DNA of 64,000 nucleotides, taken from Cnuella takakiae (GTDB lineage Bacteria; Bacteroidota; Bacteroidia; Chitinophagales; Chitinophagaceae). The notes under the pieces are model-generated. The model saw only the letters and a program-made list of their open reading frames with translations. It made no database searches and was not told where the DNA came from. A program made the translations under genes and the position numbers. Each line of letters begins with the position of its first letter. The stretch's first letter is position 1. The DNA is taken from the NCBI RefSeq assembly GCF_001953305.1, contig NZ_MTFE01000010.1:5495269-5559268 (forward strand), in the 5' to 3' direction. Shown one piece after another: positions 1-64,000 of this stretch.

Positions 1-1
1 C

Positions 2-1135
2 GTCATCAACTTCGACGACCTATCCCGCACCCATCGGTGCAATCCCCTGAACCCCGGAACCATGCACGACATCACCGATGCGGCAGAATCGGCAAGGGCT
101 ATCTTGCTGGGACTAAACCGGGAGTGGATCAATAAGCAGGGCGACTTCTTTGTTGAATCGCCCATCAACTTCTTAACTGCGGTGATCTGGTTTTTACGCA
201 AATACGAAGAAGGACGGTATTGTACCCTGCCGCATGTAATAGAGCTGATGCAGTTGCCCTACGAACAACTCTTTCCCATGCTTAGCGGCGAACCGGAAAT
301 TGAAGTGCTGATCAACCCGTTTATATCAGCTTACCAGAACGATGCGATGGAGCAACTGGAAGGCCAAGTGGCTTCCGCAAAGATTGGCATGGCAAGGCTG
401 GCTTCGCCTCAACTGTATTGGGTGCTTTCCGGCGATGATTTCACGCTGGACATCAACAATCCTAAAGCGCCCAAAATTGTTTGCATGGGCAACAACCCCG
501 AGAAACAGCAGGTTTATGGGGGAGTGCTCTCCCTGTACCTTTCCAGGATGGTACGGCAGGTAAACAAAAGAGGGGGACACAAATGCAGCTTGGTGTTTGA
601 TGAATTCCCCACCCTGTTCCTGAACCATATTGATTCGCTTATTGCAACAGCCCGCAGCAACAAGGTAGCTACTACCCTATGCATGCAGGACTTCAGCCAG
701 CTCAAAAAAGACTATGGCCGCGATCAGGCAGAAGTAATCATGAATATAACTGGCAACATCATCAGCGGGCAGGTAATGGGTGAAACAGCTAAACAACTAT
801 CTGAACGCTTTGGCAAGATCATGCAGGAACGGGAAAGCCTGTCTGTTAACCGCACAGACACCTCAATAAGCCGCTCCAGGCAACTGGAGTATGCAATTCC
901 CCTCTCCAAAATATCAGCACTCTCCTCAGGCTCTTTTGTGGGTATGGTAGCCGACAACCCGGATTGCCCTATGGAACTAAAGATGTTTCACAACAAACTG
1001 CGGGCCCCGGCAGAAGCAGGCATGCTCCAAAAGGAGCAATGGCATGACCGGCAATTTGGCAATGTCGATACTGAACGCATAACGAAAACTTTTCACCGGA
1101 TCAAAAAAGAGATCAAAGAATTGGTAAGCCCCTAA
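2..1135 (+). CDS. Conjugative coupling protein TraG/MobC (VirD4-like ATPase), 5' truncated by the window edge
   Basis: The reading frame is open to the left edge, so the true start lies outside and only the C-terminal part is seen. The protein belongs to the Bacteroidota TraG/MobC group of type IV coupling ATPases, inner-membrane motors that hand relaxase-bound DNA to the conjugation channel. The Walker B strand is visible as SLVFDEFPTLFL, followed by the family segment TARSNKVATTLCMQDFSQL. The N-terminal residues before the first internal Met (THRCNPLNPGT) match the family, which supports an upstream start. The Walker A motif is not in the window. The gene marks the neighbourhood as conjugative. 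Family assignment is confident; the element type is inference. Confidence 0.88.
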   Translation, partial: VINFDDLSRTHRCNPLNPGTMHDITDAAESARAILLGLNREWINKQGDFFVESPINFLTAVIWFLRKYEEGRYCTLPHVIELMQLPYEQLFPMLSGEPEIEVLINPFISAYQNDAMEQLEGQVASAKIGMARLASPQLYWVLSGDDFTLDINNPKAPKIVCMGNNPEKQQVYGGVLSLYLSRMVRQVNKRGGHKCSLVFDEFPTLFLNHIDSLIATARSNKVATTLCMQDFSQLKKDYGRDQAEVIMNITGNIISGQVMGETAKQLSERFGKIMQERESLSVNRTDTSISRSRQLEYAIPLSKISALSSGSFVGMVADNPDCPMELKMFHNKLRAPAEAGMLQKEQWHDRQFGNVDTERITKTFHRIKKEIKELVSP

Positions 1136-1230
1136 AGGATGAGAAAGTGAAATGTTGTGGCGTTTATTGAATAGCTTGTATAGCGATTCATTCCAGTAAA
1201 AATGAGAGTAAAATATAGTTTTACCAAAGT

Positions 1231-1356
1231 ATGCAAAACTACCATCCAGCCATAACTAAACTAAAGCAATGTGTAAATGAAAACGAAAAGCGTTTGCAAG
1301 ATGTGCTTTTGAAACAAGCAGTAATTTTTGGTTTAGACAATACTGCTAATTGTTAG
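1231..1356 (+). CDS. Possible small protein of 41 residues, unknown
   Basis: An ATG ORF begins MQNYHPAITKLKQC and ends at TAG, with a charged, helix-like composition. A TAnnTTTA -7-like element lies just upstream (about 1216-1223), giving a plausible promoter. No family is recognised and there is no operon partner. Many ORFs of this size are chance, so this is a low-confidence call. Confidence 0.2.
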   Translation: MQNYHPAITKLKQCVNENEKRLQDVLLKQAVIFGLDNTANC

Positions 1357-1722
1357 TTTAATTTTTATCATCTAAAAATCAATTTCTATAATACCATCTT
1401 TATAAAAAGTTTTTAAAATAAAAATTTGCTATAGTAACGCGAAATACAATTTTTGATATGGTATAAATCAAGATTAAAAAGAACCTTAGTATCATTCAGC
1501 ACAACGTTTCAAATAGAATTGAAATATTGTAGATCAGTTATAAAATTATTTTAGTTATTCTATTTATCATAAGAAAAGTTATAGGCACATAAATCTAGAA
1601 AGGAAAAGAATTCCTGTTTAACATAATAAATCCACTTTATTAATTATATAAATTCAAAATGATTTAAAATTAAAACTGACCATTATGGTTACCGTATGCA
1701 CCTACACAAACACAGCATTAGA

Positions 1723-2031
1723 TTAACCCATGTATTCGTCAAATCTTTTAACTTTAAAAAACTTATATAGCCCAGCGAGCGTTCTTTGATACCCCCACTT
1801 CTGCTCCAGGTATCTGTTATAAGAATAAAAGTAAAAGCTCTTATCTTGGAAGTACTGTTTAACAGTAATTCGCCCCAACTGCAATGCCTTGTTTAGAAAG
1901 GCAGGATTGTTGAGCGATGCCAGCAGGATATTATATTCTACCATTCGAATTTTACGTAACTCCAACTGCTCGTATAACCACCGATTTTCCAGCTGGTGCT
2001 CAAGGCAATGCCGGTATTGCAGCTGGTAGCT
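1723..2031 (-). pseudogene. ORF remnant of unknown family
   Basis: The reverse strand is open from a stop just upstream of 2031 to a stop at 1723. It reads as a plausible protein C-terminus rich in Tyr, Leu and Lys, including LELRKIRMVEYNILL, KSFYFYSYNRYLEQKWG and a final KRFDEYMG. There is no ATG start in this frame: a TTG at 1965 is the only usual start, and the protein-like sequence continues upstream of it. This suggests the 3' end of a gene that has lost its 5' part. I do not recognise the family, and it could also be a chance ORF. Confidence 0.3.
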
Positions 2032-2466
2032 TTAATGAGTTTCATTTGGTGCAATATATCACCTCTTTTAAAGCGCTTTTGATCATGTTCAGTGCAGGTC
2101 TCCTTAACGCTCCCTACTGGGTTGTTGCCTACAACTTTGCATAGATATGCACCGCAAGATTTCCGGAGTGAGGGAATAACATCTTTTTCCCGTTCGCCCC
2201 TCACCTCAATTTTGAATTGATCGATTTTCTGCCTTTGCTTTTTATAATCGAAATAATATCAATTGCACTGCAACTGCCGAGAGCTGCTAATAATAGTTGC
2301 ACAGGACGAAAGCCTTAGTCATTACCTCCATTGCTAGCGCTACTATCGGTTTGAATAAAATGGTTGAGCTAGTCCTGTATTTCAAAGCCAAAATCACCAA
2401 TTTTCCGATTTAATATTATAGTTGTCATGGTTTTAGGCAAAAATAGCTACTCGCTGAAGGGGTGAA

Positions 2467-2510
2467 CGAGACTTTAGTCACGCTATTGACCGATAGCCTG
2501 AATATCTTTG
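2467..2510 (+). promoter_or_regulatory. Operator 1 and -7 element of the Crp-type regulator gene
   Basis: The inverted repeat CGAGA-ctttag-TCACG (2467-2482) has one mismatch to the window-wide motif CGTGA-N6-TCACG. Its centre is 35.5 bp before the end of TATCTTTG (2503-2510), a full TAnnTTTG -7 element. The ATG at 2515 lies only 5 nt further on, so transcript and reading frame may start almost together. The site predicts autoregulation of the regulator. Confidence 0.7.
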
Positions 2511-2514
2511 TAAT

Positions 2515-3162
2515 ATGACAGAAAAAGAGCTTTCTCTACATTTTCCTTCCTTGGAAAAGGGCTTGATTGATGAGTTATTAAAAGTAGCGGATGTAAAAAC
2601 GGTGCAGGAAGGTGATGTCCTAATGCGTACAGGGCAGAATATCCGTTCGGCCCTATTAGTTCTAGATGGGCTGGTTAAAATCTACCGGGAAGATGATCAG
2701 GGTAATGAATTCTTTATGTATTACATAAATTCGGGTAAGGCCTGTGCTATTTCTCTGGTTTGTGCATTAGGGCAGGAAACGAGCGGACTCATGGCAAAAG
2801 CTGTGACACCTGCAACTGTTTTAAGTATTCCCGTACATTATGTAGATGAATGGATGGGCAAATACAAGAGCTGGGCGCAATTTGCAGTTAGTTCTTACCG
2901 GGAACGCTTCGATGAACTTTTGCAAACCATTGACCATATAGCTTTTCGTAACATGGACGAACGCCTGTTGTTTTACTTAAAACGTCATCAAGAAAAGTTG
3001 AACAGTAACATTATACCTATTTCTTTTACTGAAATTGCACACGAGCTGAACTCTTCTCGTGAAGTCATCTCCCGCCTCATGAAGAAACTGTCTGACAGGG
3101 GTATTGTAAAGCTACATCGTTCTCACATTGAAGTCATTAATTTAGAAAAATTGCTTTCGTGA
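2515..3162 (+). CDS. Crp/Fnr-family transcriptional regulator, predicted master activator of the sulfur regulon
   Basis: This 215-residue protein has the usual Crp/Fnr layout. An N-terminal cyclic-nucleotide-binding-type beta barrel (about 15-115) contains GDVLMRTGQ and LVLDGLVKIYRED. A dimer helix (about 118-150) follows, then a winged helix-turn-helix (about 165-215). The recognition helix reads R182-E183-V-I-S-R187. The Arg-Glu-x-x-x-Arg pattern is the one Crp uses to read GTGA, and GTGA is the core of the twelve operators in this window. The Fnr N-terminal Cys cluster is absent, but Cys77 and Cys83 lie in the sensory barrel; a thiol or persulfide switch is a guess. Operator 1 precedes the gene and operator 2 overlaps its stop codon. 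Confidence 0.9.
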   Translation: MTEKELSLHFPSLEKGLIDELLKVADVKTVQEGDVLMRTGQNIRSALLVLDGLVKIYREDDQGNEFFMYYINSGKACAISLVCALGQETSGLMAKAVTPATVLSIPVHYVDEWMGKYKSWAQFAVSSYRERFDELLQTIDHIAFRNMDERLLFYLKRHQEKLNSNIIPISFTEIAHELNSSREVISRLMKKLSDRGIVKLHRSHIEVINLEKLLS

Positions 3163-3202
3163 CCTATATCACGAAATAAAAAAAGAGGATCAACCAGATT
3201 TG
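3155..3202 (+). promoter_or_regulatory. Operator 2 (perfect 22-bp palindrome) and -7 element of the TauE/SafE gene
   Basis: TTTCGTGA (3155-3162) and TCACGAAA (3169-3176) form perfect 8-bp arms around a 6-bp spacer, the best-conserved copy of the motif. The left arm includes the TGA stop of the regulator gene. CAGATTTG at 3195-3202 is a -7-like element whose end is 36.5 bp from the palindrome centre, placing the site near -41.5 as for a class II activator. Confidence 0.8.
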
Positions 3203-3220
3203 CATGCAAATAATAATAGC

Positions 3221-4036
3221 ATGGAAATCGCAGGATATGTAGCCTCTTTAATCATAGGGGTATCACTTGGTCTTATCGGAGGCGGAGGTTCAATCTTAAC
3301 TGTACCGGCTTTGGTTTACCTGTTCAATGTTGAACCGGTACTGGCTACTTCGTATTCATTAATGATCGTTGGTACAACAAGCTTAGTAGGCGCAGTACCA
3401 AAATATAAGCAAGGTTTAGTCAACCTAAAAACGGCGCTTATATTTGGTATCCCCTCTATTGCAGCGGTGTTTGCTACACGTAAGTTTATTGTTCCGCTTA
3501 TTCCATCAGAAGTATTTACCATTGGAAGCTTTGTTATCACCAAGAACATATTAATGATGCTCATTTTTGCGGTATTGATGGTTGCCGCTTCCATCTCTAT
3601 GATCAGAGAAAAAAGCGTAAAGGATGAGAACCCAGAGCCAGCAGAGCAAAAATTTAATTACCCATTGATCTTTCTTGAGGGCGCCATTGTCGGCACATTA
3701 ACAGGGCTTGTCGGAGCAGGTGGAGGGTTTCTGATTATACCAGCTTTGGTATTGTTGAGTAAACTGCCCATGAAGCAAGCTGTGGGCACCTCACTGTTGA
3801 TTATTGCAGCCAAGTCCATTATTGGCTTTACAGGAGATTTATCAAACTACAAAATGGACTGGCATTTATTACTGATCGTAACAGCGCTTGCCATTGCAGG
3901 TATATTCATTGGTAATGGTTTAAGTAAGAAAGTGCCAGGACAAAAACTGAAAAAAGGATTTGGCTGGTTTGTGCTCGTGATGGGTATTTACATCATTATA
4001 AAAGAAATGCTATTTCCAGGCACCGGAGGACATTAA
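3221..4036 (+). CDS. TauE/SafE-family membrane exporter (sulfite/sulfonate type)
   Basis: This is a polytopic inner-membrane protein of 271 residues with the two-fold repeat of TauE/SafE carriers. The glycine-rich motifs LGLIGGGGSILTVPALVYL near the N-terminus and GLVGAGGGFLIIPALVLL in the middle are the family signature. Members export or import sulfite, sulfoacetate and related anions. Here export of sulfite made by the neighbouring persulfide dioxygenases fits, but the substrate is inferred. The ATG at 3221 is chosen because a possible TTG start at 3200 lies inside the -7 element. The gene stands alone behind operator 2. Confidence 0.88.
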   Translation: MEIAGYVASLIIGVSLGLIGGGGSILTVPALVYLFNVEPVLATSYSLMIVGTTSLVGAVPKYKQGLVNLKTALIFGIPSIAAVFATRKFIVPLIPSEVFTIGSFVITKNILMMLIFAVLMVAASISMIREKSVKDENPEPAEQKFNYPLIFLEGAIVGTLTGLVGAGGGFLIIPALVLLSKLPMKQAVGTSLLIIAAKSIIGFTGDLSNYKMDWHLLLIVTALAIAGIFIGNGLSKKVPGQKLKKGFGWFVLVMGIYIIIKEMLFPGTGGH

Positions 4037-4050
4037 TCTAGACCATACCC

Positions 4051-4096
4051 TCGTGATTTCAGTCACGAAAAAGTACAAAATCTAAAGTCAATTTTA
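4051..4096 (+). promoter_or_regulatory. Operator 3 and -7 element of the first persulfide dioxygenase gene
   Basis: TCGTGA-tttcag-TCACGA (4051-4068) is a perfect palindrome apart from its spacer. CAATTTTA at 4089-4096 ends 36.5 bp from its centre and is a weak -7 element (TAnnTTTG consensus). The next ATG is at 4120. Confidence 0.75.
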
Positions 4097-4119
4097 CAAT
4101 ATAAAGTAAACTCCATAAA

Positions 4120-5535
4120 ATGAAAATAGAGCAGATTTACACAGGATGTTTAGCACAAGGTGCATATTACATCGAAAGCGAAGGTGAAGCAGTCGTTATT
4201 GACCCACTGCGTGAAGTAGAACCTTACCTGCAAAAAGCAGAAAAGGCCGGCGCTAAAATCAAATACGTTTTTGAAACACACTTTCACGCTGATTTTGTTT
4301 CAGGGCACGTTGACCTTTCAAAACAAGCGGGAGCACCCATTGTTTACGGTCCCAATGCGAATCCTACATTCGATGCAATCATAGCAGAAGATGGCCAGGA
4401 ATTCAAGGTAGGGAAAGTAACTTTTAAAGTGCTGCACACACCTGGGCATACAATGGAAAGCACCTGTTACCTGCTGAAAGATGAGAGTGGCAAAAATGTC
4501 GCCCTGTTTTCCGGAGACACCTTGTTTATTGGCGATGTGGGAAGACCCGACCTAGCCCAGAAAGCAGCAAGCATGACACAGGAAGACTTAGCTGGAACAC
4601 TATTCGATTCCTTGCGCAACAAAGTAATGACACTCGCTGATGATATCATTGTCTACCCTGCCCACGGTGCGGGAAGTGCTTGTGGAAAGAACATGAGTAA
4701 AGAAACTTCTGATACGTTGGGTAATCAAAAGAAAACGAACTATGCTTTAAGAGCAAACATGACCAGGGAAGAGTTTATCAAGGAAGTCACCGACGGGCTG
4801 GCTACGCCACCTGCCTATTTCCCGCTCAACGTTATGTTGAATAAGCAAGGATATGAGAGCATCACAGAAGTCATGCAGCGTGGAAACCAGGCATTGTCGC
4901 CCGATGCATTTGAAGCAGCCGCAAATGAAACAGGAGCCGTTATATTAGATACACGAGATCCGCAAACATTTGCTAAAGGATTCATCCCGAACTCAATCAA
5001 TATTGGCATTGATGGCAGCTTTGCTCCTTGGGTTGGCGCTTTGATTCCGGATATCAAACAACAGATTCTTTTGGTAACTGATGAAGGCAGAGAGGAAGAA
5101 GTGATTACCCGGCTTGCAAGAGTTGGCTACGATTACACCATTGGTTACCTGAAAGGCGGCTTCAATGTCTGGAAAGAGGCCGGTAAAGAAGTAGACCAAA
5201 TCAACTCCATTGATGCTACAGAACTGGCGCAAAAACTAAAAGAAGAAAAGATTAAAGTGCTTGATGTGCGCAAGCCTGGAGAATACATTAGTGAACACGT
5301 TGATGGTGCTCTAAACTTGCCGCTGGACAACATCAATGATCACCTGGCGCAACTGGATAAAGATCATTCATATTTTGTTCACTGTGCTGGTGGATATCGC
5401 TCCATGATCTTTAATTCTATCCTGAAGGCAAGGGGTTTTGATAATCTTGTTGATATCAAAGGCGGGTTCAAGGCTATTAAAGATGCAGGTTCAATCCCTG
5501 TTTCGGATTATGTATGCCCCAGCACACTTAAATAA
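4120..5535 (+). CDS. Persulfide dioxygenase-rhodanese fusion (ETHE1/CstB-like)
   Basis: This 471-residue cytoplasmic protein joins a metallo-beta-lactamase-fold dioxygenase (about 1-245) to two rhodanese domains (about 255-355 and 365-465). The dioxygenase has THFHAD at 53-58, HTPGH at 106-110 and SGDTLFIGD at 131-139. His56, His110 and Asp133 match the 2-His-1-Asp iron site of ETHE1 in order and approximate spacing. The last rhodanese has HCAGGYRS with Cys422; the middle one lacks a catalytic Cys at the loop. This is the layout of CstB, which oxidises low-molecular-weight persulfides to thiosulfate through a sulfite intermediate. The gene is followed by a strong terminator and is a single-gene unit behind operator 3. 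Confidence 0.92.
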   Translation: MKIEQIYTGCLAQGAYYIESEGEAVVIDPLREVEPYLQKAEKAGAKIKYVFETHFHADFVSGHVDLSKQAGAPIVYGPNANPTFDAIIAEDGQEFKVGKVTFKVLHTPGHTMESTCYLLKDESGKNVALFSGDTLFIGDVGRPDLAQKAASMTQEDLAGTLFDSLRNKVMTLADDIIVYPAHGAGSACGKNMSKETSDTLGNQKKTNYALRANMTREEFIKEVTDGLATPPAYFPLNVMLNKQGYESITEVMQRGNQALSPDAFEAAANETGAVILDTRDPQTFAKGFIPNSINIGIDGSFAPWVGALIPDIKQQILLVTDEGREEEVITRLARVGYDYTIGYLKGGFNVWKEAGKEVDQINSIDATELAQKLKEEKIKVLDVRKPGEYISEHVDGALNLPLDNINDHLAQLDKDHSYFVHCAGGYRSMIFNSILKARGFDNLVDIKGGFKAIKDAGSIPVSDYVCPSTLK

Positions 5536-5572
5536 GGATTCTCAGAAATCACAAGACCGAAAGACTAATCGT

Positions 5573-5624
5573 AAAAGCCTTGCCCTGCCACATCCCATCG
5601 GCAATAAATGGCAAGGCTTTTCTA
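5573..5624 (+). terminator. Rho-independent terminator after the first dioxygenase gene
   Basis: AAAAGCCTTGCC (5573-5584) pairs exactly with GGCAAGGCTTTT (5610-5621) over 12 bp, with a 25-nt loop and a T-rich 3' side. It separates the dioxygenase from the porin gene. Confidence 0.8.
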
Positions 5625-5655
5625 ATTGACTTCAAACAATTTAAATTATTGCAAA

Positions 5656-7044
5656 ATGAAATGGCAATGGTTGCTGGTAATGATTTTACCGGCGCTACAT
5701 ACCTATGCACAGCACGAAGAGGTGCCAAGTAATAAAGTAACCGATACAACTTCCTTTCAATCGGCATTCAAAAGAGGAAAAGTGTCTGGTCACTTTCGTA
5801 ATTTCTTTATGGTAACTAATAATGAAGGCAACCTTCCAGATTATCATGCCAATGCAATTGGAGGTGGTTTAAAATATGAAACTGCACCCTTTCATGGTTT
5901 TAAACTGGGTATTGGAGGATTCTACATTTTCAATATAGGCTCTTCAAATCTGGGAGCGCGTGATTCTATTAGTGGAGCCACAAACAGGTATGAAATAGCG
6001 CTGTTTGATATAGAAGACCCAACTAACAAAACGGATATTGACCGGTTGGAGGAATTATATCTGGCATACAATCATAAGGATCTAAATATTGTTTTTGGCA
6101 AGCAAATTATCAATACGCCTTTTATCAATCCGCAGGACAGCAGAATGAGGCCAACAGAAGTTGAGGGACTCATGATAAATGGAAAAGTGCGCAAAAACCT
6201 GCAATGGGACGCTGGCTGGCTTTATAATATTTCGCCCAGAAGTACCGTAAAATGGTATTCTGTTGCCCAATCCATTGGCGTGTACACACAAGGCGTTAAC
6301 AAGAATGGAGATGCTGCCGACTACCACGACAACTTAGTTTCAAAAGGCATTGGCTTATTGGGTGCGCATTATAAAATTCGTAGTGGGATAAATATCTCTT
6401 TGTGGGAGCAATATGTACAAAACATCTTCAATACGGCGCAGATTCAATTTGACTTTGAAAAAGAGACTGGACAGCTCCGGTACTTTGCATCCCTGCAATA
6501 TATCAGGCAAGACCCATTGAATAATGGTGGAAATGCCGACCCGCATAAAACGTATTTTGACAAAAACAACAGGTCGAATATTTTAGGAGCAAGGGCAGGC
6601 CTAGCTAAAAAGAACTGGGAAGGCTCACTCAACTATACCCGCATAACTTCGGATGGAAAATTTCTTATGCCTAGGGAGTGGGGACAAGAGCCATTTTTCA
6701 CCTACTTATCCAGAGAAAGAAACGAAGGGCTTGGTGATGTACACGCTATTGCAGCAAAATTAAAGTACAATTTTTTGGAAGATCGCTTAAAGCTGGAAGC
6801 GGGATATGGACAATATTATTCACCGGATGTTACCAATTATGCTTTAAATAAATACGGATTACCTTCTTACCGCCATATAAGAATTATGGGTGACTATGCC
6901 TTTAAAAACTTCTTGCAAGGATTTGACATTGCTTTATTGGTAACTTTTAAAGACAAGCTGGGCAACGATCCCTTACCACCAAAAAACATAGTTAACAAAG
7001 TGAATGTTTTCAACGGTAATATAATTATGAATTACAGGTTTTGA
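5656..7044 (+). CDS. Outer-membrane porin, OprD/OprB-like beta barrel
   Basis: The 462-residue protein begins at ATG 5656 with a signal peptide (MKWQWLLVMILPALHTYAQ) that fits a Sec signal; an ATG-less upstream extension is ignored. The mature part is a run of amphipathic strands with alternating aromatic and polar residues, such as FKLGIGGFYIFN and LKLEAGYGQYYSPDVTNY, and ends in the outer-membrane signature NYRF. It resembles the Bacteroidota OprD-like porins. No operator is seen directly upstream and a terminator separates it from the dioxygenase. Anion uptake (for example thiosulfate) would suit the context but cannot be read from the sequence. Confidence 0.75.
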   Translation: MKWQWLLVMILPALHTYAQHEEVPSNKVTDTTSFQSAFKRGKVSGHFRNFFMVTNNEGNLPDYHANAIGGGLKYETAPFHGFKLGIGGFYIFNIGSSNLGARDSISGATNRYEIALFDIEDPTNKTDIDRLEELYLAYNHKDLNIVFGKQIINTPFINPQDSRMRPTEVEGLMINGKVRKNLQWDAGWLYNISPRSTVKWYSVAQSIGVYTQGVNKNGDAADYHDNLVSKGIGLLGAHYKIRSGINISLWEQYVQNIFNTAQIQFDFEKETGQLRYFASLQYIRQDPLNNGGNADPHKTYFDKNNRSNILGARAGLAKKNWEGSLNYTRITSDGKFLMPREWGQEPFFTYLSRERNEGLGDVHAIAAKLKYNFLEDRLKLEAGYGQYYSPDVTNYALNKYGLPSYRHIRIMGDYAFKNFLQGFDIALLVTFKDKLGNDPLPPKNIVNKVNVFNGNIIMNYRF

Positions 7045-7078
7045 TATCTCTAGCAAGCATTACACTTAATACAGTTCC

Positions 7079-7123
7079 CGTGACCAAAGTCACGTTACTG
7101 GTTAACAATACTTCCGAGATTTG
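7079..7123 (+). promoter_or_regulatory. Operator 4 and -7 element of the rhodanese-DsrE operon
   Basis: CGTGA-ccaaag-TCACG (7079-7094) is a perfect core. GAGATTTG at 7116-7123 is a -7-like element ending 36.5 bp from the palindrome centre. The first ATG is at 7215, leaving a leader of about 85 nt that contains a small inverted repeat, CATCAT-GTA-ATGATG (7156-7170). Confidence 0.72.
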
Positions 7124-7214
7124 AATAGAGCAGAAAAGCTCAATCAGCCCTTAAACATCATGTAATGATGAAGTGATTTTGGCCATAATAATTCCTGATA
7201 CCAAACAAAAAAAT

Positions 7215-7493
7215 ATGAAAAACAACCAGAAAACGATTATCGATGTGCGAACACCTGAAGAATTTAATAGTGGCCACGTAGCCAGCGCCATCAATGTTCC
7301 ACTTGACAAGGTGCCGCAACGCATACCTGAATTTCAACAAATGCAAACACCAATAGAAGTGTATTGTCGCAGTGGCAACCGAAGTGCAATGGCGGTATCT
7401 ATTTTAAAACAAAATGGGATAACAGAAGTTTATAACGGCGGCGGATTGGATGAAATGCTGCAAAAAATGAATCGTGATGCTGTCGCTGATTAA
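7215..7493 (+). CDS. Single-domain rhodanese sulfurtransferase
   Basis: This 92-residue cytoplasmic protein is one complete rhodanese domain. It has the entry motif IDVRTPEEFNSGHV and the active-site loop YCRSGNRS, whose Cys carries the persulfide. It starts at ATG 7215; the GTG further upstream gives an unrelated hydrophobic extension. It is the first gene of a tightly packed operon (7215-8691) and overlaps the next gene by 17 nt, suggesting translational coupling. The pair of small rhodaneses may relay sulfur between thiosulfate or persulfide donors and the dioxygenases. Confidence 0.88.
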   Translation: MKNNQKTIIDVRTPEEFNSGHVASAINVPLDKVPQRIPEFQQMQTPIEVYCRSGNRSAMAVSILKQNGITEVYNGGGLDEMLQKMNRDAVAD

Positions 7494-7785
7494 AAGACTG
7501 TTTGGCTCAAGGGCCAACCTGAAAGAGGCGCTGTCAAAAGGCGCTCTAATTGTAGATGTACGAACAAAGAAAGAATACGAAGCGGGGCATATTGATGGCT
7601 CTCTCAATGTTCCGCTGGACACCATAACATCTCAACTGCCTGTCATAAAAAAAAGAGGCAAACCGATAATAACCGTTTGTGCCAGCGGTACACGCAGTGC
7701 CATTGCCAGAGGCATTTTAAAGAACGCTGATGTGGAGGCCTATAATGGCGGGTCTTGGCTCAGCTTTAAAAACAAATACAAATGA
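7477..7785 (+). CDS. Second single-domain rhodanese
   Basis: This 102-residue protein has a basic amphipathic N-terminus (MLSLIKRLFGS), the rhodanese motif VDVRTKKEYEAGHI and an active-site loop VCASGTRS. The loop composition differs from the gene before it, so the two are not simple duplicates. The ATG at 7477 overlaps the upstream reading frame, and its own stop overlaps the next start (ATGA at 7782). It is related to the rhodanese half of YgaP, whose membrane half resembles the next gene. Confidence 0.85.
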   Translation: MLSLIKRLFGSRANLKEALSKGALIVDVRTKKEYEAGHIDGSLNVPLDTITSQLPVIKKRGKPIITVCASGTRSAIARGILKNADVEAYNGGSWLSFKNKYK

Positions 7786-8033
7786 AGGCAATCTTAACAA
7801 ATTGGAATTTTTTCCGGTTCATCCGGTTGATTCTGGGCATTGCCGTGGTGGTAAAAGGCATCATGGACGGCGAAACCATTTTTGCTTTTGCCGGAGGCCT
7901 GGTAGCATTTATGGCGCTTGCAAACATTGGCTGCTGCGGCACTTCAGGTTGTGCTCTTCCTGATAACCGTCGCTTAGGAGATCAACAATCTAGAACAAAG
8001 GTTTTTTATGAAGAGGTGGATGCAACAAAATAA
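7782..8033 (+). CDS. Small membrane protein with a Cys-rich segment (DUF2892/YgaP-like)
   Basis: This 83-residue protein has two hydrophobic helices (FFRFIRLILGIAVVV and FAFAGGLVAFMALANI) followed by GCCGTSGC. It resembles the membrane half of YgaP, which in other bacteria is fused to a rhodanese; here the rhodanese is the separate upstream gene, overlapping by 4 nt. The Cys cluster after the second helix could accept sulfur, which is inference. The next gene begins inside its 3' end. Confidence 0.7.
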   Translation: MKAILTNWNFFRFIRLILGIAVVVKGIMDGETIFAFAGGLVAFMALANIGCCGTSGCALPDNRRLGDQQSRTKVFYEEVDATK

Positions 8034-8229
8034 GCTTTACGCAATTGGCGCTCTGGTTGGAGCAGCAGCAGGTTTATTGTACTGGAAATACATTGGCTGC
8101 CTTACCGGCACCTGTGCCATTACATCTAATGCTTTTCGTAGCACCATTTATTTTGCTGTGATGGGTTCAGTGCTGTTTGGGCTGTTTAAAAGACAAAAGG
8201 TGTTAATTGAGAAACATTATAAAAATTAA
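8008..8229 (+). CDS. DUF6132-like small membrane protein
   Basis: This 73-residue protein has two transmembrane helices with the motif GCLTGTCAITSN between them. That Cys-containing motif is characteristic of DUF6132 proteins, small membrane proteins found near rhodaneses in Bacteroidota. The ATG at 8008 lies 26 nt inside the upstream gene, and the DsrE-like gene starts 3 nt after its stop. The function is unknown; the two conserved Cys and the operon point to membrane sulfur transfer. Confidence 0.72.
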   Translation: MKRWMQQNKLYAIGALVGAAAGLLYWKYIGCLTGTCAITSNAFRSTIYFAVMGSVLFGLFKRQKVLIEKHYKN

Positions 8230-8232
8230 AAA

Positions 8233-8691
8233 ATGAAAGTAATCCTAGTGGTGACCTTGTTAGTTACCGGTCTTTCTCTTACTATACCGGCAGCGGCACA
8301 ACAAGCTAAAAAGACACCAGTGCAAAGTACTCAGGTACAAAATAATCACAAGGTGGTGATGCAGTTAAGCTCTGCCGATACTTCGGAACACAGAGGGCTG
8401 ATGAATAATTTAAAACATTTGAAGGAAGGATGGGGTGATAGCGTTATGGTGGAAGTGGTGGTTCATGGTCCTGGTATTGACCTTGTAACAAAAGGGAAAA
8501 GCACCCAGCAGCAGGCTTTACAGGCTATGATGGCAAAAGGTGTAAAATTTGTTGTTTGCCGCAATACCATGAAGCAAAAGAATATTACTGAAGAACAAAT
8601 CCTTCCCAATGTGGGCTTTGTGCCGATGGGCATTGGAGAGATTATACAAAAGCAGGAACAGGGTTGGAGTTATTTAAAAGCGGGCTTTTAG
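8233..8691 (+). CDS. Exported DsrE-family protein
   Basis: This 152-residue protein has an N-terminal signal peptide (about 1-22, ending AAAQQ) and a DsrE/DsrF-like fold. Signs are the hydrophobic strand VMVEVVVHGPGIDLVT, the segment KGVKFVVCRNTM with a Cys where DsrE proteins carry sulfur, and the C-terminal GFVPMGIGEIIQKQEQGWSYLK. The exported type is common in sulfur-oxidation gene sets. It is the last gene of the operon; operator 5 begins 3 nt after its stop. A role as a periplasmic sulfur carrier is inferred. Confidence 0.82.
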   Translation: MKVILVVTLLVTGLSLTIPAAAQQAKKTPVQSTQVQNNHKVVMQLSSADTSEHRGLMNNLKHLKEGWGDSVMVEVVVHGPGIDLVTKGKSTQQQALQAMMAKGVKFVVCRNTMKQKNITEEQILPNVGFVPMGIGEIIQKQEQGWSYLKAGF

Positions 8692-8694
8692 CGG

Positions 8695-8739
8695 CGTGAC
8701 AAGTGTCACGAAGTAAGTAGTTTATGCCTTATAATTTTA
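8695..8739 (+). promoter_or_regulatory. Operator 5 and -7 element of the second dioxygenase operon
   Basis: CGTGA-caagtg-TCACG (8695-8710) is a perfect core. TAATTTTA (8732-8739) is a good -7 element ending 36.5 bp from the palindrome centre. The ATG at 8755 follows 15 nt later. Confidence 0.75.
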
Positions 8740-8754
8740 AAAAAATGATTGAAT

Positions 8755-10107
8755 ATGGATATAAAACAATGGGAAGACAAGAACCTTTCGCACTTTAGCT
8801 ACGCTGTTTTAAGTGAGTCTGAAAAAAAAGTGGTTCTAATAGACCCTGCCCGTAACCCTCAACCTTACTACGATTATGCAAAACAGCACGGTGCGCAAAT
8901 TGTAGCTGTCATTGAAACTCATCCGCATGCTGATTTTGTCAGCAGCCATTTAGAGATTGCCGAAGTCACCGGAGCCATTATTTACGTGAGCAAATTGGTG
9001 CATGCACAATATCCGCATCAAACCTTTGATGAGGGTGATCAGATAGCGATAGGAAAAATCAGGCTTTCTGCTATCAATACACCAGGCCATTCACCAGACA
9101 GTATTAGCGTGAAACTGGAACATGAAGACAAAATTGAAGCTATCTTCACCGGAGACACCTTATTCATTGGCGACTGTGGCCGGCCGGATTTGCGGGAAGG
9201 AGCTGGCAATATCAAAGCCACCCGGCATGATTTGGCAAAGCAGATGTATTACTCTTTAAGAGAGAAGTTGGCCACACTGCCAGGCGAAACGAAAGTTTAC
9301 CCGGCACATGGAGCAGGCACGCTTTGTGGCAAGTCGTTGAGCAAGGCCCATAGCAGTACTATTGCCGCAGAACGAAAGACAAACTGGTCTTTGCAGGAAG
9401 CAACGGAAGAAGAATTTGTGACGAACCTGCTGACCGACCAACCGTTTGTGCCCCTTTATTTTCCATATGATGTGGAGTTGAACCGGAAAGGAGCACCTGC
9501 TTTTAATCAATCTATCAAGAAGGTCAATATAGCAGGTGAAATCAGCAATGAAGAAAGTGCACAAAGGTTAAATCCAGCACTGTGGATGATTGATGCAAGA
9601 AAAGCAGACACATACAAAAAAGGACACCTTCCCCACTCCATCAACCTTATGGAGGAAGGAAAGTTTGAAACCTGGCTGGGAAGCATCATCAAGCCCGGTG
9701 AAAAGTTTTACCTGGGCGGCGAATCGGAAACGCAACTGAAAAACCTTATTGCTCGTACGGCAGCCATTGGCTACGAGGAGCAGATTGAAGCAGCTTTTGT
9801 TATCAACTATGGTCAGCAGCATGCAGCGGAATTTAACCTCAACACCTTCAAAGCACAGCAGGAAAATTATACCATCATTGACGTTCGCAATCCTTCCGAG
9901 GTAAAGGAAGGAAAGCCTTTTTCAAACAGCCTGTCCATTCCATTAGCAGAGGTGAGAGAAAGAGTAGGCGAGATACCCACCGACAAACCCCTTGTGGTGC
10001 ATTGTGCCGGAGGCTATCGCAGTGCAGCCGCCAGTTCACTGCTTCAGTCAACTCTAAATGGCAAAGCAATTGTGTTTGACCTGGGAGAGGCTGTTAAAGC
10101 CTTTTAA
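8755..10107 (+). CDS. Second persulfide dioxygenase-rhodanese fusion
   Basis: This 450-residue protein has the same architecture as the 4120 gene: a metallo-beta-lactamase-fold dioxygenase (about 1-235) and two rhodanese domains. It has THPHADFVSSH, NTPGHSPDS and TGDTLFIGDCGRPDL, giving the His/His/Asp iron ligands, and a C-terminal rhodanese with HCAGGYRS. The middle rhodanese lacks the catalytic Cys. It is clearly diverged from the first copy, so it is an old paralogue, not a recent duplication. ATG 8755 is preferred over the TTG two codons upstream. It leads an operon with the DUF302, AcfC-like and SoxB-like genes. Confidence 0.9.
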   Translation: MDIKQWEDKNLSHFSYAVLSESEKKVVLIDPARNPQPYYDYAKQHGAQIVAVIETHPHADFVSSHLEIAEVTGAIIYVSKLVHAQYPHQTFDEGDQIAIGKIRLSAINTPGHSPDSISVKLEHEDKIEAIFTGDTLFIGDCGRPDLREGAGNIKATRHDLAKQMYYSLREKLATLPGETKVYPAHGAGTLCGKSLSKAHSSTIAAERKTNWSLQEATEEEFVTNLLTDQPFVPLYFPYDVELNRKGAPAFNQSIKKVNIAGEISNEESAQRLNPALWMIDARKADTYKKGHLPHSINLMEEGKFETWLGSIIKPGEKFYLGGESETQLKNLIARTAAIGYEEQIEAAFVINYGQQHAAEFNLNTFKAQQENYTIIDVRNPSEVKEGKPFSNSLSIPLAEVRERVGEIPTDKPLVVHCAGGYRSAAASSLLQSTLNGKAIVFDLGEAVKAF

Positions 10108-10133
10108 TAAAAATCATTAAAAAACAAGCAGCT

Positions 10134-10520
10134 ATGTCATTTACATTCAGTAAAACAACAAATCACAACTTTAACGATGCTGTAAAAGCAGTTACCGAAG
10201 AATTGAAAAAGGAAGGCTTTGGAGTGATCACAGAAATTGACCTAAGGGAGAAGTTCAAAGAAAAGCTTGGTGTTGATTTTCACCATTACAAAATTCTTGG
10301 TGCCTGCAATCCGGCACTGGCATACAAGGCAGTTCAGGTAGAGCCAAACATTGGCGTCATGCTACCCTGCAATGTGCTGGTGCAGGAAAGGGAAAACGGC
10401 GAAGTAGAAATTGCTGCCATCAACCCCCTGAATTCCATTGGTGCCATTGATAACAATCACCTGCAGTCGCTGGCAAAAGAAGTAAGCGACAAGTTGCAAG
10501 CGGTGATGGAGCGGATGTAA
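10134..10520 (+). CDS. DUF302 family protein
   Basis: This 128-residue cytoplasmic protein fits DUF302 throughout. It shows the early segment VTEELKKEGFGVITEID, the central FHHYKILGACNPALAYKA and the later GVMLPCNVLVQE. DUF302 proteins are small alpha/beta proteins of unknown biochemical role that often sit in sulfur-oxidation gene clusters. Two Cys residues (in GACNP and LPCNV) are conserved in the family. It follows the dioxygenase gene by 26 nt in the same direction, so co-transcription is likely. Confidence 0.88.
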   Translation: MSFTFSKTTNHNFNDAVKAVTEELKKEGFGVITEIDLREKFKEKLGVDFHHYKILGACNPALAYKAVQVEPNIGVMLPCNVLVQERENGEVEIAAINPLNSIGAIDNNHLQSLAKEVSDKLQAVMERM

Positions 10521-10568
10521 GATTATTTAGCGCGCCTCGTATTCTTAAACGTATTAAGAACGACAACA

Positions 10569-11306
10569 ATGAAGCCGGTTTCTTATTTTCTCCTGTTCAC
10601 CTGTATATATTTCAAGGCCCATAGCCAGGATACATTGTTTGTGTATGGCCCCGGAGGCCCCCAGGCGCCGGTAGAAGAATGCGCCAGGCTCTTTTCACAG
10701 CGGTTTTCCATTCCGGTGAAAGTAACAGCCGGTCCTGAAGCCAAATGGATAGAAGAAGCCAAACAAAAAGCAGACATTGTTTTCGGCGGTGCCGAATACA
10801 TGCTTACTCAATTTGCACTGCAACATCCCGGCATAATCGACAGCACCACCCGAGACGAATTATACAAACGAGCCGCCGGCATTTTGGTAAGGCCCGGCAA
10901 TCCGAAGAGAATTCGCTCCTTAAAAGACCTGGGAAAGCCAGGTATAAAAATCCTCGATGTCAATGGAGCCGGACAGCTGGGCATGTGGGAAGATCTTGCC
11001 GGAAGACAAAATCTTATTGGAGGAATTCAAAAAAATATAGGAGGCTCATTTGAAAATACAGCTTTGGGAATTGAAGCCTGGAAGAGAGATAAAAGCTACG
11101 ATGCCTGGATCACTTTTGCCTCCTGGCACAACCGGTTGAAAAATGTTACTACCTTAATAAGACTGCCTCCTGCGCAGACGGTTTACCGGGGCACACCTAT
11201 TGCTGTAACGACCATCACAAATCAAAAAGACTTGTCGCTTCAATTTATAAAATACTTGCAATCACCAGAGGCGCATCAGGTATTTGTTAATTGGGGTTGG
11301 GAATAG
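10569..11306 (+). CDS. acfC: Periplasmic substrate-binding protein, AcfC-like
   Basis: This 245-residue protein has a signal peptide (MKPVSYFLLFTCIYFKAHSQ) and a periplasmic binding-protein fold. The opening FVYGPGGPQAPVEECARLF matches the AcfC family, which is related to sulfate- and molybdate-type ABC binding proteins. No ABC permease or ATPase is adjacent. It overlaps nothing, follows DUF302 by 48 nt and ends 10 nt before the SoxB-like gene. Binding a sulfur oxyanion is a reasonable inference from the operon, but the ligand is not readable from sequence. Confidence 0.75.
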   Translation: MKPVSYFLLFTCIYFKAHSQDTLFVYGPGGPQAPVEECARLFSQRFSIPVKVTAGPEAKWIEEAKQKADIVFGGAEYMLTQFALQHPGIIDSTTRDELYKRAAGILVRPGNPKRIRSLKDLGKPGIKILDVNGAGQLGMWEDLAGRQNLIGGIQKNIGGSFENTALGIEAWKRDKSYDAWITFASWHNRLKNVTTLIRLPPAQTVYRGTPIAVTTITNQKDLSLQFIKYLQSPEAHQVFVNWGWE

Positions 11307-11316
11307 CCATATTTCA

Positions 11317-12747
11317 ATGAAATTATCCATAGTCTACTTTAACGACGTGCACGGCTACTTGCAGGAGCATCCGGAAATCTTTTTTCAAGGTCCTGCTGAA
11401 GTGATAAAGACCGCAGGCGGCTACAGCCGGATATTATCGTTTATAAAGTCGATAAGAAACGAAAACCCTAATACACTTGTCTTTGATGGCGGCGACACCT
11501 TCCATGGCACTTATCCAGTAGTGCAAACAAAGGGCGAGATCATTGTACCAATACTAAATGAAATAGGTATTGCGGCTATGGTTGGGCATTGGGATTTTGC
11601 GTATGGCAGCGAGCAGTTAGAACACCTAGCCGCAGGCTTAAACTACCCGGTTTTAGGTATCAACGTTTATAAAAAGGACGGTCAATTGCTGCTGCCGCCT
11701 TTTTTGATGAAACAAGCCGGAGGTGTGACGATTGGCGTTATTGGCATTTGCAGCAATATCATCAATAATACGATTCCCAGCCGTTTCAGCGAAGAGCTAA
11801 TAATTACCGATGGTAAAGAAGAATTGCCGCAATATATAAAGGAAGTGAGAGAAAAGGGTGCAGACATTGTTATGCTGTTATCTCATAACGGTTTTCCGCA
11901 GGACTGTGCCTTAATAAGTAAAATTGAAGGCATAGATGTGTGCCTTAGTGCACATACCCATAACCGGTTGCATCAGCCTGCGGTAATTAACAACACGCCG
12001 ATTATTCAATGTGGCTGTCACGGTTCTTTTGTTGGTCACCTGGAACTGAATATTGCCGGCAAAAAAGTTTTGGAATATTCCTATAGGTTAGTACCAATGG
12101 ATGAAACCGTTGAAAAGGATGAAGCATTGGATAAACAAATTGCAAAAGCGATTGAAGCATTTAACCATTTAAAAGACGAAGACTTAGGAGTTACTTCCCA
12201 GAACCTTCATCGTTACAATACCTTGAATGGAAAAATGGATAATTTGTTGTTGGCATCCATTGCCCATGCGGCTGATACAAAGATTGCGTTTTCCAACGGA
12301 TGGCGCTATGGAAGTCCAGTGCCGGCTGGTACCATAACTCTGAATGATTTATACAACATCATACCCATAAATCCACCCGTTTCCACAACAGAACTTAGCG
12401 GGAAGGAAATTAAAGGCATGCTTGAGGAAAATATCGAACGCACTTTTGCCTGTGATGCCTTTCATCAGATGGGTGGTTATTTGAAAAGATGCTTTGGAGT
12501 AACAGCATACATTAAGCTGGAAAATCCAAAAGGACAACGCATACAGCAGTTGTTTATTGATAAACAGCCGGTGGATAAAGAACGCAGCTATACCGTCGCT
12601 TTTGTTACCAAACAGGGAGTTCCAGAGAATGTAGGAACAAACAGAAAGGACTTAGACATCAAAGCCGTGGATGCCATGCAGCGTTTTTTAGTTGAAAACT
12701 TGCTTACAGACGAGATCATTAATACAACCGCTTTTGTTACGGTTTGA
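11317..12747 (+). CDS. SoxB-like metallohydrolase without signal peptide
   Basis: This 476-residue protein is a two-domain calcineurin-type metallophosphoesterase/5'-nucleotidase. It has the metal ligand motifs YFNDVHGY near the N-terminus, VFDGGDTFHGT, LLSHNGFPQD and SAHTHNRLH. The segment MVGHWDFAYG is the SoxB version of the motif that reads GNHEFD in ordinary 5'-nucleotidases, so SoxB-like hydrolysis of a protein- or small-molecule-bound thiosulfonate is a better guess than nucleotide cleavage. No signal peptide is visible after ATG 11317, so it should be cytoplasmic, unlike the Tat-exported paralogue at 17906. It ends the operon behind operator 5. Confidence 0.8.
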   Translation: MKLSIVYFNDVHGYLQEHPEIFFQGPAEVIKTAGGYSRILSFIKSIRNENPNTLVFDGGDTFHGTYPVVQTKGEIIVPILNEIGIAAMVGHWDFAYGSEQLEHLAAGLNYPVLGINVYKKDGQLLLPPFLMKQAGGVTIGVIGICSNIINNTIPSRFSEELIITDGKEELPQYIKEVREKGADIVMLLSHNGFPQDCALISKIEGIDVCLSAHTHNRLHQPAVINNTPIIQCGCHGSFVGHLELNIAGKKVLEYSYRLVPMDETVEKDEALDKQIAKAIEAFNHLKDEDLGVTSQNLHRYNTLNGKMDNLLLASIAHAADTKIAFSNGWRYGSPVPAGTITLNDLYNIIPINPPVSTTELSGKEIKGMLEENIERTFACDAFHQMGGYLKRCFGVTAYIKLENPKGQRIQQLFIDKQPVDKERSYTVAFVTKQGVPENVGTNRKDLDIKAVDAMQRFLVENLLTDEIINTTAFVTV

Positions 12748-12854
12748 TGTACCTTATTCGATAACTCAAGATAAATACATAATCATACAGCTAAAAGCGC
12801 TTACAAATTGCAAACATTGCATCCTATTTATTTTTAACCATTAAAACAGTCGAT

Positions 12855-13190
12855 GTGAATGGTTATCATCAGTATCAGTCGTGCATTGAAGCATGTTTAA
12901 AATGTGCCGCCATTTGTAATCATTGTGCGTCATCCTACACCCAGGAAGAAGAGATGAAGATGATGGAGCGATGCATTCAGCTCGACATGGAATGTTCCGC
13001 ACTCTGTTATGCCGCCGCCTAACTCATGAGCTTAGGAAGCAGTAAGGCAGCCGAGATCTGCCGCATTTGTGCAGATATTTGTGAAGCGTGCGGAGCAGAA
13101 TGTGCAAAGCACACGCATATGGAGCACTGCAGGGAATGTGCAGAAGCCTGTAAAGCCTAGGCTGCTGAATGCAGAAGCATGGCAGCTTAG
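12855..13190 (+). pseudogene. Four-helix-bundle copper-storage protein (Csp/DUF326), interrupted by two stop codons
   Basis: From GTG 12855 the frame encodes a Cys-rich four-helix protein (YQSCIEACLKCAAICNHCA and later EICRICADICEACGAEC). The regular Cys-x2/3-Cys spacing is that of Csp copper-storage proteins. TAA at 13020-13022 interrupts YAAA-LMSLGS where the family normally has Gln, a one-base change from CAA. TAG at 13158-13160 sits where a Cys is expected. The frame resumes intact after both stops, and a hairpin terminator follows. These are substitutions, not homopolymer slips, so genuine decay is likely. No copy without stops was seen in the window. Confidence 0.8.
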
Positions 13191-13196
13191 ATTAGG

Positions 13197-13224
13197 AAAG
13201 CAGCTCAGCACCGGGCTGCTTTCT
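13197..13224 (+). terminator. Hairpin terminator after the copper-storage pseudogene
   Basis: AAAGCAGC (13197-13204) pairs with GCTGCTTT (13215-13222) and is followed by a short T/C tract. It fits the end of the broken gene. Confidence 0.65.
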
Positions 13225-13367
13225 TAATGGCCTCCTGTACACCTTCGGGTAAAATGGTTTTATTTCTGTTGCCCCTGTAGGCCTATAGCAGCTTATTGTT
13301 ATTCAGTTAGTGAAGAAGGTAAAAAGGATAGAACAGATTGGTGATTAATCTTACACTATGAACCATT

Positions 13368-13849
13368 ATGAAAGGTGCGAAAACCTCGATTTTTAAAAGA
13401 ACAGGGCTGTGGCGTGAAGCCCTCCGCTCTGGCACATTTGCCGCCATTGCAATGATTCCTTTTGGCGTGTTGTTCAGCAAGCTGGGCCTCCGCATTAATG
13501 AATATGGACAAAAAATCATTCAAATGGCTTTCCCGCATTTTTCAAAAGGCATCCGTTTTGCGCTATTTGTGCTGGAACATTTTGTACTAAGCTGGATCAT
13601 CGCCATGCCTCTGCTGCTATTGTTGAAGTATTTTCATCATCGCATTCACCACCTTCTTTTAGGTTTTATATATGGTTTATTATTCTATATAGCGATAAAC
13701 TCACTGTTGCTGCCGGCTTTGTTCAAAGATGCTACCCCTGGAAAATCGGTTTCAATAAAACTGTTTTTCCAAGTCTTTTCGTGCATACCATGTCCGGTCT
13801 TTCTATAGCATTTTCCTCCAAACGTTTTGTTATTCGAGACACCCAATAA
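13368..13849 (+). pseudogene. Polytopic membrane protein, frameshifted near the 3' end
   Basis: ATG 13368 opens a membrane protein with several hydrophobic helices (for example TFAAIAMIPFGVLFSKLGLR and LLLGFIYGLLFYIAINSLLL). The frame ends early at 13808. The alternative frame continues as SLFVHTMSGLSIAFSS to a stop at 13847-13849, which reads as the natural last helix of the protein. The two frames differ by one base, with a run of T at 13763-13768 as the likely site. I recognise no named family and the function is unknown. The lesion could be a sequencing error in the homopolymer. Confidence 0.6.
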
Positions 13850-14542
13850 GCCGCTACGGGTATCTTTTGCTTGCAGGTGAGTGCCTTTACAATAGCTATT
13901 AGGCATTATTTAGACCTTTCTTCCCTTGGCCAAAAGCTTGGAAACATCAATGCCGCAGAAGCAAAATTTATCACGGCACCTTTAAAAACAATAAATGCAG
14001 AACTTTTTATTTGCCATTATGGCGTATAAGTGATAAGCCCCATCTCGGCACTAAAGTCAGCAGAACCTTTTGAAAGCGAATCAAATACGGGACTTCTGCC
14101 GGAAGCATGACTTCCGCCTGCGGCGGCTAGGTTCATGGTTGTACCATAAACCACTACAGCCAGTAGGCCATTCGGAGCGCCAAAGCGGAAAGCATCTTTT
14201 TATGAAGGAAAATCATTAGCCCCACAAAAAGTAGTGGTAAATCTGGCAGTCTTTTAATAATACCGATCTGAAACAGGGAAAGCACACCAAAATCGATTGA
14301 ACCCAACACTGAAAACCCAATAATTTTTCTTCTTCATTCAAGATCGTCCGATGTTCACTTTCGCAGCTCATTACGTATCGCTATTACATCCATATGGGAA
14401 AGTTTGAGGTAAATGGAAAATATGGATGCCATTGTAACCTCACCGCAATTGTAAATCCGGCAATGTTCGGGATTACCAAACGTGGCAGTTAAATCAATGG
14501 TCTATTCAAACGTTAAAATGGAAATATATTTTGCTTTAACCC
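13850..14542. other. Degenerate intergenic stretch without a recognisable gene
   Basis: About 690 bp between the frameshifted membrane protein and the reverse-strand DUF2892-type gene. Short protein-like pieces appear in different frames but no continuous ORF, palindromic operator or RNA gene was found. Together with the broken genes on either side it looks like decayed coding DNA. Confidence 0.45.
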
Positions 14543-14953
14543 TTATTTGTATCCTAGCGTATCAGCTCCCCTACCTCGTAAAATATCTCTTAAGGCATAT
14601 TTCTCACGGTCTATTTCTTGCCTGGACCTAACGCCCAACTGACGGAATAAAGCAATAGGTGGACACCAACCCTGTATGGAATGTTGAATGAGAAACGATG
14701 TAACTACGCCTGGTAGCCATAACCACTTTTTATGTACGGTGGCTGCTAGAATAACACCCGATAAAGAAAGAACAGCTGCGTTTAAGCCCAACATTCTTGA
14801 AACATCCCATTCTGTATCGAGCTCTGCTATTCGTTCTTCAATGGCTTCCGGGCTCTGTTGTTGAAAGTGTTGTAAACTTTGCTCTATTTCCGCATCAATT
14901 TTTTGATTTACTTTTTTGGGTGTTACCTTTCTGGTAAGATCAATGGTTTGCAT
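14543..14953 (-). CDS. DUF2892-type membrane protein
   Basis: This 136-residue protein has a charged N-terminal helix (about 1-50, EIEQSLQHFQQQSPEAIEER), then two hydrophobic helices (LNAAVLSLSGVILAATV and WLWLPGVVTSFLIQHSI) and the segment GWCPPIALFRQLGVRSRQEI. The WCPP-lxRxLGVR pattern is shared with DUF2892/YgaP-like proteins of Bacteroidota and Proteobacteria. It is a stand-alone reverse-strand gene in a degraded stretch. Its function is unknown, and no sulfur-regulon operator is seen before it. Confidence 0.7.
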   Translation of the reverse strand: MQTIDLTRKVTPKKVNQKIDAEIEQSLQHFQQQSPEAIEERIAELDTEWDVSRMLGLNAAVLSLSGVILAATVHKKWLWLPGVVTSFLIQHSIQGWCPPIALFRQLGVRSRQEIDREKYALRDILRGRGADTLGYK

Positions 14954-15263
14954 AATTTTTTTTAATTACTTCAAAGGTTATACCATCATCCGAAAGGGTA
15001 CATGAATTGCACTAGTAATTTGTACGCTGCAATTCTTTTTTTGGGTTGTGAGACAACGTTTCAACTATCCCTTGCATCTTTTTGGTGTTTACCTTATTTT
15101 AAATGGGGTTGAACGATTTTCTATTGGGAAGATAAAGGTGAATTACGGGTATAATTGGGGCTTCATACAACCGGCGCAATTGTAAATTACTTCCATATTG
15201 GTTGTGGCGACTGGCATCGTCATTTTAATATTTTACAAAAAGCATAAATTTTCCTTACATATT
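14954..15263. other. Intergenic stretch, nothing recognised
   Basis: About 310 bp upstream of the DUF2892-type gene and downstream of the DUF202 gene, both on the reverse strand. It is moderately AT-rich, with no ORF, operator or clear terminator. Confidence 0.5.
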
Positions 15264-15650
15264 TCACGCATTCGGCAATAAGTAAAAGACCAGAAATATA
15301 CTTCCAACCAACGTTAGCAAGGTAAGTAAAAAAATGAGTCCGGATGAAGAGCGATAGGAATTGCTATTCAATTGTCGTTCTATGCTTTTAAATCTCAGAT
15401 AGGCGAGCAATGACATCACAGCGCCTAAGGCCACCAGAAAAATACCGATTAGACCAGAATAACCTTTGCTTGGCACTACAATGTTCTTATCCGTGACTAC
15501 AAGAGATAACTGCTTTACAAACAATGAGAATTTTACCACCACAAAGCCAAAAGCCATAATAGCAATAGCTGTTCGTATCCAGGCAAGGAAGGTACGTTCA
15601 TTGGCAAGATGATCGGTGGCATTGGTTTTCTTGAATTCCTTGTTTTCCAT
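15264..15650 (-). CDS. DUF202/YidH-family membrane protein
   Basis: This 128-residue protein begins MENKEFKKTNATDHLANERTFLAWIRTAIA and has three hydrophobic helices. The segment DHLANERTFLAWIRT is the DUF202 signature (E. coli YidH/YidG). The ATG at 15650 is chosen because the longer frame upstream runs through the 44-bp palindrome. A TAnnTTTC -7-like element lies at 15656-15663 on the reverse strand, which is not at the regulon spacing, so this gene may not belong to the sulfur regulon. The biochemical role of the family is unknown. Confidence 0.85.
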   Translation of the reverse strand: MENKEFKKTNATDHLANERTFLAWIRTAIAIMAFGFVVVKFSLFVKQLSLVVTDKNIVVPSKGYSGLIGIFLVALGAVMSLLAYLRFKSIERQLNSNSYRSSSGLIFLLTLLTLVGSIFLVFYLLPNA

Positions 15651-15683
15651 AAACTGAAAGCTATAAAATATCTCCGAACAGGC

Positions 15684-15742
15684 GTAGGCATTATAGCCGT
15701 GACTTATGTCACGGCTATAATGCCTACTCTCACGTAATTTTC
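15684..15742 (+). promoter_or_regulatory. Operator 6 inside a 44-bp inverted repeat, with -7 element
   Basis: The core CGTGA-cttatg-TCACG (15698-15713) is embedded in a much longer inverted repeat: 15684-15703 pairs perfectly with 15708-15727 (20-bp arms, 4-nt centre TTAT). On the forward strand TAATTTTC (15735-15742) ends 36.5 bp from the centre, the spacing of the other sites. The first ATG is at 15746. The long arms could also form a cruciform or mRNA hairpin on the opposite side. Confidence 0.75.
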
Positions 15743-15745
15743 GCC

Positions 15746-15838
15746 ATGAAGCAATGGTCAATGTGGTTAAAATTAACCCTTGCCTGCATTTTATGCATCG
15801 GCACTGTTTGATTTATTGTTGTTATCTCAAAAGAATGA
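15746..15838 (+). pseudogene. Small membrane-peptide ORF with an internal stop
   Basis: ATG 15746 lies 4 nt after the -7 element of operator 6. It encodes a short hydrophobic peptide (MKQWSMWLKLTLACILCIGTV) and a TGA at 15809-15811, then resumes as FIVVISKE to a TGA at 15836-15838. A Trp-to-stop change is the simplest explanation. The peptide resembles a one-helix membrane protein with Cys in the helix, but no family is recognised. It leads the operon containing the DUF2892 remnant and the rhodanese-thioredoxin gene. Confidence 0.4.
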
Positions 15839-15851
15839 TTATGTGATAAAC

Positions 15852-16054
15852 ATGGGCTCCGCCGACCGTATGTTCCGAACTTCTTTAGCTGTAACAGGGG
15901 CTATTCTTTGATACGGACGTTATTATTGGTACGGTTGCCGTTGTACTGTTGGTGCTTGCCGGAATTTTCATTTTAACCAGCTTCGTGGGATTTTGTCTCC
16001 TTTATACCCTGTTAGGCATGAACACTTGTCCAGACGAAGCAATCAATCAAGAGT
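15852..16054 (+). pseudogene. DUF2892 (YgaP-type) membrane protein, frameshifted
   Basis: From about 15852 the frame gives MGSADRMFRTSLAVTGAIL, the standard opening of Bacteroidota DUF2892 proteins (NxGSxDRxxR), then hits TGA near 15909. The other frame, entered around 15898-15905, continues with DTDVIIGTVAVVLLVLAG and FVGFCLLYTLLGMNTCP, the standard second half. A one-base change in or near the GGGG run explains the break. The frame then runs on into the next gene without a natural stop at the family end. The intact family is a two-helix membrane protein linked to rhodaneses. Confidence 0.6.
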
Positions 16055-16753
16055 ATGATGACAATAAATTCAATTCCCCTTTTACTGATTTTACTGACAG
16101 TGGCGTCCTGCGCTTCCAATGCACAAAAAATGGACATTTCCGTAATTCAATTTAAAGAGGGAATTTCAAAACAGGATATACAAATATTAGATGTGCGCAC
16201 ACAGGCAGAGTATAATAGCGGGCATTTGAAAAATGCTTTTTTGGCCGACTGGACACAACCAAAAGTGTTTGAAGAAAGGATAAAATCGCTTGATCAAAAC
16301 AGGCCTGTTTACACCTATTGCTTAAGCGGAGGCAGAAGCAGTGCCGCAGCGGAGAAGTTGCGTCAGCTAGGCTTTAAAGAAGTGTATAATATGGAAGGCG
16401 GAATAATGGCCTGGAAAGCTGCTCAAATGCCGGTGGAAGGAACCCCCACTACAAAACCGATGATCATGGAAGAATATTTAGCCCTCATACCGAAAGACAA
16501 AACCGTTTTGGTTGACATTGGTGCAGTATGGTGCCCGCCATGCAAAAAAATGGCGCCTGTAATTGCTGATTTGGTTCGGAACAGTAAGGATACTTTTGAA
16601 CTGGTGAACATTGATGGCGGTGCTCAGGAAGGCCTGGCTAGTCAACTAAAGGCCGATGCTTTCCCAACATTTATCATTTATAAAGAGGGCCAAGAAATAT
16701 GGCGGCAAAGCGGAATTGTTTCAAAAGAAACTCTACTTCAGCACTTGCAATAA
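16055..16753 (+). CDS. Exported lipoprotein fusing rhodanese and thioredoxin domains
   Basis: The 232-residue protein starts with a lipoprotein signal (LLLILLTVASC, lipid-anchored Cys about residue 19). A rhodanese domain (about 30-128) carries ILDVRTQAEYNSGHL and the active loop YTYCLSGGRSS. A thioredoxin domain (about 133-232) carries VWCPPCKKM. The fusion suggests that a persulfide formed on the rhodanese Cys is reduced by the tethered thioredoxin site, or the reverse, in the periplasm; that mechanism is inference. The gene is the last and only intact member of the operon behind operator 6 and is closed by a terminator. Confidence 0.88.
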   Translation: MMTINSIPLLLILLTVASCASNAQKMDISVIQFKEGISKQDIQILDVRTQAEYNSGHLKNAFLADWTQPKVFEERIKSLDQNRPVYTYCLSGGRSSAAAEKLRQLGFKEVYNMEGGIMAWKAAQMPVEGTPTTKPMIMEEYLALIPKDKTVLVDIGAVWCPPCKKMAPVIADLVRNSKDTFELVNIDGGAQEGLASQLKADAFPTFIIYKEGQEIWRQSGIVSKETLLQHLQ

Positions 16754-16774
16754 ACTTCTTTTATTTCCTTTTTT

Positions 16775-16798
16775 AAGCGGTGCAAGCACCGCTTTTTT
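16775..16798 (+). terminator. Rho-independent terminator after the rhodanese-thioredoxin gene
   Basis: AAGCGGTGC (16775-16783) pairs perfectly with GCACCGCTT (16786-16794) around a 2-nt loop, followed by a run of T. It insulates this operon from operator 7 shortly downstream. Confidence 0.88.
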
Positions 16799-16815
16799 AG
16801 TTAAAAAGAATAGGC

Positions 16816-16860
16816 TGTGACATAAGTCACGAAATCGCAACGGAAAGTTTTTCAACTTGA
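16816..16860 (+). promoter_or_regulatory. Operator 7 and weak -7 element of the cytochrome-SoxB operon
   Basis: TGTGA-cataag-TCACG (16816-16831) matches the motif with one change in the left arm and is the classic Crp half-site on that side. CAACTTGA (16853-16860), at the regulon spacing of 36.5 bp, is only a weak match to TAnnTTTG. The ATG at 16877 follows 16 nt later. Confidence 0.68.
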
Positions 16861-16876
16861 ACATAATTCGTTCAAA

Positions 16877-17893
16877 ATGAAAGAGGCCTTACGTTCAAAT
16901 ATGTTTTTGGTTATACTTTTCCTGATAATAGGAATCGTTATAGCCGTTGAGCTTATTAACAATAAGAGCTCTGAAAAGCAAATAGTGGTAAAGCCTGAAA
17001 CTCCCGATAGTACCTGGGTGGCACCCAGCTTATTTTCTGATCAACTTACACAAGGTAAGCAACGAGAGATGGTAATTTATGGACAAGAACTTATAACAAA
17101 TACGGCAAAATATCTAGGCCCTCACGGTTCGGTTTCACAGATAACCAATGGCATGAATTGCCAAAACTGTCATTTAGATGCAGGCACCAGGCCATGGGGC
17201 AATAATTATAGTGCTGTTTATTCAACCTACCCGAAGTTTAGAGCCCGAAGCGGCACGATAGAGAACATATACAAGCGGGTGAACGACTGCTTTGAAAGAA
17301 GCTTGAATGGAAAGCCATTGGACACTGCCTCATATGAAATGCAGTCAATTTACACCTACCTCAAATGGCTGGGCCAGGATGTATCTAAAGGCAAAAAACC
17401 ACATAGTGCCGGCTTAGCCACGCTGGCTTTCATGGACCGAGCTGCCGACCCGCAAAAAGGCAAGATTATTTATACCAATTCTTGTCAAAGTTGCCATGGG
17501 CAAAATGGTGAAGGCGTGCCAAACCCGGATGGCATTACATTCATCTATCCACCCCTTTGGGGAGATCAAAGCTATAATGACGGTGCAGGCCTGTACCGCA
17601 TTACTAAATTTTCATCATTTGTAAAGAGCAACATGCCGTTCAACCAGGCCACACATCGGTCGCCTAAATTAACGGATGAAGAAGCCTGGGATGTTGCTGC
17701 CTTTGTCAACTCGCAACTCCGTCCCCATAAAGACCAAAGTAAAGATTGGGTTGATATTTCACAAAAATCAGTGGATGAGCCTTTTGGCCCTTATGTCGAC
17801 GGGTTCAGCGAGGCACAACACAAGTATGGTCCATTTAAACCCATACAAGGAGCCCGTAAAGCAAAAGCTGCAAATAAAAACATTGCCAAATAA
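16877..17893 (+). CDS. Membrane-anchored dihaem cytochrome c, thiosulfate dehydrogenase (TsdA)-like
   Basis: The 338-residue protein has an N-terminal membrane helix (about 8-25) and two class I cytochrome c domains with haem sites CQNCH (95-99) and CQSCH (203-207). The segment VNDCFERSLNGKPL (Cys138) matches TsdA, where a Cys replaces Met as axial ligand of the catalytic haem. KSNMPF (Lys250, Met253) fits the second haem. TsdA oxidises thiosulfate to tetrathionate and can work in reverse. No mobile electron acceptor is encoded nearby. The SoxB-like gene follows 12 nt downstream, so the two are surely co-transcribed. Confidence 0.82.
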   Translation: MKEALRSNMFLVILFLIIGIVIAVELINNKSSEKQIVVKPETPDSTWVAPSLFSDQLTQGKQREMVIYGQELITNTAKYLGPHGSVSQITNGMNCQNCHLDAGTRPWGNNYSAVYSTYPKFRARSGTIENIYKRVNDCFERSLNGKPLDTASYEMQSIYTYLKWLGQDVSKGKKPHSAGLATLAFMDRAADPQKGKIIYTNSCQSCHGQNGEGVPNPDGITFIYPPLWGDQSYNDGAGLYRITKFSSFVKSNMPFNQATHRSPKLTDEEAWDVAAFVNSQLRPHKDQSKDWVDISQKSVDEPFGPYVDGFSEAQHKYGPFKPIQGARKAKAANKNIAK

Positions 17894-17905
17894 ATAGTAG
17901 CGAAA

Positions 17906-19603
17906 ATGAATGACACTAATTCCCGGAGAAACTTTTTACGGTACACTACGCTTGCGGGGTTCGGCCTGAGCCTAAATCCACTGGCATCCCTTGCCAATAA
18001 TCAACATAACCTGCTGAATGAATCAGAAGGTAGTAAAGAGTTGACCCATAAGCAACACATCGTAACGATCCTGCAAACAACAGATGTACACTGCCAGCTT
18101 CACCCGCATGATGAACTTTTCTGGGAGAACGAAAAAGCTGTTTTCAGGACTGCCGGAGGCTACGCCCATTTGGCCAATCTTTTTAAAAATATACGGGCTA
18201 AAAATCCCGATACTTTTATCATTGATACCGGAGATATGTTTCAAGGCAGCCAGTTGAGCGTGGAAACAACCGGCAAAGCATTGCAACCTATTTTAAATGC
18301 GATGGGCTACAATCTTTACCTGCCCGGCAATTGGGAAGTAGTTTACTACAAAGAAGCCATGCAAAAATTATTAGGCGGGTTGGATGCGCCCAAGATTTGC
18401 GCTAACATGTATCACGACTTAGGTGACGGTAAAAAAGGAGAACTTATTTTTCCACCCTACTACACCTGGAGTGCCGGCGGTATTAAAATTGGATTTGTTG
18501 GATACACTGACCCTTTAGTGCCTATCCGGCAATCGCCTGCATACAGCAAAGGAATTATTTATACCAAACCGGAAGAAAACCTGGAACATTACGTAAAAGT
18601 GCTGCGAGACCAAGAACAGTGTGATTTTGTCATTTTGCTTTCTCATCTTGGATTATCACAACAGATTGCATTGGCAAATGATAAAGTCTGTGAAGGTGTA
18701 GATTATATTTTTGGTGGAGATACCCATGAAAGAGTGCGCAAGCCTATTCAATGCAAATATGCAAAAGTTGTGGAACCAGGTGCCTTCGGAACATTTGTTG
18801 GCAGATTGGATTTAGTTGTAGAAAACGGAAAGATAGTTGACGACCGGTATGCGCTTATTGAGGTAGACGCCACCAACAACAAAGCTGATACCCAAGTGGC
18901 GTCGGTCATCAAGGCGAATGAAGGTCCCTATGCAGCAGAAATCAATAAAGTGATTGGGTACAGTGCAGTACCGCTTTATAGATACTTTGTTGTGGAAAAT
19001 ACGATAGACACACTGATTATCGATGCCCTAAAATGGAAAATTAAACCTGACATTGTTTTGTCAAATGGCTTTCGGTTTTGCCCACCCCGAAAGAAAAAGG
19101 ATGCAACAGGCAACATTCCTATCACCGAAGGATACTTGTATGACATGCTGCCGGTTGATTCGCAGGTACGAACAGTAAAAGTTACAGGGGCGCAATTAAC
19201 CGAATGGCTGGAAAAAGAATTAAACAATGTGTTTGCAAAAGATGCATCTAAACGGCTCGGTGGTTGGGTAGTAAAGTTCAAAGGCATGAAAGTGGAGTTT
19301 AAAGCATTTGAAGATATGGGTAAAAGGGTAAGGAAAGTTTCCATAAATGGTACTCCACTTGTAGCAGATAAACTTTATTCGGTTTGTGCCTGTGAACGGG
19401 AAGGCGATGCGCCGGATATGCTTTGCAGGATGCCTAACGTGAAAGATGCCGCTAACACTCCTTACACCTTGCACCAAGTATTAAAAGATTACTTAAAAGT
19501 AAATTCCCCGGTATCTCCTTTACCGAAAGGAAACGCCATTATTTTGGATGCGCCACAAACACTGCTGACGCAGGTTACCGGTGTTGATTATAATTTCACA
19601 TAA
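17906..19603 (+). CDS. SoxB-like metallohydrolase with Tat signal
   Basis: This 565-residue protein begins with a twin-arginine signal (RRNFLR at residues 7-12, then a hydrophobic stretch), so it is exported folded. The two-domain 5'-nucleotidase/SoxB fold is marked by TTDVHCQLHPHD, IIDTGDMFQGSQ, LPGNWEVVYYKEA, LLSHLGLSQQ and GGDTHERV. GNWEVVYY takes the place of the GHWEFTYG block of canonical SoxB, and Asp replaces the first His of the usual GGHTH. It therefore belongs with the Bacteroidota SoxB-like branch. Canonical SoxB releases sulfate from thiosulfate bound to SoxYZ, but no soxYZ or soxXA is in this window, so its partner is unknown. Confidence 0.8.
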   Translation: MNDTNSRRNFLRYTTLAGFGLSLNPLASLANNQHNLLNESEGSKELTHKQHIVTILQTTDVHCQLHPHDELFWENEKAVFRTAGGYAHLANLFKNIRAKNPDTFIIDTGDMFQGSQLSVETTGKALQPILNAMGYNLYLPGNWEVVYYKEAMQKLLGGLDAPKICANMYHDLGDGKKGELIFPPYYTWSAGGIKIGFVGYTDPLVPIRQSPAYSKGIIYTKPEENLEHYVKVLRDQEQCDFVILLSHLGLSQQIALANDKVCEGVDYIFGGDTHERVRKPIQCKYAKVVEPGAFGTFVGRLDLVVENGKIVDDRYALIEVDATNNKADTQVASVIKANEGPYAAEINKVIGYSAVPLYRYFVVENTIDTLIIDALKWKIKPDIVLSNGFRFCPPRKKKDATGNIPITEGYLYDMLPVDSQVRTVKVTGAQLTEWLEKELNNVFAKDASKRLGGWVVKFKGMKVEFKAFEDMGKRVRKVSINGTPLVADKLYSVCACEREGDAPDMLCRMPNVKDAANTPYTLHQVLKDYLKVNSPVSPLPKGNAIILDAPQTLLTQVTGVDYNFT

Positions 19604-19616
19604 TCAGCTGGTGTAT

Positions 19617-19661
19617 CGTGATTTTTGTCACAAGTGCCTTAATTATAATCGTTCATTTTTG
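19617..19661 (+). promoter_or_regulatory. Operator 8 and -7 element of the YeeE/YedE pair
   Basis: CGTGA-tttttg-TCACA (19617-19632) has one change in the right arm. CATTTTTG (19654-19661) ends 36.5 bp from the centre and is a good -7 element. The ATG at 19676 follows 14 nt later. Confidence 0.73.
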
Positions 19662-19675
19662 TAAAAAATATATTT

Positions 19676-20239
19676 ATGTTGGAGTTTTTGAGACAACCGT
19701 GGACCTGGTATGTGGCTGGCACACTCATTGGTCTGACAGTGCCTGCACTACTAATTTTGGGAAACAAACATTTTGGCATTTCTGCTAACCTGCGGCATGC
19801 CTGTGCCGCCTGCCTGCCGGCAAACATCAAGTTTTTTAAATATGATTGGAAAAAGGAAATCTGGAATTTTTTCTTTGTTGGCGGTGTCATCATCGGTGCC
19901 TTTTTTGCCACCCAGTTTTTGTCGAACCCAGAGCCGGTACAGGTAGCACCAGCCTTATTGGCTGAATTAAAAGGTTATGGCATAGAAGACCACTCAAAGC
20001 TTTTGCCTCGTGAATTATTTAGTATCGAAAGTCTGTTTACACTTCGTGGATTTATCATGTTAGTGGTTGGCGGGTTTCTGGTTGGTTTTGGAGCAAGGTA
20101 CGCCGGAGGATGTACAAGCGGACATGCAATTATGGGCATCAGCGACCTGCAAGTGCCGTCTGTGATTGCAACTGCGTCTTTTATGGTCGGCGGCTTTATA
20201 ATGGCTAACCTGATCTTACCTTCTATCCTTAGATTATAA
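19676..20239 (+). CDS. YeeE/YedE-family sulfur transporter, first half
   Basis: This 187-residue membrane protein has about four to five helices and the motif GARYAGGCTSGHAIMG, the conserved Cys-containing signature of YeeE/YedE (TsuA) proteins, which take up thiosulfate by relaying it along Cys residues. The next gene carries the second signature, so the full carrier is split into two chains, as in PmpA/PmpB-type pairs. The gap between them is 31 nt. In this island the pair probably moves thiosulfate or a related sulfur species across the inner membrane. Substrate and direction are inferred. Confidence 0.85.
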   Translation: MLEFLRQPWTWYVAGTLIGLTVPALLILGNKHFGISANLRHACAACLPANIKFFKYDWKKEIWNFFFVGGVIIGAFFATQFLSNPEPVQVAPALLAELKGYGIEDHSKLLPRELFSIESLFTLRGFIMLVVGGFLVGFGARYAGGCTSGHAIMGISDLQVPSVIATASFMVGGFIMANLILPSILRL

Positions 20240-20270
20240 AATAATTATCAACAATTCAACCTAATTAGAA

Positions 20271-20795
20271 GTGAATAATAAACGAAATTCAACAATAGCA
20301 ATAGAAACATTGCCACAAACTGACTTTGAAGTCCGTTCAATGGACACCATGTGTGTTAATGAATCGCATCTGAAACACAGATGGTATCATAACCTTAAGT
20401 ATGCGGTGGTAGGTATTTTCTTTGGCATTGCCTTTACCAAAGCAGAAATCATCTCCTGGTTCCGTATTCAGGAAATGTTCCGTCTGCAAAGCTTTCACAT
20501 GTATGGTGTGATTGGAACTGCAATCGTTATAGGAATGATTTCAGTATGGCTGATTAAAAAATTCAAGGTAAAAACGATTCACAGTGAGTCTATAGAGTTT
20601 CATCCTAAAAAATTTAATAAGGGGCAGATTATTGGCGGTGTAATTTTTGGGCTCGGCTGGGCCATGACCGGAGCTTGTCCCGGGCCGTTGTTTGCACAAA
20701 TTGGCGCCGGTTTCCTGGTGATTGTTGTGGTGTTGTTGAGTGCTATTGCTGGCACCTGGGTGTATGGTTACTTTCGGGAACGATTGCCGCATTGA
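20271..20795 (+). CDS. YeeE/YedE-family sulfur transporter, second half
   Basis: This 174-residue protein starts at GTG 20271; an ATG at 20340 is a possible alternative. It has an N-terminal soluble extension, then helices ending with WAMTGACPGPLFAQIGAG, the second conserved Cys signature of YeeE/YedE proteins. It pairs with the gene before it to complete the inverted-repeat carrier. A Cys near the N-terminus (DTMCVNE) lies before the first helix. It is the last gene of the unit behind operator 8. Confidence 0.85.
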   Translation: MNNKRNSTIAIETLPQTDFEVRSMDTMCVNESHLKHRWYHNLKYAVVGIFFGIAFTKAEIISWFRIQEMFRLQSFHMYGVIGTAIVIGMISVWLIKKFKVKTIHSESIEFHPKKFNKGQIIGGVIFGLGWAMTGACPGPLFAQIGAGFLVIVVVLLSAIAGTWVYGYFRERLPH

Positions 20796-21121
20796 CCTTG
20801 TAGTAATACAAAAATTCATGCTTGCGAATAAAATCAAACATGGCGGCAATTTATTTTCTGCTACATGCTTTCAATAACCAGGTGATAGCATTACCTCTAC
20901 CACAAGGCCTACTATTGCAAACATTTAAATGTGTAATGATTGTGCGCAATGGGGACACACTTAGTGATTATACATTCCACTGCATATTTTTTATCGCCAA
21001 AAGATAGAATAAGCATAATGAGATAAACTACGAACAATGTACAATGATAATTTTCAGCTCTTAACAACCTTTTATAGGGAATACATACTTACCTCTGCAA
21101 CTGATTATTAACTTCGCTCAC
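20796..21121. other. Intergenic stretch before the RND efflux genes
   Basis: About 325 bp with no convincing ORF and no copy of the sulfur-regulon operator. A TAACTTCG sequence near 21109-21116 could be the -7 element for the next gene. Nothing else is recognised. Confidence 0.5.
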
Positions 21122-21541
21122 ATGCAAAACAGAAACTTAAATCAACGCAACTTATCTGGCAGAGTTGGTGCTGCAGGTTTAGTTGCGTTGGCTGTTTTGT
21201 TGCTATTTTTTTCCTGCCCGATGAAGCGGCTACTGCACGAGCACGTATCTATTCCGGTTGCGGCGAATAAGGGCCAGCATACAAAGACTCGTCATATTGT
21301 AGCGTTTCAATTTGAAAGCGGAACATTTTGCTATGCTACTCAAAAGCAGGAGTCTGTAACAGGAGCCAGGGTTACCCATAAGCAAAATTTACCTTCATCA
21401 GACAACGTTACTACTGATGGCCAGAGCGGCTTTTCCATTTACTATTTTCTAAGCGGAATCTACAATTCGACATTCTCATTTTCAACTACACCGCTTACTC
21501 AACTTCCCCTCTTTTTGCAGCATCGCCGCCTGCTGATATAA
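21122..21541 (+). CDS. Small membrane-anchored protein of unknown function
   Basis: This 139-residue protein has one hydrophobic segment (LVALAVLLLFFSC, possibly a membrane anchor or lipid site) followed by a polar region and a C-terminus LTQLPLFLQHRRLLI. Small proteins with a PLFLQ-type ending are often found just before RND efflux genes in Bacteroidota, so it probably belongs with the pump downstream. No family name or catalytic motif can be given. Confidence 0.55.
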   Translation: MQNRNLNQRNLSGRVGAAGLVALAVLLLFFSCPMKRLLHEHVSIPVAANKGQHTKTRHIVAFQFESGTFCYATQKQESVTGARVTHKQNLPSSDNVTTDGQSGFSIYYFLSGIYNSTFSFSTTPLTQLPLFLQHRRLLI

Positions 21542-21620
21542 TATTTCTTTCCTTTTTTTCGAGTCATCCTGCTGTCAGCATTTCGCTGATATGGCAATTG
21601 TTCATCTATACGGAAAGAAA

Positions 21621-22991
21621 ATGAAATTAAAAATCTGGCTGCTGGCAACATTGTTGCCAATGGCAACCTCTGTATTCGCCCAAAAGAAAATTTACACCTT
21701 AGAAGAAGTTTGGCAAAAAGTATTGCTTTATCCCTCCGTTACTTCAAAAGAAGAACTGGTTCGCAGGCAGCAAGCGTTGAAAAATTTGATCCAACAGCAA
21801 AGCATGCCCGAAGTACAGGTTCAGGCACAGCAAACGTATGGCAGCTATGCTTCCGTTCCTGGCTCGTTCTTTCCGCTTCCGGGCATTTACAATACCAGCG
21901 GAACCAAGCAGTCCAACGAAGCCCTTTATGGCTCAAACATGTATGTCTCCGCCTTGCTTCAATGGGATTTTATGCAGTTTGGCAGACAACAGAAAAAGAT
22001 TGCCGTTGCTGACAGCCGTATAAAACTGAGCCAGGCTGCCGTTTCGCAAGAGGCCTTTCGTTTGCAGTCCCTCAGCACACGCTATTATTTTGGGGTGCTT
22101 GAAAGCAGCACTCTTTTGACGCATTTTACCGCTGATGCCAAACGCTTATCGGACTTGCTGGACCTGGAAAGAGCGCAAGCCGATGCCGGGCTGCGTCCGG
22201 GTGCAGATACCCTGCTGGTAAAGGCGGCGTATCTGGATGCTATATCCCGAATAGCAAACCAACAGGCGATTCTTGCCTCTCTTCGCGAACAACTCTCCGC
22301 ACTTACAGGAGAAGCAGCTTTTAACTTCGGGTTTGACACGACGCTTTACCAACGCTTTACCGAAAGCACTTATTTAGAGGGGGCACCTAAATCCACCCAT
22401 CCTTATTTGGTTTACCTGGATGCGGCCATCCAACAATACAACGCAGAGTTAGCGGCTGTTAAAAAGGAGCCATACCCTTCTATTGGGCTTCTAGCCGGCA
22501 CAGGAATCAGAGGCTCAGGCATTGAGGTGAACGGCGATATCAATAAAAGCATCACCGCACCCTGGACAAACAACAACGGTAGCTATTTAGTGGGTGTAGG
22601 TGTTACCTGGAAGCTTTCTTCCCTCTACAATAACCGGCAGAAGCGCAAAGCCGTCGTTCACCAGGCGGAAGCTGCTAAATCGGAATATGAAGCGGCGGAT
22701 CGCCAGCTGCAAGCCGCATACGCCGCTGCTTTGGAAAGCTGGAAAGAGCAAAAACTCAAAGTGCAAAATGCCCGTCTCTCACTGCAGGCGTCACAGCAGG
22801 CTTACGATCTATACACCGTCCGTTACGAAAGTGGGTTAATTAGTTTGGTTGAGCTGCTGCAACTGCAAAAAAGCCTGCAGGATGCAGAAATCAATTACGT
22901 CCGCTCGGTTTTCACTTTCTGGAATAGTCTTATCGAGCAAAGTGAAGCCTTTGGAGATCCATCCCTTTTATTAACCGCTATTAAACCTTAA
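21621..22991 (+). CDS. TolC-family outer-membrane efflux channel
   Basis: The 456-residue protein starts at ATG 21621 with a signal peptide (MKLKIWLLATLLPMATSVFAQ). It has the two TolC repeats, each with a long coiled-coil helical hairpin (for example LLDLERAQADAGLRPGADTL and later QAYDLYTVRYESGLISLVEL). It is first in a TolC-pump-adaptor set (21621-27281) with 5-nt spacings. The trimer would form the outer-membrane duct of the pump. The next gene starts 5 nt after its stop. Confidence 0.9.
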   Translation: MKLKIWLLATLLPMATSVFAQKKIYTLEEVWQKVLLYPSVTSKEELVRRQQALKNLIQQQSMPEVQVQAQQTYGSYASVPGSFFPLPGIYNTSGTKQSNEALYGSNMYVSALLQWDFMQFGRQQKKIAVADSRIKLSQAAVSQEAFRLQSLSTRYYFGVLESSTLLTHFTADAKRLSDLLDLERAQADAGLRPGADTLLVKAAYLDAISRIANQQAILASLREQLSALTGEAAFNFGFDTTLYQRFTESTYLEGAPKSTHPYLVYLDAAIQQYNAELAAVKKEPYPSIGLLAGTGIRGSGIEVNGDINKSITAPWTNNNGSYLVGVGVTWKLSSLYNNRQKRKAVVHQAEAAKSEYEAADRQLQAAYAAALESWKEQKLKVQNARLSLQASQQAYDLYTVRYESGLISLVELLQLQKSLQDAEINYVRSVFTFWNSLIEQSEAFGDPSLLLTAIKP

Positions 22992-22996
22992 CCCAG

Positions 22997-25900
22997 ATGA
23001 ACATTATTCGATTAGCACTAAGGAAGCCAATTGCCGTTATGGTGATGGTGTTGGCCATAGGCTATTTCTCTTTTCTGGTTGTCAAAAAAATCAACGTTGA
23101 TATCTTTCCTAAAATCGAATCCCCTGCTATCTATATTGCCATGCCATATGGTGGTTTAACGCCGTCTTATATGGATGGTTTTATGGCCAATGAGTTTCAA
23201 AAAGTATTGGTCTTTGTCAGCGGCGTGAAAGACATCGAGTTTAAAAGTATTCAAGGCTTTACGCTCATGAAACTTAGCTTCTACGCGGGTACCGACATGG
23301 CACAAGCCGCTGCCGAAGTATCAACACAAGTTTCGCGGGCCATGGGATTTTTACCGCCCGGAGCCGTTCCACCGCAGGTTGTTAGGTTTGACGGCAGTTC
23401 CCTACCGATTGGCCAACTGGTGTTTGAAAGCGACAAACGTTCCATTGGCGAAGTTCAAAACCTGGTGATGACCCGCATCCGCCCACAATTTGTATCCATA
23501 CCCGGCATTACAGCTCCCGCACCTTTTGGTGGCAATGTCCGCTCGATTGTCGTAAAAGTAAACCCTGGCTTGATGCAATCTTATGGCTTGTCGGAAGAGC
23601 AGGTGATGACCGCTATTGCAAAAAATAACCTGCCCTCGCCTGCGGGCAATATTCGCATTGGTGATAAGAATTACATGAGCCCCGTAAACTCTATGGCGAA
23701 AGGACCCGAAGAATTTCTGAATCTGCCAGTACGAACGGAAGGCGCGGCTACAGTTTTTATCAGGGACATTGCCACCGTAGAGGATGGAGCCGACGTAACC
23801 ACCGGGTATGCCGTGATCAACGGGAAACGGTCGGTTTATTTGCCTGTCATTAAGAAAGCTGATGCTTCCACGCTCAAAGTGGTAGAGAGTCTAAAGTCTT
23901 CTTTACCCATGTTAAAAGAGAGCCTGCCGGACGATGTCAACATTGATTATGTTTTTGACCAATCGGTTTATATCGAACGTTCCATTGAAAATTTAATTCA
24001 CGAAGGTATCCTGGGAGCAATTCTTACAGGCCTTATGGTGTTATTGTTCCTGGGCGACAACCGCGGAGCACTTATCGTTGTGCTTACCATTCCCATCTCT
24101 ATTTTAACAGCGGTGCTTTTGTTGTCTGCATTTGGCCAAACCATCAATATGATGACCCTGAGCGGTCTGGCACTGGCTATTGGCATCCTGGTAGATGAAG
24201 CTACTGTAACGATAGAAAACATTCACCAGCACTTTGAAAAAGGCAAGTACAAATCCCGGGCCATTGTGGATGCCTTGTTAGAAATATCGATCCCCAAATT
24301 GCTTATTTTATTGTGCATCCTTGCGGTATTGCTTCCCTCGTTCATTATGACCGGCATTCCAAAAGACATGTTTTTGCCGCTCTCACTTGCGGTGGGCTTT
24401 TCAATGATTGCTTCGTTTGTTTTCTCACAAACGTTTGTACCGGTCATGGCCAATTGGCTTATGAAGATAAAAAAGCACAAGCATCATGTAGATAAGAACG
24501 GGAAGATGAAACTGACCCGTTTTGAGAAATTTAAGCGGCGTTATTTGGTGCTCACCCGGAGTTTTCAACGCAACCGAAAGACGGTCGTTGCCACTTACGC
24601 CATTGTTGTAGGTGCTTTGGTTGCTGTTGGCTTTATGTCCATCGGCACCGACATTATGCCGCCGAGTGGAACCACTGATTTGCAAGTGCGGATAACAGCA
24701 CCTGCCGGTACACGGATAGAAAAAACCGAAGAATACCTGCACAGTGTCATGGATATTGTTTCTGCTGAAGCCGGCGCGGAGGCAGTAACCATTACATCGG
24801 CCTTTGTGGGCACCCAACCTTCCGGCACGGCCATCAACCCGATTTTTCTTTTTACCAGCGGCTCGCAGGAAGCAGTGCTTCAAATTTCCCTGGATAAGAA
24901 TGGTTTACCTAATTCAATTGATGCCATAAAAGAAGGTATCCGTAAAAGCGTAGCGGAAAAGCTTCCCGAATTACAGCTGTCGTTTGAGCCGATTGAACTG
25001 GTAGAAAAGATCATGAGCAGCGGGACCAATACACCAGTACAAATACGGGTGGCTGCCGGTCAACTGGCGCAGGCAGCGGTATATGCAAAAAAGATTGAGG
25101 CCAATTTGAAGCAGGTGCATTTTTTACGTGATGTGCGCATGGAGGAAGCGGTACATTATCCCAGCCTTCAAATAGAAGTTGATCGTGAAAGGGCAGCGCA
25201 GTTCGGGCTAACCATGCAAGACGTTACGCAGGTCATGACAATGGCAACTTCCTCTACTCGTTTTGTCAATAAGACGTTGTGGCGGGACCCGAAATCAGGA
25301 TTGATTTTCCAGGTGCAATTGCAGGTTCCGGAAGCCAGCATGCAAACCATTAACGACATAAAGATGCTTCCGCTAAAGGCCGGCCAGGCACGCCCTATTT
25401 TGGATGATGTATCCAGCATATCGGCAGGCATGGAACCAGGGCAGGTTAACCGGCAGGGGGCGAACCGATACGTAACCGTCGCTGCCAATATCCATCAAAA
25501 AGATTTGGGTGCTGCGGCTGAGGCCGTGAAAAAAGCCATTGAAGGCGCAGGCGAACGGCCTAAAGGGGTGCTTGTTTCTACGCAGGGGCAGCTAACCCTT
25601 TTGGCCGATACGCTGGACGGGCTGAAGACAGGACTGGTCATCGCCATTGTAGTGATCTTCCTGCTATTGGCGGCCTATTACCAATCATTTGCTTTATCGG
25701 CTATGATTTTATCGGTAATTCCGGCAGTAATTGCCGGCAGCTTGTTGGTGTTACTGGCTTTTGGCAGTACGCTCAACCTGCAATCCTACATGGGTATTAT
25801 CATGTCCGTCGGCGTATCAGTCTCCAATGCATTTCTCCTGGCTGATCATGCAGAGCGGAGCCGCTTTAAATATAAACTTGATACCGGCGTATCGGCCATA

Positions 25901-26194
25901 CTATCCGCTTCGTCCCGTCTGCGGCCCATCATCATGACCACGCTGGCCATGATTGCCGGCATGGTACCGATGGCCATAGGCTTTGGTGAAGGTGGCGAAC
26001 AGGTCGCACCGCTAGGGCAATCAGTCATAGGTGGATTGTTGATGTCAACTCTTACGACATTGCTAGTGATGCCGCACCTTTTTGTAATGGTACGTAAAAA
26101 AGCTACCCTTCAGAGTGCATCGCTTGACCCGGATGACAGTGAAAGCCGGTTTTTCAAAAAAGAAACGCTCATTCTTGAACCTCAAAAATTTTAA
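22997..26194 (+). CDS. RND efflux pump permease (HAE1-like)
   Basis: The 1065-residue protein has the full RND layout: first helix at the N-terminus, two large periplasmic loops (about 35-330 and 555-860), and two blocks of helices. TM4 carries LALAIGILVDEATVTIENIHQH, with the Asp typical of proton-driven RND pumps. It lacks the double-acid CzcA signature DFGxIVDGAV, so it is closer to drug or small-molecule HAE1 pumps than to heavy-metal exporters. The substrate is unknown. Location in the sulfur island suggests export of sulfur-related or thiol compounds, which is speculative. Confidence 0.9.
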   Translation: MNIIRLALRKPIAVMVMVLAIGYFSFLVVKKINVDIFPKIESPAIYIAMPYGGLTPSYMDGFMANEFQKVLVFVSGVKDIEFKSIQGFTLMKLSFYAGTDMAQAAAEVSTQVSRAMGFLPPGAVPPQVVRFDGSSLPIGQLVFESDKRSIGEVQNLVMTRIRPQFVSIPGITAPAPFGGNVRSIVVKVNPGLMQSYGLSEEQVMTAIAKNNLPSPAGNIRIGDKNYMSPVNSMAKGPEEFLNLPVRTEGAATVFIRDIATVEDGADVTTGYAVINGKRSVYLPVIKKADASTLKVVESLKSSLPMLKESLPDDVNIDYVFDQSVYIERSIENLIHEGILGAILTGLMVLLFLGDNRGALIVVLTIPISILTAVLLLSAFGQTINMMTLSGLALAIGILVDEATVTIENIHQHFEKGKYKSRAIVDALLEISIPKLLILLCILAVLLPSFIMTGIPKDMFLPLSLAVGFSMIASFVFSQTFVPVMANWLMKIKKHKHHVDKNGKMKLTRFEKFKRRYLVLTRSFQRNRKTVVATYAIVVGALVAVGFMSIGTDIMPPSGTTDLQVRITAPAGTRIEKTEEYLHSVMDIVSAEAGAEAVTITSAFVGTQPSGTAINPIFLFTSGSQEAVLQISLDKNGLPNSIDAIKEGIRKSVAEKLPELQLSFEPIELVEKIMSSGTNTPVQIRVAAGQLAQAAVYAKKIEANLKQVHFLRDVRMEEAVHYPSLQIEVDRERAAQFGLTMQDVTQVMTMATSSTRFVNKTLWRDPKSGLIFQVQLQVPEASMQTINDIKMLPLKAGQARPILDDVSSISAGMEPGQVNRQGANRYVTVAANIHQKDLGAAAEAVKKAIEGAGERPKGVLVSTQGQLTLLADTLDGLKTGLVIAIVVIFLLLAAYYQSFALSAMILSVIPAVIAGSLLVLLAFGSTLNLQSYMGIIMSVGVSVSNAFLLADHAERSRFKYKLDTGVSAILSASSRLRPIIMTTLAMIAGMVPMAIGFGEGGEQVAPLGQSVIGGLLMSTLTTLLVMPHLFVMVRKKATLQSASLDPDDSESRFFKKETLILEPQKF

Positions 26195-26198
26195 ACGA

Positions 26199-27281
26199 AT
26201 GCAAAAGATATTTTTATTGATTTTACCGGCACTTGTACTGGCCCAAAGTTGCTCACAGAAGCAGGAAACAAAAGTTCCTGCGGCAAAAAAGGAAATGAAA
26301 ACATTCAAACTGGCAACGGTTGTTTCAGACCAGCCCTCCTTTACGATTACTTTGCCCGGCGAATTAAAGCCGTATGAAGAAGTGAAAATTTATCCCAAGA
26401 TCAAAGGGTTTGTAAAAAAGACCTATGTGGACCGGGGCAGCTATGTACGTAAAGGACAACTGCTAGCACAACTGGAAGCAGGTGAAATTGGTGCTCAATA
26501 TGCCGCCCGAACATCGTCCAGCACCACAGCCTACCAAAAATTGTTATTCAGCAGGCAGTCCTATCATCGCTTAAAAGAGGCGGCCAAAAAGAACGGTGCG
26601 GTGGCCACTATTGAATTAGAAAGGGCCTATGCGCAATATCTTGCCGACAGTGCTGCTTACAGCAGCAGCAGGTCGGAAGCGGCTGCCACCGGGCAGGTTG
26701 CGAACTATTTGCGCATCACGGCACCTTTTGATGGTGTTATAACAGGGCGGTTTGTATCGGAAGGGGCTCTTGTTGGGGAAGGCGGCGCCAGCACAGAACC
26801 CATGTTTCAATTAACACAGCAAAGCAAACTGCGTTTGGAAGTAGCTATTCCCGAAAAGCAGGCACAAGCCTTACAACCCGGCAGCAAAGCCACATTCAGG
26901 TTGTTGGATAACCCAGGACAGACATTCACGGCCACGCTTTCAAGGAACAGCAGGGCACTTGATGGCCAAACCAAATCACTGCTTGCGGAGTTTGACGTGG
27001 ATAATGCCGGTTCAGCCCTGCGATCAGGCCAATACGCCAAGGCGATTGTGCAACTGCGGCGGCCACAGGCTACGTTATGGGTACCGGTGAGTAGCGTGGT
27101 GCAATCGCAGGCCGATATATTTGTCGTTAAAGCTGCGAGTGGCGTCGCGAAGAGAGTGCCAGTGCAGACAGGCGTATCAAAAGACAGTTTGATTGAAGTT
27201 TTTGGCGACCTCACCGCAGGAGACAAGGTGCTGTTGAAAGGCACTGAAGAATTGAAAGAGGGTACAAAGATTGGACAATAA
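26199..27281 (+). CDS. RND membrane-fusion (adaptor) lipoprotein
   Basis: The 360-residue protein starts at ATG 26199 with a lipoprotein signal (ILPALVLAQSC). The adaptor layout is visible: a lipoyl/barrel-sandwich half-motif (VYPK-like segment EVKIYPKIKGFVKKTYVDRGSYVRKGQLLAQLE), a helical hairpin (about 95-160), the returning lipoyl half (ITAPFDGVITGRFVSEGALV), and a beta-barrel domain. It links the inner-membrane pump to the TolC channel of the same operon. The start lies 5 nt after the pump's stop. Confidence 0.9.
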   Translation: MQKIFLLILPALVLAQSCSQKQETKVPAAKKEMKTFKLATVVSDQPSFTITLPGELKPYEEVKIYPKIKGFVKKTYVDRGSYVRKGQLLAQLEAGEIGAQYAARTSSSTTAYQKLLFSRQSYHRLKEAAKKNGAVATIELERAYAQYLADSAAYSSSRSEAAATGQVANYLRITAPFDGVITGRFVSEGALVGEGGASTEPMFQLTQQSKLRLEVAIPEKQAQALQPGSKATFRLLDNPGQTFTATLSRNSRALDGQTKSLLAEFDVDNAGSALRSGQYAKAIVQLRRPQATLWVPVSSVVQSQADIFVVKAASGVAKRVPVQTGVSKDSLIEVFGDLTAGDKVLLKGTEELKEGTKIGQ

Positions 27282-27308
27282 ATAAGCCTTTAAAATAAAA
27301 AGACAATT

Positions 27309-27902
27309 ATGGATAATCAGAAACAGGCAAGAAAAAAGAGAATCATCAAAACTGCTGGAAATATTATTTTTTTTGGCGTATTCCTGCTTCTGGTTTTTAA
27401 TGCCGATGCAAAAGCCTGGCTGCTGCGCCAGCTTATGAGTATTGGGCTTTTTAATACGGAAATTAAGGCTAGTAAGCAACCGGCAACCGAAGAGGTAACA
27501 CCTGCCTTTACGTATTATGATGCCACTGGCAATACGGTGTCCACAAGTGATCTAAAAGGCAAGGTGGTTTTTGTCAACTTCTGGGCAACCTGGTGTCCGC
27601 CTTGCCTTGCAGAGATGCCTTCCTTGCAGTCCCTCTACCAGCAATTTGAAAAAGATAACCGGATTGTGTTCTTGTTTATGAATGAGGATGATGATCCGTC
27701 AAAAGGAATACAGTATTTGCAACAGAAGGGTTACAGTGTTCCTCTGGCAAATCGGGCAGGCAGCATTCCATCCGAACTATTTAGCGGCACTCTGCCTACC
27801 ACGATAATACTCGATAAGGAAGGGAAGGTGGTGTATAAACACGAGGGGCTGGCGCAGTACAACACAAAAAACTTTGTCAGTCAGTTAAAAGCCCTATTGT
27901 AA
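27309..27902 (+). CDS. TlpA-like thiol-disulfide oxidoreductase, membrane anchored
   Basis: This 197-residue protein has an N-terminal membrane helix (about 13-40, IIFFGVFLLLVFNADAK) and a periplasmic thioredoxin fold with FWATWCPPCLAEMP. The cis-Pro loop reads GTLPTTIIL. TlpA/ResA-like proteins reduce disulfides in the periplasm, for instance in cytochrome c maturation. It follows the adaptor gene by 27 nt and is followed by a second TlpA-like gene. In a persulfide island a periplasmic reductant could service TsdA or the rhodanese-thioredoxin lipoprotein, which is inference. Confidence 0.85.
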   Translation: MDNQKQARKKRIIKTAGNIIFFGVFLLLVFNADAKAWLLRQLMSIGLFNTEIKASKQPATEEVTPAFTYYDATGNTVSTSDLKGKVVFVNFWATWCPPCLAEMPSLQSLYQQFEKDNRIVFLFMNEDDDPSKGIQYLQQKGYSVPLANRAGSIPSELFSGTLPTTIILDKEGKVVYKHEGLAQYNTKNFVSQLKALL

Positions 27903-27940
27903 GCTTATTTCAACAACTATTAAAAACAAAATACCTACGC

Positions 27941-28498
27941 ATGAAACAATTATTTTTTTTATCCGCAGTCATATTCAGCAGTTCCCTCGTTGCATGTTCT
28001 AACAACGCAGCAGAACAAAATACAACATCAACGGCTACGGAACAAACAATCAGCACCAGCGAAAACGCTGCTGCCGCACCGTCTGCCAATACAAACGCTA
28101 CATCGTTGCCGGCCTTTGCCATGCAGGATGTAAACGGCAACCCTGTAAGCCTCGAGTCGTTTAAAGGGAAAAAAGTCTTTGTAAATCTTTGGGCCTCCTG
28201 GTGTCCTCCCTGCAGACGGGAGATGTCTTCGATAGAAAAGCTCCGAAACGGCGTTGACTCCAATAAAGTGGCTTTCGTTATGCTCTCGTTAGACGACAAT
28301 TTTAACAAGGCGAAAACATTCATTAAGCGGCAAAAGCTTTCACTGCCACTTTATTATCCAGCGGAAAACTTGCCTGCGCTATTTAATGTACAGGCTATAC
28401 CCACAACATTCATATTTAATGAAGCTGGAAATCTATTGCAGCGTGTAGACGGAGGCGATGAGTATAATTCAGAGGCGTATCGCAAGTTGTTGCAGTAG
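27941..28498 (+). CDS. TlpA-like thiol-disulfide oxidoreductase, lipoprotein
   Basis: This 185-residue protein has a lipoprotein signal (SSSLVACSN) and a Ser/Thr/Ala-rich linker (about 20-60) before a thioredoxin domain with LWASWCPPCRREM and the cis-Pro loop QAIPTTFIF. It lies 38 nt after the other TlpA-like gene and shares only fold and motif with it, so they are diverged paralogues with different anchoring. Expected role: periplasmic disulfide or persulfide reduction. Confidence 0.85.
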   Translation: MKQLFFLSAVIFSSSLVACSNNAAEQNTTSTATEQTISTSENAAAAPSANTNATSLPAFAMQDVNGNPVSLESFKGKKVFVNLWASWCPPCRREMSSIEKLRNGVDSNKVAFVMLSLDDNFNKAKTFIKRQKLSLPLYYPAENLPALFNVQAIPTTFIFNEAGNLLQRVDGGDEYNSEAYRKLLQ

Positions 28499-28560
28499 AA
28501 CTCAAAATAAGTCTAATTATTTTTGACTCTCTATTTCGATTTCAAATTAATAGTCTGTTG

Positions 28561-29328
28561 ATGAATTTTTCCCTTTCCAAAATCCCCGCCCGTACCGTAC
28601 AGCCGCGTAAGCATGGATTGACCGTAGTGAGCGACAAAGGGCTTAGCTTAATGGAAACAAAAAACCTAATGTCAGGTGCAGCGCCCTATGTTGATATGAT
28701 AAAACTTGCCTTTGGTACGGCACTGGTTACACCTATGCTTAAAGAAAAAATCCAGTTGTACCAATCCTATAATGTCCCGGTTTTCTTTGGCGGGCTTTTG
28801 TTCGAAGCCTTTGTCATTCGAAATGAACTGGCTGCATTTGAACGACTGGTTGATGAACACAACATTCCTTGTATGGAAATCTCCGATGGCGCTATTGATA
28901 TTTCGCACGAACAAAAATGCGCCTATATCCGTCGTTTTAGCCAGGAGAGAGTCGTGCTGAGTGAGATCGGTTCTAAGGACAAGGACAAAGTACAGGTAAC
29001 GCCACCATACAAATGGATCCAGTTGATGCAGGCAGAACTGGAGGCAGGTTCTTCCTATCTTATAGCTGAAGCTAAGGAGCTGGGTAATGTGGGCTTGTAC
29101 CGCGATTCAGGTGAAGTGAGGGAAGGACTGGTACAGGAAATCTTAACAAAAATTCCTGCTGAAAAGATTATTTGGGAAGCACCTGCAAAAGATCAGCAAT
29201 TAAATTTCATCGAGCTGTTAGGCTGCAATGCCAATCTCGGGAACATCAACCCCTCAGAAATCATCGCATTGGAAGCAATGCGTGTTGGTTTACGAAGTGA
29301 CAGTTTCTCGTTTTTCTTGAATAATTAA
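28561..29328 (+). CDS. comA: Phosphosulfolactate synthase (ComA)
   Basis: The 255-residue protein is a TIM-barrel of the ComA family. Matching segments are KPRKHGLTVVSDKGLSL-type opening (PRKHGLTVVSDKG), YVDMIKLAFGTALV, VPVFFGGLLFEAF, MEISDGAIDI and IIWEAPAKDQQLNFIELLG. ComA adds sulfite to phosphoenolpyruvate to give phosphosulfolactate, the first step to coenzyme M in methanogens and to sulfolactate in some bacteria. Here it could trap sulfite made by the two persulfide dioxygenases. ATG 28561 is chosen over the TTG one codon before. No ComB/ComC was seen. A terminator follows directly. Confidence 0.9.
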   Translation: MNFSLSKIPARTVQPRKHGLTVVSDKGLSLMETKNLMSGAAPYVDMIKLAFGTALVTPMLKEKIQLYQSYNVPVFFGGLLFEAFVIRNELAAFERLVDEHNIPCMEISDGAIDISHEQKCAYIRRFSQERVVLSEIGSKDKDKVQVTPPYKWIQLMQAELEAGSSYLIAEAKELGNVGLYRDSGEVREGLVQEILTKIPAEKIIWEAPAKDQQLNFIELLGCNANLGNINPSEIIALEAMRVGLRSDSFSFFLNN

Positions 29329-29332
29329 ATAG

Positions 29333-29368
29333 AGAGCGATTCTTTCGGGAATCGCTCTTTTGTTTTGT
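29333..29368. terminator. Terminator between convergent comA and thioredoxin genes
   Basis: AGAGCGATTC (29333-29342) pairs with GAATCGCTCT (29349-29358) around a 6-nt loop, followed by a T-rich tract on the forward strand. It ends comA transcription and may also serve the convergent thioredoxin gene, whose stop is at 29369. Confidence 0.85.
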
Positions 29369-29734
29369 TTACTTCAATGTTTGCAGCAGGCGTTCTTCAA
29401 TCACCTGTTGAAACGCCTTTTTCGGAAGCGCACCGGGCTGCATGACAGGCTCACCCTTTACTGGTATAAATAAAAAAGTAGGAATACTCCGGATGCCAAA
29501 TATCGCAGAAAGTTCTCCTTCTTTTTCTGTATCTATTTTATAGATCACTAATTCGCCTTCATATTGCTTTGAGAGTTCTTCCAGCACTGGCGCTACCATT
29601 TTACAGGGTCCGCACCAGTCGGCATAAAAATCAATGACTGCAGGAACAGAACCTTTGTATTTCCATTCCTGCTCCTTTTCATAGTCAAAAACCTTGTCCT
29701 TAAAATCCTGTGTTGTTAATTGAATCGTCGCCAT
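29369..29734 (-). CDS. Thioredoxin
   Basis: This 121-residue cytoplasmic protein has the thioredoxin active site FYADWCGPCKM and the cis-Pro loop IRSIPTFLFI, so it should be a general disulfide reductase. The start at ATG 29734 (MATIQLTTQDF) is chosen because the upstream in-frame sequence contains the promoter and operator 9. Placing a thioredoxin under the sulfur regulon fits a need to reduce persulfides and disulfides on rhodaneses or dioxygenase products. Confidence 0.92.
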   Translation of the reverse strand: MATIQLTTQDFKDKVFDYEKEQEWKYKGSVPAVIDFYADWCGPCKMVAPVLEELSKQYEGELVIYKIDTEKEGELSAIFGIRSIPTFLFIPVKGEPVMQPGALPKKAFQQVIEERLLQTLK

Positions 29735-29749
29735 TTTACTGCTTTGTTG

Positions 29750-29794
29750 TAAAGATAAAATTGAAGTGAATGATAAACCGTGACACGAGTCACA
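29750..29794 (-). promoter_or_regulatory. Operator 9 and -7 element of the thioredoxin gene
   Basis: CGTGA-cacgag-TCACA (29779-29794 on the forward strand) has one changed base. On the reverse strand TATCTTTA (29750-29757) is a good -7 element ending 36.5 bp from the palindrome centre. The ATG is 16 nt further on. Confidence 0.75.
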
Positions 29795-29796
29795 CC

Positions 29797-29824
29797 AAAA
29801 AGCCCTTTGTAGAAACAAAGGGCT
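29797..29824 (-). terminator. Reverse-strand terminator after the methyltransferase gene
   Basis: AGCCCTTTGT (29801-29810) pairs with ACAAAGGGCT (29815-29824) around AGAA, and the AAAA at 29797-29800 gives a T run on the reverse strand. It ends the gene at 29859-30455 just before operator 9. Confidence 0.85.
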
Positions 29825-29858
29825 CAACCAAAACCAACTGCCACGTGGACGTAGTTTA

Positions 29859-30455
29859 TTATAACTTTTGGCCTACTAGCTGTAAAACGGCTGCCTTGCC
29901 TTTATGAAATTTACCCTCATTCAATTCAATTTCTTTTTGTCCGCAGGATAGCAAATGGAGAAAAGGAAAATCACTGCAAATGGAAGGCGCATCATATAAC
30001 ATTTGCTTGTCCTTCGGCCCGCCAGAATCAAATTCTACCTGTTCCTTCGCAAATGCCTCTAAAATGAGATACCCGCCTGAGTTTAGCGATTTAAATATCT
30101 GTTCATGGAATAAAGAGCGCAGGGCCTGAGGCAGATGCACATAAATCAAGGCAACAGCGTCATATTTTTTCTCGGCCTTGTAGGTCTCAATTTCCTGAAC
30201 CCAATAGTTGATGGTTACATTTTTTGCAGTGGCTTGTAGCAGCGCTTTTTCTCTGGCCACCTCGCTAAAGTCAAATGCATCAACCAGCCAACCTTTCGAA
30301 GCTGCATAGATTGCATTGCGTCCTTCCCCTTCAGCCGGCAACAAAATTGAACCGGGTTTGTGTTTATCAATATACTGCTTAAAGTAATGGTTGGGCTCTT
30401 GCCCATACACTGATGCATTTTCTATATAGCGTGTATTCCAAAACTCTTGTTTCAT
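29859..30455 (-). CDS. Class I SAM-dependent methyltransferase (TehB/thiol methyltransferase-like)
   Basis: This 198-residue protein begins MKQEFWNTRYIENASVYG, close to the FWdxRY opening of TehB-like and thiopurine/thiol methyltransferases. The SAM site is GSILLPAEGEGRNAIYAASKGW and the acidic strand VDAFDFSEVA; YDAVALIYVHLP is motif IV. The ATG at 30455 fits a -7 element 6 nt away. S-methylation of a toxic thiol or sulfide species is possible given the regulon, but the substrate is unknown and TehB-like members act on diverse small molecules. Confidence 0.78.
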   Translation of the reverse strand: MKQEFWNTRYIENASVYGQEPNHYFKQYIDKHKPGSILLPAEGEGRNAIYAASKGWLVDAFDFSEVAREKALLQATAKNVTINYWVQEIETYKAEKKYDAVALIYVHLPQALRSLFHEQIFKSLNSGGYLILEAFAKEQVEFDSGGPKDKQMLYDAPSICSDFPFLHLLSCGQKEIELNEGKFHKGKAAVLQLVGQKL

Positions 30456-30460
30456 AAGAG

Positions 30461-30505
30461 CAAAAATGCAAGGATGCTGTCGCAATTGTCGTGATAACAG
30501 TCACG
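30461..30505 (-). promoter_or_regulatory. Operator 10 and -7 element of the methyltransferase gene
   Basis: CGTGA-taacag-TCACG (30490-30505) is a perfect core. On the reverse strand CATTTTTG (30461-30468) ends 36.5 bp from its centre. The ATG at 30455 lies 5 nt after the -7 element, so the message may be leaderless or nearly so. Confidence 0.77.
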
Positions 30506-30518
30506 TCAAACCCATATC

Positions 30519-31748
30519 TTACCTAAGCTCCGGACAGCGGGTGCTTTTCCATAAGAACTTTGCAGTACAGCACATGCGTAAATGTGCCAATAACCCACCG
30601 GCTCCTGTCAAAGCTGCTACGAAAACAAAGGTAACAGACAGACCAAATTTGTCAGCCAGAAAGCCCGAAAGTAAAGCACCCGCCACATAGCCGCTGTCCC
30701 GCCAAAAACGGAAGATGCTTAAGCTTTCGGAACGTTGTTGGGGGTGGGTGTGTTCAGCAATGACCGTTAGAAAATTAGGATAAACCAAGGCTGTTCCCAG
30801 GCCCATCAGTACCATCGCCGCCAGGGCCATATAAAAGTTAGAAGCATAGGTCAACAGTAGCAGACCAATAGCTTGTAGTAACATGCCAGTGGTTATTAAT
30901 TGCTTTTTACAGAAAACATCGCCCATTTTACCGGTAGCCATCTGCCCAAGGCCCCATACAGCAGGATATACTCCTGCCAACAATCCAATTTCAGACAGAT
31001 TAAACTGTTTGTTTAGCAATAACACAGGCAGCAATCCCCAGATTACCCCATCGTTAAGATTATTTATAAAACCACTGATGGTAACACTACCAAGGTTGTA
31101 ATGCTGAAAAGTCGTTTGCTTCCAGATACACTTCAAAATCGACTGCTTGCTTTGCTGTGCTTCTACCTGGACATGCCTCTCTGTATCTTTTACAAATAAA
31201 AGCGTTAGGATCAATCCTCCCATCGAAAAAAGAATGCCTGGCAGAAATGGATAAAAACTAAAGCCTTTTGCCGATGCAATCTGCGTAGCCAGAAAGGCAG
31301 CAAAGCCTACTGTTAAGTATCCTGCAAACTCATTCAAGCCCATTGCGAAGCCACGATCTTTTTCACCAACCAGGTCAATTTTCATCATAACGGTTGCCGA
31401 CCAGGCCAGACCTTGGTTGATGCCTAATAAAATATTAGCGGCAATTACCCAGCTCCATTCTTGTGCATACATCAATAAATAGGGCACCGGAAGAGCGGCA
31501 GCCCAGCCGATCAGCAAAACCCGCCTGCGGTTGTATCGATTCGCTAGCTTTCCTGCAACTAGGTTGAAAAGAGCCTTTACGCTTCCAAAAGCTATGATAA
31601 AGGACAGAAGTGCTGTATAGCTGTTAATACCAAGCGTTTCGGCCAATCCTGGCAAAACAGCCCGTTCCAAGCCAATCATGCTGCCCACAAACGCATTTAT
31701 CAATACTAATAGATAGAACTGCCGCCAATTTGCTTTTAGACCTTGCAC
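30519..31748 (-). CDS. Major facilitator superfamily transporter
   Basis: This protein of about 409 residues has 12 predicted helices in two halves of six, with the basic loop GKLANRYNRRRVL after helix 2 as in MFS carriers. A long ORF extends to 31799, but that part would overlap operator 11 and the -7 element. GTG at 31748 (LKANWRQFYLLVLINAF follows) is therefore the better start. No close named family is recognised, so export of sulfite, thiol compounds or a drug are all open. It is one of the two divergent genes sharing operator 11. Confidence 0.82.
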   Translation of the reverse strand: MQGLKANWRQFYLLVLINAFVGSMIGLERAVLPGLAETLGINSYTALLSFIIAFGSVKALFNLVAGKLANRYNRRRVLLIGWAAALPVPYLLMYAQEWSWVIAANILLGINQGLAWSATVMMKIDLVGEKDRGFAMGLNEFAGYLTVGFAAFLATQIASAKGFSFYPFLPGILFSMGGLILTLLFVKDTERHVQVEAQQSKQSILKCIWKQTTFQHYNLGSVTISGFINNLNDGVIWGLLPVLLLNKQFNLSEIGLLAGVYPAVWGLGQMATGKMGDVFCKKQLITTGMLLQAIGLLLLTYASNFYMALAAMVLMGLGTALVYPNFLTVIAEHTHPQQRSESLSIFRFWRDSGYVAGALLSGFLADKFGLSVTFVFVAALTGAGGLLAHLRMCCTAKFLWKSTRCPELR

Positions 31749-31763
31749 ACTTTTTTTGTAACG

Positions 31764-31836
31764 CAAAATAATCTTACTAAAAGATTTCAGGAGTGACACA
31801 AGTCACGGGTGAGTAACTGCATGAACAATAAGTTTG
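31764..31836. promoter_or_regulatory. Operator 11, divergent: one palindrome and two -7 elements
   Basis: AGTGA-cacaag-TCACG (31792-31807) lies between divergent MFS and DUF983 genes. Forward: TAAGTTTG (31829-31836), a full -7 consensus, ends 36.5 bp from the centre and is 18 nt before ATG 31854. Reverse: TTATTTTG (31764-31771) ends 35.5 bp from the centre and is 16 nt before GTG 31748. A single operator thus sits at the activating position for both genes. Confidence 0.75.
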
Positions 31837-31853
31837 CATTATAAGCAAATTTT

Positions 31854-32294
31854 ATGCAAAATGAAGGTCAAAGGCGGTCACCCAATTATCTTTTCAGCCT
31901 CCTGCAACTCAAATGCCCACGCTGCCGGCAAGGCGATATGTTTCTGCAAAAAAGTTCCTACAAAAAGGGAATGATGAAAATGTATGATACCTGTTCTTTT
32001 TGCGAACAGAAAATGGAAATAGAGCCTGCATTTTACTATGGCACGGGTTACGTAAGCTACGCTTTATCGGTAGCGCTAACTGTCGCCAGCTTCATTGCAT
32101 GGTGGGTTATTATCGGGATGTCGCTGAAGGATGATCGCTTTTTCTGGTGGATAGGCTTCAATGCTGTTCTTTTGCTTGCTACACAGCCTTATCTGATGCG
32201 CTTATCAAGAACGGTGTGGTTATCGTTCTTTGTTCGGTATAAAAAAGACGCTGCCTGCGATTGGATTGCTCAGGATGAACATACTGTCGGGTAG
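31854..32294 (+). CDS. DUF983 membrane protein
   Basis: The 146-residue protein has an N-terminal zinc-ribbon-like pair, LKCPRCRQGDMF and DTCSFCEQKM (Cys-x2-Cys twice), then two hydrophobic helices (LSVALTVASFIAWWVIIG and WWIGFNAVLLLATQPYLM). This is the DUF983 pattern. Members are small membrane proteins of unknown role, sometimes near heme-copper oxidase genes. Control by operator 11 suggests a role linked to sulfur exposure, possibly of the respiratory chain, but that is speculation. Confidence 0.82.
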   Translation: MQNEGQRRSPNYLFSLLQLKCPRCRQGDMFLQKSSYKKGMMKMYDTCSFCEQKMEIEPAFYYGTGYVSYALSVALTVASFIAWWVIIGMSLKDDRFFWWIGFNAVLLLATQPYLMRLSRTVWLSFFVRYKKDAACDWIAQDEHTVG

Positions 32295-32722
32295 TCAGCA
32301 ACGCACTCGTAAACGTCTAAATATTCCATCGTTGACATAGAAGTGTCGCATCTGTAAATTTTACCTATTCAACTATTCTAAAATAATTGGTTTGCGATTT
32401 ATGCGAGAAAGAAAAACTTAGGGAACATGAAGGGATATCTTCAGAAATTCGTCCACACTGGCATACTCTTTTCAGCAGACCTTTTTTATCTTCTGCACAA
32501 AACCGTCAATACGACTGCCCGGTTATGGTAAGTTAGTATTAGCTGAATGTGATTATAATAACTAACCAATGAAAACTTACATTTTCGACCAAGGAAAGGA
32601 ACGATGGGGCATGTACCAACTCAAAACGAAGGTCTTACATTGGCTGAATTGGAACAAAATAATATCCGGAAGGCATAATTTTCTGAAAACTTTATTGGCT
32701 AAAAGTTTGTTGAACTTATAAC
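32295..32722. other. Intergenic stretch with doubtful small ORFs
   Basis: About 430 bp. It contains a 50-codon ORF at 32569-32721 (MKTYIFDQGKERWGMYQLKT, then WLNWNKIISGRHNFLKTLL) ending directly before the next gene, and a 34-codon ORF from about 32427. Neither has a recognised family and no sulfur-regulon operator is present. The 32569 ORF may be a real small protein. Confidence 0.35.
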
Positions 32723-33226
32723 ATGAAAACGATTATAGCATCAATGATCTTTGGCTTATCCTTCATTGCTTGCCAATCCCATGCGCAAGTGAAAAGCGGC
32801 ACATTTAATTTTACCCTTAAAATGTTGCTCTCAAGGGATGTTCCGGAAATTACAGTTGCCGATGCTGCAAAAAACTCCGGTCGTTATATGTTTTTAGATG
32901 CACGTGAACAAAAAGAATACAATGTTAGCCATCTTCCCAGCACCAGGTTTGTTGGCTATGATAGCTTTTCCATTACGTTTTTAAACGATTTACCAAAAGA
33001 TAAGCCCTTAGTCGTGTATTGCTCTATTGGGAAACGAAGTGAGGATATTACACGCAAGCTGAAAAAAGCAGGTTTTACAAATGTTCATAACCTGTATGGC
33101 GGCATCTTTGAATGGGTCAACCAGGGCAACCAGGTATATGACCTTCAGAATAAGCCAACTGACAAGATACATGCCTACGGGAAGCTTTGGGGCAGATTTT
33201 TAGACAAGGGCACAAAAGTCTATTAA
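32723..33226 (+). CDS. Exported rhodanese-like protein
   Basis: This 167-residue protein begins with a signal peptide (MKTIIASMIFGLSFIACQSHAQ), with a possible lipid-anchor Cys. One rhodanese domain (about 40-150) has FLDAREQKEYNVSHL and the active loop VVYCSIGKRSEDI. The rhodanese core ends LYGGIFEWVNQGNQVYD, typical of exported single-domain rhodaneses in Bacteroidota. The sterol desaturase-like gene follows 12 nt later, so they are probably one unit. No regulon operator is seen directly upstream. Confidence 0.85.
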   Translation: MKTIIASMIFGLSFIACQSHAQVKSGTFNFTLKMLLSRDVPEITVADAAKNSGRYMFLDAREQKEYNVSHLPSTRFVGYDSFSITFLNDLPKDKPLVVYCSIGKRSEDITRKLKKAGFTNVHNLYGGIFEWVNQGNQVYDLQNKPTDKIHAYGKLWGRFLDKGTKVY

Positions 33227-33238
33227 TTCCTATTCATC

Positions 33239-33958
33239 ATGAATGCATTTGCAGACATAGTGCGTACCCTTCAGCCTTATGCAATAGGCATTTCTTTTGC
33301 CGCTGTGTACATTGCCGAACACCTTATTCCACAACGTAGGGAACTGATAGACCATACCCATGATGGTAAAAATATACTGGTAGGGTTGCTTAATTTGGCA
33401 ATAGCGGGCGTTGGCGGCTACTTTTTACAGCACTGGCTTACCTACACCAGCAGCCACCATTTTGGTCTGCTCCATTTGTTGCCTCCTATTTTCTGGTTAA
33501 AAATAGCGTCCGGTTTTATTTTGATTGATATCCTTATGTACTGGTGGCACCGGGTAAATCATGAGTACCGTTTTCTTTGGCAGTTTCACCGCTTTCATCA
33601 TATGGATGAAAAGATGAACAGCACCACTGCTGTTCGTTTTCATGCAGCAGAAATCATATTTTCTTATGTATTGCGCTTTAGTTTATTTCCGCTTTTGGGT
33701 ATTGATATAGCTGCCGTTTTTTTGCACGGCATTGTTCTTTTCCCCGTTATTCTATTTCACCATTCCAATGTGCGTATTTCAGAAAGATGGGACAAGCTAT
33801 TGCGTTTCTTTTTTGTTACCCCACATATGCATCGCATCCATCATTCCAGGATCCGAAAGGAAACCGATTCAAATTACGGGTCTGTATTTCCTTATTGGGA
33901 TCCGCTGTTTGGAAGCTATACACACAAACCCGAGAAGGATATTGAATTTGGTGTGTAG
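33239..33958 (+). CDS. Sterol desaturase/fatty acid hydroxylase family protein
   Basis: The 239-residue protein has about four membrane helices and the eight-His di-iron pattern: HRVNHE, HRFHH and MHRIHHS. Members of this superfamily hydroxylate or desaturate lipids and sometimes carotenoids. It lies 12 nt after an exported rhodanese gene. A link to membrane sulfonolipids or hopanoid-like lipids is possible in Bacteroidota, but the substrate is not readable from the sequence. Confidence 0.85.
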   Translation: MNAFADIVRTLQPYAIGISFAAVYIAEHLIPQRRELIDHTHDGKNILVGLLNLAIAGVGGYFLQHWLTYTSSHHFGLLHLLPPIFWLKIASGFILIDILMYWWHRVNHEYRFLWQFHRFHHMDEKMNSTTAVRFHAAEIIFSYVLRFSLFPLLGIDIAAVFLHGIVLFPVILFHHSNVRISERWDKLLRFFFVTPHMHRIHHSRIRKETDSNYGSVFPYWDPLFGSYTHKPEKDIEFGV

Positions 33959-34493
33959 CAATTGAACAAATATCTGATCTATAACTTAAAAAGTAAAGTG
34001 ACTACCCTTAGCGGGAAACAGCTTTAAAAAGTTTGCTTGCATCAGTATCCATTTTGGAAGACGATTTGACCACTTCATCAAAACCACCGCTTAGGAGTTG
34101 TAGTGCATGCTTTTTCGACTCACTTTTTTTGCCTGTCCTAATTTTAAAAGACGCAGTATTGGCACAGGATGACACCAACCTTTTACTAAATGTTGAAAGA
34201 AGAACACTAAAACTATTGCTGGCAAGACCAATTAGTTTATATGTACAAATTATGCAAGTGCTAAACCGATCATTACAAGGGTTGACATATTAATGTCCAA
34301 GATCTTTCTATATCCCACTCTTTATTAGGTTTATTTGTTTGTGCAGACATCATTACATGGCTCTTGTTGGAATAATCAAATACCTACTGCCATATTTTGG
34401 CTTCATTTTTTTTCATTTCAGGAAGAAGGGGCCGCTTCTTCCCCCTATTCATTCTGTTAATTTGTTTTTCTAGCCATAAAAAGGTCTATTTGT
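33959..34493. other. Intergenic stretch with a GC-rich hairpin, no gene recognised
   Basis: About 535 bp between convergent genes. GGAAGAAG (34421-34428) pairs with CTTCTTCC (34435-34442), a hairpin close to the end of the reverse-strand DUF2243 gene but without a T tract on that strand. No credible ORF is seen. Confidence 0.45.
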
Positions 34494-34988
34494 TCAAACC
34501 TGCTTGTATCGTTGCGAAACATTTGTTGAAGCTCCATCTTTTGAACCTGTACGGATGAACGCCCATCCTATCAGAATAAACAAAACGCCTGATGTAAGAA
34601 ATAAGTAGTCATACAAAGACAACCCTTGCAGCTCCACTACATGATGTATCCCTAAAATGTGATGGTCTATGATACCTTCAACTAAATTAAAGATACCCCA
34701 TCCTAAAACTAAGGAACCAAAGAATGTATTACCTGATAAAGGCACATCTTTTCGTTTTACAGCATTCCAAAGCATCCCGATTGAAATAGCGGTTGCCACC
34801 CATGTTAAGGCATGGAATAAGCCATCCCAAACCATGTTTGTTTTTGCATTAACCAATGTATCAGGAGGTAGTTTTGCAGAAAGCATATTGTGTAGCTGAA
34901 AAATCTGGTGGAATAATATTCCATCTACAAAGCCGCCCATGCCGATGCCCATGAGTGTGCCTGCTGCTATTAGAGGTTTGCTATTCAT
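34494..34988 (-). CDS. DUF2243 membrane protein
   Basis: The 164-residue protein has four helices. The signature GGFVDGILFHQIFQLHNML near the N-terminus, and the later IIDHHILGIHHV, match DUF2243, a family of four-helix membrane proteins with conserved His residues that may bind metal or haem. It is followed on the same strand by nothing close and preceded 17 nt upstream by the small Cys-containing gene. Its function is unknown. Confidence 0.82.
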   Translation of the reverse strand: MNSKPLIAAGTLMGIGMGGFVDGILFHQIFQLHNMLSAKLPPDTLVNAKTNMVWDGLFHALTWVATAISIGMLWNAVKRKDVPLSGNTFFGSLVLGWGIFNLVEGIIDHHILGIHHVVELQGLSLYDYLFLTSGVLFILIGWAFIRTGSKDGASTNVSQRYKQV

Positions 34989-35005
34989 TGTTTGCTATTT
35001 TTATG

Positions 35006-35218
35006 TTACGTTTTTATTGTTTTACCACCTTTATAAATAAATACTATGATGCCTGTAAATACGACAAAAGGCAATACTGAAGACAATAGGTTGTTGTAAA
35101 AATCGTCCCCGAATACTAATGCCCTAACCTCAGTTGCCTGTTTTGAACTGCACATTGTACAAGCCTCACTGGTAAGGGAAAAGAAAAACATTGCAAGGGT
35201 TGTAAGTATGACTTTCAT
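35006..35218 (-). CDS. Small one-helix membrane protein with CxxC motif
   Basis: This 70-residue protein has a signal peptide (MKVILTTLAMFFFSLTSEA), then CTMCSSKQATEV and a C-terminal membrane helix (VLPFVVFTGIIVFIYKGGK). The CxxC just after the signal is suited to bind metal or take part in thiol chemistry. Such short proteins occur next to DUF2243 genes in Bacteroidota, which fits the 17-nt spacing here. Operator 12 lies about 270 bp upstream on the same strand. The function is unknown. Confidence 0.65.
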   Translation of the reverse strand: MKVILTTLAMFFFSLTSEACTMCSSKQATEVRALVFGDDFYNNLLSSVLPFVVFTGIIVFIYKGGKTIKT

Positions 35219-36191
35219 ATAATGTCTATTTACTCTTTGAAGTGGATTGGAAATTAAGATTTTTGCACAATTTATAGGCGAGCGGAATTTTGTACGTTCA
35301 TGCTATTAGAACTTGCAACATAAATCGTAGCACATCCCAGTTCTCATCTAGCTTCGCTTTACTGTTTTGGTACAGCAATTACACCAAAATCCAGAAGCGA
35401 TACAAAATTTCTTTTATATATGAATATTATTTGTCAGAGAATGTACATCTGTCGTTGAAGGTAAGGCAGTACTTTATGTTACAATGTGACATAAGTCACG
35501 CCAACTAACGTTTCTGCATAGTAATGATTATACGATATTTACACCTTTAACCGGGTCAATACAAGCCCTATCTTATCTATCTCCCTTTAGATATCCTAAT
35601 TACACCACATTGATTAAATGAACCAAACTGGCCAGCTCTTCCTTTCTCTGGCACTTCTATAATAATATCGACATCATTTTGGCACGAATTCGCCGACGAA
35701 AGTTTCCATCCTTGGTCGACTGAAATATTAAGCAAACAATCATGAGAGATTTTGAGTTTTCAATCTATTAGATCTTCTGGCTCTAGGCCAAGTTAGTTCA
35801 CATTATCTAACATTATTAAATCATAAGCCCTCAACGATTTATGAAGGACAGCTGATACAAAGATTTAAATTTATCACTAAGGCGCGCTATCAAGGTTTTC
35901 TACTCCTGCGCATTAAGTTTGCCTCATGGGTTGTCGAAGAAAAAAGCCGACAATTTCGAAAAGAACAACACTCCCAGCGCTAAACTTATAAAATATTAAG
36001 TTTTTAAACTGTTTAAAGTTAATGTGTTAGGTTGAAGGCACTACCCTGAAACACTACTTTTTTTATTATTATTTAATAAGGTGTTCCGAAAATAATTTGC
36101 ATTCTTCTGAACAGCTTATTCAAGTCCTATATATGAGATATTTATACTTTTGAATTCTTCAAGTGCAGGTTGCACATTTAATGACGTATAA
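35219..36191. other. Long AT-rich intergenic stretch containing operator 12
   Basis: About 970 bp between the small CxxC gene and the HMA-AraC gene, both reverse strand. Apart from operator 12 no gene, repeat or RNA was recognised. It marks the boundary between the sulfur and the metal islands. Confidence 0.5.
35456..35500 (-). promoter_or_regulatory. Operator 12 with weak -7 element, target unclear
   Basis: TGTGA-cataag-TCACG (35485-35500) has the same core as operator 7. On the reverse strand TACCTTCA (35456-35463) lies at the regulon spacing of 36.5 bp and partly matches TAnnTTTG. The nearest downstream gene on that strand starts 238 bp further at 35218, so this would give a long leader. 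No forward-strand gene follows. Confidence 0.55.
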
Positions 36192-36752
36192 TCATAACTT
36201 ATCAATGGTCGTACGATCTGCCAGGTCTTTATTTTTATATACCGATGGCGTTACTCCGAATGCCTGCTTAAACTGCTTAGATAGGTGCTGTGCACTGCTA
36301 TAACCTAATTGTATCGCAATTTCATTTAAATTGAACTCCTCGTAGGTTAGCAACTCTTTTGCTTTTTCAAGCTTCAATAGAATAAAGTAACGTTCAATAG
36401 ATCGTCCTTCCTGCTCAGAGAATGTTTTACTTAGCAGGGAATAATCTTTATTGATTTCTTTTGATAAATATTCTTTGAACTTAAACTGCCTATCTAGCTT
36501 GCCTTCTTCCACGGCCATGATCAGAAGGGCTTTGATTTGACTAACCAACTTTTCCTTATTGCTGTGCAGAACGGAAAACCCCAATGACTCCAGCTTTTCT
36601 TCCAACTGCTGCAGCGCGCTACCATCAAGCAGGCTTTCGCATTCCACAATACCCAAACCAACTCCATTATGGACGATGCCTAATTCACTTAGTACCTTTC
36701 CGACGGCCATAATGCACCGCGGACAAACCATATTTTTAATATAAAGCTTCAT
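36192..36752 (-). CDS. AraC-family regulator with N-terminal HMA-like metal-binding domain
   Basis: The 186-residue protein starts with an HMA-like fold (about 1-68) with NMVCPRC (Cys10, Cys13), the usual metal-binding loop of copper chaperones. A linker is followed by an AraC helix-turn-helix pair (about 90-180) with NEIAIQLGYSSAQHLSKQFKQAFGVTPSVYK. The fusion points to a copper- or metal-sensing activator and is well known in Bacteroidota. It lies at the start of the reverse-strand metal block with PepSY, aldolase, P-ATPase and RND genes, so it is the likely regulator. Its operator was not identified. Confidence 0.86.
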   Translation of the reverse strand: MKLYIKNMVCPRCIMAVGKVLSELGIVHNGVGLGIVECESLLDGSALQQLEEKLESLGFSVLHSNKEKLVSQIKALLIMAVEEGKLDRQFKFKEYLSKEINKDYSLLSKTFSEQEGRSIERYFILLKLEKAKELLTYEEFNLNEIAIQLGYSSAQHLSKQFKQAFGVTPSVYKNKDLADRTTIDKL

Positions 36753-36770
36753 CTACCTCTTCTTCTTTTA

Positions 36771-37529
36771 CTAAATCGTAAGCGAACCAGGCCACTGCCC
36801 CGCCATCTTTTTTCGTTTACTCATTTTACTGCTCATCCAGAACAGCACAAAACCAGAAATAATGGTCAGCAGGCCAAATATTGAAAATGCCCGCAACAAC
36901 CAGTTATTGATATCATCTCTGCCTTTATAATCCATAGTATGCATCATCCATAGCAAGTCGAACAATCGCCATTTATTATTCCTAAAAGATTCAACCCTCC
37001 CCCACTCAGCTGATACATAAACTGTAGTGTTAGTAGGATGATTGAATGTTATCGCCCAGGCTGGCAAAGGCTTTTCCCGGTACTCATGATGGCCATTTGT
37101 TGTAACCAGGTACTCTACTTTTTCAACAGCAGGCTTCCCGTTGAAACTGGCTGCTGCAATCTGCACTGCTTCATTTTTGCTGATGGCTTGCCGAATCCTT
37201 CCGGTGCCAGCATCAGCCAGTACTTTCTTTAAATGGCCCTTGGAGTAAAAGCTGAAGTTGTAATAAGGCTTGTTCAGCACGCTGATCAACTGCAATGATT
37301 GGATGGAGTCAACATTTGACAACTGCCGTAAAATGCTATCGGGTGATATCAGTTGTAAGTTGCCTCTTAGATGGGATGGCTGCCGGTGCTGAAAGTCACC
37401 ATGAATTTCATCGATGTCTGTCCAGCTGAAGTAAAGCCCTCCAATGGTCCACAATAGAAACTGAACTCCCAGAATCACACCTAAATACCGGTGGCTTTTC
37501 CGAATGTAATAGTGCTTGCTTTTGGCCAT
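36771..37529 (-). CDS. PepSY-domain membrane protein
   Basis: The 252-residue protein has a first membrane helix (YLGVILGVQFLLWTIGGLYF), a periplasmic domain with PepSY-type features (about 60-190), and a C-terminal helix (LRAFSIFGLLTIISGFVLFWM). PepSY-associated membrane proteins are often found with iron and copper loci and may act in metal reduction or insertion. His residues in the first and last helices (RKSHRYLG and LWMMHTMD) could bind haem. ATG 37529 is preferred. It lies 10 nt from the aldolase stop in the same direction. Confidence 0.82.
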   Translation of the reverse strand: MAKSKHYYIRKSHRYLGVILGVQFLLWTIGGLYFSWTDIDEIHGDFQHRQPSHLRGNLQLISPDSILRQLSNVDSIQSLQLISVLNKPYYNFSFYSKGHLKKVLADAGTGRIRQAISKNEAVQIAAASFNGKPAVEKVEYLVTTNGHHEYREKPLPAWAITFNHPTNTTVYVSAEWGRVESFRNNKWRLFDLLWMMHTMDYKGRDDINNWLLRAFSIFGLLTIISGFVLFWMSSKMSKRKKMAGQWPGSLTI

Positions 37530-37539
37530 CTGCAATAGT

Positions 37540-38613
37540 TTATGCGACGTCAATATCCTTTGCTAAGTATATGTCCTGAATGGCCTGCAGCAGTGTCACA
37601 CCTTCTTTAAAAGGCCGCTGAAAAGCTTTACGTCCTGAAATGAGTCCCATGCCTCCAGCCCGTTTGTTAATGACTGCAGTACGTATGGCTTCCTTTGTAT
37701 CTGATTGTCCGCTAGATGCACCTCCGGAGTTGATTAATCCTATCCGGCCATTATAGCAGTTCAGCACCTGGTAGCGGCACAGGTCAATAGGATGTTCAGA
37801 AGAAAGTTCACTGTACATGCGCTTATCCAGTTTGCCGTAAGGGCTGCTGCCTATGTTTAAAGCCTGATAGCCACCATTGGTTTCCGGAAGCTTTTGTTTT
37901 ATGATATCAGCCTGTATGGTTACGCCCAGGTGATTGGCTTGCCCTGTGAGATCGGCAGCTACGTGATAATCTGTGTTGCCCGACTTAAAAGCATCATTGC
38001 GCAGGTAGCACCATAAAATGGTGGCCATACCCAAGCTATGCGCTTCTTCAAATGCTTTGGCAACTTCAATAATTTGGCGACCAGCATTTTCAGAACCAAA
38101 GTAAATGGTTGCGCCTACTGCAACCGCACCCAGGTTCCAGGCATCCCTTACAGACCCAAACATGATCTGGTCGTACTTGTTGGGATAGGTCAGCAGCTCA
38201 TTGTGGTTGATCTTAACAATGAAAGGAATCTTGTGGGCGTACTTCCGCGACAGCAGGGCAAGCCCACCAAATGTTGTTGCCACACCGTTGCAACCACCTT
38301 CCAATGCAAGCCGGATTATGTTTTCCGGATCAAAGTACATTGGATTGGAAGCAAAGGAAGCACCGGCACTGTGTTCGATGCCTTGATCAATGGGAAGTAT
38401 GGATACATAACCTGTTTTCGCCAACCGCCCAGAATTGAACAACTGTGCAAGACTCCTGAGGGTTTGTGGACTGCGGTTGGAAAGCGCAAAGTTCTGATCG
38501 ATAAAATCTGCTGATGGCAAATACAGGTGTTCTTTTGGAATGGCTGTGCTCTTGTAAGTGAGCAAAGACTGGGCTTCGTCGCCCAGTATGGCTGTAATTT
38601 CTGTAAGGCTCAT
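37540..38613 (-). CDS. fbaB: Class I fructose-bisphosphate aldolase (FbaB/DhnA type)
   Basis: The 357-residue protein fits the archaeal/bacterial class I aldolase family, with [10 protein letters not shown] near the N-terminus, [16 protein letters not shown] and the C-terminal [14 protein letters not shown]. These enzymes use a Schiff-base Lys and need no metal, unlike class II aldolases that use zinc. It cleaves fructose 1,6-bisphosphate to triose phosphates in glycolysis. Its position between the PepSY gene and the copper ATPase block is odd for central metabolism. A metal-insensitive backup for a copper-poisoned class II enzyme is a fair hypothesis. Confidence 0.9.
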
Positions 38614-38726
38614 AATTGTCTTTTTAAAAGTTTAGTTGATTGTTGCAAACAGATTGAATTTTTCCTGACCTCATTATGAAAAAGCTATTGCAGCAATGTC
38701 CTTTCAAATGCAGAGATCCCAAATGA

Positions 38727-39781
38727 TCAAATGGCAACAACAGCTTTCATTATTTGACCTTCTTTTTCCCACACACAAACCGCTTGTTTTTCACCTGTGG
38801 CCTGCAGTACCGGCAACTGTCCCTTTCCTAAATTCAATTTGCTTCCATCAGGCTTCTTCACCACTATCTCACCACCTTCCATCCAGGTATAAGCCGTTTT
38901 GCCATTTACCGTTTCTATTGTACAGCTCCTGCCCCATCCTACCTCTTGCTCTTCCGCTCCTGGTTGGGCAACAAAGATTTTATCCTGCCTGCGCCAAACC
39001 GTTTGTACCCTGCCGCCTGGCCCAATCACCAAACCACCACCATCCATGGGGCAGCTATCCAGTTTCCAATTGCCGAGGCCCAGCTTCTCTGCCCCTTGAA
39101 AGGTTTGGCCTCCATCAAAGGAGCGGATCAGGTACAAATTCCGGTTGCCCGCAAGCCAGTTGCGGAACATAATGGCTACCTGCTTTCCCTGTACCGCAAC
39201 CGAAGGCTTGCAGCACTCGCATACATGACCGTCCGGGGAAGTGTAGATCATTTTGTTTTTCGACCAGGTTTTACCCCCATCCATCGACTGCGCACCATAG
39301 ATATTGTTCTGCCCCTGACGCAGGTCGAGCCAAGCGGCAAACAATCCTTTCTTACCATCACCGTCCAGGGCCAGAAAACCTTCTTTGGCAACCGTATCTC
39401 GGTCATTTACCCGGACCGGGCCTTCCCATTTTCCTGCACCTCCTTTTCGGAACGCCAGGATATCCCCCTGCTGGGTTGCTACCAAAATGCAGGGTCCATT
39501 TTCAGAAGCGGTGATTTGCGGCCCCGCATGGCAAAAGAAAAAAGGTCCGGCACCCTGCCCACCAGTTTTGGTTTAGAAAATGACGTTCCGCCATCTTCAG
39601 AAAAAGCATAAAGGACACTATCTCCTTTGCCAAATACCAAATGCAGCATATTTCGGCTATCCTTTACAAGCCGTGGAACACTGCCCATGGCTATTACTTC
39701 AGCATCAGAACTGCCGGTCCTGTAATTAAAAGAGGCAAAGCCGATCAGGCATGTAACGAGTGCAATGCAAATCTTTATCAT
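38727..39781 (-). pseudogene. Sialidase-like (BNR/Asp-box) beta-propeller protein, frameshifted
   Basis: The gene starts at ATG 39781 with a signal-like N-terminus (MIKICIALVTCLIGFASF). Asp-box-type repeats run through it: SEDGGTSFSKP, SMDGGKTWSKN and SFDGGQTFQGA. The frame from 39781 ends at 39479, while the other frame carries on smoothly from VATQQGDILAFRKGG. Restoring one G/C near 39519-39525 would give the natural join FAMRGPQITASENG. A CECC motif in the second half suggests metal binding. The lesion is one base in a G/C run and may be an assembly error. Neighbours are the aldolase and copper ATPase. Confidence 0.75.
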
Positions 39782-39792
39782 GGTAGTTTTTA

Positions 39793-41895
39793 TTAACTGG
39801 TTTTGAACTGTCGCTTTAAGAGTTGTGCATTGAAAGCAACAACGATGGTGCTTAAACTCATCAGCACAGCGCCCATGGCCGGACTTAAGACAAAGCGGGG
39901 GTACAGGACTCCGGCTGCAAGTGGAATGGCTATGATGTTATAGCCAACGGCCCAGAAAAGGTTCTGGATCATTTTCCGGTAAGTAGCCCTTCCAAATGAA
40001 ATCATATTTACCACATCCATCGGATCGCTGTTCACCAGAATGATATCGGCTGTTTCAGCAGCCACGTCGGTGCCACTGCCTACGGCAATGCCCACATCCG
40101 CCTGAGCAAGAGCCGGGGCGTCGTTCACGCCATCGCCGGTCATGGCTACTATCTCACCCTTATCCTGAAACTCCTTAAGCTTTTCCTGTTTTTGGTGGGG
40201 CAGCACGTTTGCCAGGTAACCATCCATGCCCAGTTTTGCAGAAACGGCAGCCGCAATCTTTTCATTATCGCCAGTAAGAAGGAACGAACGAATGTTCATG
40301 CTTTTGAGGGTACTAATAGCCTGTGCTGCGGTTTCCCTGATAGAATCTGCCAAGGTTATAATGCCGGCCACTGTACCATTGATCAGCACAAAACTTACTG
40401 TTTCGGTGTTCTGGTCAAAAATTGGAGGTATGGAAGGCAAGGGTTTACCTTCCCTTTTGAAATAGTTTGGTCCCCCCACAACTACTTGCCTGCCTTTAAC
40501 TACGGCGCTTACCCCTACTCCTTGCCAGTACTGGAAGTTTTCGGATGGCCAAAGCTCTAGCTCTCTTTCTTTCAATTTCCGGATTATACCTCGGGCAATG
40601 TAATGCTCTGAATGTTGTTGTGCCGCTGCTGCGTACTGCAGTATCTCTTTGGCTGAAAATTCATTGCTGACCGAAACAAAATTTTGGACCTCATGGGAGC
40701 CTTTGGTCAGGGTACCTGTTTTGTCGAAAATAATAGTGGTGAGCTTGCGGGCATTTTCAAAGGCCGTACGGTTGCGGATCAGCAGGCCGCTTACTGCTGC
40801 CCTGGTGGTGGAAATAGCCACCACCAGGGGAATAGCAACCCCTAGAGCATGTGGACAGGAGGTTACCATCACTGTTACCAACCGTTCCAAGGCTACAGCA
40901 AGATCCTTTTCTACTCCAAACCAGTAAAAGAATGTGGTAACACCTACCACGATAGAAATGATGGTAAGCCACCCAGCTACCCGGTCGGCGATATTTTGTG
41001 TATTGGATTTCGCGCCTTGTGCTGTTTGTACCAGATGAATGACTTTATTGAGATAGCTGTCTTCACCAGCACCAGTCACGACGGCTTTAAGTGAACCATC
41101 ACCGTTTAGTGAGCCTGCAATAAGCTTTAAGTCTTTTTCCTTTTTTACCGGCACGCTTTCGCCGGTCAGCATGCTTTCATTAACATAGGAAACTCCATCC
41201 AGAACCAATGCATCAGCGGGGATCTTTTCACCAGGTTTGATCACGATTACATCCTTATTCCTGAGATGTTTAAGGTCAATATCTGAAACGACACCTTCAC
41301 GCTCTATATGTACCTTGGAAGGCAGCAGGGCAACAAGTGATTCCAGAGCATTGGATGCTGCCATTTGGGAGCGCATTTCCAGCCAGTGGCCCAGCAACAT
41401 GATATCGATCAAAGTAGCTAACTCCCAAAAGAAGTCCATGCCCTCAAGGCCTAAAGCGACAGCAACGCTATACACATAAGCCACTGTAATGGCCAAGGCC
41501 ACCAAGGTCATCATACCGATCTTACGGTGCTTGATTTCTTGTACCATTCCTATCAGGAAAGGAGACCCACCATAGAAGTATATGACGGTTCCAAGGGCTA
41601 GCAATACGTACCTGTCACCTAAAAAAGAGATATGAAACCCGAACCAATGCTGAATCATTTCGGAAAGCAGCAACACCGGTATTGTGAGCACCAGGCAAAT
41701 CCAAAAACGCCTGAGGAAATCTTCGGTGTGATGGCCTGCATGTTTATCATGCATACCTGCTTCGGCGGCCCTCCCCTCCTGTTCCATGCTATGATGGCTA
41801 TGCACAGGGCTTCTTCCGGAAGAATTTTTCGAAGTATCCTGCGGTTTTTCCTGGCTTTCATGGTGACGACCATGGTGGTGATGTTCGTGGTTCAT
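39793..41895 (-). CDS. copB: Copper-translocating P-type ATPase, CPH type (CopB class)
   Basis: The 700-residue protein has a His-rich N-terminus (about 1-56) instead of HMA domains and eight helices. Visible motifs are TGES (244-247), CPH (347-349, in SCPHALGVAIPL), DKTGT (391-395, phosphorylated Asp) and GDGVNDAP (587-594). CPH rather than CPC places it in the P1B-3/CopB group, which exports Cu(II) or silver from the cytoplasm. It lies upstream of the methyltransferase and RND genes on the same strand and is a main effector of the metal island. Confidence 0.93.
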   Translation of the reverse strand: MNHEHHHHGRHHESQEKPQDTSKNSSGRSPVHSHHSMEQEGRAAEAGMHDKHAGHHTEDFLRRFWICLVLTIPVLLLSEMIQHWFGFHISFLGDRYVLLALGTVIYFYGGSPFLIGMVQEIKHRKIGMMTLVALAITVAYVYSVAVALGLEGMDFFWELATLIDIMLLGHWLEMRSQMAASNALESLVALLPSKVHIEREGVVSDIDLKHLRNKDVIVIKPGEKIPADALVLDGVSYVNESMLTGESVPVKKEKDLKLIAGSLNGDGSLKAVVTGAGEDSYLNKVIHLVQTAQGAKSNTQNIADRVAGWLTIISIVVGVTTFFYWFGVEKDLAVALERLVTVMVTSCPHALGVAIPLVVAISTTRAAVSGLLIRNRTAFENARKLTTIIFDKTGTLTKGSHEVQNFVSVSNEFSAKEILQYAAAAQQHSEHYIARGIIRKLKERELELWPSENFQYWQGVGVSAVVKGRQVVVGGPNYFKREGKPLPSIPPIFDQNTETVSFVLINGTVAGIITLADSIRETAAQAISTLKSMNIRSFLLTGDNEKIAAAVSAKLGMDGYLANVLPHQKQEKLKEFQDKGEIVAMTGDGVNDAPALAQADVGIAVGSGTDVAAETADIILVNSDPMDVVNMISFGRATYRKMIQNLFWAVGYNIIAIPLAAGVLYPRFVLSPAMGAVLMSLSTIVVAFNAQLLKRQFKTS

Positions 41896-41975
41896 ATTGT
41901 ATGTTTTTAATAACCTTCACTCAGACGGCCCTTCCGTTTACCCATCACAGCACCTATCCTTAAAACACATTTAGT

Positions 41976-42656
41976 TCATATGTAGTAGAACCTGTTTTTT
42001 GTTTTTGGCCTATATGCGGTATAATACCGGAACGTTCCGAAAAGGGTCTCCAGTTGATCGTTTTCTAAAAGCATTTTAAATCCAGCTCGCTCTACCAAAG
42101 AGGGTATGGTTCCTTTTACATTATCCTCAGTTGTTTTGAACCCATCAAGGATTTGAACGAGATAGAATTTCCACCTGCTCTTCCTATTAGCAGGTAGCCC
42201 CCAATCAGCGAGAATGAACCTGCCGCCCGGTTTTAATACCCGAAATATTTCAAGAAGCGCTTCCTTTTTCAAGTCACTTTCTAAGTGGTGGAACACCAAG
42301 GAACTAAATACACAATCAAAGTGGCTGCTGCTAAAAGGAAGCTTTTGACCATTATAGGACATTAGCTCTACTTCCTTAGAAAGAGCTTGTTTTTTACGTG
42401 CAACCTTCAATATCCTTTCATCGGTGTCAATGCCAATCCATTTTGTTCTTGGGCCTCTGACAGAACCAATGGCTAGGTTTTGTCCCGATCCACAACCGAA
42501 TTCTAAAATGAGCTCTCCTTCCTTAGGGGAAATAAGATCCATTAGCTTTTTCCTTATCAGTCTTTCAGGTAAAGTGGCTGCAATAGCTGCATCATACCAC
42601 CTGGTGAGGACATGATAGCTCAATGCTGGTTTATATTTAGAACCGGTCGAAGTCAT
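41976..42656 (-). CDS. Class I SAM-dependent methyltransferase (UbiE-like)
   Basis: The 226-residue protein has the Rossmann methyltransferase motif GELILEFGCGSGQNLAI (motif I), the acidic WIGIDTDERIL and FDCVFSSLVFHHLE (motif IV). It is of the UbiE/MenG-like type acting on small molecules, with a Lys/Arg-rich C-terminus. It sits between the copper ATPase and the DUF2911 gene in the metal block. A role in metal or oxidant stress is possible but the substrate is unknown. Confidence 0.8.
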   Translation of the reverse strand: MTSTGSKYKPALSYHVLTRWYDAAIAATLPERLIRKKLMDLISPKEGELILEFGCGSGQNLAIGSVRGPRTKWIGIDTDERILKVARKKQALSKEVELMSYNGQKLPFSSSHFDCVFSSLVFHHLESDLKKEALLEIFRVLKPGGRFILADWGLPANRKSRWKFYLVQILDGFKTTEDNVKGTIPSLVERAGFKMLLENDQLETLFGTFRYYTAYRPKTKNRFYYI

Positions 42657-42756
42657 AGATGTTTGAAATGATTTTCATTCAGCTTGCCTTAGCCCTCGGC
42701 TTGTCGCTTACAGTATCACATTCAGATGGTAATCAACGGAACCTCAAGGTGGGCAA

Positions 42757-43329
42757 CTATTGTACGGTTATAGGCACAGTAGCCTTCACCTTTTCCCAGG
42801 CAACAGAAAGGCTTCCTTTACTCTTAGCGGAGGGCTCAATGAAATACTGGAGCCGTTCCAAATGGTTAGTTTTCTCCGGCTTCACCTGTACCCGTACAAT
42901 GTCATCTTTACTATTATATTCGGAAGCAAGGTGCTGTTCCCAATGTTTGTTGATGATAAAAACCCACTGGTTTTCCCCAGGTATAGTAAAAAGCGCATAC
43001 TTACCGGCCGGCACCTTTTGCCCGTTTACAAGGATGTCTTTGTTGAATTCAAGCGTAGTGGCATTGTGTGCACCGGTTACCCACACTTCTTCAAAAGGCA
43101 CAAGCCCGCCCCAAATAACCCTTTTACGTACCCCAGGCGAGTGATAGTTGATTGTGAATTGGGCATCTCCGATTTTTCCTACTGCAACCGATTTGATACT
43201 TTTCTTTGTTGTGTCTTTTATTAAGTTCGGATTATAGCAGACCTCACTTTCTTTCTGGGCATAGAGGCTGGAAAACGAAAGCAATAAGGTTGAAAAGAGC
43301 AGGCCTCTGATAATTTTCTTTACTTCCAT
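42757..43329 (-). CDS. DUF2911 exported protein
   Basis: The 190-residue protein has a signal peptide (LLFSTLLLSFSSLYAQ) and the DUF2911 body: YHSPGVRKRVIWGGLVPF, WVTGAHNATTLEF and GKYALFTIPG. This small beta-barrel-like family is common in Bacteroidota as exported proteins of unknown role. It lies in the metal block, 33 nt before the DUF3347 gene. Confidence 0.85.
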   Translation of the reverse strand: MEVKKIIRGLLFSTLLLSFSSLYAQKESEVCYNPNLIKDTTKKSIKSVAVGKIGDAQFTINYHSPGVRKRVIWGGLVPFEEVWVTGAHNATTLEFNKDILVNGQKVPAGKYALFTIPGENQWVFIINKHWEQHLASEYNSKDDIVRVQVKPEKTNHLERLQYFIEPSAKSKGSLSVAWEKVKATVPITVQ

Positions 43330-43361
43330 AATATTCTATGTTGTGCTTGGTGGTGATTTGT

Positions 43362-43925
43362 TTACTTAATCGTTTCTTTTACTTCTCCGCAGGTTAACAT
43401 CTCTTCTCCGAAATATGGGTTGCGGATCTCTTTATCAGTACTTAACCAATAAGCGCCCTTATTATCAAGTGCCATCGGGCAGTAATCCATATATAGTTCT
43501 CCTTCAACACCTGCTTTTTTCACAAGGCCAATCATTGCATCGCTAAGGCTTGCAAAGTGAGCCCGTTGCTTTTCTATACTGGGAGCTTCGACGATCCGTG
43601 CGGCAGCAGAAGCCAAACCTTTCCCACCCTGTACTTCAGCAGCACCTGCTTCTAGGGCATTAGAAGCAATTTTTGCCTCAGCGAGTTTTCCATTGGTTAA
43701 TGCTGAAGTAAGTTGTTGGTATTGCTGGTAAACCGCATTTAAACCATCATCTTTGATCCTAAACCTTTGTAACGGTGCCAGGGAAACTGCTCCGGGTGCA
43801 TGCACTGCATGATCAATGGTATTGGTACCGGTTGCTCTTTTTGTTTCTTTTTTTTGACTTCCGCCGCAGGAAGCAAGCATGAAAGCCACAGTTAATGGAA
43901 TAATGTAATGATGGAACTTTTGCAT
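43362..43925 (-). CDS. DUF3347 lipoprotein
   Basis: The 187-residue protein starts at ATG 43925 with a lipoprotein signal (AFMLASCGG). The DUF3347 domain follows: a helical region with YQQYQQLTSALTNG and the C-terminal YMDYCPMALDNKGAYWLS, ending EMLTCGEVKETI. The Cys/Met-rich ends suggest metal binding, and such genes commonly neighbour Cus-type adaptors; here the adaptor gene overlaps by a few bases upstream. A second DUF3347 gene is at 52656. Confidence 0.85.
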   Translation of the reverse strand: MQKFHHYIIPLTVAFMLASCGGSQKKETKRATGTNTIDHAVHAPGAVSLAPLQRFRIKDDGLNAVYQQYQQLTSALTNGKLAEAKIASNALEAGAAEVQGGKGLASAAARIVEAPSIEKQRAHFASLSDAMIGLVKKAGVEGELYMDYCPMALDNKGAYWLSTDKEIRNPYFGEEMLTCGEVKETIK

Positions 43926-43953
43926 GTCAACAATCTTGTTAGTTATTTGAGCC

Positions 43954-45171
43954 TTACCCATGATTATGACCTGCCATGGGGTTTTTCCCTTTCTTCAATA
44001 TGAACTCGCTGTACAAGAGGTAAGCACCTGTGGCTACAACCTTATCGCCTTCAGCTAGCCCGCTGGTAATTTCAACCAGGCCTGCGGTTTCCATACCGGT
44101 GGTAACCATCCTGGGTTCGTATTTGCCCTTCTCTTTTTCAATCCAGACATGCATTCCTTTTTGCTCACGGATAACAGCGTCTACTGGAAGTGTCAGTGCA
44201 TTGGCGGCGGACTTACCGGGCAGCAACACGTTGGCTTGCAAACCTGGCTGCCACTGACCATTTACATTTGGTATGCTACCTCTTATTTGCATCAGTTGCG
44301 TACCGGATTGAAGCGCGGGTGTAATAAATTGAATGGTCATACGGTGGGGCTGGTCCTCCCATCCCGGAACGATTACTTTTACCTGTTGACCGATGCGAAC
44401 ATTGCCGGCTTCTGAGGGATAAACATCCGCTTCGACCCACAAGCTGCCATATCCTTCAATTCGCATAATGGTGGCGCCTTCTGCAACATATTGACCTTCT
44501 GTAATGGAGAGTTCTGCCACAACACCGCTGGCTGGAGCAAAGTAGGTTACATAAGGGTCGGTTTTTTGGCTCTTTACAATGTTTGCTATTTGGGCCTCAC
44601 TCATGTTATACAGCAGAAGCTTCTGACGGGAGGCCTTTAATATTTGCTGAAAATGGGCATCTCCGGGAAACTCAGAGGCTTGTCTTACTGCCAGCAGGTA
44701 TTCCTGCTGTAAGGTGGCCAGCTGCTCAGAGTAGATTTTATAAACAGCTTGGCCTTTTCGTACTGGCACGCCAAGCTCTTTAAAATAAAGAACCTCGATT
44801 CTACCAGGAACACGGCTGGATACATATTCAGTTGCTTCCGGGTTGATAACCAACCGACCATTGAGCTGCGTAAAGTTGGAAAGCGATCCCGTGCCTACGG
44901 TAGTGGTAGTAATACCAGCCAAGGCCTGTTGGGCCTCACTTAACTGGAGCGCATCATCCGTATTGTTCTTATCAAAGGGAACCAGGTCCATGCCACATAT
45001 GGGGCAAGTTCCTGGGCTATTTTGAACAATCTGCGGGTGCATTGGACAGGTATAAGTCTGCTTTTTGGCGTCAGTTACAGCAGCTTGTCCCTTTTGCTTG
45101 CAGGCGCTAAGCAAAACAGCGGGGGCTGTAAGGGCTATTGCTATGTTCTTTATAAACTGTTTGCGTTGCAT
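43954..45171 (-). CDS. cusB: CusB-like RND adaptor with heavy-metal-binding domain
   Basis: The 405-residue protein has a lipoprotein-like N-terminus (VLLSACKQK) and a heavy-metal-binding domain TYTCPMHPQIVQ...GTCPICGMDLVP (about 40-75). The adaptor core follows with EYVSSRVPGRIEVLYFKELG, a helical hairpin and the barrel domain. CusB adaptors link CusA to the outer-membrane channel and pass Cu(I)/Ag(I). Two adaptor genes in tandem (this and 45175) with the same N-terminal domain is unusual in one pump locus; a mixed trimer or alternative use is possible. Confidence 0.9.
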   Translation of the reverse strand: MQRKQFIKNIAIALTAPAVLLSACKQKGQAAVTDAKKQTYTCPMHPQIVQNSPGTCPICGMDLVPFDKNNTDDALQLSEAQQALAGITTTTVGTGSLSNFTQLNGRLVINPEATEYVSSRVPGRIEVLYFKELGVPVRKGQAVYKIYSEQLATLQQEYLLAVRQASEFPGDAHFQQILKASRQKLLLYNMSEAQIANIVKSQKTDPYVTYFAPASGVVAELSITEGQYVAEGATIMRIEGYGSLWVEADVYPSEAGNVRIGQQVKVIVPGWEDQPHRMTIQFITPALQSGTQLMQIRGSIPNVNGQWQPGLQANVLLPGKSAANALTLPVDAVIREQKGMHVWIEKEKGKYEPRMVTTGMETAGLVEITSGLAEGDKVVATGAYLLYSEFILKKGKNPMAGHNHG

Positions 45172-45174
45172 GCT

Positions 45175-46545
45175 TTATTCTTCTGTTTGATTATCGGACT
45201 CTGTCCGGATAAAGCTTTCACTATCTACTAAATAGGCAGCATTCTGGGCTATTTCCCAACCACCAATGTTATCCGTGATTTGCACGAGCCCTTCCTGGGT
45301 GGCTCCTGTCTCAACATTTTTAGGTTGGAAAACTGTTCCTTCTTTTTTAAATACAACAGAGGTGGTCCCCAGCTGCACAACAGCAGATTTAGGCACCCAC
45401 CATCCTCTTGCAACAATGGGAATATTTGCCGTAAGGAGCTGCCCTATAGTAAAGCGCTGGTCATTGAGGTATACACGAGCAATGGTGAAGTTGCTACCGG
45501 CCCTGAAAGTGGGTTGAACGAGGCCGATGGTGCCGGTATAGACTGTTTGGGGTTCCGCTGTTGGACGGAATACCAACTTCTGGCCCCTTTTTATTTGTGC
45601 AGCCAGGCTTGGTTCAAAGGCAAATTCAGCTACCAGGCTGTTGTTGTTATATATAGTAAAAATGGACTGCCCTGCTGCCACATATTGCCCCTCTCTGATC
45701 ATGACAGGGGAATTTTCAGCAGGCATGCCGGAAGCATTGGTGGTAGAAGCTGATGAGGAGCCTGAAGGGCCCATAGAGCTGCCACCGGCACCCATGCCAC
45801 CCATACTGCCGCCGGCATCAGCGGATGTGCCGGAAACAGCACTTTGAGCAGGTGTGGCAGTTTGAGCAGCGGATCTTTCCAGAATATAACCGCTTGCCCC
45901 GCTATAAACAGGCACCCTGTATAAGGCTTTTCCGGAGCGAATTACCTGCCGGATCTGCCCTTCCCCCATACCCAGGAGCATCAGCCTTTGTTTTGCTTTT
46001 TGAAGTAAGCTCGAATTTTGATCTACCCTGCTTAAGTATAACAGTTCCTGCTGCGCAGCAGCCAGTTCCGGGGAATAAATTTCCATGATCAGTTGCCCCT
46101 TCCGAACGGGTTGATAGTTGTACTTGATGTAAAGGCGTTCGATGCGGCCACTTACGCGGCTGGCCAGGCTCGTCTGCCGGCGGGTATCGTAAGTAATTGA
46201 ACCCTGGACCTCACGGGAAAAAATACGGGTGCCGCTTTCAGCAGTAATAGTAGGTGTACTTGCCACCACTTGTTGGTTAACTGGCTTCAACAATGGAGTC
46301 AGGCTGCTATCTACTCCTTCTGCGGATGCAACTCCATTTTTAGGCACCAGGTCCATACCGCAGATCGGACACTTACCAGGTTTATCCTGTACAATCTGTG
46401 GATGCATAGGGCAGGTATATTGCTGCGATGCTGCATGCTGATGTGCATCCTTTCCTGGCGTTGTCTCCTTGCCTTTACAACTTGCAAGCATCAAAAGACC
46501 TATCACAAAGACGATACTTATGTTAACGGTATAACTCTTTCTCAT
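45175..46545 (-). CDS. cusB: Second CusB-like RND adaptor with heavy-metal-binding domain
   Basis: The 456-residue protein is a lipoprotein (GLLMLASCKG) with QYTCPMHPQIVQ...GKCPICGMDLVP near the N-terminus and the adaptor core. It carries a Gly/Ser/Met-rich insert (about 230-275, GGSMGGMGAGGSSMGP) between the barrel-sandwich halves. It shares architecture with the 43954 gene, from which it is separated by 3 nt, but has clear differences, so the duplication is old. The outer-membrane channel gene overlaps its start. Confidence 0.9.
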   Translation of the reverse strand: MRKSYTVNISIVFVIGLLMLASCKGKETTPGKDAHQHAASQQYTCPMHPQIVQDKPGKCPICGMDLVPKNGVASAEGVDSSLTPLLKPVNQQVVASTPTITAESGTRIFSREVQGSITYDTRRQTSLASRVSGRIERLYIKYNYQPVRKGQLIMEIYSPELAAAQQELLYLSRVDQNSSLLQKAKQRLMLLGMGEGQIRQVIRSGKALYRVPVYSGASGYILERSAAQTATPAQSAVSGTSADAGGSMGGMGAGGSSMGPSGSSSASTTNASGMPAENSPVMIREGQYVAAGQSIFTIYNNNSLVAEFAFEPSLAAQIKRGQKLVFRPTAEPQTVYTGTIGLVQPTFRAGSNFTIARVYLNDQRFTIGQLLTANIPIVARGWWVPKSAVVQLGTTSVVFKKEGTVFQPKNVETGATQEGLVQITDNIGGWEIAQNAAYLVDSESFIRTESDNQTEE

Positions 46546-47773
46546 AATCAACGATCATTTGATACAGCTTTGCCTTTTCATCCAGTAAGTTCATCTGCAT
46601 CATGGTTAATGCTTCCCAGGAATCAATGACAACGGGCAATGCCAGCTTATTTTCCTTGTAATTCAGGATGTTTACATCAAGTGCTTTATGGAGGGAAGGA
46701 ATGATTTTGTTTTCCATGCCTTGGATGCGTTTTTGCATCGACTCGATTTCAGCCCTCATGCCGTACAGCATGCCTCCTGTTTCCTGCAACATGGCAGCAC
46801 GCTCCTTTTCCATGGCTTGCACATTCAACTGCATGGCTTTTATGTCGGACTTGTACATCTTTGAAGCCCATGGAGCAATAGGAATGGATACCATGCCCAT
46901 AACGCTGTATGAATTTGGCATCATTGCATCCAATGGATACATATGATCATACTGAATCCTGAAATCCGGTTTCCGCTGCTGCCTCATAGAGGCAATATTG
47001 AGTTCCATGGAGCGGATGCTTTCATTCATCCGCCTGATGTCTCCCCGCTGCTCTGAAAGACCAACAGAGTCTGGGACAGCAGGATTGAAAAACACTTTCC
47101 GGCTCGTGTCAATTTGGAAAGGGGTATTCCCTTGCTGGTTCATTAGGCCATTGAGGTATCCCCGGGCACGTCCGATCTCTCCCTCCTGCATCCGGATCAT
47201 GTTCCTGTTTTCTTCAATCCTGGCATCCGCTCCGTACACACCACTGAGCTGCGATTGATTATAAGGGTAGCGGACTTCTTCAATTTTCCGCATCATCTCC
47301 ATAATATCTCCTGCCTGCTCCAGTACTTTTATCCTTTGTTCGGCAACCAGCCAGGAATAATATTGTCGTTTAGCCTGTGCTTTTAAATCATTCAGCGTCA
47401 CTGCGCGGGATGCTCTTTCAACATTGCCTTGCGATTCAATATATCTCCTGGTAGCATTTTGCTTTGCCCGGTTTGGAATATCCTGTTCTATGCGCAGCAT
47501 TAGCGAACCGGCATCACTGGGCTCCATCTTCATTTGACCAGGATAGGGCGTCATAAAAGTGCCCACTCCAACCATTGGTGCCATCCATGCTGTAGCGGCA
47601 TCCGCACTATAGCGGTAGCTCTGCGCCTTCAGCTCATAGGTTTGCAGTAAAATGTTATTCCGGTCAATGCGCTTAAGTATTGTATCAAGTGTAAGCACAG
47701 GCGCTTGCTGGCTCAGCGCCGTAAGGGGCAGCAGCAAGAGGACTCCTATAACATTTTTAGTGTTGAACATCAT
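46523..47773 (-). CDS. Cus-type outer-membrane channel (TolC family)
   Basis: The 416-residue protein has a signal peptide (FNTKNVIGVLLLLPLTALSQQ) and TolC-like helical regions (RYIESQGNVERASRAVTLNDLK and EKERAAMLQETGGMLYGMRAE). Starts at 47773 or 47770 are both ATG. The protein is Met-rich in parts (DHMYPLDAMMPNS), in keeping with copper export. It overlaps the RND pump gene upstream and the adaptor gene downstream, so the block is translationally coupled. Confidence 0.87.
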   Translation of the reverse strand: MMFNTKNVIGVLLLLPLTALSQQAPVLTLDTILKRIDRNNILLQTYELKAQSYRYSADAATAWMAPMVGVGTFMTPYPGQMKMEPSDAGSLMLRIEQDIPNRAKQNATRRYIESQGNVERASRAVTLNDLKAQAKRQYYSWLVAEQRIKVLEQAGDIMEMMRKIEEVRYPYNQSQLSGVYGADARIEENRNMIRMQEGEIGRARGYLNGLMNQQGNTPFQIDTSRKVFFNPAVPDSVGLSEQRGDIRRMNESIRSMELNIASMRQQRKPDFRIQYDHMYPLDAMMPNSYSVMGMVSIPIAPWASKMYKSDIKAMQLNVQAMEKERAAMLQETGGMLYGMRAEIESMQKRIQGMENKIIPSLHKALDVNILNYKENKLALPVVIDSWEALTMMQMNLLDEKAKLYQMIVDYEKELYR

Positions 47774-50700
47774 ATACCTCCAGTTTTCCATGCTTGCGTA
47801 ATTCGTATTCCTTAGCCATCAAAAAAATCAATGGCGTCACCAGCAGAATGTGCGTGGAAGATGTTAGTACCCCGCCAATCATGGGTAGTACTATTGGCTT
47901 CATTACATCCGTCCCGACCCCTGTAGCCCACAGGACAGGTATCAGTCCAAAAAGTGAAACACAAACAGTCATCAGCTTTGGCCGCAGACGTTTCGCAGCA
48001 CCATGTATCACATACTCCCGAAGATCTTCTTTAGTGATTGTCTCCCTTGAATTGCCTTTTAGGGCAATAAGCTGCTTCATGGCATCATTGAGGTAAATAA
48101 CCATCACAATACCTGTTTCTACTGCTATACCGAACAGCGCAATAAAGCCAACCGCTACCGCCACGGAAAGGTTAACACCCCAGAAATAGATCATATAAGC
48201 GCCACCAATCAGGGCAAAAGGAACGGTGATAAGACTAAGGAATGCCTCCCTAATGGAGTGAAAGGCAAAGTATAGGGAGAAGAAAATGATTACCAGTACG
48301 ATGGGAGCAATCCACATTAGGGTTTGTTGGCCCCGGATCAGGTTTTCATACTGGCCGCTCCACTCTACAAAGTAGCCTTGCGGCAATATACCCCGTTCGT
48401 TATTGATCTTTTTAATAGCATCCTGAACAGTACTGCCCAAATCACGGCCGCGAACATTAAACATAACAGCTCCTCGGAGCAATGCATTTTCCGATGAAAT
48501 CATGGGCGGGCCATCTTCAAATCGAATATCTGCAACTGCGGAAAGCGGCACCTCACCAAATACAGGAGACTGCAATGGAATGCGGCGAATATTATCTACA
48601 CTGTTGCGGTACTGCTGGGCCAGGCGTGTACTGATGGAAAACCGCTGCCGCCCTTCGATGGTGGTTCCGATAGTGGCACCACCTAAGGCGGTTTCAACCG
48701 TTTGGTTGACATTGTCTACGTTCAGCCCATACCGGCTTAGATCTCCCCTACGTACATTGATGGACAGATATTTGCCTCCGGTAACGGGTTCTACATATAG
48801 GTCCTGAATGCCTTCGGTTCCTTCCAGTGCAGTTTTTACCCGCTCCGATACAGAGGCAATAGAATCCAGGCTTTGACCATATACTTTTACACCCACATCC
48901 GTACGGATGCCGGTTGCCAGCATATTGATCCGGTTGATGATGGGCTGGGTCCAACCATTTACAACACCGGGTATTTGCAGCTTTTTATCCAGTTCATTGA
49001 TAATATCTTTTTTGGTGATGCCTTCCCGCCACTCCTTTTTGGGCTTGAGCATGATAATGGTTTCAATCATGCTGATGGGGGAGTTATCGGTAGCTGTAGC
49101 AGCACGGCCCGCCTTTCCCAGCACCTTGTCAACTTCAGGAACAGATTTGATGATCTTATCCTGTATTTGAAGTATACGCTTGGCTTCTGCATTTGAAATA
49201 TCCGGAAGAGTCACAGGCATAAACAAAATGCTTTGCTCATCCAGCGGGGGCATAAACTCACTTCCAAGGCTGCGTAGCAACGGAATAGTAATCAGCAGGG
49301 CAATGATGTTGATGGCCAGAGTGGTTTTGCGCCATTTCAGCACCCCTTTGATTAGGGGGGTATAAAGCCGTTCCAAAAAGCGGTTGACAGGATTGGCATT
49401 ATCAGGCCGGAATTTTCCTTTCATAAAAAAGGAAATCAGTACTGGAGCAAGTGTTATCACAAGCAATGCATCCACCACCATGATAAAGGTTTTGGTAAAT
49501 GCAAGCGGGTGAAAAAGCTTGCCTTCTTGCCCGGTCAACATAAATACCGGAAGGAAAGAAGTAATGATGATCACCGTAGCGAAGAAAACGCCGCGGGAAA
49601 CCTGCTTGCTGGATTTTTCAATTATTTGGAGGCGCTCCTCTTCTGAAATCCACTGTTCAGGCTTGCGAAATATTTTTGAAAACAGTTTCATACTGTTACT
49701 TGATTTTATATTTTTTCTCTTTTTCCCATAATGCATAGCGTTCAGCCAGGTGCTTATAGGCATTCTCGCTCATGATGATGCCATTATCTACAATCACTCC
49801 AATGGCCAGCGCAATCCCGGTGAGCGACATGATGTTGGAGGAAATGCCAAAGGCATTAAGCAGAATAAAGGCAATGGCAATGGTGATTGGAATTTGGATA
49901 ACAATACTGAGCGCACTGCGCCAGTGAAAAAGAAAAATGATCACGATCAGAGACACCACGATCATTTCTTCAATAAGGGTGTTCTTGATGGAATCTACCG
50001 ACTCCTGTATCAGTTCACCGCGATCGTAGACAATGTCGAACTTTACGCCTTCAGGAAGGCCTTTTGCAACTTCCAGCATTTTCTTTTTGATGCCTTCAAT
50101 CACAGAGGCTGCATTTTCACCGTAACGCATTACCACAATACCGCCAACGCGTTCCCCTTCACCATTCTGGTCAAATATGCCCAGCCTGGTTTCACCGATC
50201 ATCTGTACGGTAGCTATATCTGCAACACGTACGGCAACTCCTGCCTGGTTCTGTACGGGAATGTTTTCTATTTGTTCTAAAGACTGGAGATAACCCGATG
50301 TCTTGATGATATATCCGATGTCACTTAATTCAAACTTGCGTCCGCCGGATTCATTGTTGTTGGTTCGCACGGCATTTATTACATCCCCTACAGAGAGCTT
50401 ATAATAAAGGAGTTTATTAGGACTAAGGGTGATAGAATACTGTTTTTGAAAGCCGCCAAAGGAAGCGATCTCACTGACGCCAGGGACATTCTGTAAGGCA
50501 AATTTGACATACCAGTCCTGTATGGCCCTTTGCTCACCCAGATCCAGTTTAGGTGCATCCAATGTATACCACAGGATGTGCCCGACACCTGTACCATCGG
50601 GGCCCAGCTGCGGCGTTGCGCCTTGGGGAAGCGATTGGGAAACAGTACTAAGGCGTTCCAATACCCGGGCCCTGGCCCAGTAAACATCTACATCATCTTC

Positions 50701-50991
50701 AAATATGACGTAGATAAAGCTCATCCCAAACATGGAAGTACCACGTACGTATTTGATACGGGGCATTCCCTGCAGGTTGGTAACAAGTGGATAGGTGATC
50801 TGATCCTCTATCAGCTGTGGAGCCCTGCCCATCCATTCGGTAAAAACAATTACCTGGTTTTCTGACAAATCTGGGATGGCATCAATAGGATTTCTTTTGA
50901 CGCTTATGATGCCCCAGACAAATAATCCTGCCACCAGTGTAAGTACAATAAACCGGTTGCGTAAAGACCATTCAATTATTCGATGTACCAT
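47757..50991 (-). pseudogene. cusA: CusA-like heavy-metal RND pump, split by a frameshift
   Basis: The N-terminal half (start at ATG 50991, MVHRIIEWSLRN) ends at 49696 with YALWEKEKKYKIK. The C-terminal half is open in the other frame from upstream of 49763 and continues MKLFSKIFRKPEQWISEEE. Both fit one continuous CusA of about 1,078 residues: LAIGVIVDNGIIMSENAYKH in TM4, then GVFFATVIIITSFLPVFML, then the C-terminal domain. An extra base in the A-rich run near 49700-49735 explains the shift, so homopolymer error, real inactivation or frameshifting are all possible. The rest of the operon appears intact. Confidence 0.85.
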
Positions 50992-51054
50992 TGATCTACT
51001 CTCTTTTAAGGAGCGGCGCACAACAACAAAGCTGCTCCTTTGCTTGATTGGTTA

Positions 51055-51417
51055 CTAATGCTTGTGTCCGGAATGACTTTCTGTTTGGGCTTTCCGGTCA
51101 TACCGGCAGCATCCCGGAAGCTTCTTATAAATGGCATCTTCTGCCCTTACGTTCTCAGTATCATGACCTGCAGCCGCTACCTTCTTCTGTATATCACTAA
51201 AATTGGTTTTGCCGGAATCGTAGGTAACAGTGAGCATTTTGGTATCTACGTCCCAACCGGCTTTTTTTACTCCATCTATCTGTATGGCTTTTTCGACCCT
51301 GCTTTTACACATTTCACAATTGCCGTAAACTTTTACAGATTCTGTTTTATCCTGCGCAAAAACACTGGTGGCAAGTGCTAAAAAAATGATGAGTAGTAAA
51401 TGCTTCGTATTTTTCAT
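51055..51417 (-). CDS. Exported HMA-domain metal-binding protein
   Basis: The 120-residue protein starts at ATG 51417 with a signal peptide (LLLIIFLALATSVFAQ). The HMA domain has VYGNCEMCKSRVEKAI (CxxC). The C-terminus is His/Cys-rich (PGCCRYDRKAQTESHSGHKH). It is a periplasmic copper carrier or sink and lies at the 5' side of the cus-like block. Metal specificity is inferred from family and context. Confidence 0.88.
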   Translation of the reverse strand: MKNTKHLLLIIFLALATSVFAQDKTESVKVYGNCEMCKSRVEKAIQIDGVKKAGWDVDTKMLTVTYDSGKTNFSDIQKKVAAAGHDTENVRAEDAIYKKLPGCCRYDRKAQTESHSGHKH

Positions 51418-51455
51418 CTGATTCACTTTTGATTTAATTATTAGCAGGTTGTGCT

Positions 51456-52544
51456 TTAATATTTTATAACAATGCCGTTAGGCTTTTTACCAACCAGGAT
51501 GTCCTTTATTTTGGTGTGGGTAGTAACATCTATAACCGAAACACTACCCGCCATTTGGTTGGTAACATAAGCAACGGAGCCATCGTTAGTAAAGGCTGTA
51601 GCATGTGCCCCCATAGCTGTATTGAAAACACCGCCCTGCACCCATGTGTTCCCTGTTGTGCTCCATGTCCAATAATGTACCTTGCCCCCTTCCGGGTCCG
51701 TTACCCATAGCTCGTTTTTAAGGTTATTGTGGGCTACACTTCCGGGCATAAAATGGAGGTTGATGGTTTGCACTACTGTATTAGCAGCTACGTCAATCAC
51801 GCTTACGGTTTGCCCGTCTTCGTTGTCCACATACATCTTTCCATCATAGCCAACCCAAGCCGCTACAGGGTTGTCACCAACAGGTATGGTGGCAATGATG
51901 GCCTTGGTGGCTGGATTGATCACCATTATGTTATCATCACCGCCATTGGCGACATATGCCTTTGTACCATCAGCCGAGAAGGTGATTTCTGCAGGCTCAT
52001 CCCCAACAGGGATGGTGTTTTTCACGGCGTAAGTGGCTGCATTTAGAACGAGGATTTTTTGATCATTCATTTGCGAAGTCCATATTTCGGAGCCGTCTGG
52101 TGAATACACAGCATTGTGGTTCATGCCAGGCACTTCCAGGTCTTTGATCATGGTGCCTTTAACTGCATCTACGACCATTACCCGGCCTTTCATGCCGGCC
52201 ATGCTTCCGCTATGGCCTTCGCTCAAATCCATACCCGGCATGGCTATGGCTAGCTGATGGCTGCTGGCATTAACGCTGTGGTAAATATGGTGAGGCCACA
52301 TATCCATTTGAGCACCTGCGCTCATCAGCTCGATTGTTTCTGCAAGGCTGTTGTCCGAAAGCTTGATCACAGAAAGCGTATTGCTTTCACCATTTACCAC
52401 ATAGGCTGCCGGGTAGGAGATGTTTCTTTCGGCCATTCCATCATCCATGCCATCCATCTTATGTTTCCTGCATGCCTGCAGCACAACAAGTGGCAGGACA
52501 AATAGGGATAGGCGGTAAAGGAGGTTGATTGATAATTGCTTCAT
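51456..52544 (-). CDS. YncE-like seven-bladed beta-propeller lipoprotein
   Basis: The 362-residue protein has a lipoprotein-type N-terminus (FVLPLVVLQACRKHK) and repeated YVTN-family blades: YVVNGESNTLSVI, AYVANGGDDNIMVI, MYVDNEDGQTVSVI and AYVTNQMAGSVSVI. This fold is common for surface or periplasmic binding proteins, some copper-related. Met and His are frequent around the first part (HKMDGMDDGM). It lies between two metal-binding genes on the same strand. Confidence 0.85.
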   Translation of the reverse strand: MKQLSINLLYRLSLFVLPLVVLQACRKHKMDGMDDGMAERNISYPAAYVVNGESNTLSVIKLSDNSLAETIELMSAGAQMDMWPHHIYHSVNASSHQLAIAMPGMDLSEGHSGSMAGMKGRVMVVDAVKGTMIKDLEVPGMNHNAVYSPDGSEIWTSQMNDQKILVLNAATYAVKNTIPVGDEPAEITFSADGTKAYVANGGDDNIMVINPATKAIIATIPVGDNPVAAWVGYDGKMYVDNEDGQTVSVIDVAANTVVQTINLHFMPGSVAHNNLKNELWVTDPEGGKVHYWTWSTTGNTWVQGGVFNTAMGAHATAFTNDGSVAYVTNQMAGSVSVIDVTTHTKIKDILVGKKPNGIVIKY

Positions 52545-52655
52545 TATAGGGATTTTACATGTAGCGAAACAGTAAGAAATAACATGAGCTCATTTCTGGA
52601 ACGGGCCAACAAACCAGGAGAGCTAAATTGACCCGCCCATACTCTGAGACCATCC

Positions 52656-53264
52656 TTACTGGTTGGTAAGCACTTGTTCCACCTTGCCGCACTCAGGCAT
52701 CTTCTTGCCCATGTAGGGGTTTACGATCTCCTTCTTTTCGCTGATCCAGTTTGCGCCCTTATTGTTGTCGGCCATAGGACAATGGTCGAGGTAAAGGGTT
52801 TTGTTCGAACCAAAGGTTTTTACCAGTTCTGCTACATCCTCACTCATACCTACAAAATGTTCCCGTTGGTGATCGATCTTGCCGGCATTAGCAGCAGTAT
52901 GTTCTGCATGCTCTTTTAGGTCTTCAAATACATCATTGAAGGTTTTTTGCTGATCCGCTGTGAACTTGGACCTGTCTACCTGGCCCAGGCTTTCGGTAAG
53001 GGCTTTGGCGCCACTGGCTGCCTCTGCAGCATTATCGCTGGCAAGGGCATTTTTAACGTGCAGGTAGTGATCAATGACCATGCTTACCTCATTTGCTGAT
53101 GCATTGGCTTGGTTAGAGGCTGCATTCCCAGCTTCGGCACCTGTAGCCGAGGTTTCTTGCTGGGTGACGGAACCATTTTGATTTTCTGAACCGGCTTGGT
53201 TACCACATGAAGTGAACAGGATGGCAGCAGTAGCCATCAGGGCGCTAAAAACTCTGATTGTCAT
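52656..53264 (-). CDS. DUF3347 lipoprotein, second copy
   Basis: The 202-residue protein has a lipoprotein signal (TAAILFTSCGNQ), a low-complexity Ala/Ser/Gln/Asn linker (about 25-60) and the DUF3347 domain, including LYLDHCPMADNNKGANWIS and MPECGKVEQVL. It is homologous to the protein at 43362 and diverged in sequence. These two genes flank the cus-like block, which suggests a periplasmic metal-binding role beside CusB. Confidence 0.85.
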   Translation of the reverse strand: MTIRVFSALMATAAILFTSCGNQAGSENQNGSVTQQETSATGAEAGNAASNQANASANEVSMVIDHYLHVKNALASDNAAEAASGAKALTESLGQVDRSKFTADQQKTFNDVFEDLKEHAEHTAANAGKIDHQREHFVGMSEDVAELVKTFGSNKTLYLDHCPMADNNKGANWISEKKEIVNPYMGKKMPECGKVEQVLTNQ

Positions 53265-53342
53265 CGTTTTAAGGTTTGATTGTTATGTATAGAAGAAATA
53301 AGAATAGCAAGCAGTTACAATCCCTTATTGGGCATGTAACGC

Positions 53343-53372
53343 AAAAAGCCCGACAAGCAGGAGTTGTCAGGC
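53343..53372 (-). terminator. Reverse-strand terminator after the Cys-rich gene
   Basis: On the reverse strand GCCTGACAA and TTGTCGGGC (about 53348-53372, one mismatch) form a hairpin followed by TTTTT. It closes the gene at 53389-53799. Confidence 0.75.
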
Positions 53373-53388
53373 AGTAAGCCAGAAGATA

Positions 53389-53799
53389 TTAAATTCTGAA
53401 TACGCGGTATTGTAAATACAAAGGCTCTTTTTCCCTATCGGGAGGAGCGTTGCTAAAAGGGAGCCTGTAGGATGTGCCTACATAAAGAGTCGGCTGGTAA
53501 TCCGGAAAAAGAGGAGTAACAACTTCTGAAAATGACAAAAGATAGCTTAGGGATGCTTCAGTAGCCTTCTGATCAGCGTCAACTTTTACTTGTTTGTGTT
53601 CATCCTTACAGCAGCCTTTGGTATCTTCTTTAGCCATACCACAATTGCTGCAAGAATCGCTAACATCCTTATCAATCCCCCAGCTCACCAACTCATCCAT
53701 GCAATAGTGCAAATGGATGGTAGCTCCGGTGGAGGCTGTAAGGTAAAGAAGGGATAATATGAGAATAGCGAGCCTTTTCAAAACACTGTCTGTGAGCAA
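53389..53799 (-). CDS. Cys-rich exported protein of unknown function
   Basis: The 136-residue protein has a hydrophobic N-terminus (LAILILSLLYLTASTGATI) and then HLHYCMDELVSW, SCSNCGMAKED and GCCKDEH. The HYCM...CGM...CC pattern is seen in Bacteroidota proteins near copper genes and looks like a metal-binding surface. No ATG is present; TTG at 53799 (or TTG at 53781) must serve. The function is unknown, but a metal-binding accessory role is plausible. Confidence 0.6.
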   Translation of the reverse strand: MLTDSVLKRLAILILSLLYLTASTGATIHLHYCMDELVSWGIDKDVSDSCSNCGMAKEDTKGCCKDEHKQVKVDADQKATEASLSYLLSFSEVVTPLFPDYQPTLYVGTSYRLPFSNAPPDREKEPLYLQYRVFRI

Positions 53800-53982
53800 A
53801 AGTAGGCATTGTCATCTGGAAATAATATAAAAGTTGTTGTCGGGTGAACAAAAAGGCTAGTTAAAAGCCTAAGAAGCGACGAATGCTTCTGCTCTGGAAC
53901 CCGTTAAGCAACACATCATTTTAGCACCATTTAAATGCTAAATAATGAACTCCTACTTTATTCAACCAGATATAGAAGTGGG

Positions 53983-54026
53983 ACAAACGTAATCATTTAA
54001 GCAAATGCTTAAATGATTACGTTTGT
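53983..54026. promoter_or_regulatory. 44-bp perfect palindrome, ArsR/SmtB-type operator
   Basis: The sequence from 53983 to 54003 pairs perfectly with 54006 to 54026 (21-bp arms around AA). The core ATTTAAGCA-AA-TGCTTAAAT resembles operators of ArsR/SmtB metal sensors. It lies 4 nt before the ATG of the arsR pseudogene and upstream of the CzcA gene set, so it probably once served autoregulation and control of that operon. Confidence 0.75.
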
Positions 54027-54029
54027 ATA

Positions 54030-54416
54030 ATGGAAAATAACTGTACCTGTGCGTTTGCTGACGCTGTACTAATTTAAGAGCGCTAGAAAAAAGTCCAATT
54101 GGTAAATCATTCCCTTACTCAATTGAGTCAGATCCTGAGCTTGGTTGGAAATGACGTTCGTCTGAAAATACTTTATCTTCTGGATCAAGAAGGACAGCTT
54201 TGTGTGCGATCTCAGTGACAGTATTCAGATAACGATTCCCGCTGTTTCCCAGCATCTTCATAAGCTGAAGGATTGCAACCTGATCCAAAGCCAGAGGCAG
54301 ACAATCTTCTATTCATTAAAACAGATCAGCTACATATTCTTAAGCCTTTGTTTGAACGCATTACAATTGTAAACCCCCAAAACAGAAAGGCCTTCCATCT
54401 ATTAATTTACGGTTAA
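54030..54416 (+). pseudogene. ArsR-family metal sensor, multiply disabled
   Basis: From ATG 54030 (MENNCTCAFADAV) the frame hits TAA at 54075 and TAG at 54084, then resumes with QLSQILSLVGNDVRLKILYLLDQE. A loss of two bases in the TG repeat near 54200 shifts frame; the continuation reads VCDLSDSIQITIPAVSQHLHKLKD, the ArsR DNA-recognition segment. A third lesion near 54316 leads to TDQLHILKPLFERI. The Cys-containing N-terminus and CVCDL match metal-sensing Bacteroidota ArsR proteins. At least four lesions make error unlikely. The palindromic operator just upstream remains perfect. Confidence 0.82.
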
Positions 54417-54453
54417 GTTTACAATTTCACGTCTTAGAATTTAAGATTCACTG

Positions 54454-54461
54454 TACTTTTG
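54454..54461 (+). promoter_or_regulatory. -7 promoter element before the CzcA gene set
   Basis: TACTTTTG fits TAnnTTTG exactly and lies 7 nt before the TTG start at 54469. No operator copy of the sulfur type is nearby, so this is a separate promoter within or after the arsR remnant. Confidence 0.55.
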
Positions 54462-54468
54462 CGCCTAC

Positions 54469-54849
54469 TTGAAAAAAGTAACTGCCATATTGCTCTTATT
54501 TGTGCAACTTAGCGCAACCACTGAGTTTTCGCAGCTTTTTAAGCTGCCTGTACTTTGGCAGCATTACCAGGAGCATAAGGAAGAGAATAAGGATGTTTCC
54601 TTTATTAGTTACCTGACGATGCACTATCTGAATGGCGATGCAAAGGATGCAGATTATGAAAGAGACATGCAATTGCCTTTCAAAACCGGTTCAAACTATC
54701 AGGTCAGTAGTGTAGCCTCTATACTTCCTGCTCCAATAACCGCAACTGAACCCCCTGTATATTATCACTTGTCCGAAATCGTGACCTCCGACGATACCTT
54801 TATCTCCTCTCAGTTTCTATCTGCTATCTGGCAGCCTCCGAAAGCTTAA
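54469..54849 (+). CDS. Small exported protein preceding CzcA, unknown function
   Basis: The 126-residue protein starts at TTG 54469 (no ATG is available) with a signal-like N-terminus (VTAILLLFVQLSATTEF). It is rich in aromatic residues (LFKLPVLWQHYQEHK) and ends FLSAIWQPPKA. Short proteins with this ending often precede CzcA/CusA genes in Bacteroidota. The family has no known activity; a periplasmic role with the pump is inferred. Confidence 0.6.
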   Translation: MKKVTAILLLFVQLSATTEFSQLFKLPVLWQHYQEHKEENKDVSFISYLTMHYLNGDAKDADYERDMQLPFKTGSNYQVSSVASILPAPITATEPPVYYHLSEIVTSDDTFISSQFLSAIWQPPKA

Positions 54850-55074
54850 GCTTTTCTATTACTGTTTTCCATTCTTACTGCGAGATGAGCTTTGTCTTTA
54901 TCTCGTAATGAACACTCATAGTCACGATCAGCTATGCAGTGTCGCCATTGTTCCTGTGTATGGACGTAAGACGGTTCAAATAGTGCCTTCCCATTCTGAC
55001 TTTCATGGTTCAATGGCAATCTGCGCGAAAAGCGTTGCCATGCCATCTGTTTTTCAAACTGCATTGATTTTACC

Positions 55075-58000
55075 ATGCTTAAGCAAATTATTCATTTTTC
55101 TATCCGGAATAAACTAATCATTGGCCTGCTAACCCTTGGGCTTCTTGTTTGGGGAGCATACCAGGCCACACAATTACCGATAGATGCCGTACCGGATATT
55201 ACTGATAATCAGGTACAGGTGATTACGGTTTCTCCTTCTCTTGGCGCTCCCGACATAGAACGCCTTATTACGTTCCCCATTGAACAGGCAAACAGCAACA
55301 TACCTGGCCTAAAAGAAATCCGAAGCTTTTCCCGTTTCGGCTTGTCTGTTGTTACGATTGTTTTCAACGATGCCGTTGATGTGTATTGGGCCCGACAGCA
55401 GGTAGCCGAACGGCTGCAGCAAGTGCAAAGCCAGATACCGGTTCAATTTGGCAAACCTGAATTAGCACCTGTTACCACCGGTCTTGGTGAAATCTACCAA
55501 TATGTCGTCAGGCCAAAGGCGGGCTTTGAAGGCAAATACGATGTGATGCAACTGCGCACCATTCAGGATTGGATTGTGCGCCGGCAATTGCTGGGTACCC
55601 AAGGAGTGGCGGAAGTCGCCAGCTTTGGCGGAAAGCTGAAGCAGTACGAGATTGCCCTCAATCCCTACAAGCTCAAATCGTACAACCTTACCGTTGATGA
55701 TGTATTCACCGCCCTGGCAAAAAACAACCAAAATACGGGAGGCGCCTACATTGAAAAAGGGCCTACGGTTTTGTTTATCCGTAGCGAGGGGCTGGTTGCC
55801 AACGAAGAAGATCTCAACAACATTGTAGTTAGCAGCACCGCAAGCAACATTCCGGTTTTGATTCGTGATGTGGGTGCAGTTCAACTGGGCAATGCTACCC
55901 GTTATGGCGCCATGACATTTAACGATAAAGGCGAAGTGGCCGGAGCCGTTGTAATGATGTTGAAAGGTGAAAATTCTTCTGCGGTCATTAGAAGAGTGAA
56001 AGAAAAAATTGCTCAAGTTCAAAAATCACTACCCGAAGGTGTTGTAATTGAGCCTTTCCTTGACCGGACAAAAATGGTGAACAATGCCATTTCAACAGTG
56101 GAGCGGAACCTGACGGAAGGTGCTTTGATTGTCATCTTCGTGTTGGTTCTTTTCTTGGGAAATTTAAGAGCAGGGCTGGTCGTAGCATCGGTCATTCCAC
56201 TGGCCATGTTGTTTGCCATTATTATGATGAACGCTTTTGGCGTGAGTGGCAATCTGATGAGCCTTGGTGCCATTGATTTCGGGTTGATAGTGGACGGCGC
56301 TGTTATCATTGTAGAAGCCGTGATGCACCAGCTAAAACACTCAAAACATTTCAGTGGGGTAAACCGGCTCACGCAGGAGAAAATGGATGATGAAGTAGAA
56401 CACAGCGCATCCCGCATGATGAATGCTTCCATCTTTGGGCAAATCATTATCCTGATTGTTTACCTCCCCATCTTTTCGCTACAAGGCATTGAGGGAAAAA
56501 TGTTTAAGCCAATGGCTCAGACGGTTACGTTTGCCCTCATCGGCGCTTTTATATTATCACTGACCTACGTACCTATGATGACTTCTTTGGCAATCAGCAA
56601 AAAAATCTCGCATAAGCCAAATCTAAGCGACCGGGTGATGAACAGGCTGGAAAGGATTTATCAGCATGCGCTGGCAAAATCACTGCGGCTATCGAAAGTA
56701 TTTATCGCATCAGCAGTAGCGCTGTTTATCATTAGTGTCTTCATTCTAAGCCGGATGGGCGGTGAGTTTATTCCCAAGTTGGAAGAAGGCGACTTTGCCG
56801 TAGAAACAAGGGTGCTAACCGGAAGCAACATTACCACCTCTGTCAATACACTTCTTAAAGCCTCACAAATTCTGAAGGCAAGATTTCCGGAAGTGGAAAA
56901 AGTGGTGGGTAAGAATGGCAGCAGTGAAATTCCTACTGACCCCATGCCGATTGAAGCCAGTGACCTGATGATTATTTTAAAAGACAAAAGCACCTGGACC
57001 AGCGCCAAAACCTTTGATGAATTGTCGGAGAAGATGCAGGCTGCCTTGCAGGAAATACCAGGTGTAACGTTTGGCTTTCAGTATCCCGTTCAAATGCGGT
57101 TTAATGAGTTGATTAGCGGCGCCAGGCAGGATGTGGTGTGCAAAATTTTTGGGGAAGACCTGGACTCGCTTGCCAGTTATGCCAATAAACTGGGAGCCGT
57201 GGTAAGCACAGTTGATGGTGCTGCCGATTTATATATTGAAACCGTTACCGGTATGCCGCAGATTGTCATTCGCTACAACCGGCCGGCGATAGCACAATAC
57301 GGCCTTACGATTGAAGACATTAACCGTGTCATCAACACTGGCTTTGCAGGGCAAAGCACCGGACAGGTTTACGAAGGCGAAAAACGATTTGACCTCGTCG
57401 TACGTCTGGAAAGTGGCCAGCGGCAGAACATTGCAGACGTGCAAAACCTGCTGATAGCAACGCCGTCCGGCACGCAAATCACATTAAGCCAGGTGGCCGA
57501 TGTTCGCATAACAGAAGGGCCCAACCAAATACAACGGGAAGATGCCAAACGCCGCATCATCGTTGGCTTTAATGTCCGGGGCCGGGATGTAAAAAGCGTG
57601 GTGAATGAGTTACAGGAGAAAGTAGAACAGCAAATAAAATTACCCGCAGGCTATTTTGTAACGTATGGCGGTGCATTTGAAAATCTGCAGGAAGCACAAA
57701 AACGGTTGAGTATCGCCGTACCCATATCACTGTTGCTCATCTTCCTGCTTCTGTACTTCGCCTTCCGCAGTGTCAAACAGGGACTGCTCATTTACTCGGC
57801 TATTCCACTCTCTGCCATTGGAGGAGTTTTGGCCTTAGCCATCAGAGGCATGCCATTCAGCATCTCTGCCGGGGTAGGATTTATTGCTTTGTTTGGAGTG
57901 GCAGTACTAAATGGCATTGTACTCATCTCCGAATTTAACCGCCTTCGCAAAGAAGGCTGGAAAGACGTGAAACGCATTGTACTGCAGGGAACCAAAGTGC

Positions 58001-59439
58001 GATTACGCCCTGTATTGATGACAGCGACGGTTGCTTCATTGGGTTTTATTCCCATGGCATTGAGCAGCGGCGCCGGTGCCGAAGTTCAGCGGCCATTGGC
58101 AACAGTTGTGATTGGCGGATTGGTCACTGCTACATTCTTAACCTTATTCATTTTACCTATGTTGTATGTCATATTTGATGGAAAGAAAAGAATAAAATCA
58201 TTGCCTGTGAAAGCTGCCGCTATGGGCTTGCTGTTCGTTGTAAGCGGGATGGCTTCGCTAAAAGCGCAAACACCTGTAACGTTGCAGCAAGCCCTTGACA
58301 CGGCGGTTCAGAATAATCTAGCCGTCCGTTCTTCACAACTGAACGTGGCCTATTACCAGCAGTTACAGGGAAGTGCACGGGATGTTCCAAAAACGGCTTT
58401 TAATGCCGAAGTGGGCCAGTTTAATTCCTATCAGGCCGATACAAGACTGGGTGTACAGCAAACCATCAACTTTCCAACAGTGTACACCCGGCAGAAAGCT
58501 TTGTACCAGGCGCAAACCCGCCGGAGCCAGACGGAATTACAATGGACAAAACTGCAACTGAAAGAACAAGTGCGGCAAGACTATTCAGACATTGTTGCTC
58601 TAAAACAGAAACAAAAACTTTTGCAGTTTGCGGACAGCATCTATGCCGGGTTTTTGAGCAAAGCAGCATTGCGCTATAAAGCCGGCGAAACAAGCATTGT
58701 TGAAAGAGCGGCTGCGGAAAACCAGCGAAAGCAAATCAGCCTTCAGTTGCAAACACTGGAAGCAGATATTAATACAGCTCTTATCAGCTTCAATACGTTG
58801 CTCAACAGCAGGCACTATTTTGTCCCGGCGGATACGGGCTTGCGCATTCAGCCTGCATTCATAGCCGACACGGCGCTACTATCCCTTCATCCGGCCATTC
58901 AAATAAAACAAAATGATGTACTGATTGCTGAGCAAAACTGGCAACTGCAAAAAGCTAGGTTGCTGCCCGACCTGACATTGGGCTACAGTAACCAAAGCAT
59001 CATCGGCAACCAGTTGGTTAACGGTGTAAACAAATATTACGACGCAGGCAACCGGTTCCACAGCGTACAGGCGGGTATTGCTATCTCGCTTTTTAGCGGC
59101 GCACAAAAAAGCAGGATACGGGCTGCCCAAACAGCCATACTGCAATCGCAAACAGAATACGAGCTTGCCCGGCAAAGGACGTTATCGGCCTACCGCACCT
59201 TGATAGAGCAATACCGTGTGCAGCAGGCAAACGTACAGGCCTACGAAACAACGATGCTGAAAAATGCTTCCACGGTGTTGAATGCAGCCAACCTGCAGTT
59301 TCAGAATGGAGAAATCAATTACCTGGAATGGGTGATGCTCACCAACCAAGCCGTCAGCATACAATCCGGGTATATAGATGCCGTTCAAAATCTCAACAGA
59401 ATTCAAATCCAACTTCAAACCTTATCAAGCAACCAATAA
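55075..59439 (+). CDS. czcA: CzcA-type heavy-metal RND pump fused to a TolC-like channel
   Basis: The 1454-residue protein is a CzcA-type RND pump (about 1-1040) continued by a TolC-like domain (about 1060-1454). TM4 carries DFGLIVDGAVIIVE, the acidic triad motif of CzcA that couples proton and divalent-cation movement. The junction contains a hydrophobic stretch (AAAMGLLFVVSGMASLKAQ) that looks like a signal peptide retained inside the chain. The TolC part has VTLQQALDTAVQNN and long helices such as LELARQRTLSAYRTLIEQYR-like segments. The fusion is known in Bacteroidota. It is followed by the adaptor gene 10 nt later. Confidence 0.93.
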   Translation: MLKQIIHFSIRNKLIIGLLTLGLLVWGAYQATQLPIDAVPDITDNQVQVITVSPSLGAPDIERLITFPIEQANSNIPGLKEIRSFSRFGLSVVTIVFNDAVDVYWARQQVAERLQQVQSQIPVQFGKPELAPVTTGLGEIYQYVVRPKAGFEGKYDVMQLRTIQDWIVRRQLLGTQGVAEVASFGGKLKQYEIALNPYKLKSYNLTVDDVFTALAKNNQNTGGAYIEKGPTVLFIRSEGLVANEEDLNNIVVSSTASNIPVLIRDVGAVQLGNATRYGAMTFNDKGEVAGAVVMMLKGENSSAVIRRVKEKIAQVQKSLPEGVVIEPFLDRTKMVNNAISTVERNLTEGALIVIFVLVLFLGNLRAGLVVASVIPLAMLFAIIMMNAFGVSGNLMSLGAIDFGLIVDGAVIIVEAVMHQLKHSKHFSGVNRLTQEKMDDEVEHSASRMMNASIFGQIIILIVYLPIFSLQGIEGKMFKPMAQTVTFALIGAFILSLTYVPMMTSLAISKKISHKPNLSDRVMNRLERIYQHALAKSLRLSKVFIASAVALFIISVFILSRMGGEFIPKLEEGDFAVETRVLTGSNITTSVNTLLKASQILKARFPEVEKVVGKNGSSEIPTDPMPIEASDLMIILKDKSTWTSAKTFDELSEKMQAALQEIPGVTFGFQYPVQMRFNELISGARQDVVCKIFGEDLDSLASYANKLGAVVSTVDGAADLYIETVTGMPQIVIRYNRPAIAQYGLTIEDINRVINTGFAGQSTGQVYEGEKRFDLVVRLESGQRQNIADVQNLLIATPSGTQITLSQVADVRITEGPNQIQREDAKRRIIVGFNVRGRDVKSVVNELQEKVEQQIKLPAGYFVTYGGAFENLQEAQKRLSIAVPISLLLIFLLLYFAFRSVKQGLLIYSAIPLSAIGGVLALAIRGMPFSISAGVGFIALFGVAVLNGIVLISEFNRLRKEGWKDVKRIVLQGTKVRLRPVLMTATVASLGFIPMALSSGAGAEVQRPLATVVIGGLVTATFLTLFILPMLYVIFDGKKRIKSLPVKAAAMGLLFVVSGMASLKAQTPVTLQQALDTAVQNNLAVRSSQLNVAYYQQLQGSARDVPKTAFNAEVGQFNSYQADTRLGVQQTINFPTVYTRQKALYQAQTRRSQTELQWTKLQLKEQVRQDYSDIVALKQKQKLLQFADSIYAGFLSKAALRYKAGETSIVERAAAENQRKQISLQLQTLEADINTALISFNTLLNSRHYFVPADTGLRIQPAFIADTALLSLHPAIQIKQNDVLIAEQNWQLQKARLLPDLTLGYSNQSIIGNQLVNGVNKYYDAGNRFHSVQAGIAISLFSGAQKSRIRAAQTAILQSQTEYELARQRTLSAYRTLIEQYRVQQANVQAYETTMLKNASTVLNAANLQFQNGEINYLEWVMLTNQAVSIQSGYIDAVQNLNRIQIQLQTLSSNQ

Positions 59440-59449
59440 ATGCATTCAG

Positions 59450-60601
59450 ATGAAACGTTTAATCATATTTATAATAGCGGCCACAATCCTTTCCTGTTCT
59501 TCTAAAAAGCAAGATACTGCTACAGAAACAGCAGTAAAAGAAGAAAAACAAGTGGACCGCAACTATACCGTGCAGCTTACCGATTCGCAGGCACGGAATG
59601 CACAAATTGTCATCGGCCAGCTTGAGAAAAAGGAAATAGCAAACCAGTTAAAAGTAACAGGCAAGGTAGATGTGCCGCCGCAAAACATGGTTTCGGTCAG
59701 CTTTCCGCTGGGCGGATATTTGAAATCCACAAATCTGCTGCCCGGTACCTATGTAAGAAAAGGCGGCGTGTTGGGTGTGCTGGAAGACATCCAGTTTATT
59801 CAGTTGCAACAGGATTACCTGTCGGCAAAAGTGCGTCTTCAGTTTTTGGAAGCAGACTACAAACGCCAGCAAACGCTGGATGCAGGTCAGGCAACCAGCA
59901 CCAAAATGGTGCAGCAGGTGCGGAGCGATTACCAAAGCCAGCGCATCCTGCTTAGAAGTTTAGAGGAGAAGTTGCGTCTTATTGGCCTCAACCCTGCCCG
60001 GCTGAGCGAAGGAAACATTTCCAAACGTGTCAACATCTACTCACCCATCAGCGGATATGTATCAAAGGTGAACGTCAATATTGGTAAGTATGTAAGCCCT
60101 ACGGATGTATTGTTTGAGCTTGTAAATCCGGCTGACATTCACCTGGTGCTGACTGTGTTTCAAAAAGATGTGGCGAAGCTGAGGGTAGGTCAAAAGGTGA
60201 TAACCTATACCACCAGCGATACGATCAGAAAAATACCGGCTACAATTTTACTCATCAGCCAGGACGTGGCGCCGGATGGCAGCGTACAGGTGCATTGCCA
60301 TTTTGAATACGAAGAACACAAGCTGCTGCCCGGCACGTTTATGAATGCGGAGATAGAGACTAAAAATGCTGAAGCGTTTGTTCTACCCGAAACGGCAGTG
60401 GTGAGCTTTGAGAATAACCATTACGTCTTTGTGCAGAAAGAGGAAAACGTTTACGAAATGATACCCGTGCAGACAGGCGCCAGTGAGAACGGATATGTAG
60501 CGTTGGATGACGCAAACAGCAAAGCATTAGCCGGTAAGCCCATCGTAAGTGCAAATGCATACACATTACTCATGGCTTTAAAAAACAAGGCCGACGAATA
60601 A
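59450..60601 (+). CDS. czcB: CzcB-like RND adaptor lipoprotein
   Basis: The 383-residue protein starts at ATG 59450 with a lipoprotein signal (IIAATILSCSSKK). The adaptor pattern is clear: MVSVSFPLGGYLKSTNLLPGTYVRKGGVLG, a helical hairpin (about 120-185), VNIYSPISGYVSKVNVNIGKYV and the barrel domain. It lacks the CusB-type heavy-metal-binding domain. With the upstream CzcA-TolC fusion it forms a complete three-part efflux system for divalent metals. Confidence 0.92.
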   Translation: MKRLIIFIIAATILSCSSKKQDTATETAVKEEKQVDRNYTVQLTDSQARNAQIVIGQLEKKEIANQLKVTGKVDVPPQNMVSVSFPLGGYLKSTNLLPGTYVRKGGVLGVLEDIQFIQLQQDYLSAKVRLQFLEADYKRQQTLDAGQATSTKMVQQVRSDYQSQRILLRSLEEKLRLIGLNPARLSEGNISKRVNIYSPISGYVSKVNVNIGKYVSPTDVLFELVNPADIHLVLTVFQKDVAKLRVGQKVITYTTSDTIRKIPATILLISQDVAPDGSVQVHCHFEYEEHKLLPGTFMNAEIETKNAEAFVLPETAVVSFENNHYVFVQKEENVYEMIPVQTGASENGYVALDDANSKALAGKPIVSANAYTLLMALKNKADE

Positions 60602-60639
60602 CAACAAACCTACTTTTTAAACAACTCAAAATCAATTTT

Positions 60640-61113
60640 ATGAACCTCAATCCCGCTCACTTGCACCTACTGGTTAATCATATTCCCATTACCGGAGGCA
60701 TAATAGCATTGCTTGTTTTGGCTTACGGCATTCTTCGCAAAAGCGAGCCTGTAATTAAAGCTGCTTATTGGCTGTTCGCTTTTATTGCAGTTTTTTCATT
60801 TATTGCTTCCCAAACCGGCGAAGGTGCAGAGCACATGCTCCTGCAGGCAAAGCTGGCCGACCGTGACACCATTGAGAGGCATGTGGAGGCTTCAAATATT
60901 GCCCAATGGTGCATGGTGCTCGTTGGTCTGGCATCATTGGCTGCTTTGTTCGTCAAACGCTTCCAAACCATGCGTGTGATACCCGCAGTTGTGCTTATAC
61001 TTTCACTTATTGCGGCAGGGTTAATGGCAAGAGCCGGATTGTTAGGCGGTGAAATCATGCACAAAGAAATTCGTAATGAAAATTCTTCGGTTTCTGTTAA
61101 TCCCCTACGCTGA
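60640..61113 (+). CDS. DUF2231-like membrane protein
   Basis: The 157-residue protein has four hydrophobic helices, starting HLHLLVNHIPITGGIIALLVLAYG. The HLLVNHIPI opening and the overall layout resemble DUF2231 proteins, whose His residues may bind haem or metal. It follows the adaptor gene by 38 nt and overlaps the next gene's possible upstream starts. Role unknown; membrane redox or metal handling is plausible from context. Confidence 0.75.
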   Translation: MNLNPAHLHLLVNHIPITGGIIALLVLAYGILRKSEPVIKAAYWLFAFIAVFSFIASQTGEGAEHMLLQAKLADRDTIERHVEASNIAQWCMVLVGLASLAALFVKRFQTMRVIPAVVLILSLIAAGLMARAGLLGGEIMHKEIRNENSSVSVNPLR

Positions 61114-61165
61114 AATGCTTGCTCGAAGAAAAGCATCAAAAACTAAATTATTAAAAGTAAATTCA

Positions 61166-61924
61166 ATGCCAGCAATGTCAGCGTATAACCACAAGTGGGC
61201 ATGGAGCGCAACAGGATCAATACTTGGACTTTTTGTACTGGCTCCATTAGTGATCATTCCATTGGAATATCATTTTGGCAACCACAATCTTTCTCTCAGA
61301 AATATTGTTTCAGATTTTTACCAAAATGCGGTAAGGATAGATTTCGTTAGCGGGTCGCTATTCCTGCTGTTTTTGACACTTGGCGGTTTAGTTGGCAACA
61401 TGCTTTTCAAGATAAAGAAAGGGCACAAAGCTGATGACAGCCATTACGCACCATTTGGCCACTTCCTTATTAAAGGAGAATGCGACACGGTGGAATTTAA
61501 ATCCTCATTCCGGTGGGATTATCGTTTGCAAAAGACAAGCAAAGACATCGAGTTTGCAAGCCTGAAAACGCTTGCTGCTTTTACGAACACCAACGGGGGC
61601 ACTTTATTGATTGGTGTGGATGACGCAAGTGCAGTGGTCGGGCTTGAGAAAGATTATAACACGTTAAAAAAACCGGGGCGTGATGGCTTTGAGCAATACA
61701 TCATGCAGGCAGTATCCCTGTCGCTGGGAACAGAAAACTGCAAGTTCCTTGACATTTCCTTTGTTGCATGCGACAGCAAAGACGTGTGCATGATACATGT
61801 AAAAAAAGCTACCGCACCTGTGTTTTTAAAGCAGCAGCAAAATACACATTTTTTTGTGAGGGCAGGTAACGGCACCCGTGAATTAAACATTCAGGAAGCC
61901 CTGAAATACATCAAAGGTTTGTAA
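61166..61924 (+). CDS. Membrane protein with AlbA_2 (Schlafen-type) domain
   Basis: The 252-residue protein has two N-terminal membrane helices (about 15-33 and 60-85) and a cytoplasmic AlbA_2 domain. The latter shows ECDTVEFKSSFRWD and TLAAFTNTNGGTLLIGVDD, the typical E...K...TNGGTLLIGV pattern of this nucleic-acid-binding fold. ATG 61166 is chosen over the earlier ATG within the previous gene. A membrane-tethered AlbA_2 protein is unusual in a metal block. Its function is not known. Confidence 0.78.
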   Translation: MPAMSAYNHKWAWSATGSILGLFVLAPLVIIPLEYHFGNHNLSLRNIVSDFYQNAVRIDFVSGSLFLLFLTLGGLVGNMLFKIKKGHKADDSHYAPFGHFLIKGECDTVEFKSSFRWDYRLQKTSKDIEFASLKTLAAFTNTNGGTLLIGVDDASAVVGLEKDYNTLKKPGRDGFEQYIMQAVSLSLGTENCKFLDISFVACDSKDVCMIHVKKATAPVFLKQQQNTHFFVRAGNGTRELNIQEALKYIKGL

Positions 61925-61962
61925 ACCAGTTTTATAGTTACATACCAACAAAATCGCAAGCA

Positions 61963-64000
61963 ATGAAAAAACTTCTTTTTCTTTCAGCAGCTTTCTTTCC
62001 GTTCCTGATGTATGCGCAGCACGACATGCACAACATGAACATGCCGGAGCAAACCTCAATGAAAGGAACCGGCAAACGTGTTGAATATCATTTAAATGTT
62101 ACCGACACCGTGGTCACTTTTGCAAAAGGCAAATTAAAACCGGCCATCGCCATCAATGGCACCATTCCGGCGCCAACGCTGTATTTTTCTGAAGGCGATA
62201 CGGCTGTTATTCATGTGCGCAATTTGATGCAGGTAGAAACATCTATCCACTGGCATGGTTTACTATTGCCCAATGTGGCCGATGGCGTTCCCTATCTTAC
62301 CACGCCTCCTATAGAAGCAGGGAGCACCTACACTTTTTCGTTTCCTGTAATTCAAAACGGTACTTACTGGTACCATTCTCATACCGGCCTTCAGGAGCAG
62401 GTAGGCCTATACGGACCAATTGTTATCTATAAAAAAAACACGCAAACTGAAAAAGAAAAAGTGATTTTATTTTCAGACTGGACCAACGAAAGCATGGCAA
62501 CCGTGGTTCGGTCATTAAAGGCAAACTATGAATGGTATGGCATTAAAAGAGGCTCGGTGCAAAGCTGGGGCGAGGCGCTGGTAAAAGGATACCTGGGCGA
62601 TAAAGCAAAACAGGAATGGAGCCGGATGCCACCCATGGATGTATCCGATGTGTATTATAATGCCTTTCTTGCCAACGGAAAGCAGATAACGGAATATCCA
62701 GAATTTAAACCGGGTGAAACCATCCGGGTAAGAATGATAAATGGTGGTGCAGGCACCTATTTCTGGGTGCAGTTTGCCGGTGGCCCCATGACCATCATAG
62801 CCGCTGACGGAAAGGATGTAAAGCCGGTGAAAGTGGATAAAATTGACTTCCCGATTGCTGAAACCTATGATGTACTCATCACCATCCCTGCTGATGGAGC
62901 CTACGAGCTGAGAGCAACGGCTGCGGATATTTCGGGCCACAGCTCGGTTTATTTTGGCAGCGGTAAAAAAGTGATGGCGCCTGACCTCCCAAGGTTGAAT
63001 TACTTTGGGATGCTGAGGGAGCGAAATAAAATGGACATGGGCAGTAGCGGCAAAGACGGCTCCATGCCAGGCATGGATATGCAGCAGAAGGATACCACCC
63101 AAAAAATAAACGGGATGAACATGAGAGCAAAAAAGGAAAGTACATCCATGCCAGGAATGGATATGCCAGGCATGAACATGGGAAATGTAAAAACCGCCGG
63201 CGTACTCACCTACGATATGCTGCGTTCCGTTGCTCCCACAGCATTTGACAAAAAGTTACCTGTTCGTGAAATACCGCTATCGCTTACCGGCAACATGCTG
63301 CGTTACATCTGGTCGTTTGATGATAAGCCATTATCAAAATCTGATAAAATCCTGATTAAAAAAGGCGAAGTCGTTCGGTTCAAAATGTTTAATAATACTA
63401 TGATGCGCCACCCCATGCACCTGCACGGTCACTTTTTCCGGTTGATAAATGCACAGGGAGCGTATGCGCCACTAAAGCATACGTTTGACATTCAGCCAAT
63501 GGAAACCGTTACCATAGAATTTTTGGCTAATGAAGAACAAGACTGGTTTTTCCATTGCCATATTTTATACCATATGGCTACCGGGATGGCCCGCATTGTC
63601 AGCTACGAAGGCTCTGAACAAAATGAATTTGCCAAAACCGGTTACAAAACATTGAAGAAGGAAGACAATTTCATTTCACACTGGTTTGATTTCAGTGCAT
63701 TGTCGAACGGGGCATGGCTGGAGGCCTTCATATCAAACAACAAAAACCAGTTTCGCTTTGATGGCAGGGTAAACTGGAAAGGAGATTACGAAACAGAATC
63801 ACACCTGTTGCGGTTCCTTGATAAAAGAGATTACCTCGCTGCTTTTATTGGTTTTGACTACCGCTTGAACAAGGGGATTACTAAAAATCCGCAGTCGAAC
63901 ACAAAAAATAATCGCAGGGTTTTTGAAGCTGGATTACTGTATTTAATGCCTTTCTTTATTGAGACTGAATTACGGGTAGACCAAACGGGCCGCTTCAGAG
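61963..64000 (+). CDS. copA: CopA-type multicopper oxidase with C-terminal barrel domain, 3' truncated by the window edge
   Basis: The frame is open from ATG 61963 to the right edge (679 codons seen). A signal peptide (LLFLSAAFFPFLMYAQ) precedes a Met/His-rich start and three cupredoxin domains. Copper motifs are HWHG (96-99), WYHSHTG (about 137-143), HPMHLHGHFF (about 483) and HCHILYHMATGM (about 529). A Met-rich loop (about 350-405, repeated MPGMDM) may bind Cu(I). After residue 560 the sequence resembles the CopB outer-membrane barrel, indicating a CopA-CopB fusion. It oxidises Cu(I) in the periplasm. The C-terminal end is not seen. Confidence 0.9.
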   Translation, partial: MKKLLFLSAAFFPFLMYAQHDMHNMNMPEQTSMKGTGKRVEYHLNVTDTVVTFAKGKLKPAIAINGTIPAPTLYFSEGDTAVIHVRNLMQVETSIHWHGLLLPNVADGVPYLTTPPIEAGSTYTFSFPVIQNGTYWYHSHTGLQEQVGLYGPIVIYKKNTQTEKEKVILFSDWTNESMATVVRSLKANYEWYGIKRGSVQSWGEALVKGYLGDKAKQEWSRMPPMDVSDVYYNAFLANGKQITEYPEFKPGETIRVRMINGGAGTYFWVQFAGGPMTIIAADGKDVKPVKVDKIDFPIAETYDVLITIPADGAYELRATAADISGHSSVYFGSGKKVMAPDLPRLNYFGMLRERNKMDMGSSGKDGSMPGMDMQQKDTTQKINGMNMRAKKESTSMPGMDMPGMNMGNVKTAGVLTYDMLRSVAPTAFDKKLPVREIPLSLTGNMLRYIWSFDDKPLSKSDKILIKKGEVVRFKMFNNTMMRHPMHLHGHFFRLINAQGAYAPLKHTFDIQPMETVTIEFLANEEQDWFFHCHILYHMATGMARIVSYEGSEQNEFAKTGYKTLKKEDNFISHWFDFSALSNGAWLEAFISNNKNQFRFDGRVNWKGDYETESHLLRFLDKRDYLAAFIGFDYRLNKGITKNPQSNTKNNRRVFEAGLLYLMPFFIETELRVDQTGRFR

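Follow-up and report, generated by a model that had tools for sequence, protein, structure and literature searches.

At the class II promoters of Escherichia coli CRP the operator is centred near -41.5, and CRP mutants of altered specificity at Glu181 exist. HcpR of Porphyromonas gingivalis has nitrosative-stress genes as its targets, and SoxR and BigR belong to the ArsR family. The base contacts of E. coli CRP are made by Arg180, Glu181 and Arg185 (PMC11253593). In Staphylococcus aureus, the dithiol sulfur sensor CstR goes with the cst operon (tauE, cstA, cstB and sqr; PMC5480029), and the sulfur-responsive repressors SoxR and BigR control sulfur oxidation together with YeeE-like transport (PMC11582611). 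No description of the regulon reported here was found in the open-licence literature by our queries, some of which are blind to the slash-printed form 'Crp/Fnr', and a word search of the accessible part of a Flavobacterium start-site study (PMC9723704) gave nothing related to it.

The window, a stretch of 64,000 nucleotides of the Cnuella takakiae genome (contig NZ_MTFE01000010.1, positions 5,495,269 to 5,559,268), contains exactly 12 places matching CGTGA-N6-TCACG with at most one mismatch, all at the positions of the original prediction (Table 1). Shuffled windows led us to expect 0.59 (sd 0.82), and the maximum in 100 of them was three. When two mismatches were allowed, 18 matches were obtained against 12.75 expected, which is the chance level; the signal therefore resides in the 12 sites with zero or one mismatch, and the two-mismatch sites were dropped.

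Table 1. Operator-like sites of the window, their -7 elements, and neighbouring genes
Feature	Coordinates	Strand	-7 element	Genes and remarks
Decayed divergent genes	1938-2302	-		behind minus side of site 2467; OsmC-like and PLP-enzyme-like fragments
Operator	2467-2482	+	TATCTTTG 2503-2510 (+, 36 bp from centre); TATTTTTG 2438-2445 (-, 37 bp from centre)	upstream of regulator gene; one mismatch; -7 elements on both sides
Crp/Fnr regulator, 215 aa	2515-3162	+		Pfam HTH_Crp_2 and cNMP_binding, above cut-off
Operator	3158-3173	+	CAGATTTG 3195-3202	TauE-like exporter 3200-4036; same target in relatives
Operator	4052-4067	+	CAATTTTA 4089-4096, weak	MBL-rhodanese fusion 1, 4120-5535; same target in relatives
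Operator	7079-7094	+	GAGATTTG 7116-7123	two rhodanese genes, 7173-7785
Operator	8695-8710	+	TAATTTTA 8732-8739	MBL-rhodanese fusion 2, 8749-10107; same target in L019 and L020
Operator	15698-15713	+	TAATTTTC 15735-15742	within 44-bp imperfect palindrome; apparently split YgaP-like TM gene, rhodanese-thioredoxin gene 16055-16753
Operator	16816-16831	+	TCAACTTG 16852-16859, weak	SoxA/TsdA-like cytochrome c 16877-17893, SoxB-like protein 17906-19603
Operator	19617-19632	+	CATTTTTG 19654-19661	YeeE/YedE half-genes 19676-20795; same target in relatives
Operator	29779-29794	-	TATCTTTA 29750-29757	thioredoxin 29369-29827; homologue also preceded by a site in L034 and L153
Operator	30490-30505	-	CATTTTTG 30461-30468	TPMT-like methyltransferase 29859-30485; same target in L051
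Operator	31792-31807	.	31829-31836 (+, 37 bp); 31764-31771 (-, 36 bp)	between divergent MFS gene (30519-31799, -) and DUF983-like gene (31854-32294, +)
Operator	35485-35500	-	TACCTTCA 35456-35463, weak	ORF 35006-35218, then DUF2243 34494-34988

That every site lies outside coding starts holds only once start codons are re-chosen, and fails for three sites as the ORFs were given: site 3158 overlaps the final five bases of the regulator ORF, the DUF202 ORF (likely start at about 15650) has a 5' extension that contains site 15698, and the GTG at which the MFS ORF mechanically starts is overlapped by site 31792. Site 35485, whose nearest downstream ORF was found about 270 bp away, is the least certain of the twelve. 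The label DUF983 is weak (E 0.0022, under the Pfam cut-off), and the MFS and DUF983-like genes are putative members of the regulon, judged from this window. The OsmC-like and PLP-enzyme-like fragments, searched separately, gave E values of 1.6e-4 and 2.2e-4, both under the Pfam cut-offs. To say that the sites define the sulfur island was an overstatement: the chromosome has two more targets outside it, and some island genes, those for RND efflux among them, are not immediately preceded by any of the listed sites.

The -7 element, TAnnTTTG-like, was scored on six fixed bases, and its distance was taken from the palindrome centre to the element end. With at least four of the six bases, all 12 sites have an element whose end lies 36 or 37 bp from the centre, against a mean of 2.59 and a maximum of nine sites in 5000 random local shifts; with at least five, nine of the 12 sites carry one at this distance (11 strand matches), against a mean of 0.42 and a maximum of four in as many shifts. 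No element of five out of six was found at any other distance between 20 and 49 bp. The eleven sites originally credited with a -7 element are loosely twelve, three of which (4052, 16816 and 35485) are weak at four of six, and the claim that the constant spacing is not due to chance is borne out by shifts that never equalled either count. A distance of 36-37 bp would fit a site centre near -41.5. A first composite pattern (TANNTTTG with a loose spacer) gave only two matches because the initial T of the -7 element is not conserved, and was relaxed to ANNTTTG at fixed spacing. TTG was present 15-18 bp before the -7 element in 0 to 4 of 91 promoters and 19-23 bp before it in none of the 91, the latter a consequence of the operator's own bases; TTG is missing at -33 because the operator occupies that place.

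Site and spacing are both conserved in related genomes, and the spacing occurs in other families too. The 55 loci of relatives, which are partly redundant, hold 97 sites against about 13 expected, and their -7 elements gave 51 matches at 37 bp, against at most eight at any other distance. Among 110 strand-assigned site instances (including four from the own-genome loci L103, L104 and L109), 80 have an island homologue at most 1.3 kb downstream, most commonly MBL-rhodanese (28), TauE (23) or YeeE (10), and recognised targets are mostly sulfur genes, across many genera. Of 194 genomes of the family, the composite element occurs in 57 of the 72 with a close regulator and in seven of the 46 with none. 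Sites had been expected to mark the loci with sulfur genes, but their presence was not significantly associated with TauE or MBL-rhodanese in the locus: 26 of the 44 loci that contain either gene have a site, as do 4 of the 11 that contain neither (p 0.20). The CGTGA site is absent from 25 of the 55 loci, of which 11 have GTGA-N6-TCAC with a -7 element (at least four of six) at 36-38 bp and the other 14 no perfect core; in six of these 14 (L035, L038-L041 and L048), MBL-rhodanese is preceded by a site with one mismatch and 37-bp spacing. The outer base thus differs in other clades, or the site carries one mismatch there. In a search of the phylum, several matches of family f18 resemble shared coding sequence, and control matches also occur.

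The regulator scores over the cut-off for both PF13545 (44 bits) and PF00027 (34.2 bits), and the Foldseek matches of the protein, whose AF2 model has a mean pLDDT of 86.9, are Crp/Fnr folds. An alignment of 47 sequences identifies the recognition helix residues as R182, E183 and R187, which is the Arg-Glu-x-x-x-Arg helix originally proposed. Its only cysteines, Cys77 and Cys83, lie in the effector domain and, in the model, flank a short helix at the place where CRP binds cAMP. With duplicate loci removed, Cys77 is present in 205 of 205 regulators and Cys83 in 176.

Residue 183 and the operator vary together, which is the strongest piece of new evidence. Among 123 loci with Glu183 regulators (duplicates removed), 65 have GTGA, four GTAA, one both and 53 neither, the four with GTAA alone, of 70 with a site, all belonging to one genus; among 80 loci with Val183 regulators, likewise without duplicates, two have GTGA, 30 GTAA, one both and 47 neither, leaving two with GTGA alone and one with both as exceptions among the 33 with a site. 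With the site definition used, a core site is therefore missing from many regulator loci (Glu, 53 of 123; Val, 47 of 80). A second sample of 79 loci, from outside the window's family and sharing none with the first, gave 12 GTGA, 0 GTAA, one both and 23 neither for Glu, and two, 20, one and 20, respectively, for Val; removing nine duplicate loci barely changed the counts. The pattern is as expected because Glu181 of E. coli CRP reads that base pair, and it strengthens the link between the regulator and the sites. When corrected for ancestry, the covariation rests on few events: over 108 rows it was not significant, with one independent pair on supported branches and five on all, the supported pair being concordant in 153 of 200 random pairings, without difference in 46 and opposite in one. 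An earlier correction over 71 rows had two pairs on supported branches; both corrections lacked power.

GTGA-N6-TCAC is a generic Crp motif and the genome has 12 cNMP-binding matches, so that a different Crp-like protein, or cAMP-CRP, could be the owner of the operators, the sulfur genes being a fraction of a general regulon, as 16 of the 22 composite-element loci fetched from other families, with no island homologue directly downstream, would suggest. We consider this unlikely. Arg-Glu-x-x-x-Arg is found only in the window protein and in one 60% paralogue, one of the 12 proteins being cut off before its helix; this paralogue, with the same helix, could share the sites. A pattern search of the 5.70-Mb genome found CGTGA-N6-TCAC at 11 places within the island and 21 in the remainder, and per strand over the whole genome at 21 and 19 places, against 16 and 19 for the reversed-pattern control. 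Outside the island the motif is thus at control level, and the density test set by the original prediction favours a regulon. Searching the genome for site plus spacing gave two perfect matches beyond the window; the genes that they precede are second copies, of TauE and of MBL-rhodanese-YeeE. Within this very subfamily the operator base follows residue 183, and cAMP-CRP is opposed by a CRP equivalog score (NCBIfam) of 40.4 bits, where the cut-off is 266, and by the lack of the cAMP-phosphate Arg-Ser in the regulator, where the profile alignment to the CRP chain has T at the Arg position, presumably the cAMP-phosphate contact. A reading of the palindromes as dispersed repeats or hairpins and not as protein operators, which the inverted repeat around site 15698 might indicate, is very hard to sustain: the distance to the -7 element is fixed, and core and flanks vary while only the arms and the -7 element, by which the sites had been chosen, are kept.

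A repressor that leaves the sites when sulfur arrives, as CstR (PMC5480029), BigR and SoxR do while repressing comparable genes, would also be compatible with the covariation at residue 183; the fixed 36-37 bp spacing fits activation instead, and the operator sits at the -33 place of promoters without TTG there (19-23 bp from the -7 element), which makes repression improbable. The nature of the signal is much more evenly balanced. Crp/Fnr relatives respond to many signals, 3dv8 also has the cysteine pair, and 29 of 205 regulators lack Cys83, and a different signal in place of sulfane sulfur, such as oxygen, NO, general thiol stress or a small ligand, is a serious contender, if still the less favoured one; against it stand the mostly sulfur-related targets in many genera and the invariant Cys77.

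We regard it as highly likely that a Crp/Fnr class II activator for reactive-sulfur handling, most likely the 2515-3162 protein, uses the twelve sites as its operators; judging from sequence, the switch very probably lets this Crp-like protein turn on sulfur-handling genes. We infer that its dimer would bind DNA by reading GTGA half-sites through Arg182, Glu183 and Arg187, occupying the place of the -33 element with its centre near -41.5, and would activate by recruiting RNA polymerase to promoters with a TAnnTTTG-type -7 element. The genes so activated would include the TauE-like exporter, the persulfide-dioxygenase-like MBL-rhodanese fusions, the rhodaneses, the SoxB/SoxA-like proteins, YeeE and thioredoxin, which would move, oxidise and export reactive sulfur, as well as the regulator's own gene. 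The inducer may be sulfane sulfur, perhaps sensed at Cys77 and Cys83, or a linked thiol-redox change there. On a wider scale, we tentatively propose, at somewhat less than an even chance, that Crp/Fnr activators with an invariant cysteine sense sulfane sulfur and run reactive-sulfur handling across the class Bacteroidia, and that on more than one occasion a single change between Glu183 and Val rewired their operators from one of GTGA and GTAA to the other, with promoter geometry fixed. The protein would be a candidate master regulator of sulfide and polysulfide handling for Bacteroidota, whose motif and spacing are defined sharply enough for genome-wide target prediction. In this natural case a regulon appears to have altered a single amino acid and a single operator base in step, which makes its rewiring directly testable and, if true, would be the natural counterpart of the altered-specificity CRP mutants at Glu181.

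Among known systems, E. coli CRP at class II promoters is alike in its TGTGA-N6-TCACA operator and Arg-Glu-x-x-x-Arg helix, whereas the regulator described here differs in a CRP score far under the cut-off, a cysteine pair in the effector domain, a Bacteroidota-type -7 element and a small sulfur regulon. The best sequence match among solved chains is 3dv8 (E 2.1e-26), a Crp/Fnr protein of Eubacterium rectale with cysteines at both aligned places, which comes from another phylum and is listed just as a putative regulator. HcpR, also from the Bacteroidota, shares the Crp/Fnr fold (Foldseek 9day, TM 0.56-0.66), but only 16-17% identity in the Foldseek alignment. SoxR and BigR likewise have sulfur oxidation and YeeE-like transport as targets, but are repressors of another protein family. 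The cst operon resembles our locus in its targets, a TauE-like exporter, a sulfurtransferase and a persulfide dioxygenase-sulfurtransferase (PMC5480029); no sqr was found among the window proteins scanned, which cover part of the window's ORFs. CstR is a CsoR-like repressor, whereas here we have a Crp/Fnr protein, probably an activator, and, if this is true, a job done in the published cases by the repressors CstR, BigR and SoxR is done here by a family of activators.

The CGTGA-N6-TCACG pattern, with at most one mismatch, occurs at 12 places in the window (C1:5495269-5559268, in a genome of 5.70 Mb; 64 kb, 44% G+C), as against a mean of 0.59 and a maximum of 3 in dinucleotide shuffles, and these are exactly the 12 operator positions of the original prediction. 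The end of an element resembling TAnnTTTG, the Bacteroidota -7 box, lies 36 or 37 bp from the centre of the palindrome at all 12 sites when at least four of its six fixed bases are required, and at nine when at least five are (5/6). Neither count was attained in 5000 trials in which each site was randomly shifted by 15-150 bp (means 2.59 and 0.42, respectively), and 5/6 elements were found at no other distance between 20 and 49 bp from the centres of the window sites. The near-constant spacing put forward for a class II Crp/Fnr activator is borne out, and the operators appear, as judged from sequence, to be placed as for such an activator. Sites 2467 and 31792 have -7 elements on both flanks.

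Features of the window and a paralogue of its regulator
Feature	Position	Strand	Remark
Conjugative coupling-protein gene	62-1135		Adjoins the sulfur island
OsmC-like and PLP-dependent-enzyme-like fragments	1938-2302	-	Apparently degenerate; located beyond the minus-side -7 element of site 2467
Operator sites (starts)	2467, 3158, 4052, 7079, 8695, 15698, 16816, 19617, 29779, 30490, 31792, 35485
Crp/Fnr regulator	2515-3162	+
Imperfect inverted repeat, 44 bp	15684-15727		Encloses site 15698; a hairpin is also possible
YgaP-like transmembrane gene	15750-16050		Apparently split; between site 15698 and the rhodanese-thioredoxin gene
YeeE halves	19676-20795		Separate genes; C-terminal half first
ComA-like phosphosulfolactate synthase gene	28558-29328		Inside the sulfur island
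Regulator paralogue, 60% identical	L134 (own-genome locus) 8723-9367; C1:4196722-4197366		Same Arg-Glu-x-x-x-Arg; both cysteines present

Target identities come from profile searches of the main window ORFs. In the island these matched the Crp/Fnr regulator, a TauE-like exporter, an OprD-like porin, rhodaneses, DsrE-like proteins, a SoxA/TsdA-like cytochrome, the YeeE halves, RND efflux genes, TlpA/redoxin-like proteins, a ComA-like protein, a thioredoxin, a TPMT-like methyltransferase and an MFS protein, while a DUF983-like protein scored under the cut-off. Two MBL-rhodanese fusions are weakly Blh-like (sulfur transferase/dioxygenase; 55 and 53 bits vs a cut-off of 625), and two proteins are SoxB-like (320 and 252 bits vs 550). 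Some of the matched genes have no operator site of their own. The bordering coupling-protein gene suggests a mobile origin of the island.

A whole-genome scan, proposed in the original prediction and made here with fixed patterns, placed the bare motif at background outside the island: matches to CGTGA-N6-TCAC lie at 11 island places and at 21 in the rest of the genome, and the latter count is taken as background because the per-strand totals (21 and 19) resemble those of a reversed-pattern control (16 and 19). Among the 23 rows for these 21 outside places, only locus L087 has no covering ORF of at least 100 residues; this locus has, in addition, a -7 element at 37 bp. A search for the composite GTGA-N6-TCAC-N23-ANNTTTG, made without any choice of targets, gave seven perfect matches. 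Five fall in the window; the other two, elsewhere in the genome, both precede second copies of sulfur genes: one is upstream of a second TauE (60% identical), the other upstream of a second MBL-rhodanese gene with YeeE behind it (77% and 71%). When one or two mismatches are tolerated, the totals (63 and 40 per strand) equal the control (51 and 61), so that only perfect and best one-mismatch composites are informative.

Site and spacing, also put up for checking in the original prediction, are conserved in related genomes. The nearest named relatives of the regulator belong to Chitinophagaceae (best Flavisolibacter nicotianae, 80% identity), and 55 loci around relatives of the regulator contain 97 sites vs about 13 in first-order resamplings, with a 5/6 -7 element 51 times at 37 bp and at most eight times at every other distance. 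MBL-rhodanese, TauE, YeeE and the regulator itself recur as targets. The regulator's own promoter has a spacing of 36 bp at window site 2467 and in seven relatives (L023, L025, L026, L028, L029, L036, L037) and of 37 bp in one (L054); most other targets have 37 bp. A CGTGA site is lacking in 25 loci. In 11 of these, GTGA-N6-TCAC is present with a different outer base, together with a -7 element at 36-38 bp; the perfect core is absent from the other 14, six of which have a one-mismatch version before MBL-rhodanese. When 91 sites are aligned on their arms and -7 element, the spacer bases are free and TTG is never found 19-23 bp before the -7 element, because the operator occupies that place.

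In a survey of 194 family genomes, the composite was found in 57/72 that encode a close regulator (E <= 1e-60), 13/23 with a middling one, 17/53 with a weak one and 7/46 with none; there are 198 occurrences altogether, and the reversed control gives 26. Typed sites outside the C. takakiae genome number 143; at least 52 of them have a typed regulator homologue within 10 kb, and at least 39 have one within 1.3 kb. Across the phylum, the composite occurs in 72 of 392 genomes, a raw count uncorrected for control hits. An island homologue lies directly downstream in six of 22 fetched other-family loci (L148, L152, L153, L154, L156, L157), and another, L158, adjoins a regulator homologue. The proposed regulon passes the sequence tests that could be run and reaches past the window and the genus.

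The regulator belongs to the Crp/Fnr superfamily; by NCBIfam score it does not qualify as cAMP-CRP. Among 12 cNMP-binding matches in its genome, one of which ends before its helix, only the window protein and its paralogue have Arg-Glu-x-x-x-Arg. A link between recognition-helix residue 183 (Glu in the window protein) and the operator was first noticed among site-less loci: L068 and L070, the two relatives with Val at that position, carry upstream of YeeE, at 37 bp, palindromes of the form GTAAC-N4-GTTAC. Eighty further family regulator loci were then added. A scan of all loci gathered by then, for any palindrome with 5-bp arms 37 bp from a 5/6 -7 element, returned GTGAC at 24, GTGAT at 15 and GTAAC at four Glu loci, and GTAAC at seven Val loci. 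The second sample comprised 80 loci, all from outside the family of the window, and nine duplicates were removed for the final counts.

Operator type by residue 183, in loci
Sample	Residue	GTGA	GTAA	Both	Neither
First count	Glu	57	4		33
First count	Val	0	9		26
Second, before duplicate removal	Glu	12	0	1	23
Second, before duplicate removal	Val	2	21	1	20
Second, deduplicated	Glu	12	0	1	23
Second, deduplicated	Val	2	20	1	20
Final, all samples (n=123)	Glu	65	4	1	53
Final, all samples (n=80)	Val	2	30	1	47

Single Ala183 and Ser183 loci have GTGA and neither operator, respectively. All four Glu loci with GTAA alone (L192, L193, L196, L202) come from a single genus, which may represent an intermediate stage of the specificity change. 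In the counts above, related loci are taken as independent. Mapped on the tree, the residue changes five times and the operator six times, and tree-corrected covariation did not reach significance because independent pairs are too few (one on supported branches, five on all branches). As a pattern, and in its agreement with known contacts, the covariation is strong; as a count of events it is weak.

Cys77 is present in 205/205 and Cys83 in 176/205 regulators, duplicates removed. In an AF2 monomer model (mean pLDDT 86.9, pTM 0.61) they lie on either side of a short helix formed by residues 78-81, in the counterpart of the CRP cAMP-binding cassette; residues 81-90 are among the least certain of the model (mean 70). 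Cysteines also stand at both aligned places in 3dv8, the best match among solved structures. No description of the regulon, the sensor proposal or the natural specificity change was found in open-licence papers, in a search of limited reach.

On a simple reading, Cys77 and Cys83 would form a candidate sulfur-sensing dithiol, by likeness to CstR as described in PMC5480029. In E. coli CRP, according to PMC11253593, the G4:C4 pair of TGTGA is contacted by Arg185 and Glu181, and the base that changes here between GTGA and GTAA is that very base pair.
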